Positions 1-64,000 of a stretch of 64,000 nucleotides of DNA are shown here, piece by piece. This DNA is from Robertkochia flava (lineage in GTDB: Bacteria; Bacteroidota; Bacteroidia; Flavobacteriales; Flavobacteriaceae): positions 62,001 to 126,000 of the forward strand of contig NZ_JAINZT010000006.1 of assembly GCF_020166515.1 (NCBI RefSeq), given 5' to 3'. Within the stretch, counting starts at the first letter, position 1; each line of letters opens with the position of its first letter. The notes below the pieces were generated by a model. It did no database searches and was not told where the DNA came from. It saw only the letters and a program-made list of their open reading frames with translations. A program made the translations under genes and the position numbers.

Positions 1-214
1 AGGTATCCTCATCTGATTCTTCCGTGGTATTGCTGAGCGTGCTCACCCCGACAGGTTCGGCGTTCTCCTCTTCTTCCTGCCCTGTTTGGGTTTCATCCTC
101 CACCTGGTCGGTCAGGGTCTCATTGTTGAAGTTCACATTCTGGTCATCGTCATTGCTACAGGCCGACAGCGTTATCCATGCGAATACCATCAGCCAACAT
201 CTACTACTTCTCAT
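1..214 (-). CDS. Small acidic lipoprotein, N-terminal part (runs off the left edge)
   Basis: I translated this from the minus strand; the gene starts with ATG at 214 and is still open at base 1, so only about 71 residues are visible. The start is a lipoprotein signal peptide: MRSSRCW, a short hydrophobic stretch, then LSAC with the lipid-acceptor Cys at about residue 19. After it comes SNDDDQN, an acidic stretch rich in D, E, Q, N and T without clear fold. The SNDDD tail after the Cys fits the lipoprotein export signal of surface-exposed Bacteroidota lipoproteins (family knowledge). Function cannot be assigned from this fragment. Its upstream side is the repeat-rich region to the right. Confidence 0.6.
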   Translation of the reverse strand, partial: MRSSRCWLMVFAWITLSACSNDDDQNVNFNNETLTDQVEDETQTGQEEEENAEPVGVSTLSNTTEESDEDT

Positions 215-1023
215 AATTTCTAAGTTAATTGGGTTAGATCAATACAAGTAGCAGGATTTTAAAAAGGTACAAAATGAGCCTGCTTACACTGTTAAGTCTG
301 TCCTATTTGTTTGTTAATTAACGTTTTAGGGAGGTGGGGAGATGGTGAGGCAGGGAGGTAAGGAGGTAAGGAGGTAAGGAGGTAAGGAGGTAAGGAGGTT
401 GAGAGTAGAGAATAGGGAGTAGGGAATGGAAAATGGTGAGTTGTGAATGATGAATTATGAATGGTGAATTCGCGGGATGGGTAACCTGACGCTTTTCGTC
501 ATTGCGAGCCAGGTGGCGAAGCAATCTTTTTTAGGGATGTGGGGATGTGGGGATATGGGGAGGTAGGTGGAGGTGTTTGTGAATGATGAATTATGAATGG
601 TGAATTATGAATGGTGAATTCACGGGATGGGTAACCTGACGCTTTTCGTCATTGCGAGCCAGTTGGCGAAGCAATCTTTTTAAGGGAAGTAGGGAAGTAG
701 GGATGTGGGGAGGTAGGTGGATGTGTTTATGAATGGTGAGATGTGAATGATGAATTATGAATGGTGAATTCGCGGGATGGGTAACCTGACGCTTTTCGTC
801 ATTGCGAAGGACCGAAAATTTAAAATACAGTAAGTGGCTGTTTTTAGTGAAGGAGTAAAGGGGTAAAGGGGTAAAGTGGTAAAGGGGTAAAGGAATGAAG
901 TGGTAAACCTGCCTGATATCCATCGATAATTTATCATCTATAATCTATCATTTCAGTTTCCGATAGATTCCCGTACCCATGTACCCCCGTACCTACGTAC
1001 CTTCATACCCTCGTACCCTGCAA
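215..1023. repeat. Non-coding repeat mosaic
   Basis: No gene is visible in these 809 bases. From about 355 to 400 there are some six units of GAGGTAAG. Three times (about 430-536, 580-685 and 730-810) the same composite follows: gtgaatgatgaattatgaatgg, a GCGGGATGGGTAACC block, then a GTCATTGCGAG hairpin element at 498, 647 and 799 (the third is truncated). Purine arrays of 8 bp (GGGATGTG, GGGGTAAA at 849-895) fill the spaces. The right end, 930-1023, switches to pyrimidine-rich arrays (TCTATAA, GTACCC). Open reading frames here (318-524, 591-923) read only repeat units and are not genes. Confidence 0.85.
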
Positions 1024-1551
1024 TCACCCCATAAACTCTTCCAGTTTTTCACCGTGTTCCTTTTTAAGGGCTTCATCAAGGATCACCTTCTGATCTGTAT
1101 CAAAGGTCTGATTGAAGGAGGGGAGGGAAAAGGTTTGTTCAATGTTACCACCGAATCGGGTAAGGGCGGTCTCTGCGTAGTTCCGGGAGCTCTGCGCCCC
1201 TCCGCGTCCGGGGGAAGTGCTCATCAGAAATACCTTTTTTCCCAGCATGAATTCCCGGTCGAATCGCGAGAGCCAGTCGATCAGGTTCTTGAAATAGGCG
1301 GAGGGGCCGCCGTTGTGCTCGTTCACCGAAAGGATGATGCGATCGGCAGAGCGGATCTCCTGGTGGAATTCCTTCAGGGAGTTCTTGAATCCGTCGTTCT
1401 TTTCGGCATCGGCACTGTACATGGGAAAAGGCATCCCCGACATATCGTACAGCTGGATGTCCTGATCCTCCAGCAGGGAGACCGTGTATTTAACGAGTTG
1501 GAAATTGATGGAGGTGGAGGAATTGCTCCCGGCGAAGGCGAGGATTTTCAT
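1024..1551 (-). CDS. NADPH-dependent FMN reductase family protein
   Basis: This 175-residue flavodoxin-like protein starts MKILAFAGSNSS; GSNSS at residues 9-13 is the usual phosphate-binding loop for FMN. The middle holds EHNGGPSAYFKNLIDWLSR, the typical E-(H/Y)-N-G-x-P-x-x-x-K-N-x-x-D-W motif of the family, and SPGRGG further on. The length matches NAD(P)H-dependent quinone/azo reductases (about 180 residues). It would pass electrons from NAD(P)H through FMN to quinones or similar acceptors in the cytoplasm; the real substrate is unknown. It stands alone, with repeat mosaics on both sides and no operon partner. The overlapping plus-strand frame at 979-1575 is its shadow. Confidence 0.85.
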   Translation of the reverse strand: MKILAFAGSNSSTSINFQLVKYTVSLLEDQDIQLYDMSGMPFPMYSADAEKNDGFKNSLKEFHQEIRSADRIILSVNEHNGGPSAYFKNLIDWLSRFDREFMLGKKVFLMSTSPGRGGAQSSRNYAETALTRFGGNIEQTFSLPSFNQTFDTDQKVILDEALKKEHGEKLEEFMG

Positions 1552-2410
<859 letters not shown>

Positions 2411-3817
2411 ATGAAAACCTACGATGTAGCCGTAATCGGCTCCGGACCCGGAGGGTATGTGGCAGCCATTCGCTGCGCCCAGCTGGGAATGAAGACTGCA
2501 ATCATTGAGAAATACGATACCCTTGGAGGAACCTGCCTGAATGTGGGCTGTATCCCTTCAAAGGCCCTGTTGGATTCTTCCCACCACTATGAGGATGCGG
2601 TAAAGCATTTTGAAGAGCACGGGATCGAAATTCCCGGGGAGGTGAAGGTAAACCTGGAAAAAATGATCGCCCGTAAAAACGGGGTAGTGGATCAGACCAC
2701 CAAAGGGATCAACTTCCTGATGGATAAGAATAAGATTGATGTGTATCACGGACTCGGATCGTTTGCCGATGCCACCCATATCGATATCGCTAAAAATGAC
2801 GGGGAGAAAGAACAGATCGAAGCGAAAAAGACGATCATCGCCACGGGATCAAAACCTTCCAGTCTTCCCTTTATCGAACTCGATAAGGAACGTGTGATCA
2901 CCTCTACCGAAGCCCTTTCCCTGAAAGAGGTTCCCGAACACATGATCGTGATCGGAGGCGGGGTAATCGGACTGGAACTCGGACAGGTGTACAGTCGCCT
3001 TGGAGCCAAGGTTTCTGTAGTGGAATATATGGACCGCATTATTCCAACCATGGATGCAGCGCTTTCCAAGGAACTCACCAAGGTGTTTAAGAAGGCCGGG
3101 ATCAAGTTCTATACCTCTCACAAGGTGAAAGAAGTTACCCGAGACGGGAAGAAGGTGACCGTAAAAGCAGACGATAAAAAGGGAAAAGAAGTGGTACTCG
3201 AAGGCGATTATGTGCTGGTTTCAGTAGGTCGCCGTCCGTATACCGACGGACTCAACCTGGAAGCTGCAGGGGTGAAGATGAACGACCGCGGACAGGTGGA
3301 AGTGAACGATCACCTGCAAACCAACGTTTCCAACATCTACGCTATCGGAGATGTGATCAAAGGGGCTATGCTGGCCCATAAGGCTGAGGAAGAAGGGGTA
3401 ATGGTTGCTGAGATCATGGCAGGTCAGAAACCGCATATCGACTACAACCTGATTCCGGGAGTGGTATATACCTGGCCGGAAGTGGCTTCTGTTGGGAAAA
3501 CCGAAGAAGAACTGAAGGATGCAGGAGTAAAATATAAAAGCGGACAATTCCCGATGCGTGCCCTTGGACGTTCAAGAGCGTCTATGGATACAGACGGATT
3601 CGTGAAGATCCTTGCCGACGCCGAAACCGATGAGGTGCTTGGAGTTCATATGATCGGAGCGCGTACTGCCGACCTGATCGCGGAGGCTGTAACCGCAATG
3701 GAGTTCCGCGCCAGTGCCGAGGATATCTCCAGAATGAGTCATGCCCACCCCACCTATGCGGAGGCAGTGAAAGAAGCTGCATTGGCCGCCACGGAGGATC
3801 GTGCACTGCATATCTAA
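2411..3817 (+). CDS. lpdA: Dihydrolipoyl dehydrogenase (E3), paralogue 1
   Basis: This 468-residue flavoprotein disulfide reductase has the FAD motif GSGPGG (residues 10-15), the redox-active pair C42/C47 in GGTCLNVGCIPSKALL, the second dinucleotide motif VIGGGVIGLELG, and the C-terminal His-Glu pair H446/E451 in HAHPTYAE. All catalytic features of lipoamide dehydrogenase are there. It reoxidises dihydrolipoamide on the E2 subunits of pyruvate, 2-oxoglutarate or branched-chain 2-oxoacid dehydrogenase and on glycine cleavage H protein. C-L-N-V-G-C is the form usual in 2-oxoglutarate / mitochondrial-type E3. No E1 or E2 gene is nearby, and a second paralogue lies at 6096-7487. It has its own promoter and terminator, so it is a one-gene unit. 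Confidence 0.95.
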   Translation: MKTYDVAVIGSGPGGYVAAIRCAQLGMKTAIIEKYDTLGGTCLNVGCIPSKALLDSSHHYEDAVKHFEEHGIEIPGEVKVNLEKMIARKNGVVDQTTKGINFLMDKNKIDVYHGLGSFADATHIDIAKNDGEKEQIEAKKTIIATGSKPSSLPFIELDKERVITSTEALSLKEVPEHMIVIGGGVIGLELGQVYSRLGAKVSVVEYMDRIIPTMDAALSKELTKVFKKAGIKFYTSHKVKEVTRDGKKVTVKADDKKGKEVVLEGDYVLVSVGRRPYTDGLNLEAAGVKMNDRGQVEVNDHLQTNVSNIYAIGDVIKGAMLAHKAEEEGVMVAEIMAGQKPHIDYNLIPGVVYTWPEVASVGKTEEELKDAGVKYKSGQFPMRALGRSRASMDTDGFVKILADAETDEVLGVHMIGARTADLIAEAVTAMEFRASAEDISRMSHAHPTYAEAVKEAALAATEDRALHI

Positions 3818-3852
3818 TGACCTGAGATCCTGTTTAGAGGATGATAATATGA

Positions 3853-3885
3853 AAAGCCGCTTCCATTATGGAGGCGGTTTTTTTT
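3853..3885 (+). terminator. Intrinsic terminator after lpd paralogue 1
   Basis: An 8 bp stem (CCGCTTCC with GGAGGCGG, one G-U pair), a short ATTAT loop and a run of eight T lie 36 bases after the lpd stop. Confidence 0.8.
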
Positions 3886-3940
3886 GGGGGGTACAGAGGT
3901 TACAAGGGTTACAGAGGTTACAAGGGTTACGGAAGATGGA
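3886..3940. repeat. 9 bp tandem repeat
   Basis: About five units alternate between GGTTACAAG and GGTTACAGA right after the lpd terminator. The array is purine-rich on the + strand, so it reads purine-rich when leaving lpd. The rest of the gap to 3991 holds CCCGCCCTAAAGGGAGG, a small palindrome whose counterpart (CCACCCTTTAGGGAGGGG) sits just past the other end of the DUF559 gene. Confidence 0.7.
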
Positions 3941-3991
3941 TAAAGACGATGGTGAAATTATGCACTTCATGGTTTTCCTCTTTTCCCCGCC

Positions 3992-4402
3992 CTAAAGGGA
4001 GGAGGAAAAACCAGGTTTTATCAATGTAATTAGGATAGCCTTTACTTTCTCTGCATTATTCAGGACCATGCGATTTGTAAACCTAATGACTTTAAGGTCA
4101 TAGGATTCAAGATAGGTAGTTCTTTCCCGGTCAGCAAGAATCTGTTCATTTGAACTATGGTATGGCCCGTCAACTTCAATTACCATTTTTAAACTATGGG
4201 AATAAAAGTCCAAAATGTAAATACCCAAAGGATGCTGGCATCTGAAGTTATAGGAATCAAAAGGTGGACTGTCCAGGATCGCTTTTAAGCATTTTTCAGC
4301 CTTAGTTAGATTTTTTCTTAGTTGCTGAGCTTTGAGAAATGTTTCTGGTTTAGCTCCCTTCGACATACTCAGATCGTGATAAGGTTGTTCTGTTTTTTTC
4401 AT
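3992..4402 (-). CDS. DUF559 (Vsr-like endonuclease fold) protein
   Basis: The 136 residues contain the DUF559 core: LRKNLTKAEKCLKAIL, then FRCQHPLGIYILDFYSHSLKMVIEVDGPYH and RTTYLESYDLKVIRFTNRMVL. D (in LDFYS) and E-V-D (in VIEVDG) sit where the restriction-endonuclease-like fold carries its metal ligands. Such proteins resemble the Vsr nuclease, but their real job is mostly unknown. The gene stands alone between two CCCTWWAGGGAGG palindromes (about 3990 and 4432) inside repeat-rich DNA, which suggests a small mobile cargo gene (inference). The 132 bases to the next gene hold the right-hand palindrome and nothing else that I can name. Confidence 0.8.
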   Translation of the reverse strand: MKKTEQPYHDLSMSKGAKPETFLKAQQLRKNLTKAEKCLKAILDSPPFDSYNFRCQHPLGIYILDFYSHSLKMVIEVDGPYHSSNEQILADRERTTYLESYDLKVIRFTNRMVLNNAEKVKAILITLIKPGFSSSL

Positions 4403-4534
4403 TTACTGAGGTTCTTGGAAAATCCATTTCCACCCTTTAGGGAGGGGAAATGAAATGGATTTTCTTTAGTATGCTTTTAATTAATTTAGAGTTGGATTAT
4501 TTCTCTTCCCGCTTCACCCATCTCGTATGTACCT

Positions 4535-4918
4535 TCACGAAATATCATTAAACCTCGTCTTCTCAATGGTCCGTTTAACCAGGAATATCTGAAGCCTCAG
4601 GGGTTTGATCTGGTTGTCGATGATTTTACGCGGTGTTTGTAGTCCGAGGTCGGAAAGGATGCCGAGCTGTGCTTTTAAGGCATAGAGATACGAATTGGCC
4701 TGGTCGAGGTAGTAAATGAACTCTGCTTCTGAGGTGGCCTTTTTACTGCCTTTTGCCAGGGAGGCCGGGACTTCAACAACGGTTTTCTTTATTAAGGCGC
4801 ATAAATGGAATTCTTCTGGGGAAGGAAGGATGGAGAGCAGTCTGTAAACCGATTGTACCAGCTCGATGCTGGGTTTCCAGACGGGGAGGTCCCTGTGATT
4901 TTTGTAATTGTGGATCAT
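4535..4918 (-). CDS. Four-helix bundle protein (23S rRNA intervening-sequence family)
   Basis: The 127-residue protein has the family features: an N-terminal DLPVWKPSIELVQSVYRL helix, PSPEEFHLCALIKKTVVEVPASLAKG, then SEAEFIYYLDQANSYLYALKAQL and a final amphipathic helix. Relatives are encoded in intervening sequences of 23S rRNA genes and, more often in Bacteroidota, alone in intergenic DNA. They form pentameric four-helix bundles of unknown role (family knowledge). It follows the DUF559 gene upstream on the same strand, 132 bases away. Like its neighbour it sits in repeat DNA between the two lpd genes. Confidence 0.85.
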   Translation of the reverse strand: MIHNYKNHRDLPVWKPSIELVQSVYRLLSILPSPEEFHLCALIKKTVVEVPASLAKGSKKATSEAEFIYYLDQANSYLYALKAQLGILSDLGLQTPRKIIDNQIKPLRLQIFLVKRTIEKTRFNDIS

Positions 4919-6095
4919 AAAGGGAGGGATTTGTTGTTAGATTGTTCTAATAAATATAGTAAATATTCTATATACAGAGTTGGTTTTGTAATAATTTTTT
5001 GATGTAAGTAGCTGATTAAGTGGGTTTTTGGTCTTTCGGTTGGCTTTTGCAAGCGGGGTAATGAACCGGTATCCCGAAAACGACTGACCATTTTTACTGC
5101 AGTGCATTCGGATGGGAGGTAGGGGATTTTTGATGATAGATGATAGATTATAAATTATAGATGGTTGAATCGCTATTAGCTTAACAATTTTTCTACTATG
5201 CCTATTCACTTATTCACCTATTTACCCATTTACCTATTTACCCATTTACCTATTAGCTCCCCTGCTGTAATTGCGAGCCCGGGGGCGAAGCCATCTTTTT
5301 AAGGGATGTAGGGATGTAGGGATGTGGGGAGGTAGGGAGTAGGGAGAAGAGAATAGAGAGTAGTGAAGGAGTTAAGGGATTATGGATTATAAATTATAGA
5401 TGGTTGAATCGCAATATGCTTAACAACCCTGCCTGCCGGCAGGTTTATTACTTTGCCTATTCACCTATTCACCTATTCACCTATTCGCCCATTTACCTAT
5501 TTGCCAATTTACCTATTAGGCCCCCCGCTTTCATTGAGAGCCCTGGGACGAAGCAATCTTTTTAAGGGATGTAGGGATGTGGGGAGGTAGGGAGTAGGGA
5601 GAAGAAAATAGAGAATAGAGAGTAGTGAAGGAGTTAAGGGATTATGGAGTATAAATTATAGATGGTTGAATCGCAATATGCTTAACAACTTTATTACTTT
5701 GCCTATTTGCCTATTCGCCTATTTACCCATTTACCTATTTACCCATTTACCTATTTGCTCACCTGCTTCCTGGGATGAAACAATATCTTAAAGAGCGTAG
5801 AGAATGGAGAGTAGTTCAGGGGGAAATGGAAAACAGATAAATTTCCTTAATACTACTGAGAATACTGTATTGTATTAGTTGTTAGTTTCTATTTGTTGGT
5901 AATTTCTTTTTATCCAACTCAAACTCAAACTCAAACTCAAACTCCCGACCTACCGTGCTGCGCACAGGCAGGCAAGCTCCCGACTCACCACTAACAACTA
6001 ACAACTAACAATTAACAACCAAAACTCCCTTAGCATCTTCCCCAAATAATCACTAAATTCGTACCCGCAAAAAACTGACAATTAAATTTTACGAT
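4919..6095. repeat. Non-coding repeat mosaic before lpd paralogue 2
   Basis: I see no gene in these 1177 bases. A composite of about 260 bp occurs at least twice (about 5270-5530 and 5530-5760): ATTGCGAGCC hairpin element, GGGATGTA purine units, GAGTTAAGGGATTATGGATTATAAATTATAGATGG-type AT-rich units, TTGAATCGCAATATGCTTAACAA, and CCTATTCA / CCTATTTA pyrimidine units. At 5920-5945 there are five AAACTC hexamers, then the CTACCGTGCTGCGCACAGGCAGG element (5949-5975) and ACTAACA 7-mers to about 6025. No clear promoter is visible before lpd at 6096. Confidence 0.8.
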
Positions 6096-7487
6096 ATGAG
6101 TAAATATGACGTAATCGTTTTAGGAAGCGGACCCGGAGGCTATGTAACCGCTATCAGGGCTTCGCAACTCGGATTCAAGACCGCCGTGGTAGAGAAGGAA
6201 AGCCTCGGGGGCGTATGTTTAAACTGGGGGTGTATACCTACCAAAGCATTACTGAAATCGGCCCAGGTATTTGAGTACCTGAAGCACGCCGACGATTACG
6301 GACTCACCGTAAAAAGTTATGACAAGGACTTTGACAAGGTGGTGAAACGCAGCCGTGGGGTTGCCGATGGAATGAGCAAGGGGGTTCAGTTCCTGATGAA
6401 AAAGAATAAGATCGATGTTTTGGAAGGATTCGGGAAACTGAAGCCAGGAAAGAAGCTCGATGTAAAAGGTGCAGACGGAAAAACCACCGAATACAGCGCA
6501 GACCATATTATTATTGCCACCGGAGCACGTTCCCGTGAGCTTCCCAGCCTTCCGCAGGACGGGAAAAAGGTGATCGGGTACCGCGAGGCCATGACCCTTC
6601 CCAAGCAACCTAAAAAGATGATCGTTGTAGGTAGCGGGGCTATCGGGATGGAGTTCGCTTACTTCTACAACTCCATGGGTACAGAGGTAACCGTGGTGGA
6701 ATTCATGCCTAATGTGGTTCCAGTGGAAGATGAAGAAATTTCAAAACAACTGGAGCGCAGCTTTAAGAAATCTGGTATCAAGGTGATGACCTCTGCAGAG
6801 GTAACCAAGGTGGATACCTCCGGTTCGGGCGTTAAAGCTACCGTTAAGACCAAAAAAGGAGAAGAGATTATTGAGGCCGATATCGTGCTTAGTGCAGTGG
6901 GGATCAAAACCAATATTGAGGGAATCGGACTGGAAGACGTAGGTATTGCTACCGACAGGGATAAGATCCTGGTAAACGATTTCTATCAGACCAACATTCC
7001 CGGATACTACGCCATTGGTGACGTTACTCCCGGACAGGCCCTGGCCCACGTAGCATCGGCTGAAGGGATCCTTTGTGTGGAGAAGATCAAAGGCATGCAC
7101 GTAGAGCCTATCGATTATAACAACATCCCTGGATGTACCTATTGTATGCCGGAAATTGCCTCTGTAGGATATACCGAAAAGGCGGCTAAGGAAGCCGGAT
7201 ATGATATTAAAGTAGGGAAATTCCCATTCTCAGCCAGTGGTAAGGCCAAGGCCGGAGGAAATGCTGACGGGTTCGTAAAGGTGATCTTCGATGCCAAATA
7301 CGGCGAGTGGCTCGGTTGCCATATGATCGGAGCCGGGGTTACCGATATGATCGCTGAAGCTGTTGTAGCCAGAAAACTGGAAACCACAGGACACGAGATC
7401 CTGAAGGCAGTACACCCACACCCAACCATGAGTGAGGCCGTAATGGAAGCCGTTGCTGCCGCTTACGATGAGGTGATCCACTTGTAG
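6096..7487 (+). CDS. lpdA: Dihydrolipoyl dehydrogenase (E3), paralogue 2
   Basis: This is a 463-residue E3 with GSGPGG (residues 10-15), redox Cys pair C41/C46 in GGVCLNWGCIPTKALL, GSGAIGMEFAYFY as NAD motif, and H442/E447 in PHPTMSE. It is complete and catalytically intact. The C-L-N-W-G-C form is common in E3 enzymes of pyruvate and branched-chain dehydrogenases of Gram-positives, Bacteroidota and cyanobacteria. It differs widely from the other copy at 2411, so this is not a recent duplication; the two probably serve different 2-oxoacid complexes (inference). No E1/E2 genes are nearby. Confidence 0.94.
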   Translation: MSKYDVIVLGSGPGGYVTAIRASQLGFKTAVVEKESLGGVCLNWGCIPTKALLKSAQVFEYLKHADDYGLTVKSYDKDFDKVVKRSRGVADGMSKGVQFLMKKNKIDVLEGFGKLKPGKKLDVKGADGKTTEYSADHIIIATGARSRELPSLPQDGKKVIGYREAMTLPKQPKKMIVVGSGAIGMEFAYFYNSMGTEVTVVEFMPNVVPVEDEEISKQLERSFKKSGIKVMTSAEVTKVDTSGSGVKATVKTKKGEEIIEADIVLSAVGIKTNIEGIGLEDVGIATDRDKILVNDFYQTNIPGYYAIGDVTPGQALAHVASAEGILCVEKIKGMHVEPIDYNNIPGCTYCMPEIASVGYTEKAAKEAGYDIKVGKFPFSASGKAKAGGNADGFVKVIFDAKYGEWLGCHMIGAGVTDMIAEAVVARKLETTGHEILKAVHPHPTMSEAVMEAVAAAYDEVIHL

Positions 7488-7566
7488 TCCGGTAAGCCTG
7501 TAAATACTAAAGTATCAGCAAGGATAATCCGCTGGATAAACCCTCCGCATATAAAATAAATAGAAT

Positions 7567-7599
7567 CCACTTCTTCCTTTTGGGAGGGGTGGTTTTTTT
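7567..7599 (+). terminator. Intrinsic terminator after lpd paralogue 2
   Basis: CCACTTCTTCC pairs with GGGAGGGGTGG, using several G-U pairs, around a TTTT loop, and a run of seven T follows. Confidence 0.7.
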
Positions 7600-8645
7600 C
7601 TTTAGGGTACGGGGGTACGAGGTAGGGGATTATAGATTATTGATTATAGATTATAGATGGTTGAATCGCTTTAGACTTAATAACTTTACCTATTTACCTA
7701 CCTGACTGCCGTCATTGCGAGGAGGCCTTCGGGCGACGTGGCAATCTCTTGAACAAGTGTAGGAGTTAAGGGATTATTGATGATAGATTATAGATGGATG
7801 CCGGGGCTGCTTCATCTTTACAACTTCACAACTTCACAATTTCACAACTTTACGTCTTTACGCCTTTGCCTATTCACCTATTTGCCTATTTACCCACATT
7901 CGGGGAAAGGGATTATAGATGGTTGAATCGCTTTAGACTTAATAACTTTACCCATTTACCTATTTACCTAATTACCTATTTACCTATTTACCTATTCACC
8001 TATTCGCTCACCTGCTGCCATTGCGGGCCCGGGGCGAAGGAATCTGTTAGTTTGGTGACGGGTTACGGGGTTACGGAGTTACGAGGTAGGGGATTATAGA
8101 TTATTGATTATAGATTATAGATGGTTGAATCGCTTTAGACTTAATAACTTCACCTATTTACCTACCTGACTGCCGTCATTGCGAGGAGGCCTTCGGGCGA
8201 CGTGGCAATCTCTTGAACAAGTGTAGGAGTTAAGGGATTATTGATGATAGATTATATATGGATGCCGGGGCTGCTTCATCTTTACAACTTCACGACTTTA
8301 CGTCTTTACGCCTTTGCCTATTCACCTATTTGCCTATTTACCCACATTCGGGGAAAGGGATTATAGATGCTTGAATCGCTTTAGACTTAATAACTTTACC
8401 CATTTACCCATTTACCCATTTACCTATTCACCTATTCACCTATTAGCCACCTGCTGCCATTGCGGGCCCGGGGCGAAGGAATCTGTTAGTTTAGTGACGG
8501 GTTACGGGTTACGAAGGTACGAGGTAGGGGATTATGGATTATTGATGATAGATTATAGATGGTTGAATCGTTTTAGACTTAATAACTTTACCTATTTACC
8601 TATTTACCCATTTACCTATCCACCTATTCGCTCACCTGTTACCAT
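7600..8645. repeat. Repeat mosaic with a tandem duplication of about 460 bp
   Basis: A block starting GGGGATTATAGATTATTGAT at about 7626 returns almost unchanged at 8090 and, in part, at 8528. Each copy holds the AT-rich GATTATAGAT units, TTGAATCGCTTTAGACTTAATAACTT, CCTATTTA units, a GTCATTGCGAGGAGGCC hairpin element ending GGCAATCTC (about 7711 and 8176), and a second shorter hairpin (CCATTGCGGGCCCGGGG, about 8016 and 8455). Single-base differences separate the copies. Frames at 7794-8099 and 8314-8700 read repeat units and are not genes. Confidence 0.85.
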
Positions 8646-8672
8646 AAAAAAACCCGGGAGGTTATCCCGGGA
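8646..8672 (-). terminator. Intrinsic terminator of the PepSY-like gene
   Basis: On the minus strand a 7 bp stem CCCGGGA / TCCCGGG with a 5-base loop is followed by seven T. It lies about 50 bases past the stop at 8720. Confidence 0.8.
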
Positions 8673-8719
8673 TCTTTGTTTACAAGGTGGTTGTTCATAA
8701 ACCCTTGTTCAACGTAAAC

Positions 8720-9220
8720 TTACATAAAATTACCGTCCTGGTCAACTTTTACTTTCACAACCTGGTCGCCGTTCATCAGGGTGATCTTATACCCCTTATG
8801 ATTCATGCCCTTCTTGTCGTGGTAGGTCACCTTGAAGGCATTTTCGGTCATCACCCAGTTGGGAAAGCGCTCTACAACAGCGTCTCTAACCGCGTCTGGT
8901 AATCTCGTGTTCTCGAATTTTTCAATGGTACGTACGATGTTTCCGTCTTTGTCATATGCGGCAACGATCTTGCCGTCCGGAATGTAAAAGGAAACCGTAT
9001 AAGTATCGTATGAATCATCGTATATATCGGAATGCTTTATGTCGTAATTGGCAACTTTCTGCTCCAGCATCTTTACCGGAACTGCGGCCTGCTGATTGTC
9101 TACAGACTGCAGATATTTATAGTTTACAGGCGTTACGACCACTTCAGATAACTCTATATCCTGTGCCATCAAAGGGACGGTCACTCCCAGCATCATTAAA
9201 CCTAGCAATAACTTTTTCAT
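8720..9220 (-). CDS. Secreted PepSY-like (DUF2874) protein
   Basis: The 166-residue protein starts with a signal peptide (MKKLLLGLMMLGVTVPLMAQ, cleavage after about residue 19). The body has the pattern of PepSY-like beta-lactamase-inhibitor-type domains: FYIPDGKIVAAYDKDGNIVRTIEKFENTRLPDAVRDAVVERFPNW in pieces, then YKITLMNGDQVVKVKVDQDGNF. Such periplasmic proteins are common in Bacteroidota and have no firmly known function. It is monocistronic, with its own terminator. The 274 bases between it and menI hold no gene. Confidence 0.75.
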   Translation of the reverse strand: MKKLLLGLMMLGVTVPLMAQDIELSEVVVTPVNYKYLQSVDNQQAAVPVKMLEQKVANYDIKHSDIYDDSYDTYTVSFYIPDGKIVAAYDKDGNIVRTIEKFENTRLPDAVRDAVVERFPNWVMTENAFKVTYHDKKGMNHKGYKITLMNGDQVVKVKVDQDGNFM

Positions 9221-9494
9221 CGTTGTATATTTAATTGGTTAACAGTCTTTTAAATTATTAAAATCATTCCGATGAAATCCTGACCGCCGTCATTATTCGA
9301 TTGATTATGTGAAAGTTGGATGATTCGTTGCAGGATTGTTATGATAGTATTTGTAAGGTTATTTTGTATACCGTTTGAAAGATAGGCTTTACACATTTTT
9401 GGCAGATGCGTTTGCGCTTTTCCCGGAAAGATTTCGGGATGGGAAAACATCCTTTTACTTTGATTTGTATTTTTACAGCTAAATCTCCTGTACA

Positions 9495-9917
9495 ATGGCA
9501 GACAAAGAAAAGATGCTTGCGCGATGTAACGCGATTACCAAAAACACCCTGATGGAAACCCTGAATATTACCTATACCGATATTGGGGAGGATTATCTGA
9601 CCGCCAGGATGCCGGTGGATGAAAAAGTGCATCAACCCGACGGGGTACTCCACGGTGGGGCTACTGTAGCCCTTGCCGAAAGTGTGGGGAGTGCCGCATC
9701 CCTCATTTTTCTGGATAATGAGAAGGTTTTTATAAGAGGGGTCGAGATCGCTGCCAATCACGTGAGCTCTGTACGATCGGGCTACGTCTATGCCACCGCC
9801 CGGTTTCTGCATAAAGGCCGAACCACCCAACTTTGGGATATTAAGGTAACAGACGGAGATGGAAAACTGGTTTCGTCCTGTAAACTCACTACCATATCTC
9901 TTCCCAAAACCAAATGA
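9495..9917 (+). CDS. menI: Hotdog-fold thioesterase, probable 1,4-dihydroxy-2-naphthoyl-CoA thioesterase
   Basis: The 140 residues form a PaaI-type hotdog thioesterase. QPDGVLHGGATVALAES (about residues 47-63) carries the conserved H53-G-G and the catalytic carboxylate E62, the same arrangement as in E. coli MenI (YdiI). MenI hydrolyses DHNA-CoA to DHNA before prenylation by MenA. The next gene, the isochorismate synthase, overlaps this one by four bases (ATGA), which indicates translational coupling. The men context decides the substrate; by sequence alone another aryl or acyl-CoA would be possible. Confidence 0.85.
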   Translation: MADKEKMLARCNAITKNTLMETLNITYTDIGEDYLTARMPVDEKVHQPDGVLHGGATVALAESVGSAASLIFLDNEKVFIRGVEIAANHVSSVRSGYVYATARFLHKGRTTQLWDIKVTDGDGKLVSSCKLTTISLPKTK

Positions 9918-10966
9918 CAACATTGACCACAGCCAAACTTTTTGATACCCTGACCTCCGTCTGGAAGGAAGACAGACCTTTTGTGGTCTATACTTTTCCG
10001 GGGCAAAATGAGGTTCATGCCTGTGTTCAGCATACCAAAGCGGTGATTCCTTCGGGAAGCCTTGACCGTAAGGGATTTGTTTTTGAACCTTTTCACGAAG
10101 GTCATCCCGGCGTTTTGATCCCCTCTGATGAAGAATATACTGCACTATATGATCCGGAATCTCCTGAATTAAAACCGGTAGCTGTTCTTAAGGAAGATCG
10201 TCCCGAAGGGCATATCAATTTAATCCGAAGGGCTCTTGAAGCTTTAAGAACGGGTGTCCTGGAGAAGGTGGTGCTTTCCAGGCGCATCACCTTACCCGAT
10301 CCAGGGAAGGCTCCCTTTGAAGTTTTTCAAAACTTACTGCAGGGGTACCCCGGGGCTTTTCGTTATCTGTGGCATCATCCCGGGGTGGGGACCTGGCTGG
10401 GTGCTACTCCCGAGACGCTTTTAAGGGTGAGAAACGGGGAGGTGCAAACCATGTCTCTTGCCGGGACACAACCCTACAAGGGAACATTGGAGGTGGAATG
10501 GGGAGCGAAAGAAAAGGAGGAACAGGCCATGGTAACCCGTTCCATTCTTGAAAATATGGCGCCTCATGTTGCCGAAGTGACTGCCGGAAATACCAGTACG
10601 GTTAAGGCGGGGAACCTGCTGCACCTGCTGACTCCGATAAGAGCCACGCTTCGTGCCGGGGAATCTCCCCTGGTAAATATTGTAAAGGTTCTGCATCCAA
10701 CTCCGGCCGTATGCGGTTTACCGCGGGAGACTGCCAAAGCATTTATTCTGGATCACGAAGGGTACGACCGCAAGTATTATACAGGTTACCTGGGTCCGGT
10801 AGATCCCGGATATCGCACTGATCTGTTCGTCAACCTTCGCTGTATGGAGATGAGCGGAATGCAGTATCATCTCTATGTAGGGGGAGGAATTACCCGCGAC
10901 TCCGATCCTCAGGCAGAATGGGAGGAGACCGTGAATAAAAGTGCCACCATGCGTTCGGTGCTTTAG
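9914..10966 (+). CDS. menF: Isochorismate synthase
   Basis: The 350-residue protein has a chorismate-binding fold from about residue 95 on: LEKVVLSR with the general base K118, GATPETLLRV, SLAGTQPYKG, HPTPAVCGLPRE and the C-terminal GGGITRDSDPQAEWEE. It isomerises chorismate to isochorismate, the first committed step of menaquinone synthesis. The short N-terminal part is usual for Bacteroidota. It overlaps menI by 4 bases; menD follows 86 bases after its stop with a promoter of its own. In siderophore clusters the same fold is EntC; nothing here points to siderophores. Confidence 0.92.
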   Translation: MTTLTTAKLFDTLTSVWKEDRPFVVYTFPGQNEVHACVQHTKAVIPSGSLDRKGFVFEPFHEGHPGVLIPSDEEYTALYDPESPELKPVAVLKEDRPEGHINLIRRALEALRTGVLEKVVLSRRITLPDPGKAPFEVFQNLLQGYPGAFRYLWHHPGVGTWLGATPETLLRVRNGEVQTMSLAGTQPYKGTLEVEWGAKEKEEQAMVTRSILENMAPHVAEVTAGNTSTVKAGNLLHLLTPIRATLRAGESPLVNIVKVLHPTPAVCGLPRETAKAFILDHEGYDRKYYTGYLGPVDPGYRTDLFVNLRCMEMSGMQYHLYVGGGITRDSDPQAEWEETVNKSATMRSVL

Positions 10967-10987
10967 CCTTCCCGGGCGAATATTATT

Positions 10988-11020
10988 TTTGGGTTTTGGA
11001 TGACCTAATGAGTACTTTTG
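10988..11020 (+). promoter_or_regulatory. Promoter of menD
   Basis: TTTG (10988-10991), a 21-base spacer, and TACTTTTG (11013-11020) match the Bacteroidota sigma factor consensus. The start of transcription would be near 11025, about 28 bases before the menD ATG. Confidence 0.55.
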
Positions 11021-11052
11021 TGGTAGTAACACCGAACTAGCTTAAGATTTTG

Positions 11053-12837
11053 ATGAAATATCCTGAAATACCATTGGCCCAGACCATCGTGTTCCTGTGC
11101 AAGGCCAAAGGCATCCAAAATATAGTGATCTCTCCCGGGAGCAGAAATGCACCCCTCACCATAGGGTTTACCTCCGATCCGTATTTTAACACCTATAGTA
11201 TCGTCGATGAGCGCAGTGCGGCCTTCTTTGCCATGGGAATGGCGGCACAACAACAGCAACCGGTGGCTGTGGTGTGTACTTCCGGTTCTGCACTTCTCAA
11301 TTACTCTCCCGCCGTCTCTGAAGCTTTTTACAGTGATGTGCCCCTGGTGGTGATCTCTGCCGACAGGCCACCGTACCGAATCGATATCGGGGATGGGCAA
11401 ACCATAAGACAGGACAATATCTTCGAGCGACATATCCTGTATTCGGCCAACCTGAAACAGGACCTGCGGGAGGATGATAATCCGCTGCAGCGTGACCAGG
11501 ACAGTATTCCGCCGCTGATGCAACTTGCTCATAAGGACCTCACGCTTCAAAACGGGGTACAAGCCTATAATGAAGAAGAGATCAACAAGGCCCTGAACAC
11601 GGCCATTGAGAAAATGGGTCCTGTACATCTTAATGCCCCTTTCGAGGAACCCTTGTATAACAGGCTGGAAAGACCTACCGTAGCACCTGATGTAAATGAG
11701 ATTACTCCGGTGACCACTATGGTGACTGACCGGGATATGGAAGAGATGGCAGGCATCTGGAATAAGGCAAAGCGGAAGATCGTAATGGTAGGGGTTTTGA
11801 AACCGGGTTCCCTGGAGCAAAGACTGCTGGAACAACTGGTAAATGATGATTCTGTAGTGCTCCTTACCGAAACCACCTCAAATTTACATACTTCGAGGGC
11901 TTTTCCCTTTATTGACAAATTAATAGCACCCCTGGAAAAGATGGAAGATGCATCCAGGTACTGGGAAGAGTTGCAACCTGAAGTGCTCCTCACCTTTGGG
12001 GGCATGGTGGTCTCCAAAAAGGTAAAGGCTTTCCTAAGGAAGTACCAGCCAAAGCACCACTGGCACGTGGATGTGAAAAAGGCGTTTGACACGTTTTTCT
12101 GCCTGGAAAAACATATTAAACTGGACATTGGAGTCTTTTTGGAGCGTTTTGCAATGGAAATACATCCGGTGGATAGTGCCTATTACCCCTATTGGGATGC
12201 CATAAGAAAAGATCGTTCCCAGCGGCACGAAAACTATTTCAGGGGGCTGTCCTTCAGCGATCTGAAAGCCTATGAAACCGTACTGAAAACCATTCCCACG
12301 CCTTTTAACGTGCACCTGAGCAACAGTTCCACCATACGTTACGCCCAGTTGTTTACCCTGGACCCGGAGCTTCAAATATTTTGTAACCGGGGTACCAGTG
12401 GGATAGACGGGAGTACCAGTACGGCGGTGGGCGCGGCCTTTAAGAATGAAGTACCCACCCTTCTGATCACCGGGGATCTTTCCTTTTTCTACGACAGCAA
12501 CGGACTCTGGAACAATTACCTGAAAAATGATTTCAGGATCATCCTTATCAATAATGCAGGGGGAGGGATATTTCGCATTCTTCCCGGAGACAAACAGGAT
12601 CCGGATTTTGAAACCTACTTTGAAACCACCCATAACCTGCACGCAGAGGGTATCTGTGACACTTTCGGGCTGGAATACCACAGGGCAATGAGTGATGAGG
12701 AACTGAAGGCCCAACTAACCACTTTTTATAAGGAAGGAGACCGACCAAAATTACTCGAAGTGTTTACTCCAAGGACACTCAACGATAAAGTGCTTCAGGA
12801 ATACTTCAGGTATCTTTCCCAAACGGAGCCGTCCTAA
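11053..12837 (+). CDS. menD: 2-succinyl-5-enolpyruvyl-6-hydroxy-3-cyclohexene-1-carboxylate synthase
   Basis: This 594-residue thiamine-diphosphate enzyme joins isochorismate and 2-oxoglutarate, giving SEPHCHC. ISPGSRNAPLTIGF near the N-terminus is the MenD signature, the E of DERSAAFFAMG activates the cofactor, and ITGDLSFFYDSNGLW ... ILINNAGGGIFRIL forms the ThDP/Mg2+ site. The frame also offers a TTG one codon upstream (11050); I chose the ATG at 11053. A bidirectional terminator follows. The partner MenH (SHCHC synthase) is not visible anywhere in the window. Confidence 0.95.
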   Translation: MKYPEIPLAQTIVFLCKAKGIQNIVISPGSRNAPLTIGFTSDPYFNTYSIVDERSAAFFAMGMAAQQQQPVAVVCTSGSALLNYSPAVSEAFYSDVPLVVISADRPPYRIDIGDGQTIRQDNIFERHILYSANLKQDLREDDNPLQRDQDSIPPLMQLAHKDLTLQNGVQAYNEEEINKALNTAIEKMGPVHLNAPFEEPLYNRLERPTVAPDVNEITPVTTMVTDRDMEEMAGIWNKAKRKIVMVGVLKPGSLEQRLLEQLVNDDSVVLLTETTSNLHTSRAFPFIDKLIAPLEKMEDASRYWEELQPEVLLTFGGMVVSKKVKAFLRKYQPKHHWHVDVKKAFDTFFCLEKHIKLDIGVFLERFAMEIHPVDSAYYPYWDAIRKDRSQRHENYFRGLSFSDLKAYETVLKTIPTPFNVHLSNSSTIRYAQLFTLDPELQIFCNRGTSGIDGSTSTAVGAAFKNEVPTLLITGDLSFFYDSNGLWNNYLKNDFRIILINNAGGGIFRILPGDKQDPDFETYFETTHNLHAEGICDTFGLEYHRAMSDEELKAQLTTFYKEGDRPKLLEVFTPRTLNDKVLQEYFRYLSQTEPS

Positions 12838-12871
12838 AAATTCACCGGGCAGAAAGTAGCCTGAAAGAAAT

Positions 12872-12908
12872 AAAAAAAGATCGCCTGTTTTAAGGGCGAT
12901 CTTTTTTT
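12872..12908. terminator. Bidirectional terminator between menD and the tricorn-like gene
   Basis: The stem GATCGCC / GGGCGATC is flanked by AAAAAAA on the left and TTTTTTT on the right, so it can end both convergent transcripts. The loop is TGTTTTAA. Confidence 0.85.
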
Positions 12909-12913
12909 CAGGG

Positions 12914-15900
12914 TTAATTGTTTCTGAAGGATTTATCCGGGAATGCCGGAACTTCCGGTACTTCCCTCGGATCTTCGCTTATCTTTTTTAAGAGGAGGTC
13001 TATGGCCGCCTGCAGCTGGGCGTCTTCTCCCTTAAAGGTGGCATGGGGCATATTGACGACTTCAATATCAGGCACAAATCCGTGTCCTTCGATCAGCCAT
13101 TCTCCCTCTTCGCCATAGACTCCATTCATCGGGGCCCGGGCGATCCCGTTATCGGATAGCCTGTTCACCGAACTCAGCCAGATCTCACCACCCCAGGTTC
13201 TGGTCCCGATACTGGTTCCCAGTCCGAGCCGTTTGAATCCTTCGGCAAAGGCTTCCCCGTCTGAGGCGGTGAGTTCATCCACCAGGATCACTATATGGCC
13301 CCGGAAGGCATATTGCATATTCCAGTAGGGTTTTCCGGAACGGGATTTCCAGTACATCCATGCCTTGCGCAACAGCTTTTCAAGGATGAAGCTTTCAATA
13401 TTCCCTCCGCGGTTATGACGCACATCTATAATGAGTCCCGGACGGTTAAAAACAGGGTAAAATTCGCGGTACCATTGATGGAGGTCATTCGGTCCCATCG
13501 CTCTCAGGTGCACATATCCCACCTGTTCATCGGTCGTTGCCTCCACGATCTTCCTGCGTGAATATTCCCAATCGCGGTATTTGAGGTCCATATCATTGCC
13601 TATGGGTGTCAGGATCTTATTCACCTCTCCTTTTGCGGTTTTAAAGGTGATCCTTGTTTGTTTCCCGCCCTGGTTACGCAACAGGGCACCGATATGGGTA
13701 ACACTTAGCACAGGGGTGCCGTTAATAGCGGTAATGATATCGCCCTCCTCAATTTGGAGATAGGGATCGTCCAGGGGAGACCTCTCATCCGGATAATCCG
13801 GGTCGGCCTGGTAGATGTGTTCGATCCTGTATCCGCCTGAGGCATCATCTCTTTTAAATCGAGCACCCAGGCTGGCTACATCGATGTCATTTTTATCTTC
13901 GCGGGTATCTCCTCCGCGAACACTGGTATGGAGCGCCGCAAGCTCTCCTACATAACGCCCAATCAGATCCGACAGTTCTTCCCGGGTGGTGATCCTGTCT
14001 AATAGCGGATAGTACCGGTCGTACATCGCTTTCCAGTTTACCCCATGCATTCCGGGATCGTAGAAATAGTCGCGCTCCATACGCCAGGCGTCGTTAAAGA
14101 TCTGTTTCCAGTCTTCCCTAGGAGAAACCGGAAATTTCCATCCGGAAAGGTCTATACCTTTTTCTTCAAGATCTAGAGCCTTGCCGTGAGAAGCCGGAAT
14201 GGCATAGAAATTCTGTTTTTTCTGTACGATGATCTTCTTACCATTGCCGCTTAGTTCAAAGCGATTAATATCGTCCATAACTGTTTGCATCTCTGTCTTT
14301 TCATCAGAGATCTTTACCGAAACCAGGTGGGTTTTCGCATCCACACCCGTTTCTGCAGTCGTAAAGAACAGGGTGTTATCGTTAACCCTTAGGTTGCGGT
14401 AATTTCCCGGTTTTACAGGAATCTCAGTAAGTCGCTCCCTGATGCCTTCCAGGTCTATGGTGACGGTTACAGCGGAGGCTTCGGTTTCTTTTTTGGATGG
14501 TTTTCCCTTTTTATCATCCTCGGCAGGCGGTACTTCCTGTGTAAAAAGCTCATCCTTTGGCCTGAAAGGCGACCGGGTGCCGGCCTGTAAGGGGATGAGG
14601 TAGAGTTTTTCGGCAGCGTCAAAATAAGGTTCCGGCTGACGGGGCCCCCAGGGAGCTCCTACCAGGCTCTGGAAATTACGGTCGGAGATAAGGTAGAGGA
14701 ATTTACCATCGGGGCTCCACTGCGGACTGAAGGAATTGGCCCTGTCGGTGGTCACAGCCGTGGTAGTGCCCTTATCCAGGTTATAGAGCATGATCTGAAG
14801 CATGGTGTTCTCTGCACTTTGTACAAAGCTGATCCATCTGGAATCCGGAGACCAGGAGTAATCGCCAATGCCTTCGTTATTGGTGGAGATCACCTTTACT
14901 TTTCCGGTGTTAACGTCCAGCAGGTTCATATTGTTTTCCAGGTCATGGAAAGCGATGTATTTCCCGTCAGGCGAATTCACGCCACCAAAGCGAAGTACGC
15001 TACCGTTGGCTGAAACCTGTTTTTTGTCTTTTATCCCCTGGGGATCTATTCTGACAAATTCAAATTCGCCACTTTCATCAGAGAGGGCATATACCGACTT
15101 CCCGTTGGCTGAGAAAAATGCGTCCCTGTAACGTACACCTTCTTTAGGAGCGAAATTGACAAACCTTCCCGTCTTTACCGGGGCTACGAACAATCGTCCG
15201 CGGGCCGTAAGCACTATATGTTCACCTTCCGGATCGGTGTTTACCGAAGTAAGGTAGTCGGTAGGGTTGGTAACCCATTTTTCCCTGAGTTGATCCAGGT
15301 CGGAGGGTAACCATATATCCAGTTTTTTCGAATTCCCCGTGTTGAGGTCCAGTATCCGGATATCGGCCCCATGATGGTACACGATCCTGTTATCATAAAG
15401 GTCTGCTGTACGAATATCGTAGGTTTTGTGTTGGGTGTGCTGTATCATATCGCCACCCTCCGTATTCATAGACCAGATGTTCATGATGCCATCTCTGTCG
15501 GTAATAAAGTATACCCTTCCGTTGTGATACATGGGATTGAAACTTTCTCCGGGATGGTCGTTGGTGAGCTTAACGGCCTCTTCTGCTCCTTCTGTGAATT
15601 TCCATATCTGCCTTGCAGTACCGCCTTTATATCGTTTGGTCACATTTCTGTGGTCTCTCGGACTCACGAAATATACCGTATTGGTTTGTGTGTCGATATC
15701 GGCTTCACTGGCCTGAGCTAGTGGGATAAGACTTTCTGTATGGGTTTTGGTGTTGTGTTTTACTACCTGCAGATCCGGAAGGGTGGCATATGCCGTGGTA
15801 TGATAAAGTACCTCCTCGTTATTGATCCAGGAGGTTGGGACCGCTCCTTCATTTTCGTAGGTAAGCCGTACAGGCACTCCCCCGGACAGGGGCATCATGT

Positions 15901-16228
15901 ACAGTTCCTCCGGCCCTTCATAACTGGCGGTGAAAACCAGTTGGGTTCCATCGGGTGAGATCACGGGGTAGGCCTCAGATTCGTGATGGGTGGTAAGCCG
16001 AATGGCTTGTCCGCCCTGGTCGGAAACCTTCCACAGGTCGCCTTCTGCACTGAAAATAATGGTGTTTTCATGCAGGGTCGGAAAACGGTAATACCCCTGG
16101 AATCCCTGGCTGTATGCAGTTTTCCCTAAGCAAAGTAACAAGGCGAACAGGGTGAGGCGAAACAGGGCCTTTTGATGAACGGGAACAGGAGAATGTACTG
16201 TTCCCGGGTGGTTTTTTATGTGTTTCAT
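12914..16228 (-). CDS. Secreted tricorn-like S41 peptidase with N-terminal beta-propellers
   Basis: The 1104 residues begin with a signal peptide (hydrophobic core about residues 22-40, cleavage near AYSQ). Then come two WD40/PD40-type beta-propellers (about 45-330 and 345-560; many SPDGxxIxF blades), a C1 helical region with ELAALHTS, a PDZ domain (about 800-870) and an S41 catalytic domain. LTASDGEAF carries the Ser nucleophile (S989) and LIEGHG the Glu (E1047). Their spacing of 58 equals that of S965 and E1023 in the Thermoplasma tricorn protease; the His in LHTS matches H746. It should degrade peptides in the periplasm. A KKGKPSKKETEA linker interrupts the middle. The next upstream gene is 598 bases away. 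Confidence 0.9.
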   Translation of the reverse strand: MKHIKNHPGTVHSPVPVHQKALFRLTLFALLLCLGKTAYSQGFQGYYRFPTLHENTIIFSAEGDLWKVSDQGGQAIRLTTHHESEAYPVISPDGTQLVFTASYEGPEELYMMPLSGGVPVRLTYENEGAVPTSWINNEEVLYHTTAYATLPDLQVVKHNTKTHTESLIPLAQASEADIDTQTNTVYFVSPRDHRNVTKRYKGGTARQIWKFTEGAEEAVKLTNDHPGESFNPMYHNGRVYFITDRDGIMNIWSMNTEGGDMIQHTQHKTYDIRTADLYDNRIVYHHGADIRILDLNTGNSKKLDIWLPSDLDQLREKWVTNPTDYLTSVNTDPEGEHIVLTARGRLFVAPVKTGRFVNFAPKEGVRYRDAFFSANGKSVYALSDESGEFEFVRIDPQGIKDKKQVSANGSVLRFGGVNSPDGKYIAFHDLENNMNLLDVNTGKVKVISTNNEGIGDYSWSPDSRWISFVQSAENTMLQIMLYNLDKGTTTAVTTDRANSFSPQWSPDGKFLYLISDRNFQSLVGAPWGPRQPEPYFDAAEKLYLIPLQAGTRSPFRPKDELFTQEVPPAEDDKKGKPSKKETEASAVTVTIDLEGIRERLTEIPVKPGNYRNLRVNDNTLFFTTAETGVDAKTHLVSVKISDEKTEMQTVMDDINRFELSGNGKKIIVQKKQNFYAIPASHGKALDLEEKGIDLSGWKFPVSPREDWKQIFNDAWRMERDYFYDPGMHGVNWKAMYDRYYPLLDRITTREELSDLIGRYVGELAALHTSVRGGDTREDKNDIDVASLGARFKRDDASGGYRIEHIYQADPDYPDERSPLDDPYLQIEEGDIITAINGTPVLSVTHIGALLRNQGGKQTRITFKTAKGEVNKILTPIGNDMDLKYRDWEYSRRKIVEATTDEQVGYVHLRAMGPNDLHQWYREFYPVFNRPGLIIDVRHNRGGNIESFILEKLLRKAWMYWKSRSGKPYWNMQYAFRGHIVILVDELTASDGEAFAEGFKRLGLGTSIGTRTWGGEIWLSSVNRLSDNGIARAPMNGVYGEEGEWLIEGHGFVPDIEVVNMPHATFKGEDAQLQAAIDLLLKKISEDPREVPEVPAFPDKSFRNN

Positions 16229-16826
16229 GAAAAATGTTATTACAGGATTTTAGTATAAAACTATGAATATGTTTTATACGCAGGAAGCCAATCCGGGAGG
16301 ACTTATTAACGAGTTATTCAAGGGTGTAGGAGGTACGGGGGTAAGGGGGTACGGACCTGCCTGCGGCAGGCAGGGGTACGGAGGTAAGGGGGGTAAGCGG
16401 GCACAGGGGTACGGGGGTAAGGGGGTACGGAAATTAAGATGATTGATTATAGATTATGAATTAGAGATGAGGGAGTTTCGGCAAAGAAGGAATTATTAAA
16501 TTCCCTATTCTTTAGCGACCCTGGTTTAACGGAACGCAGGACTGCGCCCTCGCCTCCTTTACTCCTTTAGAGCTCCGATGTTACCAGGCACGGAAGATTA
16601 AATTATCAAATTGATACAAGCATACCGGGCACATTTCATGAACCTTTTTAATTCTTTCTAATATGATTTATCAAGGAAAGACATCGCCATCCCCTTCAGG
16701 GGAGGTGCCCGAAGGGCGGAGGGGTTGGCCCGACGATTATCTTATTGATTTTTTACTGTTGGAATGGAAGGAGTGATCGGCTTATCAACCAGCACATTAA
16801 TTTAAAAAGCTGCCGCCCTACCTTTT
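16229..16826. repeat. Repeat-bearing intergenic region
   Basis: No gene is seen. From 16320 to 16435 purine-rich units (GGTACGGG, GGGGTAAG) alternate around a CCTGCCTGCGGCAGGCAGG palindrome (16357-16375). AT-rich GATTATAGATTATGAATTAGAG units follow. At about 16688-16730 there is a CCCCTTCAGGGG...CCGAAGGGCGGAGGGG element of a kind widespread in Bacteroidota intergenic DNA. The remaining bases show nothing that I can name. Confidence 0.7.
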
Positions 16827-19244
16827 TTACAGTTTCTCATGAACAATAGTAATAACCGTAGCATTGACTTTTATGCGATTCTCTGAGGTTTTCAGGATCC
16901 AGTGATCGCTATCTTCTGTAATTTCAAAGGAACCTTCCTCCAGGGAGGGTTTTTCGAAGCGCGACTTCGGCAGGATCACCTCCGTTTTCCAATTGTTCAG
17001 GGAATGTGATATCGTATAGGACAGCTCACTATCTTCTATGGCATAGTCGAGGTTTACCTCCCCGTTTCCAACCGCAACGTTGGTGAGGCCGGCTTGCTTC
17101 CATTCGGAAGGCATTTGCGGGCGGATGATGAGTGTTTCCAAAGCGGCCCTGGGCTGCACGCCGAAGAACTGTCCGATTATGGGTACAGCGAAACTGTAGA
17201 TGTTCCAGGCCTGGGTCATCATCCCGTAATCGGGAGATACTTCGTATATACTCCCCGGAAGGGCATACCCAAAGGTTCGTGTCATGCGTTTAAGGTAGTC
17301 CAGAGCTGCATCGGGCCTGCCGTAATTATTTTCTGCGATGGCCTGAACTCCGGTGGGCAGGGTCATTACCGCCCCTGTATAGGAAAAGACCTTGCTGCCT
17401 TTAAAGGAGGCTGAATCTGAACCTGCAGTTTCATCCCGGTCAATACCGGTCACGAAAACGCCAAAGGGATTCACGAAGTTTTCGGCGGTTTTAAGGGCTT
17501 TCAGCGCCTTTTCTTTGGGGGCTATCCCGGTTTCCATGGGGGTATTTACCACCCAGTTATGGTGTACCACAAAAGGACGGGGCATGGAGGAAGGATTATC
17601 CAGGATCTGCTGTTTTGTGTTCTCCAATTCTTCCACGGCCCAGGGTTTATTCAGGGTGTCGGCGCGGATGATGGCATCCTCGATAAGTTTCAGGGCCTGG
17701 GCGTCGGTCCCTATGAAATCGGCATAGGAGTTGAAGGGCTCCGACCAGAACCTTCGGTTGATCGCTTCCTTGAGCTTCCCGGCTTTATCAGCATAGGCTT
17801 TGGAAAGGCTGTCCTGTTCCAGGGCAGCGGCAAGGTAGGAGGCATCATCATACCCTTTCTGGGTGTATACGGCCACATCGATCATTTCGCTGTCCAGTCC
17901 GTGAATCTCCATCATTCCGAATCCGTCCGGAAATCCGTTTCCATCTTTATCCTTTTCATTTTCCAGCCATTGCAGCCCTTTTTTTACAGTGGGGAAATAC
18001 CGTGCTGCAAAGTCGCGATCTCCGCTCCAGTCGTAAATGGTTCGGATGAGGCTGGCAAACTGGGGGGTTTCGTTAATATTTCCCCGGTTAAAGACCGCTC
18101 CGTTGGTGGAAACTTCATGCACGATACGGCCGTTTCCGTTGGTGGCCATGGAAATGCTGTCAAGCAGGCGTATGGTGTTATACACCACATCGCGTTGCCC
18201 TGTCATCATATACCCCTGGAGGGCATATTCACTGTCTACCCCGAACCACCAGGGGTAATCTGGGATACCTGCACCGATACCGGTACCAATACCCGGTACC
18301 TTGCGCACCAGCCAGTCGCAATTGTATTTCAGCCACCGGAATGCCTCTTCCAGGTCTTTGTCTGGAATGGTTAATGCAGATCGGTTGGCGATCTGATCGT
18401 ATCTTGCTGCCTTCTGATTAAGGAACTGAGGCCAGTTGTCTTTTAAGGAATTCAGGGTGTTCATGGCCCGGGTTTCCGATTGGATGCTCCCGGTGATATA
18501 GAATCTCAATGGAATTTGCTCTCCGGGTTCCAGGGCCAAAGTGAACAGGTAGCTTGCAGCTGTTCCACTGCCTTTATAAGGTGTTTCCGAAGAGACCATC
18601 TCATCGGCAGGCAGGGAAGACCGGACAAGGGCATACCAGGAGTTATTCTTATCACTGAAGATGCAAAGCGCCTTATCTTTTTGTATCGTTACCGTATCCC
18701 GGGCATCCTGCATGCCTGTTTGTTCTCCCAGCCAGGTGGGTCTCAGGTCACTGTATACCGTGAATTCGGCCTGCAGGGATTGGGGTGTATCTGAGGTATT
18801 GGTCAGGATGTATTCCACCACAATACCTTCCATATCATCGGGAATAAACTGCGATCGGCTAACATTAAGCTGCTGGGCTTCCAGTTGAAATTCATGCCTG
18901 TTGGCATAAGGAAGGTTCAGGAACATCTGCGCATCGTCGAGCCTGGTATTTTGATTGTCAGCACTGATCCGGAGGTCAAATCCGTCGAGAAGTTTTATCG
19001 GGTGATCCCATACCCCGCCCATTTCTCCGGGCAGATGCCATCCCAATTCGGGAAAATCCCCATTTTGATGGCCAACCATATAAAGGCGGTTTCCCGCAGT
19101 GACAAAGGGAGAATTCAGGTAGTCTTTCTTGCCGGGAATACTTTCAGCATTAGACATCATCGTGGCCATTGTCGGGGTATACTTTTCGGTATTACAGCTA
19201 AGACAAAGCCAGCAAAGGGTGAGTGCAGTAATCAGGTTTTTCAT
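16827..19244 (-). CDS. Lipoprotein six-hairpin glycosidase (glycogen-debranching-like)
   Basis: This 805-residue lipoprotein (lipid-acceptor Cys about residue 17 in LCLSCNTEK) has a beta-sandwich N-terminal half and an (alpha/alpha)6 barrel from about residue 290. The barrel shows FRWLKYNCDWLVRKVPGIG, PDYPWWFGVDSEYALQGYMMTG, WLENEKDKDGNGFPDG and EIHGLDSEMIDVAVY. These fit amylo-alpha-1,6-glucosidase / GH-type six-hairpin glycosidases; the D and E residues in the last two motifs are good acid/base candidates. It probably cleaves an alpha-linked glucan at the cell envelope. Substrate and GH family cannot be fixed by eye. No SusC/SusD pair is nearby, so it is not in a typical polysaccharide locus. 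Confidence 0.65.
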   Translation of the reverse strand: MKNLITALTLCWLCLSCNTEKYTPTMATMMSNAESIPGKKDYLNSPFVTAGNRLYMVGHQNGDFPELGWHLPGEMGGVWDHPIKLLDGFDLRISADNQNTRLDDAQMFLNLPYANRHEFQLEAQQLNVSRSQFIPDDMEGIVVEYILTNTSDTPQSLQAEFTVYSDLRPTWLGEQTGMQDARDTVTIQKDKALCIFSDKNNSWYALVRSSLPADEMVSSETPYKGSGTAASYLFTLALEPGEQIPLRFYITGSIQSETRAMNTLNSLKDNWPQFLNQKAARYDQIANRSALTIPDKDLEEAFRWLKYNCDWLVRKVPGIGTGIGAGIPDYPWWFGVDSEYALQGYMMTGQRDVVYNTIRLLDSISMATNGNGRIVHEVSTNGAVFNRGNINETPQFASLIRTIYDWSGDRDFAARYFPTVKKGLQWLENEKDKDGNGFPDGFGMMEIHGLDSEMIDVAVYTQKGYDDASYLAAALEQDSLSKAYADKAGKLKEAINRRFWSEPFNSYADFIGTDAQALKLIEDAIIRADTLNKPWAVEELENTKQQILDNPSSMPRPFVVHHNWVVNTPMETGIAPKEKALKALKTAENFVNPFGVFVTGIDRDETAGSDSASFKGSKVFSYTGAVMTLPTGVQAIAENNYGRPDAALDYLKRMTRTFGYALPGSIYEVSPDYGMMTQAWNIYSFAVPIIGQFFGVQPRAALETLIIRPQMPSEWKQAGLTNVAVGNGEVNLDYAIEDSELSYTISHSLNNWKTEVILPKSRFEKPSLEEGSFEITEDSDHWILKTSENRIKVNATVITIVHEKL

Positions 19245-19383
19245 AATGGAAGGTTGTAAGGTTAAAGTTAAGGATTAAGTTGGAAATGGAAGTAACCGGG
19301 CTATGGGAACACCATGGAAAGCAGAATTGCTGCCGGCCTGTTTTTATTCGGTGACTTCTTCTGAATATGGAAGGGTTTTTATT

Positions 19384-19391
19384 TATTTTTG
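19384..19391 (+). promoter_or_regulatory. Possible -7 box directly before the S1 protein gene
   Basis: TATTTTTG fits TAnnTTTG and ends 4 bases before the chosen ATG, which would give an almost leaderless transcript. No clear -33 TTTG is seen. Confidence 0.3.
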
Positions 19392-19395
19392 CTGT

Positions 19396-20226
19396 ATGAT
19401 AAAATTAGGCGATTACAATACCCTTCATATTTTAAGGCATACTTCGGTGGGGCTTTTCCTGGGGGATGAGGATGGAAATGAGATCTTACTACCCAATAAA
19501 TACGTTCCGGAGACCTATGAAATAGGGGATACCATGAACGTTTTCTGTTACCTGGATCACGAGGAGCGCCCGGTATCGGTAACCCTGAAACCGAAGATCA
19601 CCATAAATTCCTTTGCCTTGCTGCAGGTGGCCGATGTGAATGATATCGGAGCATTTATGGACTGGGGGATGGAGAAGCACCTTTTTGTTCCTTTTAAGGA
19701 ACAGGCCCGAAAAATGCAAGAAGGCAAGTGGTATATCGTGTATATGTACGAAGACGAGAAGACCGGCCGACTGGTGGCCAGCAGTAAGACCGATCGTTTT
19801 CTTGACAACAGGAAACCGGATGTTTCCCGGTTCGATACTGTAGAACTCATGGTGTATCGCTATACCGACCTCGGAGTGGAAATGATCGTGAACGGGAAGT
19901 ACAAGGGGTTGGTCTATAAGGATGAGATCTATAAAAAGCTTCATCTTGGAGAACAATTAACCGGTGTGGTTAAAAAGGTAAGGGAAGACAATAAGATCGA
20001 CCTTTCCCTGGAACAGCTCGGATTTAAAAATTTGGAGCCCAGTGCACAAAAGGTCATGGAGGTGCTTGAGGAAAACCACGGATTTCTGGCGCTGCACGAT
20101 AAAAGTGAACCCGAAGTGATCCGGGAGCAACTGGAGATGAGCAAGAAATCCTTTAAAAGGGCCATAGGGGTCTTATACAAGCAAAAGAGCATTCGTATAG
20201 AAGAGGATGGGATCTACCTGATGTAG
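19396..20226 (+). CDS. CvfB-like S1 RNA-binding protein
   Basis: With the ATG at 19396 the protein has 276 residues and starts MIKLGDYNTLHILRHTSVGLFLGD, as usual for the CvfB family; the longer frame from 19303 adds an unrelated stretch. Consecutive S1-like beta-barrels are followed by a C-terminal winged helix (KSFKRAIGVLYKQKSIRIEEDGIYLM). LSLEQLGF closes the last S1 repeat. CvfB-type proteins bind RNA and affect virulence or translation in Staphylococcus; the role in Bacteroidota is not known. It sits between menD and menB, 58 bases before menB, and may be co-transcribed with menB-menA. Confidence 0.85.
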   Translation: MIKLGDYNTLHILRHTSVGLFLGDEDGNEILLPNKYVPETYEIGDTMNVFCYLDHEERPVSVTLKPKITINSFALLQVADVNDIGAFMDWGMEKHLFVPFKEQARKMQEGKWYIVYMYEDEKTGRLVASSKTDRFLDNRKPDVSRFDTVELMVYRYTDLGVEMIVNGKYKGLVYKDEIYKKLHLGEQLTGVVKKVREDNKIDLSLEQLGFKNLEPSAQKVMEVLEENHGFLALHDKSEPEVIREQLEMSKKSFKRAIGVLYKQKSIRIEEDGIYLM

Positions 20227-20284
20227 TTTCCCAAATACCAGATTTGAATCAGAATTTTATAAATTGAAAAACAAAATACAGGCC

Positions 20285-21136
20285 ATGAGCGAGTTGTCTA
20301 GTCCGGAATGGAAAACAGTAAAGGAATACGAGGATATCACCTATAGAAAATGCGACGGGGTTGCCCGGATCGCTTTTAATCGTCCTGACGTTCGAAATGC
20401 CTTCCGTCCGAAAACAGTTGGAGAATTATTTGAAGCGTTCCTGGACGCCCGTGAAGACACATCTATAGGGGTGGTATTGCTGTCTGCAGAAGGCCCCTCA
20501 TCCAAAGACGGAAAATATTCATTTTGCAGCGGAGGCGACCAGAATGCAAGGGGACACCAGGGATATGTGGATGACGAGGGAATGCCCCGACTGAACATTC
20601 TTGAAGTGCAGCGTCTTATTCGCTTTATGCCGAAAGTTGTTATCGCGGTTGTACCGGGATGGGCAGTTGGCGGCGGACACAGTTTGCATGTAACCTGCGA
20701 CCTTACGTTGGCGAGTAAAGAGCATGCCATATTCAAACAAACCGATGCCGACGTAACCAGTTTTGACGGCGGGTACGGATCTGCCTACCTCGCTAAAATG
20801 GTTGGACAGAAAAGAGCCAGGGAGATCTTTTTCCTCGGGAGAAATTACTCGGCACAGGAGGCCTTTGATATGGGTATGGTCAATGCAGTAGTGCCTCATG
20901 CCGACCTGGAACAAACCGCCTGGGAGTGGGCTCAGGAGATCCTTCAAAAATCGCCTACCTCTATCAAAATGCTCAAATTTGCATTTAATCTTACAGACGA
21001 CGGAATGGTAGGTCAGCAGGTGTTTGCCGGGGAGGCCACACGACTGGCATATATGACCGAAGAAGCAAAAGAAGGAAGAAATGCGTTTTTAGAAAAAAGA
21101 AAGCCTAACTTTAAAGACATTAAATGGATCCCGTAA
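20285..21136 (+). CDS. menB: 1,4-dihydroxy-2-naphthoyl-CoA synthase
   Basis: The 283-residue crotonase-family enzyme closes the second ring, turning o-succinylbenzoyl-CoA into DHNA-CoA. CSGGDQNARGHQGY and AVGGGHSLHVTCDL form the CoA site and oxyanion hole; SFDGGYGSAYLA is the MenB signature. KQTDADV has an Asp (D154) where E. coli MenB has Gly. This Asp marks the type that carries its own carboxylate and does not need bicarbonate (family knowledge). I chose the ATG at 20285; a TTG at 20264 would add seven residues. The gene is followed by the SPOR gene and menA. Confidence 0.95.
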   Translation: MSELSSPEWKTVKEYEDITYRKCDGVARIAFNRPDVRNAFRPKTVGELFEAFLDAREDTSIGVVLLSAEGPSSKDGKYSFCSGGDQNARGHQGYVDDEGMPRLNILEVQRLIRFMPKVVIAVVPGWAVGGGHSLHVTCDLTLASKEHAIFKQTDADVTSFDGGYGSAYLAKMVGQKRAREIFFLGRNYSAQEAFDMGMVNAVVPHADLEQTAWEWAQEILQKSPTSIKMLKFAFNLTDDGMVGQQVFAGEATRLAYMTEEAKEGRNAFLEKRKPNFKDIKWIP

Positions 21137-21161
21137 TATAAACCAATAACAACCAATACTT

Positions 21162-21779
21162 ATGCCTTTTGTTGAAGAGAAACACCTTGTAGACATTCAC
21201 CGGCATTTGGAGGAGAAGGAGATATCTGAGGAGCGACTTGCCCGTGAGCTGAGAAAACAGCGTTTACTGAATAAGAAATACAGAAAGACCAATGTGCGAT
21301 TGCTCTGGTCTTTGGTCTCGGCCGCCATGGTAGTCCTGGTGATCGTAGTGACCTATCTTTTAAAACCTTCCATCTTTGTCGACCAGGAGCGGTTAAGTTC
21401 CGAAAACAAGGTATTACTCGATAAGGGGCAGCTGGCAGAGTTGCAGGGTACGCTGGAAGGAAAGTCTGAAGAGATCGAGAACCTGAAGCACATCCTGCAA
21501 ACCCTGGATTACCGGGCGCTGGATGATGAGGTGGTGTATACCGTGCAGGTAGCCGCCCTGGTAAATGAAAATGTGGACCTGGTTTCTGAAGATCTTCTTA
21601 ATATGAATATTTACAAGGATCTTCCCTATAATAAATTTGCACTTGGCAGCTTCGCCAATCTGAAAGACGCCCAAAAGTTGAGGAAGGCCCTTGTAAAACT
21701 GGGCTTTAAGGATGCTTTTGTAGCGTCATACAGAAACGGGAAGCGCATTAAAATTGAAGACCCCGAATTAAATGAATAA
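21162..21779 (+). CDS. Single-pass membrane protein with SPOR-like C-terminus
   Basis: The 205 residues have a charged N-terminal cytoplasmic part with coiled-coil character (about 1-46), one membrane helix (LLWSLVSAAMVVLVIVVTYLL, about 47-67), a helical linker (75-110), and a C-terminal SPOR-like domain: YTVQVAAL, FALGSFANLKDAQKLRKALVKLGF and AFVASYRNGKRI. SPOR domains bind denuded peptidoglycan glycan strands. Its stop overlaps the menA start by 8 bases, so it is in the men operon. A link to quinone synthesis is not evident. Confidence 0.7.
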   Translation: MPFVEEKHLVDIHRHLEEKEISEERLARELRKQRLLNKKYRKTNVRLLWSLVSAAMVVLVIVVTYLLKPSIFVDQERLSSENKVLLDKGQLAELQGTLEGKSEEIENLKHILQTLDYRALDDEVVYTVQVAALVNENVDLVSEDLLNMNIYKDLPYNKFALGSFANLKDAQKLRKALVKLGFKDAFVASYRNGKRIKIEDPELNE

Positions 21780-22680
21780 CATCAGGGCATTTGTTTCTGC
21801 CGCACGCTTACGTACCTTACCGCTTTCTGTATCCGGCATCATAGCCGGAACTGCCATGGCCTCCAGCCAGGGGGCATTCGATTATACCATATTTATCCTG
21901 GCCTTGCTTACCACCATCGGGTTGCAGGTGCTTTCTAATTTTGCCAATGATTATGGGGATGGCGTAAAGGGAACCGATAATGCAGAAAGGGTAGGGCCTC
22001 AAAGGGCCTTGCAAAGCGGGGCGATTACCCCGGAAGCTATGAAAAGGGCAGTGGTACTCACTGCACTGGTCACCCTGGTATCTGCAGTGGTGCTTATCTA
22101 CATAGCTTTTGGGAAGGATAAGTTCCTGTACTCTCTCTTCTTTTTTGTACTTGGCCTGGCGGCTGTAGTGGCTGCCATTAAGTATACCGTTGGGGATTCT
22201 GCATACGGATACCGGGGACTCGGAGATCTTTTTGTATTTGTGTTTTTTGGATTGGTGAGCGTTGTGGGAAGCTATTTTCTATATGTACAGCAATTGTCTT
22301 TAACCGTCTGGCTTCCGGCATTCAGCATCGGCTTACTCAGCGTGGGGGTGCTTAATCTGAATAACATCCGGGATCGTAAAAGCGACGAGCGCTCCGGAAA
22401 AATAACCCTGGCGGTTAAACTCGGATCTCAAAAAGCGCGGATATACCAAAATCTTCTCATTGTTTTGGCTATGATTTTTGCTCTCATATACCTAATCGTT
22501 AATTTCAATGGCTGGGTGAACCTCTTATGGGTGTTATCTTTCCTTCCGCTGGCTTTTCACCTGAAGCGTTTTAACAGTATAAAAGTGGATGAACTGGTAG
22601 ATCCGGAACTTAAGAAGCTGGCTATCAGTACGTTTGTATTCTCTGTCATGTTTTTTATAAGTTTTAATATTTTTTTGTAG
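21772..22680 (+). CDS. menA: 1,4-dihydroxy-2-naphthoate polyprenyltransferase
   Basis: The 302-residue UbiA-family membrane protein has about eight or nine hydrophobic helices. Motif one is NDYGDGVKGTDNAERVGPQRA (Mg2+-diphosphate binding), motif two NNIRDRKSDERSGKITLAV. It prenylates DHNA to demethylmenaquinone in the inner membrane. The gene overlaps the preceding SPOR gene by 8 bases. The response regulator gene begins 32 bases after its stop, with no terminator between them. Confidence 0.95.
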   Translation: MNNIRAFVSAARLRTLPLSVSGIIAGTAMASSQGAFDYTIFILALLTTIGLQVLSNFANDYGDGVKGTDNAERVGPQRALQSGAITPEAMKRAVVLTALVTLVSAVVLIYIAFGKDKFLYSLFFFVLGLAAVVAAIKYTVGDSAYGYRGLGDLFVFVFFGLVSVVGSYFLYVQQLSLTVWLPAFSIGLLSVGVLNLNNIRDRKSDERSGKITLAVKLGSQKARIYQNLLIVLAMIFALIYLIVNFNGWVNLLWVLSFLPLAFHLKRFNSIKVDELVDPELKKLAISTFVFSVMFFISFNIFL

Positions 22681-22712
22681 TTTTATTAGCACAAACTAAC
22701 GCAACTAGTATC

Positions 22713-23456
22713 TTGGACGAACTTATTAAAATTCTCATTGTAGAAGACAATGTGATCATCGCAGATGATATGCAATCTATGCTCGAGGAGATAGGTTATA
22801 ACATTGTCGCTAACGTTATCGATTACGAAAGTGCTATCGAAGCATTGGAGAATAACGAAGTAGATCTTGCCCTTCTCGATGTGATCCTTGCCACGGAAAG
22901 AACAGGGATTGATGTGGGTAAATATATACGCGAGAACAAGAATATCCCTTTTATTTTTGTGACTTCCAACTCAGACAAGGCCACCGTGGAAAATGCAAAA
23001 TCGGTAAAGCCTAACGGTTACCTGGTTAAGCCATTTGAGCAGCAGGACCTGTTTACTTCTATAGAGATCGCCCTTTCCAATTTTAACGAGCAGGTTGCAG
23101 AAGCTGCCACCAGGGCAGAGCAGGCCAGTGAGAATAATTCGATTCTCCGGAATTCGATTTTCGTAAAAAAGAATCAGCATTATCACCGTATCGCCTTTGA
23201 TGATATTCATTATGTAAAGGCCGATAACGTTTACCTGGAAGTGCATACCAAAGATAAAAGCTACCTGGTGCGTTCTGCTATGAAGGATTATATTGAGAAA
23301 CTTCCGTCGCATCAGTTTTACAGGGCGCATAAGTCGTATATCGTCAATCTCGACCATATTGAGGCCATTAATACCCGGGATATCGTGATCAATGGAGAGA
23401 CCATTCCGATCTCAAAGGATTTCAGGGATTTTGTGCTGTCCAATATGAACTCCTAA
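22713..23456 (+). CDS. LytTR-family response regulator
   Basis: The 247 residues comprise a receiver domain (1-120: acidic pair E11/D12, phospho-acceptor D56, T84, K106 in YLVKPFEQ) and a LytTR DNA-binding domain (about 150-245: IAFDDIHYVKADNVYLEVHT, FYRAHKSYIVNLDHIEAI, IPISKDFRDFVL). The start is a TTG at 22713; no ATG fits in front of the receiver core. It lies 32 bases downstream of menA and upstream of the HisKA_2 kinase at 24622, its likely partner. A structured RNA candidate and three terminator hairpins lie between regulator and kinase. Confidence 0.9.
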   Translation: MDELIKILIVEDNVIIADDMQSMLEEIGYNIVANVIDYESAIEALENNEVDLALLDVILATERTGIDVGKYIRENKNIPFIFVTSNSDKATVENAKSVKPNGYLVKPFEQQDLFTSIEIALSNFNEQVAEAATRAEQASENNSILRNSIFVKKNQHYHRIAFDDIHYVKADNVYLEVHTKDKSYLVRSAMKDYIEKLPSHQFYRAHKSYIVNLDHIEAINTRDIVINGETIPISKDFRDFVLSNMNS

Positions 23457-23538
23457 GGGGCTGCCACAGGAAAATTCCGTTTTACCACAAATAGTAGTCA
23501 CCTGGCAACAATAATTTCATCAAAGATAATGCACTGTA

Positions 23539-23684
23539 TATATTAGCAGTGTTGTTAGTTTGATGCTGATTACACCGCCCTAAATGTTATCAGTATAGTA
23601 TACCCCAATAGATCCAACTTCATAACCTGCAAGAATGGATTTAAGAGAAAGAGTTCTGACCAGCGTCAGAACTCTTTTTTGTTT
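23539..23684 (+). ncRNA. Candidate structured small RNA, copy C
   Basis: A TATATTAG box (23539-23546) is followed by a block shared with copies A and B (AGTGTTGTTAGTTTG, then TGCTGAT). Hairpin 1 is CTGATTAC (23566-23573) with GTTATCAG (23586-23593) and the loop ACCGCCCTAAAT. Hairpin 2 is ATCCA (23612-23616) with TGGAT (23636-23640), with TAACCT in the loop. The transcript ends at the terminator at 23648-23681. Copies A and B keep hairpin 1 with compensating changes and the same GCCCYAAAT loop. It reads no convincing protein. I do not recognise the class; it should be compared with Rfam (for example flavo-1). Confidence 0.6.
23648..23681 (+). terminator. Intrinsic terminator after the response regulator / candidate RNA C
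   Basis: A perfect 13 bp stem (AAAGAGTTCTGAC / GTCAGAACTCTTT) with a 4-base CAGC loop runs into TTTTTT. Confidence 0.9.
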
Positions 23685-23689
23685 TAGAG

Positions 23690-24230
23690 ACAGAGTAGGG
23701 CAGGTAGGGAAATGACGAAAGGGGAATTGTAAATTATAGATTATGAATTATAGATTATAAATTAAAGATAGGGTGGTATATACTGCGACCTATACATATT
23801 TATGCTATCAATATTTTTAAGATCCATTCACAATTCACAACTCCCGACTCCCGACTAACCACTCACAATTCAAAATTCACAACTCCCGACCTACCGTGCT
23901 TCGTACAGGCAGGATCTCCTCCCGTAAGGGATGGCAAGCTCCCGACTCCCGACTCCCGATTCCCGACTAACCACTCACAATTCACAATTCACCTCTCCCG
24001 ACCTACCGTGCTTCGTACAGGCAGGATCTCCTCCTGTAAGGGATGGCAAGCTCCCGTCTCCCGTCTCCCGACTCCCGATTCCCGATTCCCGACTAACCAC
24101 TCACAATTCATTGAACATCCCCCTCCCTACACACTTTCATCTGCTCACCACAATTTGGATCACATTCACAACATACATTTTCTATTAAGGTAATTCTGAC
24201 ATACTTTAGAGGTGTTGATACATTAGAGTT
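23690..24230. repeat. Repeat mosaic between response regulator and kinase
   Basis: The region starts purine-rich (GAGACAGAGTAGGGCAGG, 23695-23715), passes through AT-rich ATTATAGATTATAAATT units, and turns pyrimidine-rich. ACTCCCG 7-mers and ACTAACC / ACTCACAATTC units fill 23840-24115. The element CTACCGTGCTTCGTACAGGCAGG + ATCTCCTCC(C/T)GTAAGGG + ATGGCAAGCTCCCG occurs twice, at about 23890-23943 and 24002-24055. No gene is seen. Confidence 0.8.
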
Positions 24231-24270
24231 GATTATTAGTATAACAACTTGTTTTTCATAATGATGCCCT

Positions 24271-24308
24271 AAACGAGTTTTAAGTCGCCCCTTAAAACTC
24301 GTTTTTTT
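24271..24308 (+). terminator. Strong terminator-like hairpin in the regulator-kinase gap
   Basis: AAACGAGTTTTAAG pairs perfectly (14 bp) with CTTAAAACTCGTTT around a 6-base loop, then T continues to 24308. Just before the stem is GATGCCCTAAA, similar to the conserved loop of the small RNA family. A short RNA may end here; its promoter is not clear. Confidence 0.8.
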
Positions 24309-24407
24309 ATGTAATGATTTGAGGTTTAGCGCATTGCGATCTGAGGTTTATTAGGGGTAGTTTTGTAGTTGACATTTCTTACTTTTTTTCCTTAATTCCC
24401 GTACTTT

Positions 24408-24415
24408 TATATTTG
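24408..24415 (+). promoter_or_regulatory. -7 promoter box of the kinase transcript
   Basis: TATATTTG matches TAnnTTTG exactly. Transcription from here would begin near 24420 and include a leader of about 200 bases with the hairpin at 24560-24590. No TTTG lies at the right distance upstream (GTTGACA is 36 bases away), so the -33 half is weak. Confidence 0.4.
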
Positions 24416-24559
24416 ATGAACAGGGCATAAATTCACAACAGGATGCTACTGTTATACAACAAAAGTTTATTTGTTGGGATGAAATCAGCTATGTTTACCC
24501 TGCTGTTGAGATGTTCATTGTTTTTACAGGCAGACACAGCCTGCCTGCAATAGTCAAAG

Positions 24560-24590
24560 AAAGCCTAAATACGAGTTTTAGGCTTTTTTT
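24560..24590 (+). terminator. Terminator-like hairpin (possible attenuator) in the kinase leader
   Basis: AAAGCCTAAA pairs perfectly (10 bp) with TTTAGGCTTT and runs into seven T. It lies inside the longest open frame of the kinase (which begins at 24511) but before the TTG that I take as start. A CAGGCAG / CTGCCTG hairpin precedes it at about 24528-24548. The bases ACGAGTTTTA are shared with the terminator at 24271. Confidence 0.7.
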
Positions 24591-24621
24591 AGGTAACAAC
24601 GGCTCATTTATTGATAAGACA

Positions 24622-26589
24622 TTGAGAACCCATTTCCTCCATACAAAACCACTACTGGTACTCCTCGGGATAACGTTGTTAACCCTGGGGAGACTTCATG
24701 CCGTTACCCAGGATCCGCCTGCCGATGCTTATACCACCTTTTTGAACCTGGAAGATACAGAAGAGCGCTTTGATTACTTTTTCAACAAGCGCCAAAAGTA
24801 CCAGGGAATCTCGGCCTACAGGTGGAAGGAGAAGTTGGAAGATATTATAAGTAAGATCAATATTGCAGACGATCCGCTATCCCGGCCCTATTATGAGACC
24901 ATGCTTTGCCAGGTGTATTTTGACCTGGGGGCTTTTGAAAAAGGGGCCTATCTGGCCGATAAACTTTTAGCAGATGAAGCCAACCTGGATCTCGAGGTGA
25001 AACGAAGGCTGTTAAAAGTAGCTGACGGGATTTATGCAGAGATGCAACTGTACGAGAAACAGCTGGAGGTGCGAAAGGCCCAGGAACGACTCGGAGAAAA
25101 AACAGAATTGTATACGGTATATGAGAAAATGGGACTGCACCGTCACGCCCTTACCGATTATGAGATCAGGTATCCGCTGGATTCTGTTAAGACCGAAGGA
25201 AATTTTGCCCTGGCTGCCTACCACAGGAAAAGGGCCGATTTTAAACGGCAGGATGGACGGTTAAACCTTACCGCTATTAAAGAATACGAGACGGCCTTAG
25301 CCCTGATCGATGAGTATATAAACATCCAGGGGATCAGTTCTGAAGAAGAATTCAGGGAGGCCATCTTTCTTCGCGGTCAGATCCTTGGTGGGATAGGGAA
25401 GTGTATGCTAAATCTCGGAAAATACCGGGGAGCCATTACCTACCTGGAACAGGGGGTGTCTTCCGGCCGGAATTACGAGCGCGGTAAATTTCCTTATTAC
25501 ACTGCGGAATACTGGACCGATCTGGCAGAGTGTTATCTGAAGGAGAGAGACCTGGAAATTGCCGGCAAGTACCTGGATAGTGTGGGTGGAATAGGAACGG
25601 TATCACCTTCAAATAAGTTCCGATATTACCATCTCAGGGCCGATCATCTTCTCGGGTTGGGAGAAGTGGAAAAGGCTGCGGTGTATCTCAGACGCTACTC
25701 GAATGGGAGGGATTCCCTGGAAAAGTCGGTAATGGATAAACAACTACTCGGACAGTATGCGGCCTTTGATATGGACCAGCAAACCAAAAGAAAACTGGAG
25801 CGGCAGCGTATTGACCTGGAGCATAATAAGAATGAGATCCTTGAACGGGAAAAGATCATTTACCTTAGTATCGTAGCGCTTTTATTCAGTTTGCTTTGCG
25901 TGGTGGCACTTATTGTAGCTTATATGAAAAGCGTTCGCAACAAGAAGCTCATTGAAGAACAGAAACAGTTTATTGAGGACTCCCTGGTGGAGAAGGATTC
26001 CCTGTTAAAAGAGATCCACCACAGGGTGAAGAACAACCTTCAGATGGTTTCCAGTCTGCTGAACCTGCAATCCAAGAACACCAGGAGCAGGGCAGCTATC
26101 AATGCCCTGGAGGAAGGGCAGCGTAGGGTAAAGGCCATGGCCCTGATCCATCAGAAATTATATCAGAACGACGATCTTTCTGTTATTGAAATGCAGGAAT
26201 ACATAGAATCGCTCGTAGCCAGTATTCATTCGGTATTTAAAAAGGAAGGTTATCAAACCAACATTCATATTGCTGCTGAAAAGACCAAGTTGGATGTAGA
26301 TCGCGCTATTCCCATTGGCCTGATCCTGAATGAACTCGTGTCTAATTCCTTTAAGTACGCTTTTGCCGAAAATAAAGAAGGGAACATTTATATCACCCTT
26401 CAAAATAAAGGCGAAGAATACGCCTTTGAATACAAGGATGATGGCAAGGGACTGCCTGACGATTTTGAGCAGACTTCCATAGGGTCTATGGGGCTTCGTT
26501 TAATCAGGCGTCTGGCCAATCAGTTGCGTTCAAATCTTCAGATAGACACCGAGGCTTCCGGAGCCCGATTCTGGTTTAATTTTGGTTAA
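24622..26589 (+). CDS. Sensor histidine kinase, TPR-type, HisKA_2 family
   Basis: From the TTG at 24622 the protein has 655 residues and begins with RTHFLHTKPLLVLLGITLLTLG, a normal signal peptide/anchor; the frame upstream to 24511 crosses a terminator hairpin. A periplasmic TPR-like helical repeat region follows (about 40-395), then a coiled coil, one membrane helix (IIYLSIVALLFSLLCVVALI) and the HisKA_2 dimerisation domain with the phospho-His in KEIHHRVKNNLQMVSSLLNLQ. The HATPase_c domain has IPIGLILNELVSNSFKYAF, DDGKGLP and GSMGLRLI. It probably phosphorylates the LytTR regulator at 22713. The signal sensed is unknown; its position inside the men locus may or may not matter. Confidence 0.85.
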   Translation: MRTHFLHTKPLLVLLGITLLTLGRLHAVTQDPPADAYTTFLNLEDTEERFDYFFNKRQKYQGISAYRWKEKLEDIISKINIADDPLSRPYYETMLCQVYFDLGAFEKGAYLADKLLADEANLDLEVKRRLLKVADGIYAEMQLYEKQLEVRKAQERLGEKTELYTVYEKMGLHRHALTDYEIRYPLDSVKTEGNFALAAYHRKRADFKRQDGRLNLTAIKEYETALALIDEYINIQGISSEEEFREAIFLRGQILGGIGKCMLNLGKYRGAITYLEQGVSSGRNYERGKFPYYTAEYWTDLAECYLKERDLEIAGKYLDSVGGIGTVSPSNKFRYYHLRADHLLGLGEVEKAAVYLRRYSNGRDSLEKSVMDKQLLGQYAAFDMDQQTKRKLERQRIDLEHNKNEILEREKIIYLSIVALLFSLLCVVALIVAYMKSVRNKKLIEEQKQFIEDSLVEKDSLLKEIHHRVKNNLQMVSSLLNLQSKNTRSRAAINALEEGQRRVKAMALIHQKLYQNDDLSVIEMQEYIESLVASIHSVFKKEGYQTNIHIAAEKTKLDVDRAIPIGLILNELVSNSFKYAFAENKEGNIYITLQNKGEEYAFEYKDDGKGLPDDFEQTSIGSMGLRLIRRLANQLRSNLQIDTEASGARFWFNFG

Positions 26590-26629
26590 ATTTTACTACT
26601 TTTAACCTGAACCAATTTAGAGATATCGT

Positions 26630-27307
26630 ATGAAGATCACCTTTTACGGTCATGCCTCTCTTGGCATCGAAGTAAACGGGGTACACCTGGTGGTGGATCC
26701 CTTTATTTCAGGAAATGAGAAGGCCGCATCTGTAGCTATTGACGAGATTAAAGCAGATTATATACTTGTAACTCATGCCCACCAGGATCATATCCTGGAT
26801 GTGGAGCGTATTGCTAAAAATACCGGTGCTGTAGTGGTTTCTAATTTTGAGATCGCCTCCCATTTCGGAAATAAAGGTCTGGAAATGCACCCGATGAATC
26901 ACGGGGGAAACTGGGATTTTGAATTTGGTAAACTAAAATATGTGAATGCCATTCACACCTCTTCCTTTCCTGATGGTTCCTATGGCGGACAGCCCGGTGG
27001 ATTCGTGATCGAAGGGGAGCACAAGAATATCTATATCGCCGGGGATACTGCCCTTACCTGGGATATGAAGCTTATTCCGATACAGACCAAACTTGACCTG
27101 GCCATTCTGCCAATTGGAGATAATTTCACCATGGGGGTTGATGATGCCATTATAGCCGCTAACTTTCTCGAATGCGATAAGGTTCTAGGGTATCATTACG
27201 ATACTTTCGGATATATTGAGATCAACCATGAGGAAGCCAAACGTAAATTTTATGAGAGTAACAAAGATCTGATGTTACTGGAGATCGGTGAAAGTTTAGA
27301 ATTATAA
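26630..27307 (+). CDS. UPF0173 metallo-beta-lactamase-fold hydrolase
   Basis: The 225-residue MBL-fold protein has the metal motif H49-A-H51-Q-D53-H54, NHGG and HTSSFPDGSYGG in the middle, IAGDTALTWDMK for the bridging Asp, and GYHYDTF near the end, all as in the UPF0173 (YtkL) family. These are cytoplasmic metal-dependent hydrolases without a settled substrate. The stop codon is directly followed by the ATG of menC, with no base between, so the two are co-translated. It is part of the menaquinone locus by position; its role there is unknown. Confidence 0.88.
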   Translation: MKITFYGHASLGIEVNGVHLVVDPFISGNEKAASVAIDEIKADYILVTHAHQDHILDVERIAKNTGAVVVSNFEIASHFGNKGLEMHPMNHGGNWDFEFGKLKYVNAIHTSSFPDGSYGGQPGGFVIEGEHKNIYIAGDTALTWDMKLIPIQTKLDLAILPIGDNFTMGVDDAIIAANFLECDKVLGYHYDTFGYIEINHEEAKRKFYESNKDLMLLEIGESLEL

Positions 27308-28372
27308 ATGGAAGGCAGATACCTGAGGTATGTCCTCAATTTCAAACGTCCCAGCGGAACTTCCAGGGGAGTGCTCACTACTAAGGAAACCTGGTTTCTG
27401 ATACTCGAAGAAGGCGGTAAAACCGGAATAGGCGAGTGTGGGATCCTACGTACCCTCAGTGTGGATGATCGGCCGGATTATGAAGAAAAACTATACTGGC
27501 TTTGCAACAATCTTCACCGGGACCCTGAGGAGATCTACCGGGAATTAACCGAATTTCCCTCCATACAGTTTGGTTGGGAACAAGCCTTATTATCATTAAG
27601 GTCGAATGATCCTTTTTTGTTGTTTCCATCCGATTTCACAAAGGGTACATCTTCGATTGCCATTAACGGATTGATCTGGATGGGCAACCCTGATTTTATG
27701 CAGGAGCAGATCGAAGAAAAACTCAACCAGGGTTTTGATTGTATTAAAATGAAGATCGGGGCCATAGATTTTGATTCGGAGATCGCCTTGCTAAGGACCC
27801 TTAGGAAACGATATTCCAGGGATGTCATACAGCTTCGGGTAGACGCCAACGGGGCTTTTTCTAACCAGGAGGCCCTCCAAAAACTGGAGGTCTTAAGTTC
27901 CCTGGACCTGCACTCGATAGAGCAACCCATCAAGGCCGGACAACCGGAAGCGATGGCTGACTTGTGCCGGTATACACCTTTACCCATAGCCCTGGATGAA
28001 GAGCTTATAGGCGTATTTTCTGCCAGCGAAAGGGGAGAGCTGCTCAACCATATCCGCCCACAGTATATTATTCTTAAGCCCAGTCTTGTTGGAGGCTTTA
28101 AAGCCTGTGATGAGTGGATCGACCTGGCCGGAGAAGTTAATGCAGGCTGGTGGATCACCAGTGCCCTGGAAAGTAACATAGGCCTCAATGCCATTGCGCA
28201 GTATACATACACCCTTCACAATCCGATGCCTCAGGGCTTGGGGACAGGAAGTCTGTTTACCAACAATATCCAGGCTCCTTTGGAAGTCGGGAACGGGATG
28301 CTTAAATATAATGTAAGCAGCAAGTGGGAATTGCCCGAGGCATTTCATATCAAAGGAGGCAAGGCCCATTAA
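27308..28372 (+). CDS. menC: o-Succinylbenzoate synthase
   Basis: The 354-residue enolase-superfamily enzyme dehydrates SHCHC to o-succinylbenzoate. KMKIG (base Lys), VDANGAF (metal Asp), SIEQP (metal Glu), DEEL (metal Asp) and ILKPSLVGGF (second Lys) are in the expected order. Its ATG follows the UPF0173 stop without a gap. The N-terminal capping part (FKRPSGTSRGVLTTKETWFLILEE) is typical for Bacteroidota MenC. The product goes to MenE, 1.1 kb downstream. Confidence 0.93.
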   Translation: MEGRYLRYVLNFKRPSGTSRGVLTTKETWFLILEEGGKTGIGECGILRTLSVDDRPDYEEKLYWLCNNLHRDPEEIYRELTEFPSIQFGWEQALLSLRSNDPFLLFPSDFTKGTSSIAINGLIWMGNPDFMQEQIEEKLNQGFDCIKMKIGAIDFDSEIALLRTLRKRYSRDVIQLRVDANGAFSNQEALQKLEVLSSLDLHSIEQPIKAGQPEAMADLCRYTPLPIALDEELIGVFSASERGELLNHIRPQYIILKPSLVGGFKACDEWIDLAGEVNAGWWITSALESNIGLNAIAQYTYTLHNPMPQGLGTGSLFTNNIQAPLEVGNGMLKYNVSSKWELPEAFHIKGGKAH

Positions 28373-28412
28373 CCGGGAAATGATAAACATGAGATCCCGG
28401 GGATTCCTATTA

Positions 28413-28516
28413 ATTTTACAACTAACAACTAACAACTAACAACTAACAACTAACAACTAACAACTAACGACTAACTACTAACGATTAACTACTAACGACT
28501 AAAGATTAACAACTAA
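28413..28516. repeat. 7 bp tandem array between menC and the CPBP gene
   Basis: About 14 units of ACAACTA and variants (ACGACTA, ACTACTA, ACGATTA) run from 28418 to 28516 and end about 23 bases before the next ATG. With a period of 7 the TAA in each unit passes through all three frames. The bases from 28373 include a GATCCCGGGGA stretch but no convincing terminator. Confidence 0.85.
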
Positions 28517-28538
28517 CGACCCAAAATCCTTATTAACG

Positions 28539-29462
28539 ATGTATATAGAACAAGCATATAAAGGGAAACCTGAACTTTGGAAATACCTTATTATTCCCGG
28601 ACTTTTCCTGGGGTATATGGCCCTGAATTTTATCGTTCTGCTCTTTTTGCCGGAAGGGGAAATAGAACAGATGATGGCCAAAATGATCGAGCAGGAGGGA
28701 GAGATCAATTTTTTAATACAGATGCTGCTGCCTTTTGCCTTTGCCCTGGGGATGCTATTGGTTTGGGTGAAATATATTCACAAGCAATCGATCACGGCCC
28801 TGACCACTTCCCGGAAAAAGATCGACTGGGGAAGGATATTTTTCGCTTTTTTCCTTTGGGGAGCGGTGACCACCATACTGGTGTTCGTCGATTATGGTTT
28901 AAAGCCGGAGCATTATAAATGGAATTTTGATCTGATGATGTTTTTACAGCTGGCCCTGGTTGGTATTTTGCTGATCCCTCTGCAAACCAGCTTTGAAGAA
29001 TATTTCTTCAGAGGATACCTGATGCAGGGGATAGGAATTTATTCGGGAAACAGATGGTTACCACTGGTGGTTACATCCCTGTTCTTTGGATTACTGCACC
29101 TGGGGAATCCCGAAGTGGGGAAACTGGGCTATGGCATTATGTTGTATTACATCGGTACTGGTTTCTTCCTGGGTGTGTTAACCCTGATGGATGAAGGTTT
29201 AGAGCTGGCCATCGGGTTCCACGCTGCCAATAATTTGTTTACCGCCTTGCTTGTTACCGCGAACTGGACCGCCTTTCAAACTCCTTCGGTATTAAGGGAT
29301 ATTGCAGAACCCTCTATAGGATTCGATGTTGTGGTTCCGGTTTTCATCGTTTTCCCTGCTTTATTATGGATTTTTGGGAAGCGATATGGATGGACGAACT
29401 GGTCTGAAAGATTGACGGGTAAAGTCGCTAAGGAAGAAGCGGTTGTTGCTGTAGATCAATAA
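28539..29462 (+). CDS. CPBP-family intramembrane metalloprotease
   Basis: The 307-residue protein has about eight membrane helices and the three CPBP motifs: SFEEYFFRGYL (EExxxR), LFFGLLHLGN (FxxxH) and GFHAANNLF (HxxxN). It is a Rce1/Abi-type membrane protease, site in the inner membrane. It lies between menC and menE; CPBP genes in this position are, as far as I recall, frequent in Flavobacteriaceae, but no function in quinone synthesis is known. The substrate is unknown. Confidence 0.88.
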   Translation: MYIEQAYKGKPELWKYLIIPGLFLGYMALNFIVLLFLPEGEIEQMMAKMIEQEGEINFLIQMLLPFAFALGMLLVWVKYIHKQSITALTTSRKKIDWGRIFFAFFLWGAVTTILVFVDYGLKPEHYKWNFDLMMFLQLALVGILLIPLQTSFEEYFFRGYLMQGIGIYSGNRWLPLVVTSLFFGLLHLGNPEVGKLGYGIMLYYIGTGFFLGVLTLMDEGLELAIGFHAANNLFTALLVTANWTAFQTPSVLRDIAEPSIGFDVVVPVFIVFPALLWIFGKRYGWTNWSERLTGKVAKEEAVVAVDQ

Positions 29463-29473
29463 TACTTTTCCCC

Positions 29474-29504
29474 TTTGTTACCATAGGAATAAAAAGTAAT
29501 TTTA
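29474..29504 (+). promoter_or_regulatory. Possible promoter of menE
   Basis: TTTG (29474-29477), a 19-base spacer and TAATTTTA (29497-29504; the last base differs from TAnnTTTG). The box ends 4 bases before the menE ATG, so a transcript from here would be nearly leaderless. Confidence 0.4.
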
Positions 29505-29508
29505 CATT

Positions 29509-30609
29509 ATGAATCCCACGTACGATAAAATACACCTGAAGTTTAAGCTCAATGGAAATCCTTTCAGCAGGGAAGATCTGCAGGAGGTGGCTTATAGCTT
29601 CGTCAAAGAAGGGAAACCCTTCGAAAAGTCTGTTGGTAACTTTTTAATGGATTGGCTGGATCATCATGATTTCATTGAGGTCACTACCTCAGGATCTACT
29701 TCCCGCCCAAAACGGGTAAAGGTCGATAAGCAATATATGGTTAATTCAGCTCTGGCTTCCGGAGACTTTTTTGGACTTAATCCCGGAGATACTGCGCTGC
29801 ATGCGTTGCCTGCCGACTTTATAGCGGGAAAAATGATGCTGGTAAGGGCTATGATACTCGGCCTGGAGATCGATCTGGTAGAGCCGGGTTCAAAACCGCT
29901 GAAAAAAACAGAAGAATCCTACGACTTTTCGGCGCTCACACCCATGCAGCTCTATAATTCTCTGGATGATCTCGATCGTATTAAAAAGCTGATAGTAGGA
30001 GGAGCACCCGTAAGCAGGGAGCTTATCGAAAGTATTCAGGACAAGCGAACGATGGTATATGAAACCTACGGGATGACGGAAACCGTTACCCATATCGCAG
30101 CCCGTCAACTCAATAATTTTAAGAATGCGAAAGAAGTGGAGCAGTCCTATTTCAGGGTGCTTCCGAACATTTCCATTAAAACCGATCAGCGGGGATGCCT
30201 GGTGATCGATGCCCCTCACATTACCGATGAGACCGTGGTAACCAATGACCTGGTAAGTATTGTAGATAACAACCAGTTCGAATGGCTGGGCCGGTACGAT
30301 AATATGATCAACTCCGGAGGTGTAAAGCTTATCCCGGAACTTATCGAAGAGAAGTTTGCCCAATCCCTGAGCAACCGTTTTTTCGTTTGCGGGATGAAGG
30401 ATAAGGAGCTGGGAGAGAAGCTCGTTATGGTAATTGAAGATGACCCGGCTAAGGAAGATGATTACTGGGATACCCTGAAAAAGGTAAAAGGCCTCGGAAA
30501 ATATGAAATGCCAAAATCGCTCCTTTTTACCGATCGGTTCGAAGAAACAGAAAACGGTAAGGTGATCCGGCATGCTACCCTTGAAAAGGTGCAGGTAGGG
30601 AGTCGTTAG
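29509..30609 (+). CDS. menE: o-Succinylbenzoate-CoA ligase (short form)
   Basis: The 366-residue AMP-binding enzyme activates o-succinylbenzoate with ATP and CoA. TTSGSTSRPKRV is the P-loop, YETYGMTETVTH the A5 motif, GRYDNMINSGGVKLIPELIEE the A8 hinge, and ENGKVIRH holds the catalytic Lys. It is much shorter than the usual 450-480 residues because the N-terminal subdomain is reduced, as is normal in Bacteroidota. The last codons, VGSR and the TAG stop, are spelled by GTAGGGAGTCGTTAG, the start of a 7 bp repeat array that goes on downstream. Confidence 0.9.
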   Translation: MNPTYDKIHLKFKLNGNPFSREDLQEVAYSFVKEGKPFEKSVGNFLMDWLDHHDFIEVTTSGSTSRPKRVKVDKQYMVNSALASGDFFGLNPGDTALHALPADFIAGKMMLVRAMILGLEIDLVEPGSKPLKKTEESYDFSALTPMQLYNSLDDLDRIKKLIVGGAPVSRELIESIQDKRTMVYETYGMTETVTHIAARQLNNFKNAKEVEQSYFRVLPNISIKTDQRGCLVIDAPHITDETVVTNDLVSIVDNNQFEWLGRYDNMINSGGVKLIPELIEEKFAQSLSNRFFVCGMKDKELGEKLVMVIEDDPAKEDDYWDTLKKVKGLGKYEMPKSLLFTDRFEETENGKVIRHATLEKVQVGSR

Positions 30610-31142
30610 TCGGGGGAGTAGTTAGTCGGGAGTCGTGAGTGGGGAGACGTTAGTGGTTAGTTGTGAATCGTGAACTTACCTGTTTGAATGCATTAGTCGG
30701 ATTTGATTTTAGGACGGAAACCGTATTATACATGTATTCAGTAACGAAAATCAGTTTATGGGACACCGAATATTGCACCTGTCTTTTCCAACCTAAGAAT
30801 TTTTATCTGTGCTTACACATATGGTCATAAGGAACCGGGATCAGGGCCGGTTAGAGGATTCACCTTCGAGCCTGGAACATGCCAAATCTGTATTTTAGAC
30901 ATTACCCTGCCTGCAAGTTTACAGGGCTGTCTTTCAAAAAGTGAAGAAAGCGGATATCGTGAATTTTTAAATTTCGGGGATTCTATTCACTCCATACCTC
31001 TTTAATGATCCATCATTTCAAGGCCTGACGTTTCTCTACTGCCAACTCACTACTAACGACCTACCGTGCTTCGCACAGGCAGGATTTCCTCCCGTATGGG
31101 ATGGCAAGCTCCCGACTCACTACTAACGACTCACCAAAAAGT
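30595..31142. repeat. Intergenic region with arrays at both gene ends
   Basis: Next to menE, 30595-30670 holds GTTAGTC / GGGAGTC / GTGAGTG 7-mers. Next to doxX, 31040-31135 holds the same family in the opposite orientation (ACTCCCG, ACTCACT, ACTAACG), with one CTACCGTGCTTCGCACAGGCAGG element (31060-31110). So each of these two convergent genes meets the array in the same relative direction. The middle, about 30680-31030, has no gene and no repeat that I recognise. Confidence 0.75.
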
Positions 31143-31565
31143 TTACTGCTGCATCTTGAAGTAATAGTCGGCAGAGTGTTTTCCGCTTCCGTAGAAAAGA
31201 AAGAATAGACAAAGCACCAGGGCAACCAGGGAAAGGATCAGGTTCGCGGTATGCATCTCTCCCACAAAATTGATAGCTACTGCGCCAATGAGGATTGGTA
31301 ATTGGGCTGCAGCAGACCACCTCGTTAGTAAGCCAAAGGCGATGAGGATGCCTCCTACCATATGAGCGGGAGCCACGTAATGTATCATCATCATAGATCC
31401 CATCCATCCCTGGAAGGGTTCAATCAGATCGATCAGGTATTGACTGTTTGCAATGAACTTTGTGCCTTTTAAGAAAAGAAATACACCCAGGGCAATTCGC
31501 AACAGGTCGAGCGGATAATAAGTGTGCGCATTGGCCCACTTATTGAGGTTTTTTACAGTTTCCAT
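31143..31565 (-). CDS. DoxX-family membrane protein
   Basis: The 140-residue protein has four membrane helices (about 20-38, 60-85, 90-110, 115-135) and a DoxX-like start, YPLDLLRIALGVFLFLKGTKF, with R in helix one. FGLLTRWSAAAQLPILIGAVAINF fits helix three. DoxX-type proteins occur in redox and quinone-linked membrane complexes, but most have no assigned function. The gene is alone and converges with menE. The upstream neighbour, an M24 peptidase, is divergent with only about 112 bases between the starts. Confidence 0.8.
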   Translation of the reverse strand: METVKNLNKWANAHTYYPLDLLRIALGVFLFLKGTKFIANSQYLIDLIEPFQGWMGSMMMIHYVAPAHMVGGILIAFGLLTRWSAAAQLPILIGAVAINFVGEMHTANLILSLVALVLCLFFLFYGSGKHSADYYFKMQQ

Positions 31566-31677
31566 AATCAGTTTGTTTATAGTCTTAATTTACTAAAAAT
31601 CAATGACTTATAAAATAGGTGCGCCAGGGTTTCTGAATCTCTCAGATATGCAGTATTTTTCTGAAAAAATTAGTAAA

Positions 31678-33018
31678 ATGATACGAGTTTTGATCCTTTG
31701 TTTTTTCGTTGGCATGCACTGTGGTTTCGGGCAACAAATATTGCCGGAACGGGAACGGGCAAGAGTGGTCGATGAGATCCTTGCAGAACGCCTGAATCAC
31801 CTGTTACCCGAACTGATGGACAGGTCGGGTATTGATATGTGGGTGGTGATCTCCAGGGAATATAACGAGGATCCCGTACTCCGGACCATGTTGCCTGCCA
31901 CCTGGCTCAATGCCAGAAGAAGAACCATTTTGCTGTTTTACCGCGATCGGGAAAAGGATACCCTCGAGAAACTGGCGGTAGCCCGTTATGATTTCGGAGC
32001 CAATATCAAAGGGGCCTGGGATAAGGAGCAGCAACCCGACCAATGGGCAAGGCTGGTGGAACTTATTAAAGAGCGGGATCCGCAGAAAATAGCTCTCAAC
32101 TTTTCAGAGCATTTCAACATTGCCGACGGATTGGTACATACCGATCTGGAGGAGTTTAAGTCTTATCTGGAACCGGAATTGGAGGAGCGGATCGTATCCG
32201 CCGAGCCCCTGGCTGTTGGGTGGATCGAAACTCGTACACCCCGGGAAATGATGATCTATGAACAATTAGTGGAGATCACCCACAATATTATTGCAGAAGC
32301 TTTCTCTGAAAAGGTGATCACCCCGGGAGTTACCACGACCACCGATGTGGAGTGGTGGATGCGGGACAAGGTCACTCAGCTCGGATTGGAAACCTGGTTT
32401 CATCCAACGGTGGATGTGCAGCGAAATAATGAAGGCCTTACGGGGCACCTGTATTCATTTTCAGATCGGCCGGATCAGGAGATCATTCAGCCCGGAGACC
32501 TCCTCCACTGCGATTTTGGAATCACTTACCTGAGGCTGAATACAGACTGCCAGGAACTGGCCTATGTATTGAAACCCGGAGAAACGGATGCTCCGGATTT
32601 TCTCCTTGACGCCCTGGAGGAAGGGAACAGGGTCCAGGATATTTTAACGGATCAATTTAAGACAGGAAGACGGGGTAACGAGATCCTCCTCTCTGCTTTA
32701 AAGCAAGGCAAGGCGGAGGGGTTGCATCCGGCCATCTATACCCATCCCCTGGGTAGTTATGGGCATTCTGCAGGCCCTACCATAGGGATGTGGGACAGCC
32801 AGGGAGGAGTGCCCGGCGATGGCGATTATACGCTTTTTCCCAATACAGTTTACGCGATCGAACTGAATACCACCGTGCATATCGAAGAATGGAACCGGGA
32901 TATCCGGGTGATGTTGGAAGAAGCCGGATTTTGGGGAGATAATGGGTTCAGGTATGTCAAAGGCAGACAGACCGACCTGTTGCTTATTCCCCGTGTAAAA
33001 GATCATTTAGGAGAATAA
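31678..33018 (+). CDS. Secreted M24-family (Xaa-Pro-type) peptidase
   Basis: I start at the ATG at 31678, which opens a clean signal peptide (MIRVLILCFFVGMHCGFGQQ); the longer frame from 31603 adds 25 residues in front of it. The mature protein, about 425 residues, has a creatinase-like N-terminal domain (about 30-190) and a pita-bread C-terminal domain (about 205-440). LLHCDFGITYLRLNTD gives the first metal Asp pair and HPLGSYGHSAGP the metal His; EEAGFWGDNG near the end lies where a metal Glu is expected, and NTTVHIEEW gives another. It would be a periplasmic aminopeptidase; specificity is not evident. Confidence 0.82.
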   Translation: MIRVLILCFFVGMHCGFGQQILPERERARVVDEILAERLNHLLPELMDRSGIDMWVVISREYNEDPVLRTMLPATWLNARRRTILLFYRDREKDTLEKLAVARYDFGANIKGAWDKEQQPDQWARLVELIKERDPQKIALNFSEHFNIADGLVHTDLEEFKSYLEPELEERIVSAEPLAVGWIETRTPREMMIYEQLVEITHNIIAEAFSEKVITPGVTTTTDVEWWMRDKVTQLGLETWFHPTVDVQRNNEGLTGHLYSFSDRPDQEIIQPGDLLHCDFGITYLRLNTDCQELAYVLKPGETDAPDFLLDALEEGNRVQDILTDQFKTGRRGNEILLSALKQGKAEGLHPAIYTHPLGSYGHSAGPTIGMWDSQGGVPGDGDYTLFPNTVYAIELNTTVHIEEWNRDIRVMLEEAGFWGDNGFRYVKGRQTDLLLIPRVKDHLGE

Positions 33019-33149
33019 AGGGGCTGAAAACAGAAGGGATGTAGCGCCTGCCTTTTTGCCGGTTTCAGCATAGTTTGTAATGGCATCCCGGAGTATTAGG
33101 AACTCAAAAGCAGCCTCATTTTTTAATGTTCCATTGAAATTGCTAAGTC

Positions 33150-33668
33150 ATGGATATTCACATAAGGCCATTTAAGAGATCAGATATCGGGAGCCTGGCA
33201 AAACATGCCAATAATCCGAAAATAGCCCGTTTCCTTTCCGATCAGTTTACCTATCCGTATTCCGAGGAGGATGCTGCTGCTTTCATTGAACAGGCCTTAA
33301 GTCGCAATCCATTACGCAGTTTTGCGATTACCATCAATAACGAAGTGATCGGCGGAATAGGGATTCATCCCCAGGAGGACATTCACCGGAAAAATGCCGA
33401 GATCGGGTATTGGGTGGCAGAACCATACTGGGGTAAAGGTATCATGACTAAAGCGATATCATGGATGCTGGAATACGGATTCGCAACCTTTGATATCGAA
33501 CGGATCTTCGCCAAAACCTTTTTTGAGAATCAGGCCTCCCAGAAAGTGCTGCTTAAAAATGGATTCAAAAAGGAAGCACATTTTAAAAAAACCGTCTTTA
33601 AGAATGGTGTCCTGCACGATGAATTCGTTTTCGGGATCCGAAGGGAGGAGGTGGGGTCACGGGAGTAG
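33150..33668 (+). CDS. GNAT acetyltransferase (RimJ/RimL type)
   Basis: This 172-residue GNAT begins IHIRPFKRSDIGSLAKHANNPKIARFLSD. The acetyl-CoA loop is EPYWGKGIMTKAI (Q/RxxGxG/A type), followed by ERIFAKTFFENQASQKVLLKNGFKKE, typical of RimJ/RimL enzymes that acetylate ribosomal protein N-termini or amino groups of small molecules. The substrate is not known. The last residues, EEVGSRE and the TAG stop, are encoded by GAGGTGGGGTCACGGGAGTAG, the start of the purine-rich repeat that follows. Confidence 0.85.
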   Translation: MDIHIRPFKRSDIGSLAKHANNPKIARFLSDQFTYPYSEEDAAAFIEQALSRNPLRSFAITINNEVIGGIGIHPQEDIHRKNAEIGYWVAEPYWGKGIMTKAISWMLEYGFATFDIERIFAKTFFENQASQKVLLKNGFKKEAHFKKTVFKNGVLHDEFVFGIRREEVGSRE

Positions 33669-33810
33669 GGAGTTTGAGTTTGAGTTTGAGTTGGAGTGGG
33701 GAGTTGTGAGTCGTTAGTCGTTAGTCGTGAGTTGGGAGTCGTGAGTAGGGAGTTTGAGTTGGAGTTGGAGTTGGAGTGGGGAGTTGTGAGTCGTTAGTCG
33801 TGAGAAGGGA
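33655..33810. repeat. 6 bp and 7 bp arrays at the 3' end of the GNAT gene
   Basis: GAGTTT / GAGTTG hexamers (33668-33700 and 33758-33780) alternate with GTTAGTC and GTGAGTC 7-mers (33706-33740, 33788-33805). The array starts inside the final codons of the GNAT gene. The rest, up to 33970, has no gene; TACCCCTGCAAAGAGGTTGCAGGGG (33941-33961 region) can form a hairpin that may end the carboxylase transcript. Confidence 0.8.
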
Positions 33811-33970
33811 GTTTTTAGGGCATAGCTTGAGCTAGCTGGCTGTATTTGACGGTTAAAAAATCCTGTAAATTACTCTTACCATCCTTCATTATCTGCCAGA
33901 TATCTTCCTGAAATCTTCCATGGTAGCCTTTAAAAATACCCCTGCAAAGAGGTTGCAGGGGCGAATGACA

Positions 33971-35602
33971 TCAGGTTTGGATCACGCCCAGGTTAAAGTC
34001 TTTTTCTATCGGGGCGTGATTCGCAGCTTCAATACCCATGGAAATCCATTTTCGGGTTTCTGCAGGGTCGATGATCGCATCCGTCCACAGGCGTGCGGCG
34101 GCATAATAAGGCGATACCTGCTCATCATATCGCGATTTTATTTTATTAAAGAGTTCCTGTTCTTTTTCTTTGGTGATGGTTTCACCCTTCTTTTTCATTG
34201 CCGCCGTTTCGATTTGCAGCAGTACTTTTGCGGCCTGGGAACCTCCCATAACAGCCAGTTCTGCACTTGGCCAGGCACATATAAGGCGCGGATCATACGC
34301 TTTTCCGCACATGGCGTAATTCCCGGCCCCGTATGAGTTTCCAATGACAATCGTGAATTTGGGAACTACGGAATTACTCACCGCATTCACCATTTTTGCT
34401 CCGTCTTTGATAATGCCTCCGTGCTCTGATTTACTGCCTACCATAAAACCGGTAACGTCCTGAAGAAATACCAGGGGTATTTTCTTTTGGTTGCAATTGG
34501 CAATGAATCTGGTGGCTTTATCTGCAGAATCTGAATAGATAACCCCTCCGAACTGCATCTCACCCTTTTTGGTTTTCACCACCTTTCTCTGGTTGGCTAC
34601 GATACCTACAGCCCATCCGTTGATTCGGGCATAACCGGTAATAATGGTTTGTCCGTAGCCCTCCTTATACGCTTCAAATTCCGAGTTATCCACAAGGCGT
34701 TGGATAATCTCCATCATATTATACTGATCGCCCCTGGATTTTGGAAGTATGCCATAGATCTCGGCAGGGTCTGCCTTAGGTTTGGCGGGTTTGGACCGGT
34801 TAAATCCGGCCTTTTCAAAATCCCCGATCTTATCCATGATATTCCTGATCTTTTGCAGGGCATCCTTATCGTCCTTGGCTTTATAATCGGTAACCCCGCT
34901 GATCTCGCTGTGGGTGGTGGCCCCGCCCAGGGTCTCATTATCGATATTTTCTCCGATCGCGGCTTTAACCAGGTAGCTTCCTGCGAGGAAAATACTTCCG
35001 GTCTTATCCACGATCAGCGCTTCATCACTCATGATAGGGAGGTAGGCCCCTCCGGCCACGCAACTGCCCATAACAGCAGCGATCTGGGTGATTCCCATAC
35101 TACTCATAATGGCATTGTTTCTGAAAATACGGCCGAAATGCTCTTTGTCGGGAAAGATCTCATCCTGCATGGGGAGGTAGACCCCGGCACTGTCCACCAG
35201 GTAGATGATGGGAAGGCGGTTTTCCATGGCGATCTCCTGGGCTCTCAGGTTTTTCTTGCCTGTGATGGGAAACCATGCTCCGGCCTTTACTGTTGCATCG
35301 TTGGCCACTACAACACATTGCTTTCCACTTACATACCCGATCACTACTACCACACCTCCGGACGGGCAGCCACCGTGTTCTTCATACATCCCATCTCCGG
35401 CAAATGCCCCGATCTCCAGGTGTTCCGAATTCTTGTCCAGTAACAGGCTGATGCGTTCACGGGCCGTTAGTTTTCCCTGGTCGTGTAATTTGGCAATGCG
35501 CTTTTCGCCCCCGCCTTTTTCAACCTTGGCCAATTTTTGTTTTAATGCAGAAACCAGTAATTTATTGTGATCTTCGTTTTTGTTGAAGTTGATATCCATC
35601 AT
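33971..35602 (-). CDS. Acyl-CoA carboxylase beta subunit (methylcrotonyl-CoA carboxylase-like)
   Basis: The 543-residue carboxyltransferase has both crotonase-like halves: VVVANDATVKAGAWFPITGKK and GSCVAGGAYLPIMSDEALIVD in the first, FLQDVTGFMVGSKSEHGGIIKDGAKMVNAV and GNSYGAGNYAMCGKAYDPRL in the second. FLAGSYLVKAAIG and NIDNETLGGATTH resemble methylcrotonyl-CoA carboxylase (leucine degradation) more than propionyl-CoA carboxylase. It transfers CO2 from biotin to an acyl-CoA. No biotin-carrying alpha subunit is near, which is unusual for this pair. The gene has two possible starts, ATGATG; I kept the first. Confidence 0.88.
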   Translation of the reverse strand: MMDINFNKNEDHNKLLVSALKQKLAKVEKGGGEKRIAKLHDQGKLTARERISLLLDKNSEHLEIGAFAGDGMYEEHGGCPSGGVVVVIGYVSGKQCVVVANDATVKAGAWFPITGKKNLRAQEIAMENRLPIIYLVDSAGVYLPMQDEIFPDKEHFGRIFRNNAIMSSMGITQIAAVMGSCVAGGAYLPIMSDEALIVDKTGSIFLAGSYLVKAAIGENIDNETLGGATTHSEISGVTDYKAKDDKDALQKIRNIMDKIGDFEKAGFNRSKPAKPKADPAEIYGILPKSRGDQYNMMEIIQRLVDNSEFEAYKEGYGQTIITGYARINGWAVGIVANQRKVVKTKKGEMQFGGVIYSDSADKATRFIANCNQKKIPLVFLQDVTGFMVGSKSEHGGIIKDGAKMVNAVSNSVVPKFTIVIGNSYGAGNYAMCGKAYDPRLICAWPSAELAVMGGSQAAKVLLQIETAAMKKKGETITKEKEQELFNKIKSRYDEQVSPYYAAARLWTDAIIDPAETRKWISMGIEAANHAPIEKDFNLGVIQT

Positions 35603-35700
35603 GCAATTTTTGAGTTGGTATTATTTGATCCGGGCCCGAAGCAGGGATGATCTCCGGACGGCCATGGTACCGGGCCGTGATCGGACCCTGTAAACACCTA
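35603..35700 (-). promoter_or_regulatory. GC-rich structured leader of the carboxylase gene
   Basis: On the minus strand the roughly 95 bases before the ATG contain GATC + ACGGCC, a CGGTACCAT loop, GGCCGT + CCGGA + GATC, so an inner 6 bp stem and an outer GATC pair, and then a second GC-rich stretch (GCTTCGGGCCCGG). This is far more GC-rich than the surrounding intergenic DNA. I match it to no known riboswitch. A TATTTTAG box at about 35707-35714 could start the transcript. Confidence 0.35.
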
Positions 35701-35812
35701 GCTAAAATACAAAATCAATAGGGATTTAATTCCGCATAAATTTCCTTAATTTTAACGATATTTGCCCGCTTTAGGTATCAAAAACTAACAGAATCAAATA
35801 CAGAACAAGAAA

Positions 35813-35995
35813 ATGAGTATGAATAAAAATACAGTATTGGCTTGGGCCACCTGGATCATGATTTTTGTGGGGCTCGGACTCATTGCTATGGGAGCATTTA
35901 AATATCAGGAAGTAGCCGGATGGGGATTTGCCGCAGTAGGAGTAGGTTTCTTTTCGATTGCATGGGTGTTCAATGCACTCAAAGGAAGAGTATAA
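35813..35995 (+). CDS. CAL67264-type small membrane protein
   Basis: The 60-residue protein consists of two hydrophobic helices (about 7-27 and 35-53) with a KYQEVAGWGF turn between them and a KGRV tail. I recognise it as the CAL67264 family, found in Flavobacteriaceae. It lies 30 bases before ettA on the same strand, a pairing that suggests co-transcription. Function unknown. Confidence 0.8.
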   Translation: MSMNKNTVLAWATWIMIFVGLGLIAMGAFKYQEVAGWGFAAVGVGFFSIAWVFNALKGRV

Positions 35996-36025
35996 GTGGT
36001 ATTGTTTTAAAAATTAAAAGAACGT

Positions 36026-37720
36026 ATGTCAGACGATAAAAAAGTGATCTTTTCGATGTCGGGGGTGTCCAAAACCTATTCCGGCGCTAACAAGCCGGTA
36101 TTGAAAAATATTTACCTGAGTTTCTTTTACGGAGCGAAGATCGGGATCCTCGGTTTGAACGGATCCGGAAAGTCGACCTTGCTGAAGATCATTGCAGGGA
36201 TCGATAAGAATTACCAGGGCGATGTGGTATTTGCACCCGGGTATTCCGTAGGGTACCTGGAGCAGGAACCACAGCTGGATGAAGAAAAGACCGTACTTGA
36301 GATAGTAAAGGAAGGTGTTGCAGAAACTGTGGCCATTCTGGACGAGTACAATAAGATCAATGATATGTTTGGTTTGCCTGAGGTCTATGAGGATGCAGAT
36401 AAAATGCAGAAACTGATGGATAAGCAGGCCGAGCTCCAGGATAAAATCGATGCGGTCAATGCCTGGGAACTGGACAATAAACTGGAGGTGGCCATGGATG
36501 CCCTGCGTACCCCGGAACCGGATACCCCGATAAAGGTGTTGTCGGGAGGAGAGCGCAGAAGGGTAGCCTTGTGCCGACTCTTGCTGAAGGAACCGGATGT
36601 GCTTTTACTGGATGAACCTACCAACCACCTGGATGCCGAATCTGTGCTCTGGCTGGAGCAGCATTTGCAGCAATATAAGGGAACGGTAATTGCCGTAACA
36701 CACGACCGCTATTTCCTGGATAATGTTGCGGGATGGATCCTGGAACTGGACAGGGGAGAAGGTATTCCGTGGAAAGGAAACTATTCTTCCTGGCTGGATC
36801 AAAAGGCAAAGCGTCTTGCACAGGAACAGAAACAGGCCTCTAAAAGACAGAAAACCCTGGAGCGCGAGCTGGAATGGGTGCGAATGGCTCCTAAAGGGAG
36901 ACAGGCCAAGCAAAAGGCACGTTTGAATAATTACGACAAATTACTCAATGAAGATCAAAAGCAACTCGATGAAAAACTGGAGATCTATATCCCGAACGGT
37001 CCGCGTCTCGGAACCAATGTGATCGAGGCGAGTGGGGTTGCCAAAGCTTTTGGCGACAAATTGCTCTATGAAAACCTGAACTTTAAATTGCCACAGGCGG
37101 GAATCGTAGGTATTATTGGTCCCAATGGAGCTGGGAAGACCACCATTTTCCGGATGATCATGGGAGAAGAAGAGCCCGATAAAGGAGAATTCAAGGTGGG
37201 AGATACCGTGAAGATCGCCTATGTAGACCAGTCGCATAAAGATATTGACCAGGAGAAGACCATTTGGGAAAATTTCTCTGAAGGTCAGGAACTGATCATG
37301 ATGGGTGGGCGGCAGGTAAATTCGAGAGCCTACCTGAGCAGGTTTAATTTCTCAGGAAGTGAGCAGAACAAAAAGGTATCGGCCCTCTCCGGGGGAGAGC
37401 GTAACCGACTCCACCTGGCCATGACCCTGAAAGAAGAAGGAAACGTTCTGCTTCTGGATGAGCCTACCAATGACCTGGATGTGAATACCCTCCGGGCGCT
37501 GGAAGAAGGACTGGAGAATTTCGCAGGGTGTGCCGTGGTGATCTCCCACGACCGATGGTTCCTGGACAGGATCTGTACACACATTCTTGCTTTTGAAGGA
37601 AATAGTGAGGTGTATTTCTTTGAAGGTTCTTTCTCAGATTATGAAGAGAACAAACGTAAACGTTTGGGAGAAGATGTTACTCCGAAACGTATTAAGTATA
37701 AAAAGCTGATTAGGGACTAG
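36026..37720 (+). CDS. ettA: Energy-dependent translational throttle ABC-F protein
   Basis: The 564-residue ABC-F ATPase has two nucleotide-binding domains in one chain: Walker A GLNGSGKST and GPNGAGKTT, signatures LSGGERRRVALCRLLL and LSGGERNRLHLAMTL, and Walker B DEPTNHLD and DEPTNDLD. Between them is the helical P-site tRNA-interaction motif region (KAKRLAQEQKQASKRQKTLERELEW). Length and the VYFFEGSFSDYEENKRKRLG end fit EttA (555 residues in E. coli), which binds the ribosomal E site and couples the first peptide bond to the ATP/ADP ratio. It has no membrane domain. A good terminator follows 134 bases downstream. Confidence 0.93.
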   Translation: MSDDKKVIFSMSGVSKTYSGANKPVLKNIYLSFFYGAKIGILGLNGSGKSTLLKIIAGIDKNYQGDVVFAPGYSVGYLEQEPQLDEEKTVLEIVKEGVAETVAILDEYNKINDMFGLPEVYEDADKMQKLMDKQAELQDKIDAVNAWELDNKLEVAMDALRTPEPDTPIKVLSGGERRRVALCRLLLKEPDVLLLDEPTNHLDAESVLWLEQHLQQYKGTVIAVTHDRYFLDNVAGWILELDRGEGIPWKGNYSSWLDQKAKRLAQEQKQASKRQKTLERELEWVRMAPKGRQAKQKARLNNYDKLLNEDQKQLDEKLEIYIPNGPRLGTNVIEASGVAKAFGDKLLYENLNFKLPQAGIVGIIGPNGAGKTTIFRMIMGEEEPDKGEFKVGDTVKIAYVDQSHKDIDQEKTIWENFSEGQELIMMGGRQVNSRAYLSRFNFSGSEQNKKVSALSGGERNRLHLAMTLKEEGNVLLLDEPTNDLDVNTLRALEEGLENFAGCAVVISHDRWFLDRICTHILAFEGNSEVYFFEGSFSDYEENKRKRLGEDVTPKRIKYKKLIRD

Positions 37721-37854
37721 AGAGTAGAGAGTAGAAGGGCAGGTTTGTGCACCGTTGCAGTGTATTTGCTTGTAACCTTTATACCTCTTGAGGTAAACCT
37801 CTCTTCCTGACCGGGAAACCCGGAACGGTGAAAGTGCTCTCCCTGTATAGCATC

Positions 37855-37887
37855 AAAAAAGCGGATCTGTAACAGATCCGCTTTTTT
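37855..37887 (+). terminator. Terminator after ettA
   Basis: A 15 bp stem (AAAAAAGCGGATCTG / CAGATCCGCTTTTTT) with loop TAA works for both strands. The 134 bases between the ettA stop and the hairpin include a short AGAGAGT purine array and a CCGGGAAACCCGG hairpin; the long 3' end might yield a small RNA. Confidence 0.88.
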
Positions 37888-38019
37888 ATTTTCCCTATAC
37901 CTTTTAAAGGTATATCTTTTAGAATTCTTCGCTCTTATCCTGAATCATTCACCATTCATTCACAATTCCTGCCTACCCAGCGGTACGAAAGGATTTCCTC
38001 CCGAAAGGGATGGCAGGTA

Positions 38020-38772
38020 TCATTCCGTATACCAATTTCGGAGTCTTACCTCGGTATCTTTGTTTTCTGCTTCTACCAACGCCTTAAATTTCTCCGTATC
38101 GCTTATTTCCGGGCGGCCCCGGTAGTGGTATGGGTAAACAATATGCGGTTTGAAGTCGTTCACTGCACTTGCTGCCTGTTCCACGGTCATGGTATAGGGC
38201 ATGTTCATGCATATAAAAGCAACGTCGATGTTTTCGAGGTTGCGCATTTCGGGAATGTCTTCGGTGTCTCCACTAATGTAAATGCGTTGATCGCCAAGCG
38301 TTAGAATGTATCCATTACCTCTGCCTTTAGGATGCCGGCTCTCTTCGGTTTCCGGTAGGTTGTACATCGGAATGGTTTCGATGCCAATGCCGTTTACAGT
38401 AGTCTTTTCCCCATTTCCGATTACTGAGGTTGCCCGTGCAGGGTTATCGGGTAACAAATCGTGTACTGCCTGAGGAACCACAAAATGGGCGTCCTGAACA
38501 GGCAGGGCATTCAGGGTTTCCTCGTTATAGTGATCCCCGTGAATATCTGTGATAAGAACCAGGGTGGGAGCAGCAATTTCCGAAAATCGTTCCGCGCCAC
38601 CATACGGGTCTACATATATGGTCTGGTCTTTCCAGGTGATGGCCAAGGTTCCGTGTACAATAGGTTGGATCGTTATATCTCCTATAACATCGGCAGCATT
38701 TTCCTGGGCAACTATAGGTTGCAAAGAAAGAAGAAAGAGAAAAGACAATAGTAAACCAAGGTGTGTTTTCAT
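38020..38772 (-). CDS. Secreted metallo-beta-lactamase-fold hydrolase
   Basis: The 250-residue protein starts with a signal peptide (MKTHLGLLLSFLFLLSLQPIVAQ). The MBL core has DIHGDHYN (the H-x-H-x-D-H motif with D in the first place, metal ligands H, D, H), ISGDTEDIPEM, and YPYHYRG. It resembles the broad L-ascorbate-lactonase / UPF0173-like branch, but is periplasmic. The substrate is unknown. It is not near other genes of one pathway: ettA converges from the left and a small membrane protein gene lies 104 bases to the right on the same strand. Confidence 0.8.
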   Translation of the reverse strand: MKTHLGLLLSFLFLLSLQPIVAQENAADVIGDITIQPIVHGTLAITWKDQTIYVDPYGGAERFSEIAAPTLVLITDIHGDHYNEETLNALPVQDAHFVVPQAVHDLLPDNPARATSVIGNGEKTTVNGIGIETIPMYNLPETEESRHPKGRGNGYILTLGDQRIYISGDTEDIPEMRNLENIDVAFICMNMPYTMTVEQAASAVNDFKPHIVYPYHYRGRPEISDTEKFKALVEAENKDTEVRLRNWYTE

Positions 38773-38876
38773 AACTTTTTTGTTTTTAAAGTTACGAAAA
38801 ACCCTTCATCTTATCAATTAGTGTATGGGGGATGGTGAATCCCTTTAAGTAATAAGAAGTTGATTTTGAGGAAAAT

Positions 38877-39029
38877 TCAGGATCGGTCCGCTTTTAAGCG
38901 ATTGTTCTCCGCTTTCAGCTTTAAATTCCTGTAAAGCGCTACAATAAGCAAGGCGAGACAGATTACGAATCCCGAGGTTGCAACAGAAGTAAGACGTGCA
39001 ACATTAACTTCCTGGATTAAGGTTGTCAT
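38877..39029 (-). CDS. Small single-pass membrane protein (50 residues)
   Basis: I found this by reading the minus strand. ATG at 39029 opens a 50-codon frame closed by TGA at 38877. The translation begins MTTLIQEVNVARLTSVATSG, continues with a hydrophobic helix (FVICLALLIVALY, about residues 21-33) and ends in a charged helix (RNLKLKAENNRLKADRS) with leucine-zipper spacing. A helix followed by a positively charged coil is what a real small membrane protein would show. No homologue comes to mind. The neighbouring bases show no repeats. Confidence 0.5.
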   Translation of the reverse strand: MTTLIQEVNVARLTSVATSGFVICLALLIVALYRNLKLKAENNRLKADRS

Positions 39030-39139
39030 GGTAATGCTAATTTATAGGTTAACAATTTGGGTTTGCGACTGCTAATATAGAAAAAAAAGTAGAGTTTGTA
39101 CTTTTTAACGTTTTAACTGCCTGATTTTGTAGACGAAAA

Positions 39140-39625
39140 TTACTTTATATTAGAAATTATTTTCTCCATTTTAATACTGCTTCTTTGGTAAGGGGCGTCT
39201 TTTTCCAATGGAATTTCTCTGAAACCGAACTTTTGGTAGATATGCAGGGCATTTTTTAGTTTCACGCTGGAATATAAAATAATCTTTTCCCAGGATTCCG
39301 ATCGGGCCAGGTCCATGCAATGTTCCATGAGCAGGTGTCCGATATGCTGACCTCTGAAATTTTTATCAACTGCCATTTTTCCCAGTTCGAAAACTTTTTC
39401 CGAGACCCTGAGCAGGGCATAGCACCCTACAACCTCCTCATTTTGTATTGCAAAATAGATATAGCCGCCTTTTTGTATAATGTGTTCCTCGCAGGAATTC
39501 AGGATAACCATATCGTGATCTTCAACGTAGAAGTATTCTTCCAGCCAGGCCTTATTCAGGGCTATGAAGTGTGGCTGGTAACGCTTTTGATAAGGTACGA
39601 TCTCAATATCGCTGTTTGCCGTCAT
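39140..39625 (-). CDS. GNAT acetyltransferase
   Basis: This is a 161-residue GNAT with the acetyl-CoA motif VDKNFRGQHIGHLLMEHCMDLAR (about residues 93-115) and the C-terminal IILYSSVKLKNALHIYQKFGFREI. The N-terminal part has a MarR-associated GNAT look (YFYVEDHDMVILNSCEEHIIQ). Its ATG overlaps the hutG stop by one base (TAATG), so it is translated with hutG. The substrate is unknown; coupling to histidine degradation is inference. Confidence 0.82.
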   Translation of the reverse strand: MTANSDIEIVPYQKRYQPHFIALNKAWLEEYFYVEDHDMVILNSCEEHIIQKGGYIYFAIQNEEVVGCYALLRVSEKVFELGKMAVDKNFRGQHIGHLLMEHCMDLARSESWEKIILYSSVKLKNALHIYQKFGFREIPLEKDAPYQRSSIKMEKIISNIK

Positions 39626-40641
39626 TACTTCCTTATAAAATCAGACACCAGGTAGGCAAGGGCTTTCCCTGTTAGAGCCATTTCTTTGGGGTTATCCGGA
39701 TCGGGTGCTGCCTCACACAGGTGGAGGTAGGTCGCGTTCTTTGATCTCGATGCATTAAACACCATCTGTCTTACGGTTTCCAGGCTTAGTCCGCAAGGGC
39801 TATGCGCACTGCTGGGCATATAGGCAATGGCGTCCATATCGACTTCAAGACCGAATTTTCCGCCTTTGACAAAATTTATAGACTCATTGATCTCGAACTC
39901 CAGGCCCTTTTCCCTTCTTATAAACAGCTCCTCGAAGGTGTTGTAGGCAATGCGGTCCTCCTGGTCTATCTTTTTAAAGATTTTTTTGGAAGTATAATTT
40001 TCATGAATGCCGAACATGAAATATTTATCCAAAAAGCCTTCATAATAGGCCCAGCTAAACCCATTGCCACTATGCCTTGATTCTCTTTTTCTAAAGTCGG
40101 TATGGGCATCGATATTGAGTACATTGATGCCTAATCCAAGCGCAAGGGAACTTCCTTTAATGTTGCCGTATGCATTATTGTGCCCTCCACCAATGATAAT
40201 AGGTTTCTTACCTGAAGAAACGATCTTTCTTACCAAGTCTGTAACTTCCTTATCGATGCCTTCGGTGATACTTCTGCACTTTAAAATCCGTTCTTCGCCG
40301 GATAGCCCTTCAATGCTTTTAAGGGAGTCAGAAAAATCGAGATGTCCAAGTACAAGTACTTTGGACCCTTTGGTAAATGCGTTGTGCTGCATATTGAGAA
40401 TGGCCTTCAATGCGGCTTCCCACGCATATCTGGTTCCCGGCTGCCCGTGATTCCCCATAACCCCGATATCCTCAGGAATACCAAAAAGCACGAACCTGGC
40501 TCCGGAAGCCTGTAACTGTTCCTCCAGATCTCCCCCGGAGTTAAGCACCTCCGTTTTCTCTCCAAACTTGGTTTCTCCGGCCCGGATTTTGGTCAGGGAA
40601 TGAATTTTTTTTAAATCGTAAGTGATTAATTTTGAAGGCAT
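39625..40641 (-). CDS. hutG: Formimidoylglutamase / ureohydrolase-family enzyme
   Basis: This 338-residue arginase-fold enzyme has the binuclear Mn site in three motifs: GGGHNNAYG, NIDAHTDFR (D-A-H-x-D) and EVDMDAI (D-x-D). The N-terminal part (FVLFGIPEDIGVMGNHGQPGTRYAW) is that of the Bacteroidota formimidoylglutamase group. Reaction: N-formimidoyl-glutamate + water to glutamate + formamide, the last step of histidine breakdown. hutI is in the same window but 22 kb away; hutH and hutU are not seen. A different guanidino substrate cannot be excluded. Confidence 0.8.
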   Translation of the reverse strand: MPSKLITYDLKKIHSLTKIRAGETKFGEKTEVLNSGGDLEEQLQASGARFVLFGIPEDIGVMGNHGQPGTRYAWEAALKAILNMQHNAFTKGSKVLVLGHLDFSDSLKSIEGLSGEERILKCRSITEGIDKEVTDLVRKIVSSGKKPIIIGGGHNNAYGNIKGSSLALGLGINVLNIDAHTDFRKRESRHSGNGFSWAYYEGFLDKYFMFGIHENYTSKKIFKKIDQEDRIAYNTFEELFIRREKGLEFEINESINFVKGGKFGLEVDMDAIAYMPSSAHSPCGLSLETVRQMVFNASRSKNATYLHLCEAAPDPDNPKEMALTGKALAYLVSDFIRK

Positions 40642-40770
40642 TATATAAAAATAATTCTTAAATGAGTGCGAAAATAATCTAAAATAAATTTCTGTGCGTA
40701 TATATAGCGGTGGGTAATTTATAAAAAAGAAAGACTATATTAACGCCCCAATAAATTTAAAAACTAAATT

Positions 40771-41679
40771 ATGACTGACACAAAAAGTAATAACGGATTA
40801 AAAGTGATCGCCGGTTTACTGGCCGCTGCACTTATTGCTACTGTCTTTTATACAGTGAGTTTGTATAATGACAAGAAAGAAACCACCGCTAAACTGGTAT
40901 CGGAAAAAAATCTTGTAATTGAAGACCTGAACAATCTGAAATCAGATTACGACCGTGCCATTTCTGAAAGCGAATCTGCAAATGCACAGCTGGTGGATGC
41001 CAGAAATAAGATCTCTGCGTATATTGATTCTGTTAAGACCATGAAGGCAGATATCAGTGCCCTTTCCCGTTACAGACGCCAGGTTCGTCAGCTTACCAAA
41101 GAGCGTGAATACCTGCTTGCTCAGAACGATTCCTTAAGATCGTCTAATGCATTACTGGCTATGGAAGTAGACAGTACTAAGGTAGCCCTGGAAGAGCAAT
41201 CTATGTTTACGGATTCCCTGCTTGTTCAGAACACCCAACTGGCTAAGGTTGTTGAAACCGGATCTGCTTTAGGATTAAGTAAATTTACTGTTGAGGCCGT
41301 AAAAGAGCGTAACAGTGGAAAACTGGTAACCGTTAATAATAACAGACGTGCCGATAAGATCAGAATTTGCTATACCGTACTGGCTAACAGAATTGCCAAG
41401 CCAGGAGCAAAGCAATTCTACATCCAGGTTACTGATCCATCCGGTCAGATCCTTGGAGAGCGCGCTGTAGCCGCCATCCAGCCTGAAGAAGAAGGACAGG
41501 AAGGAAACAGCATTACCTACAGTAAGGCTTCAAGCTTCTACTATGAGAACACTGCTCTTGATGTTTGTGATTTCCTGAACAAACCAGGAGAAGCAGACTT
41601 TGCTGAAGGAAGTTATAATGTAGTAGTATTTGATGAGAAGCTGAGAGAACTAGGGTCAGCCCAGTTCGAACTAAAATAA
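40771..41679 (+). CDS. Conserved membrane-anchored coiled-coil protein
   Basis: The 302 residues have a short cytoplasmic start, one membrane helix (VIAGLLAAALIATVFYTVSLY, about 12-32), a long coiled coil (about 33-160; SEKNLVIEDLNNLKSDYDRAI, YRRQVRQLTKEREYLLAQNDSL) and a globular C-terminal domain (about 170-302) with IRICYTVLANRIAKPGAKQFYIQV and EGSYNVVVFDEKLRELGSAQFEL. The C-terminal part looks like an all-beta domain. I believe relatives exist across Flavobacteriaceae without assigned function. It is monocistronic with a strong terminator. Codon use looks like that of a well-expressed gene. Confidence 0.75.
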   Translation: MTDTKSNNGLKVIAGLLAAALIATVFYTVSLYNDKKETTAKLVSEKNLVIEDLNNLKSDYDRAISESESANAQLVDARNKISAYIDSVKTMKADISALSRYRRQVRQLTKEREYLLAQNDSLRSSNALLAMEVDSTKVALEEQSMFTDSLLVQNTQLAKVVETGSALGLSKFTVEAVKERNSGKLVTVNNNRRADKIRICYTVLANRIAKPGAKQFYIQVTDPSGQILGERAVAAIQPEEEGQEGNSITYSKASSFYYENTALDVCDFLNKPGEADFAEGSYNVVVFDEKLRELGSAQFELK

Positions 41680-41711
41680 TTGATCAGATACCCACTTTTC
41701 AGATCATAATG

Positions 41712-41744
41712 ACATCAGCCCGTTTTACGGGCTGATGTTTTTTT
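41712..41744 (+). terminator. Intrinsic terminator after the coiled-coil gene
   Basis: A perfect 12 bp stem, ACATCAGCCCGT / ACGGGCTGATGT, has a TT loop and is followed by seven T. The last T bases touch the stop codon of the convergent gntP gene. Confidence 0.9.
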
Positions 41745-43086
41745 ATACCCATAGGGAAATGAAACCGACAGATGCCAGCCCGGTGAGCGCCAGTAAGGTG
41801 GTCATCATCGTCCACGATCGGAAGGTTTGTTTCTCATCCAATCCGAGATACTGACTTACCAGCCAGAATCCGCTGTCGTTCAAATGCGAAAAGATCGAGG
41901 CGCCCGAGGCTACTGCTATAACCATGCAGGCCATTTCCAGGGAAGAGAATGCTGTGTCAATAACCGGTGCCACCAACCCTGCGGCAGTAATCATAGCAAC
42001 AGTTGCCGAGCCCTGTACGATACGCACCAGAGCGGCCATTATAAATGCAAAAAGCAGGATGGGTACGCCTAAGTCTGAGAGGGAATTGGCGAGAATTTCA
42101 CCCGCACCCGTGTCTATCAGTACCTGCTTGAACACTCCACCCGCACCGGTGATGAGAATGATGATCCCCGCCGGAGCGAGAGATTTATTGCTGATCTTCT
42201 GAAGGTCCTTTCGGCTTACTCCTTTTCGTATGCCCAGAAAGTACCACGCCAACAGGTTGGCTATGATCAAAGCCGAAAACGGATGACCTATTAATGCGAA
42301 CAAGGATGCCACGCCCGTATTTTCCATTCCGCTAACCTCACTATTCAGGAGGGTGTTGCAGAGGATAAGTACGATGGGAACGGCAATAAGCCATAATACC
42401 AGGCTGAAGCCTGAACTAAGGGTACTTTCGGAGGACTGATCTTGTACTGCCTCTGGTACAGGTGCATAAATGCGGTTGCCAATAAATTTACCGAAAAACA
42501 ATCCACTTACCAGGGTAGTAGGGATTCCGGCAAGGATACCGATCATGATCACACTCCCCAGGTCGGCTCCAATTATATCGGCTACGGCTATGGGTCCGGG
42601 AGTAGGAGGTATAAATGCATGGGTTACCGCCAGTCCTGATAAAAGCGGGATTGCATAGAACAAAAGAGAACGCCCGGTTCGTTTTTGCAACGCATAAAGC
42701 ATGGGCACCATCAGAATAAATCCGACCTCAAAAAATACCGGAATGGCAATAATAAATCCTGTTATGGACAAAGCCAGGGGGGCTTTGCGTATACCAAACC
42801 GTTCCAATAGGTGCGATGCAATGACCCTCGCTCCTCCGGAATGCTCCAGTATGGCTCCGAAAATAGCTCCAAGCCCGACAACCGTGGCCACATATCCCAG
42901 TGTTCCCCCCATCCCGCTTTGAACTGTTCCTATGATCCGGTCGGGTCCCATCCCGGCGATCAATCCAACTACTATGCTGCTGATCAGTAAGGATAGGAAG
43001 GCATGGATCCGCAATTTGAGGATAAGAAAAAGCAGCAGTGCGATTCCGGTAACAACGGCGGTAAGAATTAAGTGTTCGTTCATCAT
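41743..43086 (-). CDS. gntP: Gluconate:H+ symporter, GntP family
   Basis: The protein (447 residues from the ATG at 43086, 452 from that at 43101) is a polytopic permease with about 12 hydrophobic helices. LGYVATVVGLGAIFGAILEHSGGA, FIIAIPVFFEVGFILMVPML and HAFIPPTPGPIA are GntP hallmarks, as is NDSGFWLVSQYLG near the end. It imports gluconate (or a similar sugar acid). With the upstream start it would overlap the kinase/dehydrogenase stop by 10 bases; from 43086 the gap is 5 bases. Either way it forms an operon with the fusion enzyme that uses its substrate. Confidence 0.9.
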   Translation of the reverse strand: MMNEHLILTAVVTGIALLLFLILKLRIHAFLSLLISSIVVGLIAGMGPDRIIGTVQSGMGGTLGYVATVVGLGAIFGAILEHSGGARVIASHLLERFGIRKAPLALSITGFIIAIPVFFEVGFILMVPMLYALQKRTGRSLLFYAIPLLSGLAVTHAFIPPTPGPIAVADIIGADLGSVIMIGILAGIPTTLVSGLFFGKFIGNRIYAPVPEAVQDQSSESTLSSGFSLVLWLIAVPIVLILCNTLLNSEVSGMENTGVASLFALIGHPFSALIIANLLAWYFLGIRKGVSRKDLQKISNKSLAPAGIIILITGAGGVFKQVLIDTGAGEILANSLSDLGVPILLFAFIMAALVRIVQGSATVAMITAAGLVAPVIDTAFSSLEMACMVIAVASGASIFSHLNDSGFWLVSQYLGLDEKQTFRSWTMMTTLLALTGLASVGFISLWV

Positions 43087-43091
43087 AAGGT

Positions 43092-44987
43092 TTATTCCCA
43101 TTGGGTGTGATAAAAATCGGAGGAAGGATCCTCACGCTTCTGGTATTTATGAGCACCGAAATAATCCCGTTGTGCCTGGATCAGGTTTGCCGGACTGTTT
43201 GCCTCGGTGATCCCGTTCAGGTAGTTCAGGGCAGCGCTTAGTGCAGGGGTGGCAACATTACCTTTTATTGCGGCAATAATAACGGTTTGCAGGGCTGATC
43301 TGCAGGAGGCGGCGGTTTCAATAGTTTCTTCCTGCAGCATGATTTCCGGTTGATCTTTGAGGGTGGCAGACAGGGTTTCCATAAGAACAGACCTTATTAT
43401 ACAACCCTGCGTCCAGATCCGGGCTACCTCATGCAGGGCATAGGAATACGATTCTTCTGATATTCCGGCCTGCAGCAGTTCAAATCCCTGGACATGATTC
43501 ATGAAACGGGCGAGGGTATAGGCCTGTTTCAGAATTTCGGGTTCCAGGGAGATGGGTTCCTGCGGAGGTGTGAAGCTTTGGTTAAGTCGGACGCGTTTCT
43601 CCTTGAAAAAGGATACATAACGCGCAAACAGCGATGCGGTTATCATAGAAACAGGAGTTCCGGTTTTAGCCCCTGCCACAGAAGCCCAGCTGCCTGTGCC
43701 TTTGTTGCCAGCTTTGTCGAGAATGGCATCCAGAAGAAGTTCTCCGTTCTCGTAATAATTCAGAATATCGCAGGTGATGGAAAGCAGGTAGCTTTCCAAA
43801 GGACCCCCGTTGAATGCTGAGAATACCTCATGCATCTTTTCGCTGGAGTATTCCCCGCGCTTCATCAGGTGATAGAGTTCGGCCAGCAGCTGCATTTCAG
43901 CATATTCTATACCATTATGAACCATCTTTACAAAATGCCCTGAACCATCTTTGCCCAAATAGGAGCAGCAAGGGGCACCATTTTTATCTTTCGCGGCCAG
44001 TAGCCACAGGTAAGGCGAGGCGATCAGGTATCCCTCGGGATGCCCCCCCGGCATAAGGGAGGGACCGGTAAGGGCGCCTTTCTCACCTCCCGAAATACCG
44101 CAACCAAGAAACCAGATGCCGGCTTCCTGCAATTCCCGGCTCAGTCGTTGGGTGTCTTTATAATGTGAATTTCCCCCATCGATGATCACATCCCCGGGAT
44201 CAAGAAGCGCTTTGAGTTGACCGACAACCTGGTTGACAGCTACTCCTGAGGGAACCATAAGCAGGATCTTTCTCGGCTTCGACAGGGAAGAGGTGAACTC
44301 TTGAAGGTCGTTAAACCCTTTCGCCTCCTTTAATTCCGGGTAGGTCTTAATTCGTTTCTCGGCCAGGGCTTCTTCTCCTTCAGCCTCGCGGTTGTACAGT
44401 GCCAGCCTGATGTGTTTTGTCGCAAGATTTCTGCTGATACTGCACCCCATGACCCCCATGCCGATCACTCCGAATTCTGCTTTAACGGTAAGGTCTTCAA
44501 GAATGCTGTTGCAGATATCTTCAGGATCGCTTTCAATGGAATATACCAGGGCTTCCACGGGTTTTTCCAGGGTAAGGAATTGAGAGGTTAGCAGATCCGG
44601 AGGCATGAAATGCCCGGAACGGGAGTGTATCCGCTCCCTGATGGTGGATATGTCCCCGTCGAGATGAATGAATTTTACATGGTGCTCTATGCCTTTATCA
44701 AGGATACGTCGGTAATTATCTTTAAGGGCAGAACAAGCCAGGATGCAGCTTTCCTCTTTGTCTATATGGGTTTCGATCAATTCGTGCAAACGCTCGAGCC
44801 AGGGTTTTCTGTCTTCATCGTTCAGGGGTACCCCATGCTTCATTTTACGTAGGTTGGCCTCGGGATGATAGGCATCGGCATCTATAAAGGTAATACCGGT
44901 GGCACGCGAAAGCAGGTGCCCAATAGTGGATTTACCCGATCCTGAGACCCCCATTATGATCAGGGCAAGCGGTCTTGGTGTTTTCAT
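43092..44987 (-). CDS. Gluconokinase / 6-phosphogluconate dehydrogenase fusion
   Basis: This 631-residue protein joins two enzymes. Residues 1-165 are a GntK-type gluconokinase: P-loop GVSGSGKST (13-21), DADAYHPEANLRKM, LNDEDRKPWL, CSALKDNYR. Residues 170-631 are a complete 6-phosphogluconate dehydrogenase: GMGVMG (176-181), IIDGGNSHYKDT, GISGGEKGA, catalytic Lys in HFVKMVHNGIEY, DKAGNKGTGSW, and the C-terminal YFGAHKYQ. It would turn gluconate through 6-phosphogluconate into ribulose 5-phosphate in one chain, with NADP+ reduced. The frame is continuous, with no sign of a sequencing frameshift. It precedes gntP in one operon. Confidence 0.93.
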   Translation of the reverse strand: MKTPRPLALIIMGVSGSGKSTIGHLLSRATGITFIDADAYHPEANLRKMKHGVPLNDEDRKPWLERLHELIETHIDKEESCILACSALKDNYRRILDKGIEHHVKFIHLDGDISTIRERIHSRSGHFMPPDLLTSQFLTLEKPVEALVYSIESDPEDICNSILEDLTVKAEFGVIGMGVMGCSISRNLATKHIRLALYNREAEGEEALAEKRIKTYPELKEAKGFNDLQEFTSSLSKPRKILLMVPSGVAVNQVVGQLKALLDPGDVIIDGGNSHYKDTQRLSRELQEAGIWFLGCGISGGEKGALTGPSLMPGGHPEGYLIASPYLWLLAAKDKNGAPCCSYLGKDGSGHFVKMVHNGIEYAEMQLLAELYHLMKRGEYSSEKMHEVFSAFNGGPLESYLLSITCDILNYYENGELLLDAILDKAGNKGTGSWASVAGAKTGTPVSMITASLFARYVSFFKEKRVRLNQSFTPPQEPISLEPEILKQAYTLARFMNHVQGFELLQAGISEESYSYALHEVARIWTQGCIIRSVLMETLSATLKDQPEIMLQEETIETAASCRSALQTVIIAAIKGNVATPALSAALNYLNGITEANSPANLIQAQRDYFGAHKYQKREDPSSDFYHTQWE

Positions 44988-46025
44988 GTAAAGAAGGTTG
45001 GTTGATTAAATATAGGAATTTTTAACCGGGTGGTTGCAGAGGAGTATGGGGTAAGGGATTATAGATGATTGATGATAAATTATAGATGGATACCAGGGAT
45101 GTTTCAACTTCCCGACTCTAACACCCTGCCCGCCGTACAGCCAAGAAAGGAGGTGTACGGGGCATATATTCTGAAATAGATCGTCTTTGCGAGTCCCGTC
45201 TTGCGGGACGTGGCAATCTCCCTGATAAAGGTACCGGGTACGAGGAAAGGGATTATAGATGATTGATGGTAAATTATAGATGGATACCAGGGATGTTTCA
45301 ACTTCTCGACTCTAACACCCTGCCTGCCGTACAGCCAAAAATGCAGGGGTACGGAGCACCTACTCCGAAACAGTTCGTCTTTGCGAGTCCCGTCTTGCGG
45401 GACGTGGCAATCTCCCTAATAAAGGTACGGTGGTACAAGCCTGCCTGTCGCCAGGTTGGGATCAAAAAAAAGTTCCGGGGGGCACCGGAACTTTATTTGT
45501 TATCCACGTAGTAGGTTAGTATTTGGATTTGGTTTTTGTTGTGAATTCCTGACATCAATTTGGGGCTCTGACATCAGCAACAAACTAACAACACTACTAA
45601 TATAGAACAGGAAGAAAGGATTTAAAATTTTATGTTGTCAGAATAATCCTTATTGTTGTAAAGTGTTGTTTTAGAGTTATTTGGTTGTTTTTTGGGTTGC
45701 AGGTTACAGGTTATGGGCTACATCTGGAATCCTTTCCGGGAGAAAACCCTGATGTCCCGTCAGAAAGGCAGGAATTGTGAATGGTGAATTGTAAATGATG
45801 AATTGTGGAAAAGGTAGCTCAGGTTTGTCGTCTTTGCGAGTCCCGTCTTGCGGGACGTGGCAATCTCCCAAATAAAGGTACGGGGTACGGGGTACAAGGA
45901 AATGGATTATAGATTATTGATGATAAATTATAGATGCAGTAGACGCATTCGGTTTTAAAATTTACCGACTCCCAACTCACCACTCACCACTAACGACTCA
46001 CGACTCACCACTAACCACTCAAAAC
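44988..46025. repeat. Repeat mosaic between gntK-gnd and pirin
   Basis: The 1038 bases hold no protein gene. TTTGCGAGTCCCGTC hairpin elements ending GGCAATCTCC lie at about 45183, 45380 and 45832. AT-rich GATTATAGATGATTGATG units precede them. A block at 45035-45135 (GGGATTATAGATGAT to CCGTACAGCC) returns at 45243-45335 and, more diverged, at 47040-47125. 45458-45683 is near-identical to 47133-47362 and holds RNA candidate A. 45960-46025 is an ACTCACC / ACTAACG / ACTCACG 7 bp array that runs into the pirin stop codon. Confidence 0.85.
45464..45604 (-). ncRNA. Candidate structured small RNA, copy A
   Basis: Read on the minus strand: TATATTAG box (45597-45604), the AGTGTTGTTAGTTTG + TTGCTGAT block, hairpin 1 CTGATGTCA / TGATGTCAG (45569-45577 with 45549-45557; two G-U pairs) with loop GAGCCCCAAAT, hairpin 2 ATCCA / TGGAT (45524-45528 with 45502-45506; TAACCT in the loop), then the terminator AAAGTTCCGG / CCGGAACTTT (45469-45494) with eight T. 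The same plan as copy C at 23539 and copy B at 47139. About 130-140 bases long. It points away from pirin and towards gntK-gnd. Confidence 0.6.
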
Positions 46026-46877
46026 TCACTCCTCCCATCGGCCCATTTTTCCTTCCCGGAAATCCTGGTAGGCCTGGGCGATCTCTTCCTCTGTATTCAT
46101 CACAAAGGGACCGTGGGCAACCATAGGTTCGTTTAAAGGGTGGGCGTGACCGAGAATAATTATACTATCCCTTTGAGCTTCCAGGCTTAGTTTTGAGCCC
46201 TCATTTTCAAATTCTGCAAGGTGAAATTCCGGAATTTCCTTATCGTTTACATCAATAAGCCCTTTTACCACATAAAAGAAAATATTTCGTTCTCCCGGAA
46301 TGTCCATATTTAGGGTGCTCCCTTTCTGCATCCGTATTGTACTGAGAAAGATATCGGTGAGGGTATTCACACTTCCTTTCCTTCCGTCCCAGTCTCCGGC
46401 TATCAGATCAGCTTCGATACCCGGGGCCGGTTGTATTTTCGCCAATTCGTCTGATTGCAATCCCTTGTAGGAAGGGGTAGTCATTTTGTGTTTGGCTGGC
46501 AGGTTTACCCATAGCTGAAGAATTTCCAGATCACCGCCTTCACGGATAAACTCATCGGATGATAACTCAGCGTGAATGAGTCCACTTCCGGCGGTCATCC
46601 ATTGGATGCCTCCTCCGTTGATGACGCTCTTAGCCCCCGAACTGTCCTTATGGGCAATATCGCCCGAAATGATAAAGGTTACTGTCTCTATACCCCGGTG
46701 TGGATGCGGACCGAAAGGCAATCCGTTGTTATTTGGTGGGAAAAACTGGGGCCCATGGTGATTCAAAAAAATAAAGGGGTCTATCTGATCCAGTTGCCGG
46801 CTCGGGATAGGGGAATAGGTACTTAATCCACCCATTGGCCGGGACTCGGCCTTTATGATCCTGCTAATACTTCTCAT
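46026..46877 (-). CDS. Pirin-family bicupin protein
   Basis: The 283-residue protein has the pirin N-terminal cupin with the metal-binding motif PHPHRGIETVTF, followed by DSSGAKSVINGGGIQWMTAGSGLIHAE, in which the last His completes the site; the Glu usually four residues later is A-E here. The C-terminal cupin (about 165-283) ends EPMVAHGPFVMNTEEEI. Pirins are Fe-binding and some act as quercetin dioxygenases; a regulatory role has been proposed. It is flanked by the two near-identical repeat copies (A and B), so the gene lies between long direct repeats 1.7 kb apart. The stop codon lies in a 7 bp array. Confidence 0.88.
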   Translation of the reverse strand: MRSISRIIKAESRPMGGLSTYSPIPSRQLDQIDPFIFLNHHGPQFFPPNNNGLPFGPHPHRGIETVTFIISGDIAHKDSSGAKSVINGGGIQWMTAGSGLIHAELSSDEFIREGGDLEILQLWVNLPAKHKMTTPSYKGLQSDELAKIQPAPGIEADLIAGDWDGRKGSVNTLTDIFLSTIRMQKGSTLNMDIPGERNIFFYVVKGLIDVNDKEIPEFHLAEFENEGSKLSLEAQRDSIIILGHAHPLNEPMVAHGPFVMNTEEEIAQAYQDFREGKMGRWEE

Positions 46878-47668
46878 GGTTTTTATTTCAAATTTAAGAA
46901 AGGAAAATTAAAGGAGAGGTTGAGGGGGAATGGTTAATGATGAATTGTAAATTATGAATTGTGGAAAAGGTAGCTCAGGTCTGTCGTCTTTGCGAGTCCC
47001 GTCTTGCGGGGCGTGGCAATCTCCCTGATAAAGGTACGAGGTAAGGGATTATGGATTATAGATGATAAATTATAGATGGATACCAGGGATGCTTTAAGTT
47101 CTCGACTCTACAAGCCCGCCTGCCGCAAGTTAGGGATCAAAAAAAAAGTTCCGGGGGGCACCGGAACTTTTTTTATGGTTATCCACGTAGTAGGTTAGTA
47201 TTTGGATTTGGTTTTTGTTGTGAATTCCTGACATCAATTTGGGGCTCTGACATCAGCAACAAACTAACAACACTACTAATATAGAACAGGAGGGAAGGAT
47301 TTAAAATTTTATGTTGTCAGAATAATCTTTATTGTTGTAAAGTGTTGTTTTAGAGTCATTTGATGGTCGATGGGGCGAGCCTTCCTGTCGTGCCGCCAGG
47401 TAGGCAGGGGTACGAAGCACCTACTCCGAAACAGTTCGTCTTTGCGAGTCCCGTCTTGCGGGACGTGGCAATCTCCCTAATAAAGGTACGGGGTACGGGG
47501 TACAAGGAAATGGATTATAGATTATTGATGATAAATTATAGATGATAAATTATAAATGCAGTAGACGCATTCGGTTTTAAAATTTACCGACTCCCAACTA
47601 AACACTCACGACTCCCGACTCACCACTCACCACTCACCACTAACGACTCCCGACTCCCGACTCACCAC
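46878..47668. repeat. Repeat mosaic between pirin and miaA, with direct repeat copy B
   Basis: The region starts purine-rich (AAGGAGAGGTTGAGGGGGAA). GAATTGTGGAAAAGGTAGCTCAGG at 46954-46978 copies 45801-45824. TTTGCGAG hairpin elements lie at about 46986 and 47440. 47133-47362 is about 96% identical to 45458-45683. 47478-47600 repeats 45880-45975 including GCAGTAGACGCATTCGGTT. ACTCACC / ACTCCCG 7-mers fill 47590-47690 and extend into the last codons of miaA. No protein gene is seen. Confidence 0.85.
47139..47283 (-). ncRNA. Candidate structured small RNA, copy B
   Basis: Nearly the same sequence as copy A, as part of a 230 bp direct repeat: TATATTAG box at 47276-47283, both hairpins unchanged, terminator AAAGTTCCGG / CCGGAACTTT at 47145-47170 with seven or more T. 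Differences from A are few and fall mostly outside the stems. It lies upstream of pirin on the same strand, but the terminator should separate the two. Confidence 0.58.
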
Positions 47669-48589
47669 TCACGATTCACCACCCCCAACTTCCTTTTTAA
47701 TAAACGCAAAGACATCCTGTGGATCTGCATCGTAATCGAACCAGGTGATCTCCGGGTCTTTTCTGTACCAGGTCAACTGCCGCTTGGCAAACCTTCGGGT
47801 ATTTTTTTTGATCTCTTCCACGGCATGATCGAGGCTCACATGGCCATCCAGATGGTCGAATATTTCCTTGTATCCCACGGTTTGCAGGGCATTCAGGTCC
47901 TTGTAGGGGTAGAGTTGTTTCGCTTCTTCCAGCAGTCCGGCCTCCATCATTTTATCAACTCTGTCGTTGATCCTTTTATAGATCAATTCCCTGCTGGCAT
48001 TCAATCCGATTTTAAGGGTGGTAAAAGGACGATCAGGTTTTGGCTGATTCAGAAAGGAAGAATACGGTTTTCCGCTTGCTATACAGATCTCAAGGGCTCT
48101 GATGAGGCGATGCGGATTATGGATGTCTACTTTTTCGTAATACACAGGATCTTTTTCCAGGAGTAACTGCTGAAGGGATTGTATTCCCTTTTCCCGGAAT
48201 TGGGTGTTAAGGGCTTCCCTTACCGAAGCATCAACCTCCGGGAAGGCATCTATGCCTTTGATCAGCGCATCGGCATAGAGCCCGCTGCCGCCGGCCATGA
48301 TCACATAGTCGTGCTTTTTAAAGAGGTGCTCAAGACACCCCAGCGCATCCTTTTCAAAATCGCCTACCGTATAGGGATCGTGGATGCTGATATGCTGGAT
48401 AAAATGATGTTTTGCAGCCTGCAATTCCTCTGCATCCGGTACTGCGGTACCTATGGTCATTTCCTTAAAAAATTGCCGGGAATCGCTGGATATGATCTCT
48501 GTATTCAGGTGTTGGGCAAGGGCTATGGCCATAGCGGTTTTTCCAATGGCCGTAGGGCCTGACACGGTAATGAGGTGCTTTTTACTCAT
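47669..48589 (-). CDS. miaA: tRNA dimethylallyltransferase
   Basis: The 306-residue enzyme adds the dimethylallyl group to A37 of tRNAs that read UNN codons. P-loop SGPTAIGKT (about residues 10-18), ISSDSRQFFKEMTIGT, MAGGSGLYADALIKG, IHNPHRLIRALEI and KRQLTWYRKD are the expected motifs in order. The start overlaps the K+ channel stop by 8 bases. The end, KKEVGGGES and TGA, is spelled by the 7 bp repeat array that follows, so the array has probably changed the C-terminus. Confidence 0.94.
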   Translation of the reverse strand: MSKKHLITVSGPTAIGKTAMAIALAQHLNTEIISSDSRQFFKEMTIGTAVPDAEELQAAKHHFIQHISIHDPYTVGDFEKDALGCLEHLFKKHDYVIMAGGSGLYADALIKGIDAFPEVDASVREALNTQFREKGIQSLQQLLLEKDPVYYEKVDIHNPHRLIRALEICIASGKPYSSFLNQPKPDRPFTTLKIGLNASRELIYKRINDRVDKMMEAGLLEEAKQLYPYKDLNALQTVGYKEIFDHLDGHVSLDHAVEEIKKNTRRFAKRQLTWYRKDPEITWFDYDADPQDVFAFIKKEVGGGES

Positions 48590-49421
48590 TCAGCAAAGAT
48601 CCGCATTTATGGCAAAAATGGGCATCTCCCAGGTGATTTTCTTCCAGGCAATGCGGACATACCTGGGTATTGTCATGGACATAATCTTCCAGTTGCGATT
48701 GTTTCGCGAACTCGGAGGTCACTATTCCCGTGGGGACCGCTATGATCCCATAACCCAGGATCATAATAACGGCGGCAATTCCCTGTCCCAGGTTTGTTTG
48801 TGGTGCAATATCACCGTATCCCACAGTGGTCAGGGTCACAATGGTCCAATAAATACTTCGCGGGATGCTGGTAAATCCGGCATCTTCCCCTTCAATCAGA
48901 TACATGATCGTTCCGAATATCACCGAAAGGATAAGTACTACATATATGAATACCGCGATCTTGATCCTGCTCGCCTTAAGGGCACGCCCCAGTTGAGAGG
49001 CCTCTCCAAGGTAGCGCATCAGTTTCAGGATCCGGAAAACACGAAGGAGTCTCAGAGCCCGAACAGCTAGAAGCACCTGTGTTCCAGCAAAAAAGTAGGA
49101 GATGTACAAAGGGATGGTAGAAATGAGATCTATTATACCGTAGAAACTGAAAATGTATTTAGTGGGTTTTTTAATGCTGATGATACGCGCAATATATTCT
49201 ATGGTAAACAGAATGGTTACTACCCACTCAGCTTTCAGCAGAATATCGTGGTATTTGGCATCGATAGATTTAACGCTCTCCAGCATGACCAGGATCACAC
49301 TGATAATAATAACAATGAATAACCCTATATCAAAGGCTTTACCCATAGGGGTATCTGCCTCGTAGATGATCTCGTGAAGTTTGAATTTCCAGCTGGACCT
49401 GGCGTCACTTTTTTCCGGCAT
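48582..49421 (-). CDS. Voltage-gated potassium channel with C-terminal zinc ribbon
   Basis: The 279-residue ion transport protein has six membrane helices. S4 reads VRALRLLRVFRILKLMRY, with Arg/Lys every third residue, and the pore carries TLTTVGYGDI, the K+ selectivity filter. After S6 comes a short cytoplasmic tail with a zinc ribbon: C-P-H-C (QVCPHCLEEN) and C-H-K-C (HFCHKCGSLL). Kv-type channels with such a tail are common in Bacteroidota. Both ends overlap their neighbours: 17 bases with DUF3857 and 8 with miaA, so the three genes are translated from one mRNA. Confidence 0.9.
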   Translation of the reverse strand: MPEKSDARSSWKFKLHEIIYEADTPMGKAFDIGLFIVIIISVILVMLESVKSIDAKYHDILLKAEWVVTILFTIEYIARIISIKKPTKYIFSFYGIIDLISTIPLYISYFFAGTQVLLAVRALRLLRVFRILKLMRYLGEASQLGRALKASRIKIAVFIYVVLILSVIFGTIMYLIEGEDAGFTSIPRSIYWTIVTLTTVGYGDIAPQTNLGQGIAAVIMILGYGIIAVPTGIVTSEFAKQSQLEDYVHDNTQVCPHCLEENHLGDAHFCHKCGSLLNE

Positions 49422-51408
49422 TTTCGGATATAAATTTTGAAAGCTTAACTAAAGTTATGGGATTCTTGTTTTGTAACCTTACAAATTCGTTGAAAAATTC
49501 TTTCAATGCCGCGTATTGAGTTGGCGGGATTATCGGTTTATATATTTTCATCTGAAGCACTACCATCACATTTTCATCTAATTCCCTGATGTTGTAGATC
49601 AATTCTCCCGATGAATCGGGAAGCTCCAGGTGGAGATCCGCTGCTTTGTCTTCCAGCATAAATTCATCTCCCGTTTCAATAAAAATGGTGTATTCGATAT
49701 TAAAAGGGTGACCGAAGTCTACCGGGTAGGTTCGCGATTGCTGGGTAAAAGGACTTTTTTTGTAGGACTCGAGGATAAATGGATTAACAAAAAGACGATC
49801 TTCTTTTACGTCTGTATTCATGTCGATCTCAAAACTTTCGGTTAATCGTTCATCAGAAGACGGAAGTCCCTGGTTTTCATAATGGGTTAATGAAAAGTCA
49901 CCCCTGGCTTCCAGCATCTTTTCAATGTCCGCTAAATAGGTTCCCTCTGAGGTGTTTCGTATTTCTTTTCTTTTTTCTGAAGCATAATATCCTGAAGAGA
50001 TCTTGCGAACCCTTGCCTTTCCGGCTCCCGGGTCTAAGGAGGCCTGAAAAATCTGCCTGCTGTAGGCTTCCGGTTGCAAAAGTGGGATCCAGGATCCGCC
50101 ATCCTTGAAATCCAGCAGCCTTCCGTACTGATTGAGCATTTCGAAGCGAATCATCCCAAAGGTAAATTCCTTTTCAGACAGGTCCAGCAGATAGGAACGC
50201 TCTTCCAGATCCAGTTTAACGATCAGGGCATTAAAATCTGAGATAGCAGGTATCTGTTGGGAGGGAACTCCGTTATCCCGGGTAGATACCAACACGGGAA
50301 ATGCCTTTAATCCGGCTGCATGAAGCGCATTGAGTAAGATCAGGTTCAGTTCTGTACTGCTGCCTTCCCTGCTTTCAAAGGCATCCTTAACATCGATCTC
50401 TCCGAACAGTTGGTCTTTTTCATTCCAGAAAAGCTGTTTCTGCAGGTGGTAAAATAGCTTTTGGGCCGTTTCCAGATTTGTAGGGGTATTCATTAGGTGT
50501 TCAGGCAAAGCATTCCGGAAGTACCGCCCCTTTTGAGATTCCCGTCCGATATCATCTGTTCTGAGTTCCTTTTCCACCGTTTCCCAACTTTTTGTGTAAT
50601 GTTCCTTTTTTCCGGTGAAATTTTCAAAAGTGGTGAGCTCGTATCGAAGTGCGGAAAGGTAATTGGGCTTGGCCGTCATGTATTCTTCTTCTCTGAAAGC
50701 CGGAATATTATCCATGATATACTCACTTACTACGCAATCTGCAGTGCCCAAACCACGGAAATAAAAACAATTATGAATGATCTTGTCATTTTGATGGTCC
50801 AGTTTTAAGGTGCCGTTTAACTTGATGTGATATTTGTAGTTCGCAGGAATATTGGTATGAAACTCACTATGTAGCTTGGGAATCTCTCCCTGAAATTCCC
50901 AGGATTGAAAATTATACAGGAAAGGCGATTTTACTTCATAGGTGTAATCAATAACACTGCCGGTCTGTACATTGGGAACGGTAAACCTAACGAGAGTAAC
51001 CGTTTCGCTGACATCCTGATAATAAATGTCCTTTTGGTCAAGCATACCTCCGCTTCTGTCCGGATTAATTGCGATAGCCCTTACTTCCTTCAGAATTTCC
51101 CTGCTGTTGTCTGAGGCCGATTTGACCAGAGGGATCTCCACATTGGCGTACGTAAGCCCGTTCTTATTCAGGATCTTAATCCGGGTTGTTTTTTTGAAAA
51201 ACAGGGCCGGTCTGCCCAATTGATCTTTCCTGATCTCAGCCTCGCCCTTTTCATATAAAACCAGGGCATTGGCTGTTGTATCCTGCGGATATTCCTTCAT
51301 TAAGAGTAAATTCGGTGAAATTTTCCCAAAGGTAATTTCCCACTGAGCACAAGACATCTGATAACAAAAAATGACGATCAGACCAAATAAGGTAAGTGGT
51401 TTGTTCAT
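49405..51408 (-). CDS. DUF3857 / degenerate transglutaminase-like secreted protein
   Basis: The 667-residue protein has a signal peptide (MNKPLTLFGLIVIFCYQMSCAQ; the C may alternatively be lipidated). DUF3857 follows (about 50-230; FFKKTTRIKILNKNGLTYANVEI, VIDYTYEVKSPF). At about 320-400 is a transglutaminase-like core, EGSSTELNLILLNALHAAGLKAF, where active members have Cys; here it is Ser-Ser, so the protein should lack activity. A C-terminal beta domain (DUF3858-like) ends it. Function unknown; many Bacteroidota carry several paralogues. Its C-terminal codons overlap the channel gene. Confidence 0.8.
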   Translation of the reverse strand: MNKPLTLFGLIVIFCYQMSCAQWEITFGKISPNLLLMKEYPQDTTANALVLYEKGEAEIRKDQLGRPALFFKKTTRIKILNKNGLTYANVEIPLVKSASDNSREILKEVRAIAINPDRSGGMLDQKDIYYQDVSETVTLVRFTVPNVQTGSVIDYTYEVKSPFLYNFQSWEFQGEIPKLHSEFHTNIPANYKYHIKLNGTLKLDHQNDKIIHNCFYFRGLGTADCVVSEYIMDNIPAFREEEYMTAKPNYLSALRYELTTFENFTGKKEHYTKSWETVEKELRTDDIGRESQKGRYFRNALPEHLMNTPTNLETAQKLFYHLQKQLFWNEKDQLFGEIDVKDAFESREGSSTELNLILLNALHAAGLKAFPVLVSTRDNGVPSQQIPAISDFNALIVKLDLEERSYLLDLSEKEFTFGMIRFEMLNQYGRLLDFKDGGSWIPLLQPEAYSRQIFQASLDPGAGKARVRKISSGYYASEKRKEIRNTSEGTYLADIEKMLEARGDFSLTHYENQGLPSSDERLTESFEIDMNTDVKEDRLFVNPFILESYKKSPFTQQSRTYPVDFGHPFNIEYTIFIETGDEFMLEDKAADLHLELPDSSGELIYNIRELDENVMVVLQMKIYKPIIPPTQYAALKEFFNEFVRLQNKNPITLVKLSKFISENAGKK

Positions 51409-51444
51409 GAAGAGGAGGTTGGTTAAGGTGTTCTAAGTCGGTTT

Positions 51445-52806
51445 TCAAAAAGTATAGATCCTGAATTTATTCTTTTTCCGTAGAAATTTTTCTACAATAT
51501 GGCGATTAAATGGATCATTTGAAAGCGGACTGATCAAAGATTTGATCACCTCATAGGATTGGATCTGGTAATTGAGATTTACAAATGCATATCCCTTAAG
51601 GACTCCATCTTCAATTAAGAGGGCACTTTTTTCTTCAATGGTTCTGCCTTTGCCGGTAACGATCAGGTTTTTATGCGCCAGGGTAGCACTTTCCAATGCT
51701 TTTTCCACTCGCTCATTGTACGCTTCGGGGGTCTCCTTACTGATGCATGCGCCGTGGCAGGTACCTTCTTCATAGGCTGAGCACTGTTTTCGGGCTTCAC
51801 TCAGGCCGGTTAGTTTAAGGCACAATTCATTCTTCTTACTGAAATCTGCCAGGAAGGTTCTGGCTTCCGGCCAGCTGTTAAAGCTGGTAACATAACTTTT
51901 TTGTCCCTTGTATTGAACAATTTTCAAGGCTAGATAGCCCTGGGGGGTCTTTTCCTTTTTCAGGATTAGTTTAAAGGGTTTACGACGATCTTTTCTGTTG
52001 TACCTGGGCCGGTTCTGTATGATTTCTTCATTTTCTTTGAGCGCGGCGATCATCTCTTCCCCGGTTTCCTCATAGGTTACTGCCCGCATTTCTTTTTGCA
52101 GACTCCGGTATTTTTTGCCCGCAGAGGTAAATTTTTTGTTGATACTGGCTTTGAGGTTCTTGCTTTCTTCTATGTAGATCACCTCTCCCTTATCGTCGTG
52201 CATATAATACAGGCCTGTACTGGATGGCATATCCTCTACGATATCCAGCAGTCTTTGACTCAGGATGCCCGTGCTGGCCGAACGTACGGTATTCTTCAGT
52301 ATTTCCTTATTGTGGTCCTTGTTGAGCAGGATCCGGAACAGTTTCAGCGTAGCCTGTGCATCTCCGTTGGCCCGGTGCCTGTCGCTTACTGGTATTCCTA
52401 GCGATCGAACCAGTTTTCCAAGGCTGTAGGAGGGCTGCTCGGGGATAAGACGCTGTGAAAGCTCTACTGTGCAAAGGGATTCCCTTTGAAAATCGTACCC
52501 TAATCGACGGAACTCGGTTTGCAGAATTCGGTAATCGAACTGGGCATTATGGGCTACAAGTATGCAGCCGTCCGTGATCTCCACGATGCGCTTGGCCACT
52601 TCGAAGAATTTCGGAGCGCTCTTTAGCATCGTATTGTTGATGCCGGTAAGTTTTACCACAAAGGGTTGGATCTCTTTTTCAGGATTAACCAGGCTGATAA
52701 ACTGGTCGGTGATTTCATGTCCGTTAAAGCGATAAATAGCGATCTCGGTGATCCCCTCTTCGTTATACTTCCCGCCGGTTGTTTCTATATCAAGAATTGC
52801 GTACAA
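51445..52806 (-). CDS. DEDDh exonuclease fused to a UvrC/Cho-like GIY-YIG region
   Basis: I start at the TTG at 52806 (453 residues), which gives the family-typical (M)YAILDIETTGG and lies 10 bases after yggS; the ATG at 52902 would overlap yggS by 86 bases. Residues 1-165 are a PolC/epsilon-type 3'-5' exonuclease with D-x-E in LDIETTGG, D in AHNAQFDYRIL, and H/D in HRANGDAQAT. From about 195 there is a GIY-YIG-like part: STGLYYMHDDKGEVIYIEESKNLKASI; the second motif is YIE in place of YIG. A Cys-rich SAYEEGTCHGAC follows. Probably DNA repair or proofreading; the nuclease half may be inactive. Confidence 0.85.
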   Translation of the reverse strand: MYAILDIETTGGKYNEEGITEIAIYRFNGHEITDQFISLVNPEKEIQPFVVKLTGINNTMLKSAPKFFEVAKRIVEITDGCILVAHNAQFDYRILQTEFRRLGYDFQRESLCTVELSQRLIPEQPSYSLGKLVRSLGIPVSDRHRANGDAQATLKLFRILLNKDHNKEILKNTVRSASTGILSQRLLDIVEDMPSSTGLYYMHDDKGEVIYIEESKNLKASINKKFTSAGKKYRSLQKEMRAVTYEETGEEMIAALKENEEIIQNRPRYNRKDRRKPFKLILKKEKTPQGYLALKIVQYKGQKSYVTSFNSWPEARTFLADFSKKNELCLKLTGLSEARKQCSAYEEGTCHGACISKETPEAYNERVEKALESATLAHKNLIVTGKGRTIEEKSALLIEDGVLKGYAFVNLNYQIQSYEVIKSLISPLSNDPFNRHIVEKFLRKKNKFRIYTF

Positions 52807-52816
52807 TACTTCCGTT

Positions 52817-53488
52817 TTAGTTATAATTGCGTTCCCCGAAAATACTGCTGCCAATTCGAACCATGGTACTTCCGCAGGAAATTGCGGTTTTGTAATCGCC
52901 ACTCATCCCCATGGAGAGGATTTCCATTTCAAGATGAGGCCATTGATCCTGACGTTCCTTAAGAGCCTCAAACAACTCTTTAAGAAAGGTGAATTCCTCT
53001 TTTACCCGATCGGTATTATCGGTAAAGGTGGCCATGCCCATAAGGCCTTTGATCCGGACGTGTTTCATGTTCCGGAAACTCTCTGAAGCGAGTAATTCTT
53101 CCAGTTCCTGTTCGTCAAGACCAAATTTGGTCTCTTCCTTAGCAATATGCATTTGCAGCAGGCAATCTATAGTCCGGTCATGTTTTTTGCCTTGCTTCTC
53201 AATTTCCTTCAAAAGCTTCAGGCTGTCAACCCCATGAATGAGATGGACAAAGGGAGCCATGTATTTTACCTTATTACGCTGTACATGACCAATCATGTGC
53301 CACCGGATGTCTTTCGGTAATTCGTCATACTTAGCGGTCATTTCCTGAACTTTATTTTCTCCGAAATCCCGGTGTCCGGCCTTGTAAGCCTCCATGATGT
53401 CTTCTTCCGGTTTCGTTTTTGAAACCGCAATAAGCTTTACATGTTCCGGTAGGTCCGTTGAAATTTCCTTGAGGTTTTCCGCTATCAT
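52817..53488 (-). CDS. YggS/PROSC-type pyridoxal-phosphate homeostasis protein
   Basis: With the ATG at 53488 the protein has 223 residues, the normal family length; the frame extends upstream to 53617, but that part is not conserved in kind. KLIAVSKTKP holds the PLP-binding Lys, FGENKVQEM and WHMIGHVQRNKVK follow, and LSMGMSGDYKTAISCGSTMVRIGSSIFG is the phosphate-binding end. It controls free PLP and amino acid balance in the cytoplasm. It is the first gene of a run with exonuclease, DUF3857, K+ channel and miaA. Confidence 0.93.
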   Translation of the reverse strand: MIAENLKEISTDLPEHVKLIAVSKTKPEEDIMEAYKAGHRDFGENKVQEMTAKYDELPKDIRWHMIGHVQRNKVKYMAPFVHLIHGVDSLKLLKEIEKQGKKHDRTIDCLLQMHIAKEETKFGLDEQELEELLASESFRNMKHVRIKGLMGMATFTDNTDRVKEEFTFLKELFEALKERQDQWPHLEMEILSMGMSGDYKTAISCGSTMVRIGSSIFGERNYN

Positions 53489-53505
53489 TTGTATCGATGT
53501 TTTGC

Positions 53506-53513
53506 CTAATATA
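53506..53513 (-). promoter_or_regulatory. Possible -7 box of yggS
   Basis: On the minus strand TATATTAG, identical to the box in front of the three small RNA candidates, lies 17 bases before the chosen ATG and supports that start. No -33 TTTG is visible. Confidence 0.35.
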
Positions 53514-53647
53514 TTAAAAATTCGCAGAGGGGAAGTCCGCTTTGTCAGCATATGTTTTTCCGGTGCAGGTTCCCTTGCTCTAAGGGTTACAAAAGCAGAG
53601 GCCCGGGAATAGTCCACCGGCAGATTTGCAGCGCATTCGCCCCCTAT

Positions 53648-53743
53648 TTAATTCCTTCGGAGATTCTGTGCTATGCATTCGGACAAAGGACTTTAGAAAC
53701 CTCGTTCCGCATGTGATGGTGAACCTCCGAAGGAATATTAAAA
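53648..53743. repeat. Inverted repeat between yggS and hbd
   Basis: ATTCCTTCGGAG (about 53650-53662) and CTCCGAAGGAAT (about 53726-53737) form 12 bp inverted arms with a spacer of some 65 bases. The pair could close a large hairpin or mark a remnant of an element. The 268 bases between the chosen yggS start and the hbd stop contain no gene. Confidence 0.5.
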
Positions 53744-53756
53744 ATCGTGTGCTGAA

Positions 53757-54647
53757 TTATTTCAGAAACATGGACGATGGCTTTTCGGCCTTTCTGGATT
53801 CCGAATAATCGTAAAATCCTTCTCCTGACTTCACTCCGAGTTTACCGGCCATCACCATATTCACCAGCAGGGGGCAGGGGGCATATTTCGGATTTTTGAA
53901 TCCGTCGTACAATACATGAAGAATAGAAAGACAAACGTCTAAGCCGATAAAATCGGCCAGCTGCAGTGGTCCCATCGGGTGGGCCATTCCCAGTTTCATT
54001 ACCGTATCGATTTCCTTAACGCCTGCAACCCCGTTATAAAGGGTTTCGATCGCCTCGTTGATCATGGGCATAAGAATCCTGTTAGCCACAAAACCGGGGT
54101 AATCGTTCGCTTCCACCGGAACTTTGTTCAACTGCTGAGAGAGTTCCATGATGGCAGCGGTAACCTCGTCTGAAGTGTTATATCCTCGGATCACTTCTAC
54201 CAGTTTCATGATAGGTACCGGGTTCATGAAATGCATCCCGATCACTTTTTCCGGCCGATTGGTTGCTGTAGCAATACGGGTAATGGAGATCGAGGAGGTA
54301 TTGGTGGCCAGGATGGCTTCCGGCTTACAAACCTCGTCCAGTTGACGAAAAATTTTAAGTTTGAGCTCTTCATTTTCTGTGGCAGCTTCCACCACCAGGT
54401 CGGCATCCTTAACCCCTTCTTCCATATTCGTAAAGGTGGTGATCCCCTTGAGTGTGGCCTCTTTCCTGGCTTCGTCTATAGCCCCTTTGGAGACCATCCT
54501 GTCCAGGTTTTTACTGATGGTGCTTAGCCCTTTTTCAAGCGATTTTTCAGAGATATCGATCAGGTTTACTTTAAAATCGAATTGTGCGAAGGTATGGGCG
54601 ATTCCGTTTCCCATGGTTCCGGCTCCAATAACTGCGATATGTTTCAT
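53757..54647 (-). CDS. 3-hydroxybutyryl-CoA dehydrogenase
   Basis: The 296-residue protein has the NAD-binding motif IGAGTMGNGIAHTFAQFDF, then MHFMNPVPIMKLVEVIRG with the catalytic His and Glu (family motif), NDYPGFVANRILMPMINEA, and the C-terminal helical domain with HPMGPLQLADFIGLDVCLSIL. It oxidises (S)-3-hydroxyacyl-CoA, in butyryl-CoA or phenylacetate-type pathways (Hbd / PaaH). No other beta-oxidation gene is near. It follows the Gfo/Idh gene by 34 bases on the same strand and probably shares its transcript. Confidence 0.92.
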   Translation of the reverse strand: MKHIAVIGAGTMGNGIAHTFAQFDFKVNLIDISEKSLEKGLSTISKNLDRMVSKGAIDEARKEATLKGITTFTNMEEGVKDADLVVEAATENEELKLKIFRQLDEVCKPEAILATNTSSISITRIATATNRPEKVIGMHFMNPVPIMKLVEVIRGYNTSDEVTAAIMELSQQLNKVPVEANDYPGFVANRILMPMINEAIETLYNGVAGVKEIDTVMKLGMAHPMGPLQLADFIGLDVCLSILHVLYDGFKNPKYAPCPLLVNMVMAGKLGVKSGEGFYDYSESRKAEKPSSMFLK

Positions 54648-54681
54648 GAACTATGTTGGTTTTTAGTGTTTGTTTTCCATT

Positions 54682-55653
54682 TTAGTGTTTTTGTTCTACG
54701 AGCCTAACGATCTCCATAGCCACTCTCAGGGCTTCTGTGCCCTGTTCCAGGGTTACAGGAGGCGTAGTGTTATTGTTGATGGCCTTTGCAAAGGCTTCCA
54801 GCTCATCGAGGATGGCATTGTTCTGGGTAACCTTAGGATTCTCAAAGTAGATCTGCTTTTTCTCTCCTTCCGCATTTTGCAGTACCAGGGCGTATTCCCC
54901 GGGGTTCTCCGGGGCATTTTTCATCTTGACCACCTCAACCTTTTTCTCCAGGAAATCAACGGAGATGTAGGCATCCCTTTGAAAGAACCTCGATTTTCTC
55001 ATGTTTTTCAGGGAGATCCTGCTGGCTGTGAGGTTGGCAACACATCCATTTTCGAACTCGATTCGGGCATTGGCAATATCCGGGGAGTTGGAGATCACAT
55101 CCACGCCACTGGCCACGATATGGCGTACCTTCGATTTGACCACACTCAGGATAATGTCGATATCGTGAATCATGAGGTCCAGGACTACCGGCACATCGGT
55201 ACCCCGCGGATTGAACTCTGCAAGGCGGTGGGTTTCGATAAACATTGGATTTTCCAGCTTTTCTGCCACCGACATAAAAGCAGGATTAAACCGCTCGACA
55301 TGGCCTACCTGGCCCATAACGCCTTTTTCGCGTGCCATTTCGATGATGGCACGGGCCTCTTCAACGGTTTTGGTAATGGGTTTCTCCAGGAAGATGTGTT
55401 TGCCTTTGCTAACCGCTTTTATAGCGCAGTCGTAATGCGAAAGTGTTGGCGTAACAATATCAACCATATCAACCCGGTCTATAAGTTCATCGATAGAACT
55501 GAAATAGGTATACCCGAATTCTTCCGAAACCTTTTTTGCATTATCTGCATCCGGGTCATAAAACCCGACCAATTCATACTGATCTGATTGCTGAAGTAAT
55601 TTTAGGTGAATTTTCCCAAGGTGACCTGCACCTAGAACCCCTGCTTTAAGCAT
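54682..55653 (-). CDS. Gfo/Idh/MocA-family oxidoreductase
   Basis: The 323-residue protein has a Rossmann N-terminus (MLKAGVLGAGHLGKIHLKLLQQ), HYDCAIKAVSKGKHIFLEKPI with the conserved E-K-P, and a C-terminal alpha/beta domain with VLDLMIHDIDIILSVV, where the His lies at the usual active site. Such enzymes reduce or oxidise sugars or related polyols with NAD(P); the substrate cannot be told from sequence. It has the best promoter match on the minus strand and leads the unit with hbd. Confidence 0.88.
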   Translation of the reverse strand: MLKAGVLGAGHLGKIHLKLLQQSDQYELVGFYDPDADNAKKVSEEFGYTYFSSIDELIDRVDMVDIVTPTLSHYDCAIKAVSKGKHIFLEKPITKTVEEARAIIEMAREKGVMGQVGHVERFNPAFMSVAEKLENPMFIETHRLAEFNPRGTDVPVVLDLMIHDIDIILSVVKSKVRHIVASGVDVISNSPDIANARIEFENGCVANLTASRISLKNMRKSRFFQRDAYISVDFLEKKVEVVKMKNAPENPGEYALVLQNAEGEKKQIYFENPKVTQNNAILDELEAFAKAINNNTTPPVTLEQGTEALRVAMEIVRLVEQKH

Positions 55654-55669
55654 AGTGTATTATTTTCCA

Positions 55670-55700
55670 CAAAAATAAACTTATAAAGGCATTCTTTCAA
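55670..55700 (-). promoter_or_regulatory. Promoter of the Gfo/Idh/MocA gene
   Basis: On the minus strand TTG (55698-55700), a 20-base spacer and TATTTTTG (55670-55677) fit the Bacteroidota consensus. The box ends 16 bases before the ATG at 55653. Confidence 0.55.
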
Positions 55701-55795
55701 CCGGATGCACTATAAATTTGGTAAACTAAGGTCATCAGAAGATCGAAAAACGGGGAATATTTTTAATTTTACCACCTGTTAAAACCCAGCCACTT

Positions 55796-56437
55796 TTGAA
55801 AGATAGCCTGAAACATCAGGGCATGAGAAATAAACTTGCCCAAACGGTTGAAGCCAAAGGAATTAAAGATAAAAAGGTGTTGAAAGCGATAAAAAGCATT
55901 CCGCGTCACCTTTTTATGGATAGTAGTTTTGAAGATCATGCCTACCAGGACAAGGCCTTTCCCATTGCGGCCGATCAGACGATCTCCCAGCCTTATACCG
56001 TGGCCTTTCAAACCGAACTTCTGGAGATAAAACCCGGGGATAAGATCCTGGAAATAGGTACCGGAAGCGGATATCAGACAGCGGTTCTGCTGGAAATGGG
56101 AGCCCAGGTGTTTACTATAGAACGCCAGCATGAATTGTTCAAGAAGACCAGCAGATTTCTTCCCAAACTGGGTTACAAACCCAAGCGTACGATCTTTGGT
56201 GACGGGTATAAAGGGTTGCCGGAAGAAGCGCCCTTTGACGGTATCATCGTCACCGCAGGTGCCCCATTCGTGCCCAAGCCTTTGTTGTCGCAGCTGGATG
56301 TAGGAGGGAAGCTGGTGATACCGGTAGGAGATGAGGTTCAGGTGATGACCAGGTTTATCCGCAAATCGGCAACTGAGTTTGAGAAGACGGAATACGGGGA
56401 TTTTCGTTTTGTACCCTTACTGGAAGATAAGAACTGA
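55796..56437 (+). CDS. pcm: Protein-L-isoaspartate O-methyltransferase
   Basis: The 213-residue repair methyltransferase carries ILEIGTGSGYQTAVLLEMG (SAM motif I), VFTIERQHELFKK, IFGDGYKGLPEEAPFDGIIVTAGAP and LLSQLDVGGKLVIPVG, in the usual order. It methylates isoaspartyl residues in damaged proteins. I take the TTG at 55796 as start, because KDSLKHQGMRNKLA resembles the normal N-terminus; the next ATG, at 55823, would cut nine residues. Its TGA stop abuts the smpB stop of the opposite strand with no base between. Confidence 0.94.
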   Translation: MKDSLKHQGMRNKLAQTVEAKGIKDKKVLKAIKSIPRHLFMDSSFEDHAYQDKAFPIAADQTISQPYTVAFQTELLEIKPGDKILEIGTGSGYQTAVLLEMGAQVFTIERQHELFKKTSRFLPKLGYKPKRTIFGDGYKGLPEEAPFDGIIVTAGAPFVPKPLLSQLDVGGKLVIPVGDEVQVMTRFIRKSATEFEKTEYGDFRFVPLLEDKN

Positions 56438-56893
56438 TCAGAACGATTTCTTGATTCGGTCTAATTGCCGCTTGCTGTCCCTGTCTTTTATAGTTTCCCG
56501 TTTATCGTAAAGTTTTTTACCCTTTGCCAGGGCGATTTCCATCTTGGCCAGTCCCCGGTCATTGATAAATACCCGCAAGGGAACAATGGTATTTCCTGAA
56601 TTTTTGACCTGTTTATGCCACTTTCTCAATTCCTGTTTCTTAAGCAGGAGTTTGCGCTCACTCTTGGGCTGGTGATTGAAGTGGGTGGCATGAGTGTATT
56701 GCTGTATGGTCATATTGATCACAAAGAGCTCTCCATCCTCATTGAATTCGCAGAAACTTTCGGCAATGGAAGCCTTTCCCTGGCGTATCGATTTTATCTC
56801 TGATCCCGCCAGGACGATCCCTGCAATATAGGTGTCGAGGATCTCGTATTCAAAACGAGCCCTTTTGTTCTTTATGTTGATGTTATTCTTCAT
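56438..56893 (-). CDS. smpB: SsrA-binding protein
   Basis: The 151-residue protein binds tmRNA for trans-translation. NKRARFEYEILDTYIAGIVLAGSEIKSIRQGKASIAESFCEF (seen in pieces), INDRGLAKMEIALAKGKKLYDKRETIKDRDSKRQLDR at the end are SmpB signatures. The frame opens at 56914, but the ATG at 56893 is better: it gives the usual length, and a TAAATTTG box lies just upstream, between the two starts. The gene converges with pcm at TGATCA, where both stop codons meet. Confidence 0.95.
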   Translation of the reverse strand: MKNNINIKNKRARFEYEILDTYIAGIVLAGSEIKSIRQGKASIAESFCEFNEDGELFVINMTIQQYTHATHFNHQPKSERKLLLKKQELRKWHKQVKNSGNTIVPLRVFINDRGLAKMEIALAKGKKLYDKRETIKDRDSKRQLDRIKKSF

Positions 56894-56902
56894 AGGCGTG
56901 GT

Positions 56903-56910
56903 CAAATTTA
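56903..56910 (-). promoter_or_regulatory. -7 box of smpB
   Basis: On the minus strand TAAATTTG matches TAnnTTTG, 9 bases before the ATG at 56893. The upstream -33 position has only GTTTTC. Confidence 0.45.
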
Positions 56911-56969
56911 ACATTAATTACCGAGAAAACTGTTTCCTGCTCCCCATGGATTTATTCCCGGTGAACCGT

Positions 56970-56977
56970 TATATTTG
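56970..56977 (+). promoter_or_regulatory. -7 box of the DUF6503-like lipoprotein gene
   Basis: TATATTTG matches TAnnTTTG exactly and lies 34 bases before the ATG at 57012. A TTTA at 56951-56954 is a poor -33 candidate. Confidence 0.4.
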
Positions 56978-57011
56978 CAGCCGAAAGTTTTGAAAAATCA
57001 ATTCAGGTACT

Positions 57012-57752
57012 ATGAAAAAGACCCTCTTACTGATGCTTACCCTTACCGGATTGTATTCCTGTACCCCAAGCGCCGATGAAATCGTGGAAAAAGCCATGGA
57101 GCAAGCAGGTGCAGATCAATTCGATGGTAAAGAGATCCGCTTTGACTTCAGAGATAAGCATTATCGTTCTTATCGAAAAGATGGGAGATATCTGCTTGAA
57201 CGTAGTTTTCAAAAGGATTCTATGGAGATCAGGGATGTTTTAACCAACGATGGTTTTGAGAGGTTTTCCAATGATAGCCTGATCGCGGTAGCAGACAGCA
57301 TGGCTGTGAGATATTCAAATTCGGTGAATTCGGTGCATTATTTTGCTTATTTGCCTTATGGGTTGAATGCTCAGGCTGTAAATAAGGAACTGTTAGGCAA
57401 GGTCCGTGTAAATGATAAGCCTTACTATAAGGTAAAAGTCTGGTTTGATGAGCAGGGTGGCGGGTCTGATTACGAAGATGTGTTTTTGTACTGGATTGGA
57501 CAAGAAGATTTCCAGATCGATTACCTCGCCTACGAATACCATACCAATGGAGGAGGTATCCGCTTCAGGGAGGCTTTTAACCGCAGAAATATCGACGGTA
57601 TCGATTTTGTGGACTACCGTAATTATAAACCCGCTGCGCAGAAAGCAACGCTATTTACCCTGGACAGCCTTTATATGAATGATGGTCTTGAACTGCTTTC
57701 CCTTATCGAACTGAAGGACGTTAAGGTTGGTCCGTGTGAGGACTGCAAATAG
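57012..57752 (+). CDS. DUF6503-like lipoprotein
   Basis: The 246 residues start with a lipoprotein signal (MKKTLLLMLTLTGLYSC, Cys17) and CTPSADEIVEKAMEQAGADQF. The rest is mostly beta strand: IRFDFRDKHYRSYRKDGRYLLER, RVNDKPYYKVKVWFDEQGGGSDYEDVFLYWI, IDGIDFVDYRNYKP. This pattern resembles the LolA/outer-membrane-lipoprotein-sorting-like fold of the DUF6503 family in Bacteroidota. No function is known. Its last 32 bases overlap the end of the convergent phosphatase gene. Confidence 0.7.
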   Translation: MKKTLLLMLTLTGLYSCTPSADEIVEKAMEQAGADQFDGKEIRFDFRDKHYRSYRKDGRYLLERSFQKDSMEIRDVLTNDGFERFSNDSLIAVADSMAVRYSNSVNSVHYFAYLPYGLNAQAVNKELLGKVRVNDKPYYKVKVWFDEQGGGSDYEDVFLYWIGQEDFQIDYLAYEYHTNGGGIRFREAFNRRNIDGIDFVDYRNYKPAAQKATLFTLDSLYMNDGLELLSLIELKDVKVGPCEDCK

Positions 57753-58281
57753 GCTCCGGATGGAGTATAATGGGTCTGGCCTCACCTGCTAAATACTGCA
57801 CGATGTATAGATTTCCGTTGTTCGAATCGTCAATATCAGGATATTTCTCAGTACCCATGAGCTGATTGACAAGTGCTGGGGTTGTATTGCTGTGACCAAC
57901 CACAAGAACATGTTGTCCCTTATGCTTCTGCGACCAGTTCCTTAAATTGGTCGTATCCGGATCGTAAAGATCGATCTTCAATGCTTTAGCTTCAGCAACC
58001 GGTGTTACTGTTTGTACCGTTCTTTTATAGTTAGTGCTGTATACCGCAGTAAGTGGTACCTGGTTTAAGACTTCCTTCCAGTAATCCGCCCGCATGTGTC
58101 CCTTTTCTGTAAGTTCCGGATCCCTGTTTTCCGGATTGCTCCTGTCTTTTTCTGCATGACGAATCAGATAAAATGTAGTGGTCTCTTCCAATTTTGGGGA
58201 TTCCATATTGTTGTGAACCTCCTGATCACAGGAAGCAAAAAACAGGATAAACATGTAAAACGACAGGTAAATTGGTCTCAT
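57721..58281 (-). CDS. Histidine phosphatase family lipoprotein
   Basis: This 186-residue protein has a lipoprotein signal (FILFFASC, Cys about 18), and the phosphoglycerate-mutase-like core: YLIRHAEKDRSNP with the catalytic R-H, ELTEKGHMRADYWKEVL, VYSTNYKRTVQTVTPVA and VLVVGHSNTTPALVNQLMG with the second His. It resembles SixA-type phosphatases but sits at the cell envelope, as judged by the signal. Substrate unknown. It converges with and overlaps the preceding gene by 32 bases. Confidence 0.85.
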   Translation of the reverse strand: MRPIYLSFYMFILFFASCDQEVHNNMESPKLEETTTFYLIRHAEKDRSNPENRDPELTEKGHMRADYWKEVLNQVPLTAVYSTNYKRTVQTVTPVAEAKALKIDLYDPDTTNLRNWSQKHKGQHVLVVGHSNTTPALVNQLMGTEKYPDIDDSNNGNLYIVQYLAGEARPIILHPEPICSPHTDQP

Positions 58282-58517
58282 TTCAGAAATTTTTTACCAA
58301 GATAAGTTTTTCTCCGATTAAAGCCCTAAAGTCTTGTAGGGTTGATGTTTCCGTAGCTGGGAAAGTCTTATTAGCATTTCTTAAAAAGTGCATTTCATCG
58401 AAAAAACAATGCAGATAATCGGAGTATTTAAATTGTTTACCTATCTTCATTTTACAAAATGTAGGAAAAATCATGTTCTGATTCATTATTTATCCTACTG
58501 CCCCAAAACCGAAGATT

Positions 58518-60668
58518 ATGAAAAAACAACCATTATTAGTATGCATTTTGTTTTTTTATACGCTAATGGGCCAGGCCCAGAACCTACAGCAACCAGAACC
58601 GGGTTTTACCCATGCGTGTATCAGCAATTCCTTCAATGCTTTTGAAGTAGCCTTTTCCTTTACCGGAGGGGCATTTAACAGCGACAACGCGTTTATAATA
58701 GAACTTTCGGATTCGACAGGAGATTTCTCTGAAATTACCGTTCTAAAGACCGTAACCGATAAGAATAATGCTTATGAGTTTAAAACTGCACTGGAATTTC
58801 CTCAATCCTTATCGGGGAAAGGGTATCGGCTAAGGATCAGGGCTACCTCTCCGGCAATGGTGAGTGAACCAACTGCCGCCTTTGAAGCCTTTTATGTTCC
58901 AGACACCCAACTTATCCTTAATAATTACGAGGCCTCTAGTCTGTGTGCTGCAGAGCCTACGCTTCTTGAACTCAATGAAGACATTGCCGATTCCTATATC
59001 TGGTATAAGGACGGAGAAGTTTTCACCCAGACCGATGTTCCTTATTTGAATATTGAGCAGGCCGGTCAGTATTATGCAGAGCCGGATCTCGGAGCCTGTT
59101 CCGGATCCCTCATTTCGAATATTGTAACCGTAGATGCGCTGGATCCTATAACGGTGTCCCTGGGAGTGCCCCGGGAAATCGTTTCATGTACTAATGAAGA
59201 CATTACATTAAAAGCTGCTTCCGACGACCCTTCGCTTACCTATCAATGGTTCAGGAACGACAGTCCGGTTGCCTCACCTGTTAACGGCAATTCTTCATAT
59301 AGTTTCAGCACGGGAGAAACTACTTTCGGAAACTATTACCTGAAGGCTACCAATGTAAACGGCTGTTCTGCTGTAACAGCTACTGTCGTGGTAAGCGAAA
59401 AGGATCCGCTTCAAATCTCCCAACTAACCCCTGACCATGCCGTTATTCTGGGGAATACGAGTATGGATCTCGGTCTGGAGGCTAATAAATCCGGATTGGA
59501 AGTGGTATGGTACCGGGATGGCAATGAGGTGGATCGGGGGACAGACAGGTTACATCTCACGGTAAGCGGGGAAGGGGTATATGTAGCCGAGATCACAGAC
59601 CCTGCGGGCTGTGGTACCTCTATGGTTTCTTCGGAGTTTTATGTATATGAGCCGGTAAGCTTTACTGCAGTGATTGGATTAGATGAGGAATATTCTCCTT
59701 GCGATAATTCCAATGCCAATATATCCCTGGAATCACTTTATGGATTGCTCTCCAATGGAGATCAGTTTCCGGTAGATTCTTCTCTATACCACAATTTTGA
59801 ATTTAACTGGATCAGGGATGGGGAGCTCCTGTTGTCGGGCCCATCTCAAATTGCGCTTAACGATCATACCTATACCGGGGAATATGTTTTAGAGGTGGTT
59901 TATGCAGGAGAAACATTCTGGTCTGCTGCTCAGGAGGTTCATATCGGATTACCGGAAATAACCCTTGTTCAGGAAAATGCCCTGACCTGCCTGGAGGCAG
60001 CTGTGCTGAAGGTACCAGTAATGGAAGAGGTAATTTATACCTGGTACAGGGATGACATTATTATGTATTCCGGTCTGGAAGCTTCCTACGAGGCAGATCT
60101 TCCCGGGGTTTACAGGGTAGAGGCCGAGTATATGGGATGCCTGGTAAGTTCAGGAAAGAAAGACGTGGTGGCAGAGCAGGATGCTCTTGTAAATGTATTC
60201 CCGGGTGATCGGGTGGCATTAATTCCCGATCAGGAGGTAGCCCTGGTTGCCAGCGGGGCAGAAGCCTACACCTGGAGCAATGGGTCAGGAGAAATACTTT
60301 CTCAAAGTGAAACGCTGAATGTAAGCGATGAAGGTATTTATTACCTGACAGCGGTTACAGGTGGATGTGAAACTAAAAAGGAAGTGGAGGTATATTTCAA
60401 CCTTACCACCGCCATACCCAATGTGGTGACACCCAACAGTGACCAGGTAAATGATCGATGGGTATTGCCGCAAAAACTTCTCGACGATCCCGAGCTGCAG
60501 GTGATTATCTGTGACTCTTATGGAAACCCGGTATTAAAGACCAATAATTATGATAACAGCTGGCCTTCTTCGGTGGAGCAGTTGTCTTCCGGGGATCCAA
60601 ATTATTTCTACATCCTGAATAAGGGAGGTCGGAATATTCAGAAAGGAATGATTACCCTGGTCAGGTAA
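58518..60668 (+). CDS. SprB-like secreted protein with type IX (type B) C-terminal signal
   Basis: The 716 residues start with a signal peptide (MKKQPLLVCILFFYTLMGQAQ). Several Ig/PKD-like beta-domains follow, recognisable by repeated Y-x-W-(Y/F)-(K/R) and G-x-Y pairs: YIWYKDGEVF, YQWFRNDSPV, VVWYRDGNEV, FNWIRDGELL, YTWYRDDIIM, YTWSNGSGEI, giving about six modules. The last 95 residues, from IPNVVTPNSDQVNDRWVLPQ, are the gliding-motility-associated C-terminal domain that directs type IX secretion. The next gene, 20 bases on, is a PorP/SprF protein, as for SprB/SprF. A role in adhesion or gliding is likely. Confidence 0.85.
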   Translation: MKKQPLLVCILFFYTLMGQAQNLQQPEPGFTHACISNSFNAFEVAFSFTGGAFNSDNAFIIELSDSTGDFSEITVLKTVTDKNNAYEFKTALEFPQSLSGKGYRLRIRATSPAMVSEPTAAFEAFYVPDTQLILNNYEASSLCAAEPTLLELNEDIADSYIWYKDGEVFTQTDVPYLNIEQAGQYYAEPDLGACSGSLISNIVTVDALDPITVSLGVPREIVSCTNEDITLKAASDDPSLTYQWFRNDSPVASPVNGNSSYSFSTGETTFGNYYLKATNVNGCSAVTATVVVSEKDPLQISQLTPDHAVILGNTSMDLGLEANKSGLEVVWYRDGNEVDRGTDRLHLTVSGEGVYVAEITDPAGCGTSMVSSEFYVYEPVSFTAVIGLDEEYSPCDNSNANISLESLYGLLSNGDQFPVDSSLYHNFEFNWIRDGELLLSGPSQIALNDHTYTGEYVLEVVYAGETFWSAAQEVHIGLPEITLVQENALTCLEAAVLKVPVMEEVIYTWYRDDIIMYSGLEASYEADLPGVYRVEAEYMGCLVSSGKKDVVAEQDALVNVFPGDRVALIPDQEVALVASGAEAYTWSNGSGEILSQSETLNVSDEGIYYLTAVTGGCETKKEVEVYFNLTTAIPNVVTPNSDQVNDRWVLPQKLLDDPELQVIICDSYGNPVLKTNNYDNSWPSSVEQLSSGDPNYFYILNKGGRNIQKGMITLVR

Positions 60669-60688
60669 GGAACCTAATCCCTGGAATT

Positions 60689-62452
60689 ATGGAAAAGAAA
60701 CATATATATATAGCCATCCTTGTATTCCATTGGTTTGCCATGCTTGCTGCTCAGGAAGCAGATACGCCAACCATTGTAGACTGGAGGCAACACAATCTAA
60801 CCAAGTACAACAGGATGCTGGTACATCCGGCCTACAGTGTGGTGGGGGAAGAGGGAACGGCCATCAGTTTCTGGAGCCGTATCCAGTGGACCGGAGTAAA
60901 CAATTCCCCACAGACCTTCCTGCTGAATTATTCAGGGAAGGTCGGGGCCTCTTCCGGAGCTGGAATCGGACTCTATCAGCAAAATCTGGGATTGCTTACA
61001 GATTCTGGTATGTTAATGAATTATGCATACCGGGCGAGATTCAGTGAGCATACTTATCTTTCCTTTGGTATCAATTCAGCCCTCTTCCGGCGAGGCCTGA
61101 ACAAAAATGCGGTAAGCTCGTCAGAACCCGACCCGGCAATCCTTGAAAACCAGGATGATTTCCTTTGGATCTTTATGCCCGGGATCAATCTTAGTATTGG
61201 TGGGGTGGATATAGGGGTGTATGCAGAAAACCTTTTTGATTATAACCTTAACGAGTCGAGGTCGGTTACAGGATTTGACCATAAGATCTACTCTGCCCAA
61301 CTTGGGTATACACACGAATTTAAAAATGCCATTGGCCTTTTGGATGGGGCAAAATGGCGATCATTGTCTTATGCAAAGACGCAACCCAACAATCAACCCC
61401 AGTATGGAGGAAGTACCCTGTTGGACCTGCCCCGTTATGGCTGGTTGCAAATGGGATATAACAATGTATACGGTATTAATGGTGCCCTTGGGGTAAAACT
61501 CGGGGACGGGATTAGTGTGGGAGTGATCTTTGAGACGGGTACCAATCTGAGCAACCGTAATTTTGGTCCTACCTACGAAGCTATGGCTACTGTGGAATTA
61601 GGTGGTCGCAGAAACAGGAATTCCAGAAACGGTCTTGCAGCCTATGCCCCAAAAAAGGGAACTCAAAAGGTTGCCAACCAGGCTGATCAACAGAACCCGG
61701 AAGGTGACCATTCAAAAGCAGAAGATATACCAGTCACTCCCGGTGCCCCTTTAAAAAGAGTGTATGCCGTTTTTGGAGCCACTACTAAGGAAACACAAAA
61801 ACAGGACACCCCTATGGTGGGGCGCCCGGTAAGTGTTGAGAATACTGGGGAAGAGATTGCTATTAAGAAAAAAGAAGATCAAAACCAGGACCTGGAACGG
61901 ATCGTAGCGGAGGTTTTAAAGGATGAAATTACGACACCAGCGGAAACCACCGGGAGTACAAAGAAAAGCAAACCGCTGCCTTCTTTAACCGGATCCGGCC
62001 ATCAGGAGATGCTGTCTCCTAAATCGGAAACGGATGTCCATCCGGATGCGGAAAAGACAGTTGTTGCAGCTACCTCCGTTATCAGGGAAAAGGCTGTACC
62101 TGCAGATAATGACAGTGTTCAGGAAGATGTGGCGGAAGCAGAATCAGAAGCTTTGGTTACCCGGAAGGTATTTGGAGAAACGACTTCGTACCGCACCTTA
62201 AAAGCTGCCACAGGAGTCGAAAAGGGATTCTACCTGGTAGTTAATGTTTTCTCCAGGGAACATTATTTTAAGGATTTTACCAGCGAACTCCGGGAAAAGG
62301 GATTTGAACCCCTCTACTTTAAAAACCCCGACAATGATTTTTGGTATGTATACCTGGCTTATGCCGATAATTATTACAGGGTAAAACAACTTCAGCGATC
62401 GCATCTGGATGGACAGTACAAACAAGACAAATGGGTGTTGTGGGTAAAATAG
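60689..62452 (+). CDS. PorP/SprF-family outer membrane protein with SPOR-like C-terminus
   Basis: The 587-residue protein begins with a signal peptide (to about AMLAAQE). Residues 25-310 are the PorP/SprF beta-barrel: NKYNRMLVHPAYS-like start, SFWSRIQWTGVNNSPQTFLLNYSGKV, GIGLYQQNLGLLTDSGMLMNYAYR, SFGINSALFRRGLN. A charged, low-complexity linker follows (about 315-500). The C-terminal 80 residues (GFYLVVNVFSREHYFKDFTSELREKGF and WYVYLAYADNYYRVKQLQ) look like a SPOR domain, which would tie the barrel to peptidoglycan. It forms a pair with the SprB-like gene. SprF-type proteins are needed to export their partner adhesin. Confidence 0.85.
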   Translation: MEKKHIYIAILVFHWFAMLAAQEADTPTIVDWRQHNLTKYNRMLVHPAYSVVGEEGTAISFWSRIQWTGVNNSPQTFLLNYSGKVGASSGAGIGLYQQNLGLLTDSGMLMNYAYRARFSEHTYLSFGINSALFRRGLNKNAVSSSEPDPAILENQDDFLWIFMPGINLSIGGVDIGVYAENLFDYNLNESRSVTGFDHKIYSAQLGYTHEFKNAIGLLDGAKWRSLSYAKTQPNNQPQYGGSTLLDLPRYGWLQMGYNNVYGINGALGVKLGDGISVGVIFETGTNLSNRNFGPTYEAMATVELGGRRNRNSRNGLAAYAPKKGTQKVANQADQQNPEGDHSKAEDIPVTPGAPLKRVYAVFGATTKETQKQDTPMVGRPVSVENTGEEIAIKKKEDQNQDLERIVAEVLKDEITTPAETTGSTKKSKPLPSLTGSGHQEMLSPKSETDVHPDAEKTVVAATSVIREKAVPADNDSVQEDVAEAESEALVTRKVFGETTSYRTLKAATGVEKGFYLVVNVFSREHYFKDFTSELREKGFEPLYFKNPDNDFWYVYLAYADNYYRVKQLQRSHLDGQYKQDKWVLWVK

Positions 62453-62466
62453 ATGTAGTTTAGTAT

Positions 62467-62496
62467 GAAAAAAAGGCCCGCCACGGGCCTTTTTTT
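62467..62496. terminator. Bidirectional terminator between the porP/sprF and hutI genes
   Basis: AAAAAGGCCCG pairs with CGGGCCTTTTT around a CCA loop, with A-run and T-run on the two sides. The T-run touches the hutI stop codon. Confidence 0.85.
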
Positions 62497-63745
62497 ATGC
62501 TTTTACTTCCGGAAATTCTTTTCCTTCAAGGATCACCCTGTCAATATTGTTGTTTCCAAAATCATAGGGGAGGTACTCGTAAGACGGTATTTCCCTGGTT
62601 ATGATGAAACTGGCTTTTTTTCCTTTGGTGATGCTTCCATGAGAGGTGGAAAGTCCCATGGCATAGGCCCCGTTTACTGTTGCGGCGTTAATGGCTTCCT
62701 CCGGTGTCATTCTCATTTTAATACAGGAAGTGGCAACCGCCAGATTCATATTGCCGCTTGGCGCTGTTCCCGGGTTGTAATCGGTGGCAATGGCCAGGGG
62801 GAGTCCTGCATCAATGATCTTCCGTGCAGGCGTGTAGGGTATGGATATAAAGAAGGAGCACAGTGGCAGGGCCACCGGTATGGTGGAACTGTCCTTCAGG
62901 GCTTCCAGGTCGTTTTCATTTAAAACTTCAAGGTGGTCTACACTTAAAGCCTTGTTCTTTACAGCAGCCGGTATACCTCCAATAATGTTAAACTGGTTGA
63001 CATGTACCTTTGGGGCGAGATCATATTGGGCAGCAGCTTCAAGGAGCCGTTCCATGTCTGCTACCGTAAAATAGCCTTCCTCGCAGAAAATATCAATATA
63101 ATCCGCCAGTTTCTCCCTGGCAACCTCGGGCAGGATCTCATCGATTACCATATCCATGTAGCCTTCCCGGTTATTTTTGTAATTGGCAGGAATGGCATGA
63201 GCACCGAGGAAGGTTGATTTAATGCTTACAGGATATTCTTTTTGCAGTCGTTTAATTACTCGGAGCATTTTCAGTTCGGCTTCTTTGGTAAGTCCGTAAC
63301 CACTTTTGATCTCTATAGCTCCGGTTCCCTGGGCAATTACCTGTTCCAGGCGCTGTCTCGATTGCTCATAAAGTTCTTCTTCGGAGGTTTTTTGCAGCCT
63401 TTCTGCCGAATTGAGAATACCACCACCCTTTTTGGCGATCTCTTCATAGGTGAGTCCGTTGATCCGGTCAACAAATTCCTGTTCCCGGTTCCCTGCGTAT
63501 ACCAGGTGGGTATGGCTGTCTATCCAGGTGGGAAGTACGAACCGTCCCTTCAGGTCGACCACCCTGTCTGCAATTTCGGTATTGACATACCGCATCTCGC
63601 CAAAGTCGGCTATGGTATCGTTTTCCACCAGTAAAAAAGCGTCCTGTAGCCTGGGAAGAATATTCATAGCTCTCCCTTTGAGAAGGGTTACATTTCTGTC
63701 TCTTACCTGTAAGAGTTCCTTTATGTTTATATAGAGTGTTTTCAT
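62495..63745 (-). CDS. hutI: Imidazolonepropionase
   Basis: The 416-residue amidohydrolase opens the imidazolone ring in histidine degradation, giving N-formimidoyl-glutamate. LPTWIDSHTHLVYAGNREQEF holds the H-x-H metal ligands and the substrate Arg, EIKSGYGL the substrate site, STFLGAHAIPANY another metal His, LSVDHLEV the next, and ATDYNPGTAPSGNM the Asp. All are intact. The product is the substrate of HutG, which is 22 kb away on the same strand. The gene has a TACCTTTG box 18 bases upstream and diverges from pta. Confidence 0.94.
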   Translation of the reverse strand: MKTLYINIKELLQVRDRNVTLLKGRAMNILPRLQDAFLLVENDTIADFGEMRYVNTEIADRVVDLKGRFVLPTWIDSHTHLVYAGNREQEFVDRINGLTYEEIAKKGGGILNSAERLQKTSEEELYEQSRQRLEQVIAQGTGAIEIKSGYGLTKEAELKMLRVIKRLQKEYPVSIKSTFLGAHAIPANYKNNREGYMDMVIDEILPEVAREKLADYIDIFCEEGYFTVADMERLLEAAAQYDLAPKVHVNQFNIIGGIPAAVKNKALSVDHLEVLNENDLEALKDSSTIPVALPLCSFFISIPYTPARKIIDAGLPLAIATDYNPGTAPSGNMNLAVATSCIKMRMTPEEAINAATVNGAYAMGLSTSHGSITKGKKASFIITREIPSYEYLPYDFGNNNIDRVILEGKEFPEVKA

Positions 63746-63762
63746 GATCTGAGCCTTAAACT

Positions 63763-63770
63763 CAAAGGTA
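63763..63770 (-). promoter_or_regulatory. -7 box of hutI
   Basis: On the minus strand TACCTTTG matches TAnnTTTG, 17 bases before the hutI ATG. The -33 side is weak. It is only about 8 bases from the -33 element of the divergent pta promoter, so the two polymerases would compete. Confidence 0.45.
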
Positions 63771-63778
63771 TTAAAACA

Positions 63779-63811
63779 TTTAGGAAAGCTCTTGGTAATA
63801 GCGTAAATTTG
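63779..63811 (+). promoter_or_regulatory. Promoter of pta
   Basis: TTTAG (63779-63783), a 20-base spacer and TAAATTTG (63804-63811) fit the Bacteroidota consensus. The box ends 18 bases before the ATG at 63830. Confidence 0.5.
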
Positions 63812-63829
63812 AAGTACAAAGCGCTATTT

Positions 63830-64000
63830 ATGAATAAAGGAATTTATATCGCCACCCTGGAGGCCAACAGCGGAAAATCGCTGATCTCCCTGGGGCTGAT
63901 GCGAACGCTCCTGGGTAAGACTTCAAAAGTGGCTTATTTCAGGCCTGTGATTGAGGACCTTCCTGAAGGAAAAATGGACAATCACATCGAAACCATTCTG
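63830..64000 (+). CDS. pta: Phosphate acetyltransferase, N-terminal fragment (runs off the right edge)
   Basis: Only the first 57 codons are in the window: MNKGIYIATLEANSGKSLIS, LGLMRTLLGKTSKVAYFRPV, then IEDLPEGKMDNHIETIL. EANSGKS is the P-loop of the BioD/DRTGG-like N-terminal region found in the long (about 700-residue) form of phosphotransacetylase, and the YFRPV that follows matches. Pta interconverts acetyl-CoA and acetyl phosphate. The usual partner ackA should follow outside the window. A BioD-like protein is the only real alternative. Confidence 0.75.
   Translation, partial: MNKGIYIATLEANSGKSLISLGLMRTLLGKTSKVAYFRPVIEDLPEGKMDNHIETIL

What the first reader, a model, noticed from the sequence alone, without database searches (positions are those of the whole stretch)
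23539..47283. A three-member structured RNA family with a compensatory base-pair change
Copies C (23539-23684, +), A (45464-45604, -) and B (47139-47283, -) share a TATATTAG box, the block AGTGTTGTTAGTTTG plus TGCTGAT, two hairpins and an intrinsic terminator. A and B are recent duplicates, but C is diverged and gives evolutionary evidence. Hairpin 1 is CTGATTAC/GTTATCAG in C and CTGATGTCA/TGATGTCAG in A; the seventh pair is A-U in C and U-A in A, a compensatory change, while the loop keeps GCCCYAAAT. Hairpin 2 keeps ATCCA/TGGAT and TAACCT in the loop. The terminator stems have unrelated sequences yet sit in the same place. That is what a trans-acting small RNA class would look like. I cannot name the class.
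Basis: partly seen in the sequence, partly recalled or inferred. Interest (0 to 1): 0.8.

Follow-up and report, generated by a model that had tools for sequence, protein, structure and literature searches.

The report
Kinase-controlled family of small RNAs
A group of bacteria carries families of short non-coding RNA genes that sit behind the same kind of switch, a pair of repeated DNA boxes that a regulator protein encoded next door most likely binds, which looks like a signalling system with regulatory RNA as a main output.

Summary
Copies C, A and B belong to one small-RNA family ("class I"). The same genome has two more copies just outside the window, and a covariance model gives 22 members in five Robertkochia and four Galbibacter genomes. 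Hairpin 1 and the terminator covary (92.9% of cells paired; 15 of 21 pairs with two-sided changes). Rfam has no match. TATATTAG is most likely the -7 promoter box, not RNA.

Copy C lies between a LytTR response-regulator gene and a histidine-kinase gene. In 397 family genomes, 69 of 82 with this regulator have three or more such sites, against 4 of 315 without. In 183 of 228 sites in held loci a -7 motif lies exactly 28 nt downstream. Two further terminator-ended elements under the same switch lie between C and the kinase.

Best explanation: a LytTR two-component system driving multicopy small RNAs, working like VirR/RgaR-, LisR- or CiaR-driven RNAs. Activation by this regulator is strongly inferred, not shown. 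Targets are unknown; the C-rich GCCCYAAA loop is the best candidate pairing site.

The parts
23539..23681 (+). Class-I small RNA gene, copy C: -7 box 23539-23546, hairpin 1 23566-23593, terminator about 23650-23681; transcript start probably near 23550 (inferred)
23484..23510 (+). Two half-sites ACCACA and GCAACA, 21 bp apart, in front of copy C
45464..45604 (-). Class-I small RNA gene, copy A
45633..45659 (-). Two ACAACA half-sites, 21 bp apart, in front of copy A
47140..47283 (-). Class-I small RNA gene, copy B (recent duplicate of A)
47312..47338 (-). Two ACAACA half-sites, 21 bp apart, in front of copy B
22713..23456 (+). LytTR response regulator (receiver plus LytTR DNA-binding domain), proposed activator of the RNA promoters
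   Evidence: Pfam; orthologues
24147..24308 (+). Second RNA-like element ('class VII'): half-sites 24147-24152 and 24168-24173, -7 box TACTTTAG 24202-24209, terminator 24273-24308
   Evidence: weak R1 match
24435..24590 (+). Third RNA-like element or kinase leader ('class V'): half-sites 24435-24440 and 24456-24461, -7 box TATGTTTA 24490-24497, terminator about 24559-24590
24622..26589 (+). Sensor histidine kinase (HisKA_2); open frame from ATG 24511, likelier start TTG 24622 after the class V terminator (inferred)
   Evidence: Pfam

Best explanation
The three copies are members of a multicopy small-RNA family that is the output of a two-component system. A sensor kinase (window 24622-26589) phosphorylates a LytTR response regulator (22713-23456); the regulator binds two TTCACMACA-type half-sites two helical turns (21 bp) apart and recruits RNA polymerase to a -7 box 28 nt further on; this makes RNAs of about 130 nt that end at intrinsic terminators. 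The RNAs expose a C-rich loop (GCCCYAAA, in about half the members also a CCCC stretch near the terminator loop) and most likely act in trans by pairing with G-rich stretches of mRNAs. Shown by computation: family, structure of two helices, promoter architecture, linkage and co-occurrence with the regulator, absence of conserved coding. Inferred: binding by this regulator, transcription, base-pairing action. Unknown: signal, targets, chaperone.
For: 22 class-I members in nine genomes of two genera; covariation. Half-sites at -55 and -34 exact in 20 of 22. Site pattern: 429 matches in 82 genomes with the regulator orthologue (control 33), 202 in 315 without (control 128); three or more sites in 69 of 82 against 4 of 315. 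-7 motif exactly 28 nt after the second half-site in 183 of 228 held sites; 113 of those 183 have a perfect terminator within 238 nt against 1-9 in ten shuffles. Kinase downstream of the regulator in 64 of the 80 named loci within 2.5 kb. No conserved reading frame: longest 24 codons, none with an ATG-started complete frame in 5 of 22. GCCCYAA kept in 19 of 22.
Against: No transcript or binding data. Genomes with the regulator share ancestry, so co-occurrence counts are not independent. Genomes without the orthologue still have somewhat more matches than control (202 against 128). All 11 Arenibacter loci lack the repeat within 450 bp (210-403 bp available in two). In G274 no kinase lies in the 10 kb held after the regulator. 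Other LytTR regulators are plentiful in these genomes and could bind. No target excess in the window. One member (L065:11089) lacks the C-rich loop. In other genera some sites precede protein genes, so the regulon is not RNA only.
Confidence: 0.65

Rival explanations
1. The RNAs are switched on by the regulator but act as sponges for an RNA-binding protein, as CsrB/RsmZ do for CsrA/RsmA, not by pairing with mRNAs.
For: Several copies per genome and C-rich stretches repeated within and across classes, as dosage titration would need.
Against: Class I has one strongly conserved loop motif per molecule plus, in about half, a C stretch near the terminator loop, fewer than in typical sponges (recalled). 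No candidate protein was found or sought.
Confidence: 0.2
2. A different LytTR regulator, not the adjacent one, binds the repeats.
For: Each of the 20 genomes searched has 11 to 44 matches to the regulator protein at E 0.001, counting receiver-only relatives.
Against: Sites are linked to this gene in 69 of 80 named loci and follow its presence across genomes.
Confidence: 0.1
3. The elements are cis-acting leaders or attenuators of the next gene.
For: Class V ends just before the kinase frame; copies C, A and B have a co-directional gene downstream.
Against: Next co-directional starts are about 477 (A) and 263 (B) nt beyond the element and unrelated (6PGD-like, pirin); copy D faces a convergent gene and E is followed by D; strong terminators close the elements.
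Confidence: 0.05
4. A non-transcribed intergenic repeat or mobile element.
For: A and B are recent duplicates; the region holds other intergenic repeats.
Against: Covariation, fixed promoter spacing and terminators.
Confidence: 0.02

Closest known systems
RgaS-RgaR and the small RNA SpoZ (Clostridioides difficile)
   Same: Response regulator activates a small RNA from direct repeats; critical bases at -51 and -72, 21 bp apart (passages of PMC10602386)
   Different: One small RNA plus protein genes there; other phylum; RNA unrelated as far as known. That RgaR is a LytTR protein is recalled
VirR regulon with VR-RNA, VirU, VirT (Clostridium perfringens)
   Same: Pair of imperfect direct repeats upstream of the promoter; three regulatory RNAs in the regulon (passages of PMC2838878)
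   Different: Repeats described as separated by 7-8 nt depending on definition, upstream of a -35 element; unrelated RNAs; toxin genes in the regulon
AgrA and RNAIII (Staphylococcus aureus)
   Same: LytTR regulator on direct repeats drives an effector RNA (passages of PMC4227749)
   Different: Single large RNA that also encodes a peptide; quorum-sensing system
LhrC1-5 with LisRK (Listeria monocytogenes)
   Same: Multicopy RNAs needing a two-component system; [quoted passage not shown]
   Different: LhrC pairs with Shine-Dalgarno sites; no such target shown here; different regulator type (recalled)
csRNAs with CiaR (streptococci), Qrr with LuxO (vibrios)
   Same: Several sibling RNAs under one response regulator, some in tandem (passages of PMC4211561)
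   Different: Unrelated sequences and regulators
FopS/GibS family (Bacteroides thetaiotaomicron)
   Same: Multicopy sibling RNAs in Bacteroidota; gibS promoter motif PM2 for an unknown activator (passages of PMC11697453)
   Different: Repress SusC-like transporter mRNAs; sequences were not compared here

Membership tests
LytTR-driven regulatory RNA (VirR/RgaR/AgrA type) | Response regulator with LytTR domain | tested here: met
   Pfam LytTR E 2.2e-21 and Response_reg E 1.7e-21
LytTR-driven regulatory RNA (VirR/RgaR/AgrA type) | Two direct repeats in phase upstream of the RNA promoter | tested here: met
   21 bp apart at -55/-34, exact in 20 of 22, one mismatch in two; 28-nt spacing to the -7 motif in 183 of 228
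LytTR-driven regulatory RNA (VirR/RgaR/AgrA type) | RNA level depends on the regulator | not testable with these tools
   needs a deletion mutant
LhrC-type C-rich sibling RNAs | C-rich motif in hairpin loop and terminator loop | tested here: inconclusive
   GCCCYAA in 19 of 22; a CCCC stretch near the terminator in 11 of 22 by a crude match; copy C lacks the latter
LhrC-type C-rich sibling RNAs | Pairing with translation-start regions | tested here: inconclusive
   only the window was searched: TTTRGGGC 10 against 7.2 expected, four of the ten being the RNA loci themselves
flavo-1 (RF01705) or another Rfam family | Match to the covariance model | tested here: not met
   0 matches at gathering score in the window and in ten other loci; only chance matches at E up to 5 around C and A
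FopS/GibS RNAs | R1 seed and PM2 promoter motif | not tested
   motif letters were not obtained

The most novel reading that the evidence does not exclude
A two-component system whose direct output in Robertkochia is essentially only non-coding RNA: in this genome the pattern's seven sites are five class-I RNAs, class V and one site (C10:150248) that I did not examine; class VII was found by reading. Under one invariant promoter, RNA classes of differing sequence replace one another between genera, so that promoter and C-rich signature are kept while the RNA body turns over.
Probability: 0.4. Interest if true: 0.85.

Novelty: new variant of a known kind. Interest (0 to 1): 0.72.

Why it matters
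[quoted passage not shown] Here a regulator, its boxes, promoter and RNAs can be read from sequence: the regulator orthologue occurs in 49 of 237 genera sampled in the family. That these bacteria lack Hfq-type chaperones and mostly lack Shine-Dalgarno sites is recalled; if so, the system is a ready test of how small RNAs work there, and of how RNA genes turn over under a constant promoter. Paper searches in the open-licence library showed no description of this system in the titles and abstract starts listed; subscription papers were not covered.

Tried and rejected
Long-range pairing of the 5' GUUAG with CUAAC near hairpin 2, suggested by single folds: rejected, mean z 0.00 over 22 members. 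Rfam identity: none. Small protein: rejected. Model R1 hits in the family search with E about 1e-3 to 1e-2 (L042-L053, twelve loci): dropped; the seven printed (L042-L048) show no repeat pair by eye, the other five were dropped on score alone. Pattern hits taken as chance by eye: L005, L007-L014, L016-L021, L023, L024; L006 was not printed. Target search by reverse complement of the loop in the window: no excess. In one search the kinase was translated one base out of frame; its kinase rows are void and were replaced. The backwards-pattern control of my scripts overlaps real sites (10 of 80 loci) and is not used as evidence; the terminator control was replaced by the shuffle control. Paper search served to find the LytTR precedents.

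Full report
WHERE. The window is G000:C10:62001-126000 of a 3.45-Mb draft genome. So the window is most likely from a Robertkochia (inference); G274 is in the same genus as G049.

THE THREE COPIES AND MORE. Searches confirm C, A and B. The block AGTGTTGTTAGTTTG has a fourth exact copy at C10:131044 (D) and a longer pattern shows a fifth at C10:129522 (E), both outside the window. One search gave 11 members in 3 of 5 same-genus genomes. A covariance model from these 11 (R1) run over 397 family genomes matched 18: members in G000 (5), G002 (7), G001 (1), G274 (1), G049 (1), a related element in G234 (E 6.4e-5), and twelve weak hits that I dropped. G003 and G004 are not in the full list of the equal-sized draw. 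With G003, G004 and two more named Galbibacter loci added, 22 class-I members reach E 1e-5 in the 16 sources given: G000 5, R. sediminum 7, R. marina 4, R. solimangrovi 1, Robertkochia sp. 1, Galbibacter 4. Galbibacter L144 scored E 0.021 and is not counted.

STRUCTURE. On the 11-member MAFFT alignment 89.9% of cells pair and 9 of 21 pairs have two-sided changes. On the 22 members, aligned to the model and so leaning towards it, 92.9% and 15 of 21; slid controls give 34.9-48.8% paired and a covariation score of at most 0.14 against 0.433. RNAalifold on that alignment recovers both helices, with some pairs of hairpin 1 left out. Hairpin 2 is weak. The three most diverged rows (L141, L071, L142) and L065:11089 align poorly in hairpin 1. 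No reading frame is conserved.

THE SWITCH. Upstream of the class-I copies are two half-sites ACMACA at -55 and -34 from the -7 box: exact in 20 of 22, one mismatch in the other two. The pattern CMACA-N16-CAACAWWWNWTT occurs 72 times in 12 genomes with the regulator orthologue (backwards control 6) and 3 times in 8 without (control 1). In 397 family genomes it occurs 429 times in 82 with the orthologue at E 1e-80 (control 33) and 202 times in 315 without (control 128); three or more sites in 69 of 82 against 4 of 315. These genomes share ancestry, so I give the nominal p values no weight. Over 228 distinct sites in held loci, TAnnTT is exactly 28 nt after the second half-site in 183; the next highest offset has 19. 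Bases not fixed by the pattern are also favoured: TTC before each half-site, G at the end of the -7 box, and a TGTnnTTA block after it. 113 of the 183 have a perfect intrinsic terminator within 238 nt, against 1-9 in ten shuffles. These sites come from loci fetched for the regulator, the pattern or model R1 and are not a random sample.

THE NEIGHBOURS. Copy C lies between a LytTR response regulator (22713-23456) and a HisKA_2 kinase (open frame 24511-26589), among genes with UbiA, enoyl-CoA hydratase, MR_MLE and AMP-binding domains that I read as menaquinone genes. A menA-like gene precedes the regulator in 86 of 86 loci examined (81 distinct places, five being double). The kinase follows in 68 of these 86, or 64 of the 80 named loci; several loci end before it would be reached, but in G274 it is absent from the 10 kb held after the regulator. 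A repeat pair lies within 420 bp downstream of the regulator in 12 of 12 genomes and within 450 bp in 69 of 80 named loci; the 11 without are all Arenibacter, none of which shows the kinase in the flank held. Between C and the kinase lie two more elements with repeats, -7 box and terminator: 24147-24308 and 24435-24590, both with counterparts in other Robertkochia and Galbibacter genomes.

OTHER GENERA. The same switch precedes other RNA-like elements: an ACAGTGTAATTAAGTGA type, often in tandem (G005, G405, G022, G015); a TTTTTTCATTTTCATATAGTGTTCTCG type, often just after the regulator gene; an AAGATCCCCAAATCTT hairpin type; and some protein genes. I classed these by eye and did not model them. 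CCCC or CCCAAAT stretches recur in many of those printed.

MECHANISM. The architecture matches known practice: AgrA and RNAIII, VirR and three regulatory RNAs, RgaR and SpoZ with critical bases at -51 and -72. Multicopy RNAs under a two-component system with C-rich loops have a precedent in LhrC, and sibling RNAs in csRNA and Qrr. Of each paper I saw passages only. I therefore read this as a regulator-driven sibling-RNA system. The RNA action is not shown: there is no target excess in the window.

NOVELTY. Rfam 15 has no match. The paper searches listed nothing on this system in titles and abstract starts. Two-component systems with sibling RNAs are a known kind; a LytTR-driven, multi-class one in Bacteroidota appears to be a new variant.

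Noticed in passing
window 24147-24308: Further repeat-driven, terminator-ended element between copy C and the kinase, with counterparts in Galbibacter and Robertkochia loci (L138, L140, L141, L143, L144).
   Followed up: partly
window 24435-24590: Third repeat-driven element before the kinase. Relatives carry a tiny frame such as ATG-TTA-ATC/ATT-x-stop before the terminator, so it could be an attenuating leader.
   Followed up: no
L116-L123, L131, L133: Tandem arrays, about 300 bp apart, of other RNA-like elements with the same switch in other Flavobacteriaceae, with repeated CCCCAAATC and ACTTAACC/ACCTACTT stretches.
   Followed up: partly
183 repeat sites in held loci: A TGTnnTTA block just after the -7 box is favoured across sites of different RNA classes; it may be the initial transcribed sequence, a shared 5' seed or a DNA element. 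Unexplained.
   Followed up: partly
L138, L139, L142: Three half-sites in a row with 21-bp period in front of the RNA next to the regulator.
   Followed up: no
L091, L105, L098, L100, L115, L127: In other genera some repeat sites precede protein genes; three of these proteins share the stretch LSDLHYLPPLKQG, by look an exported or surface protein.
   Followed up: no
L150, L154, L160, L169, L174, L185, L187, L200, L208, L211, L212: All 11 named regulator loci without a nearby repeat pair are Arenibacter, and none shows the kinase in the flank held; the locus seems rearranged in that genus (two of the loci end within 403 and 210 bp).
   Followed up: partly
window, minus strand: Short intergenic repeats: CGCAAGACGGGACTCGCAAAGACGA 5 exact copies and GATTGCCACG 7, and CTCCCGACTCCCGA 4 on the plus strand.
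   Followed up: no
window 19303-20226: A CvfB-like S1-domain protein lies a few genes upstream of the regulator; CvfB is linked to the agr/RNAIII system in staphylococci (recalled), perhaps coincidence.
   Followed up: no
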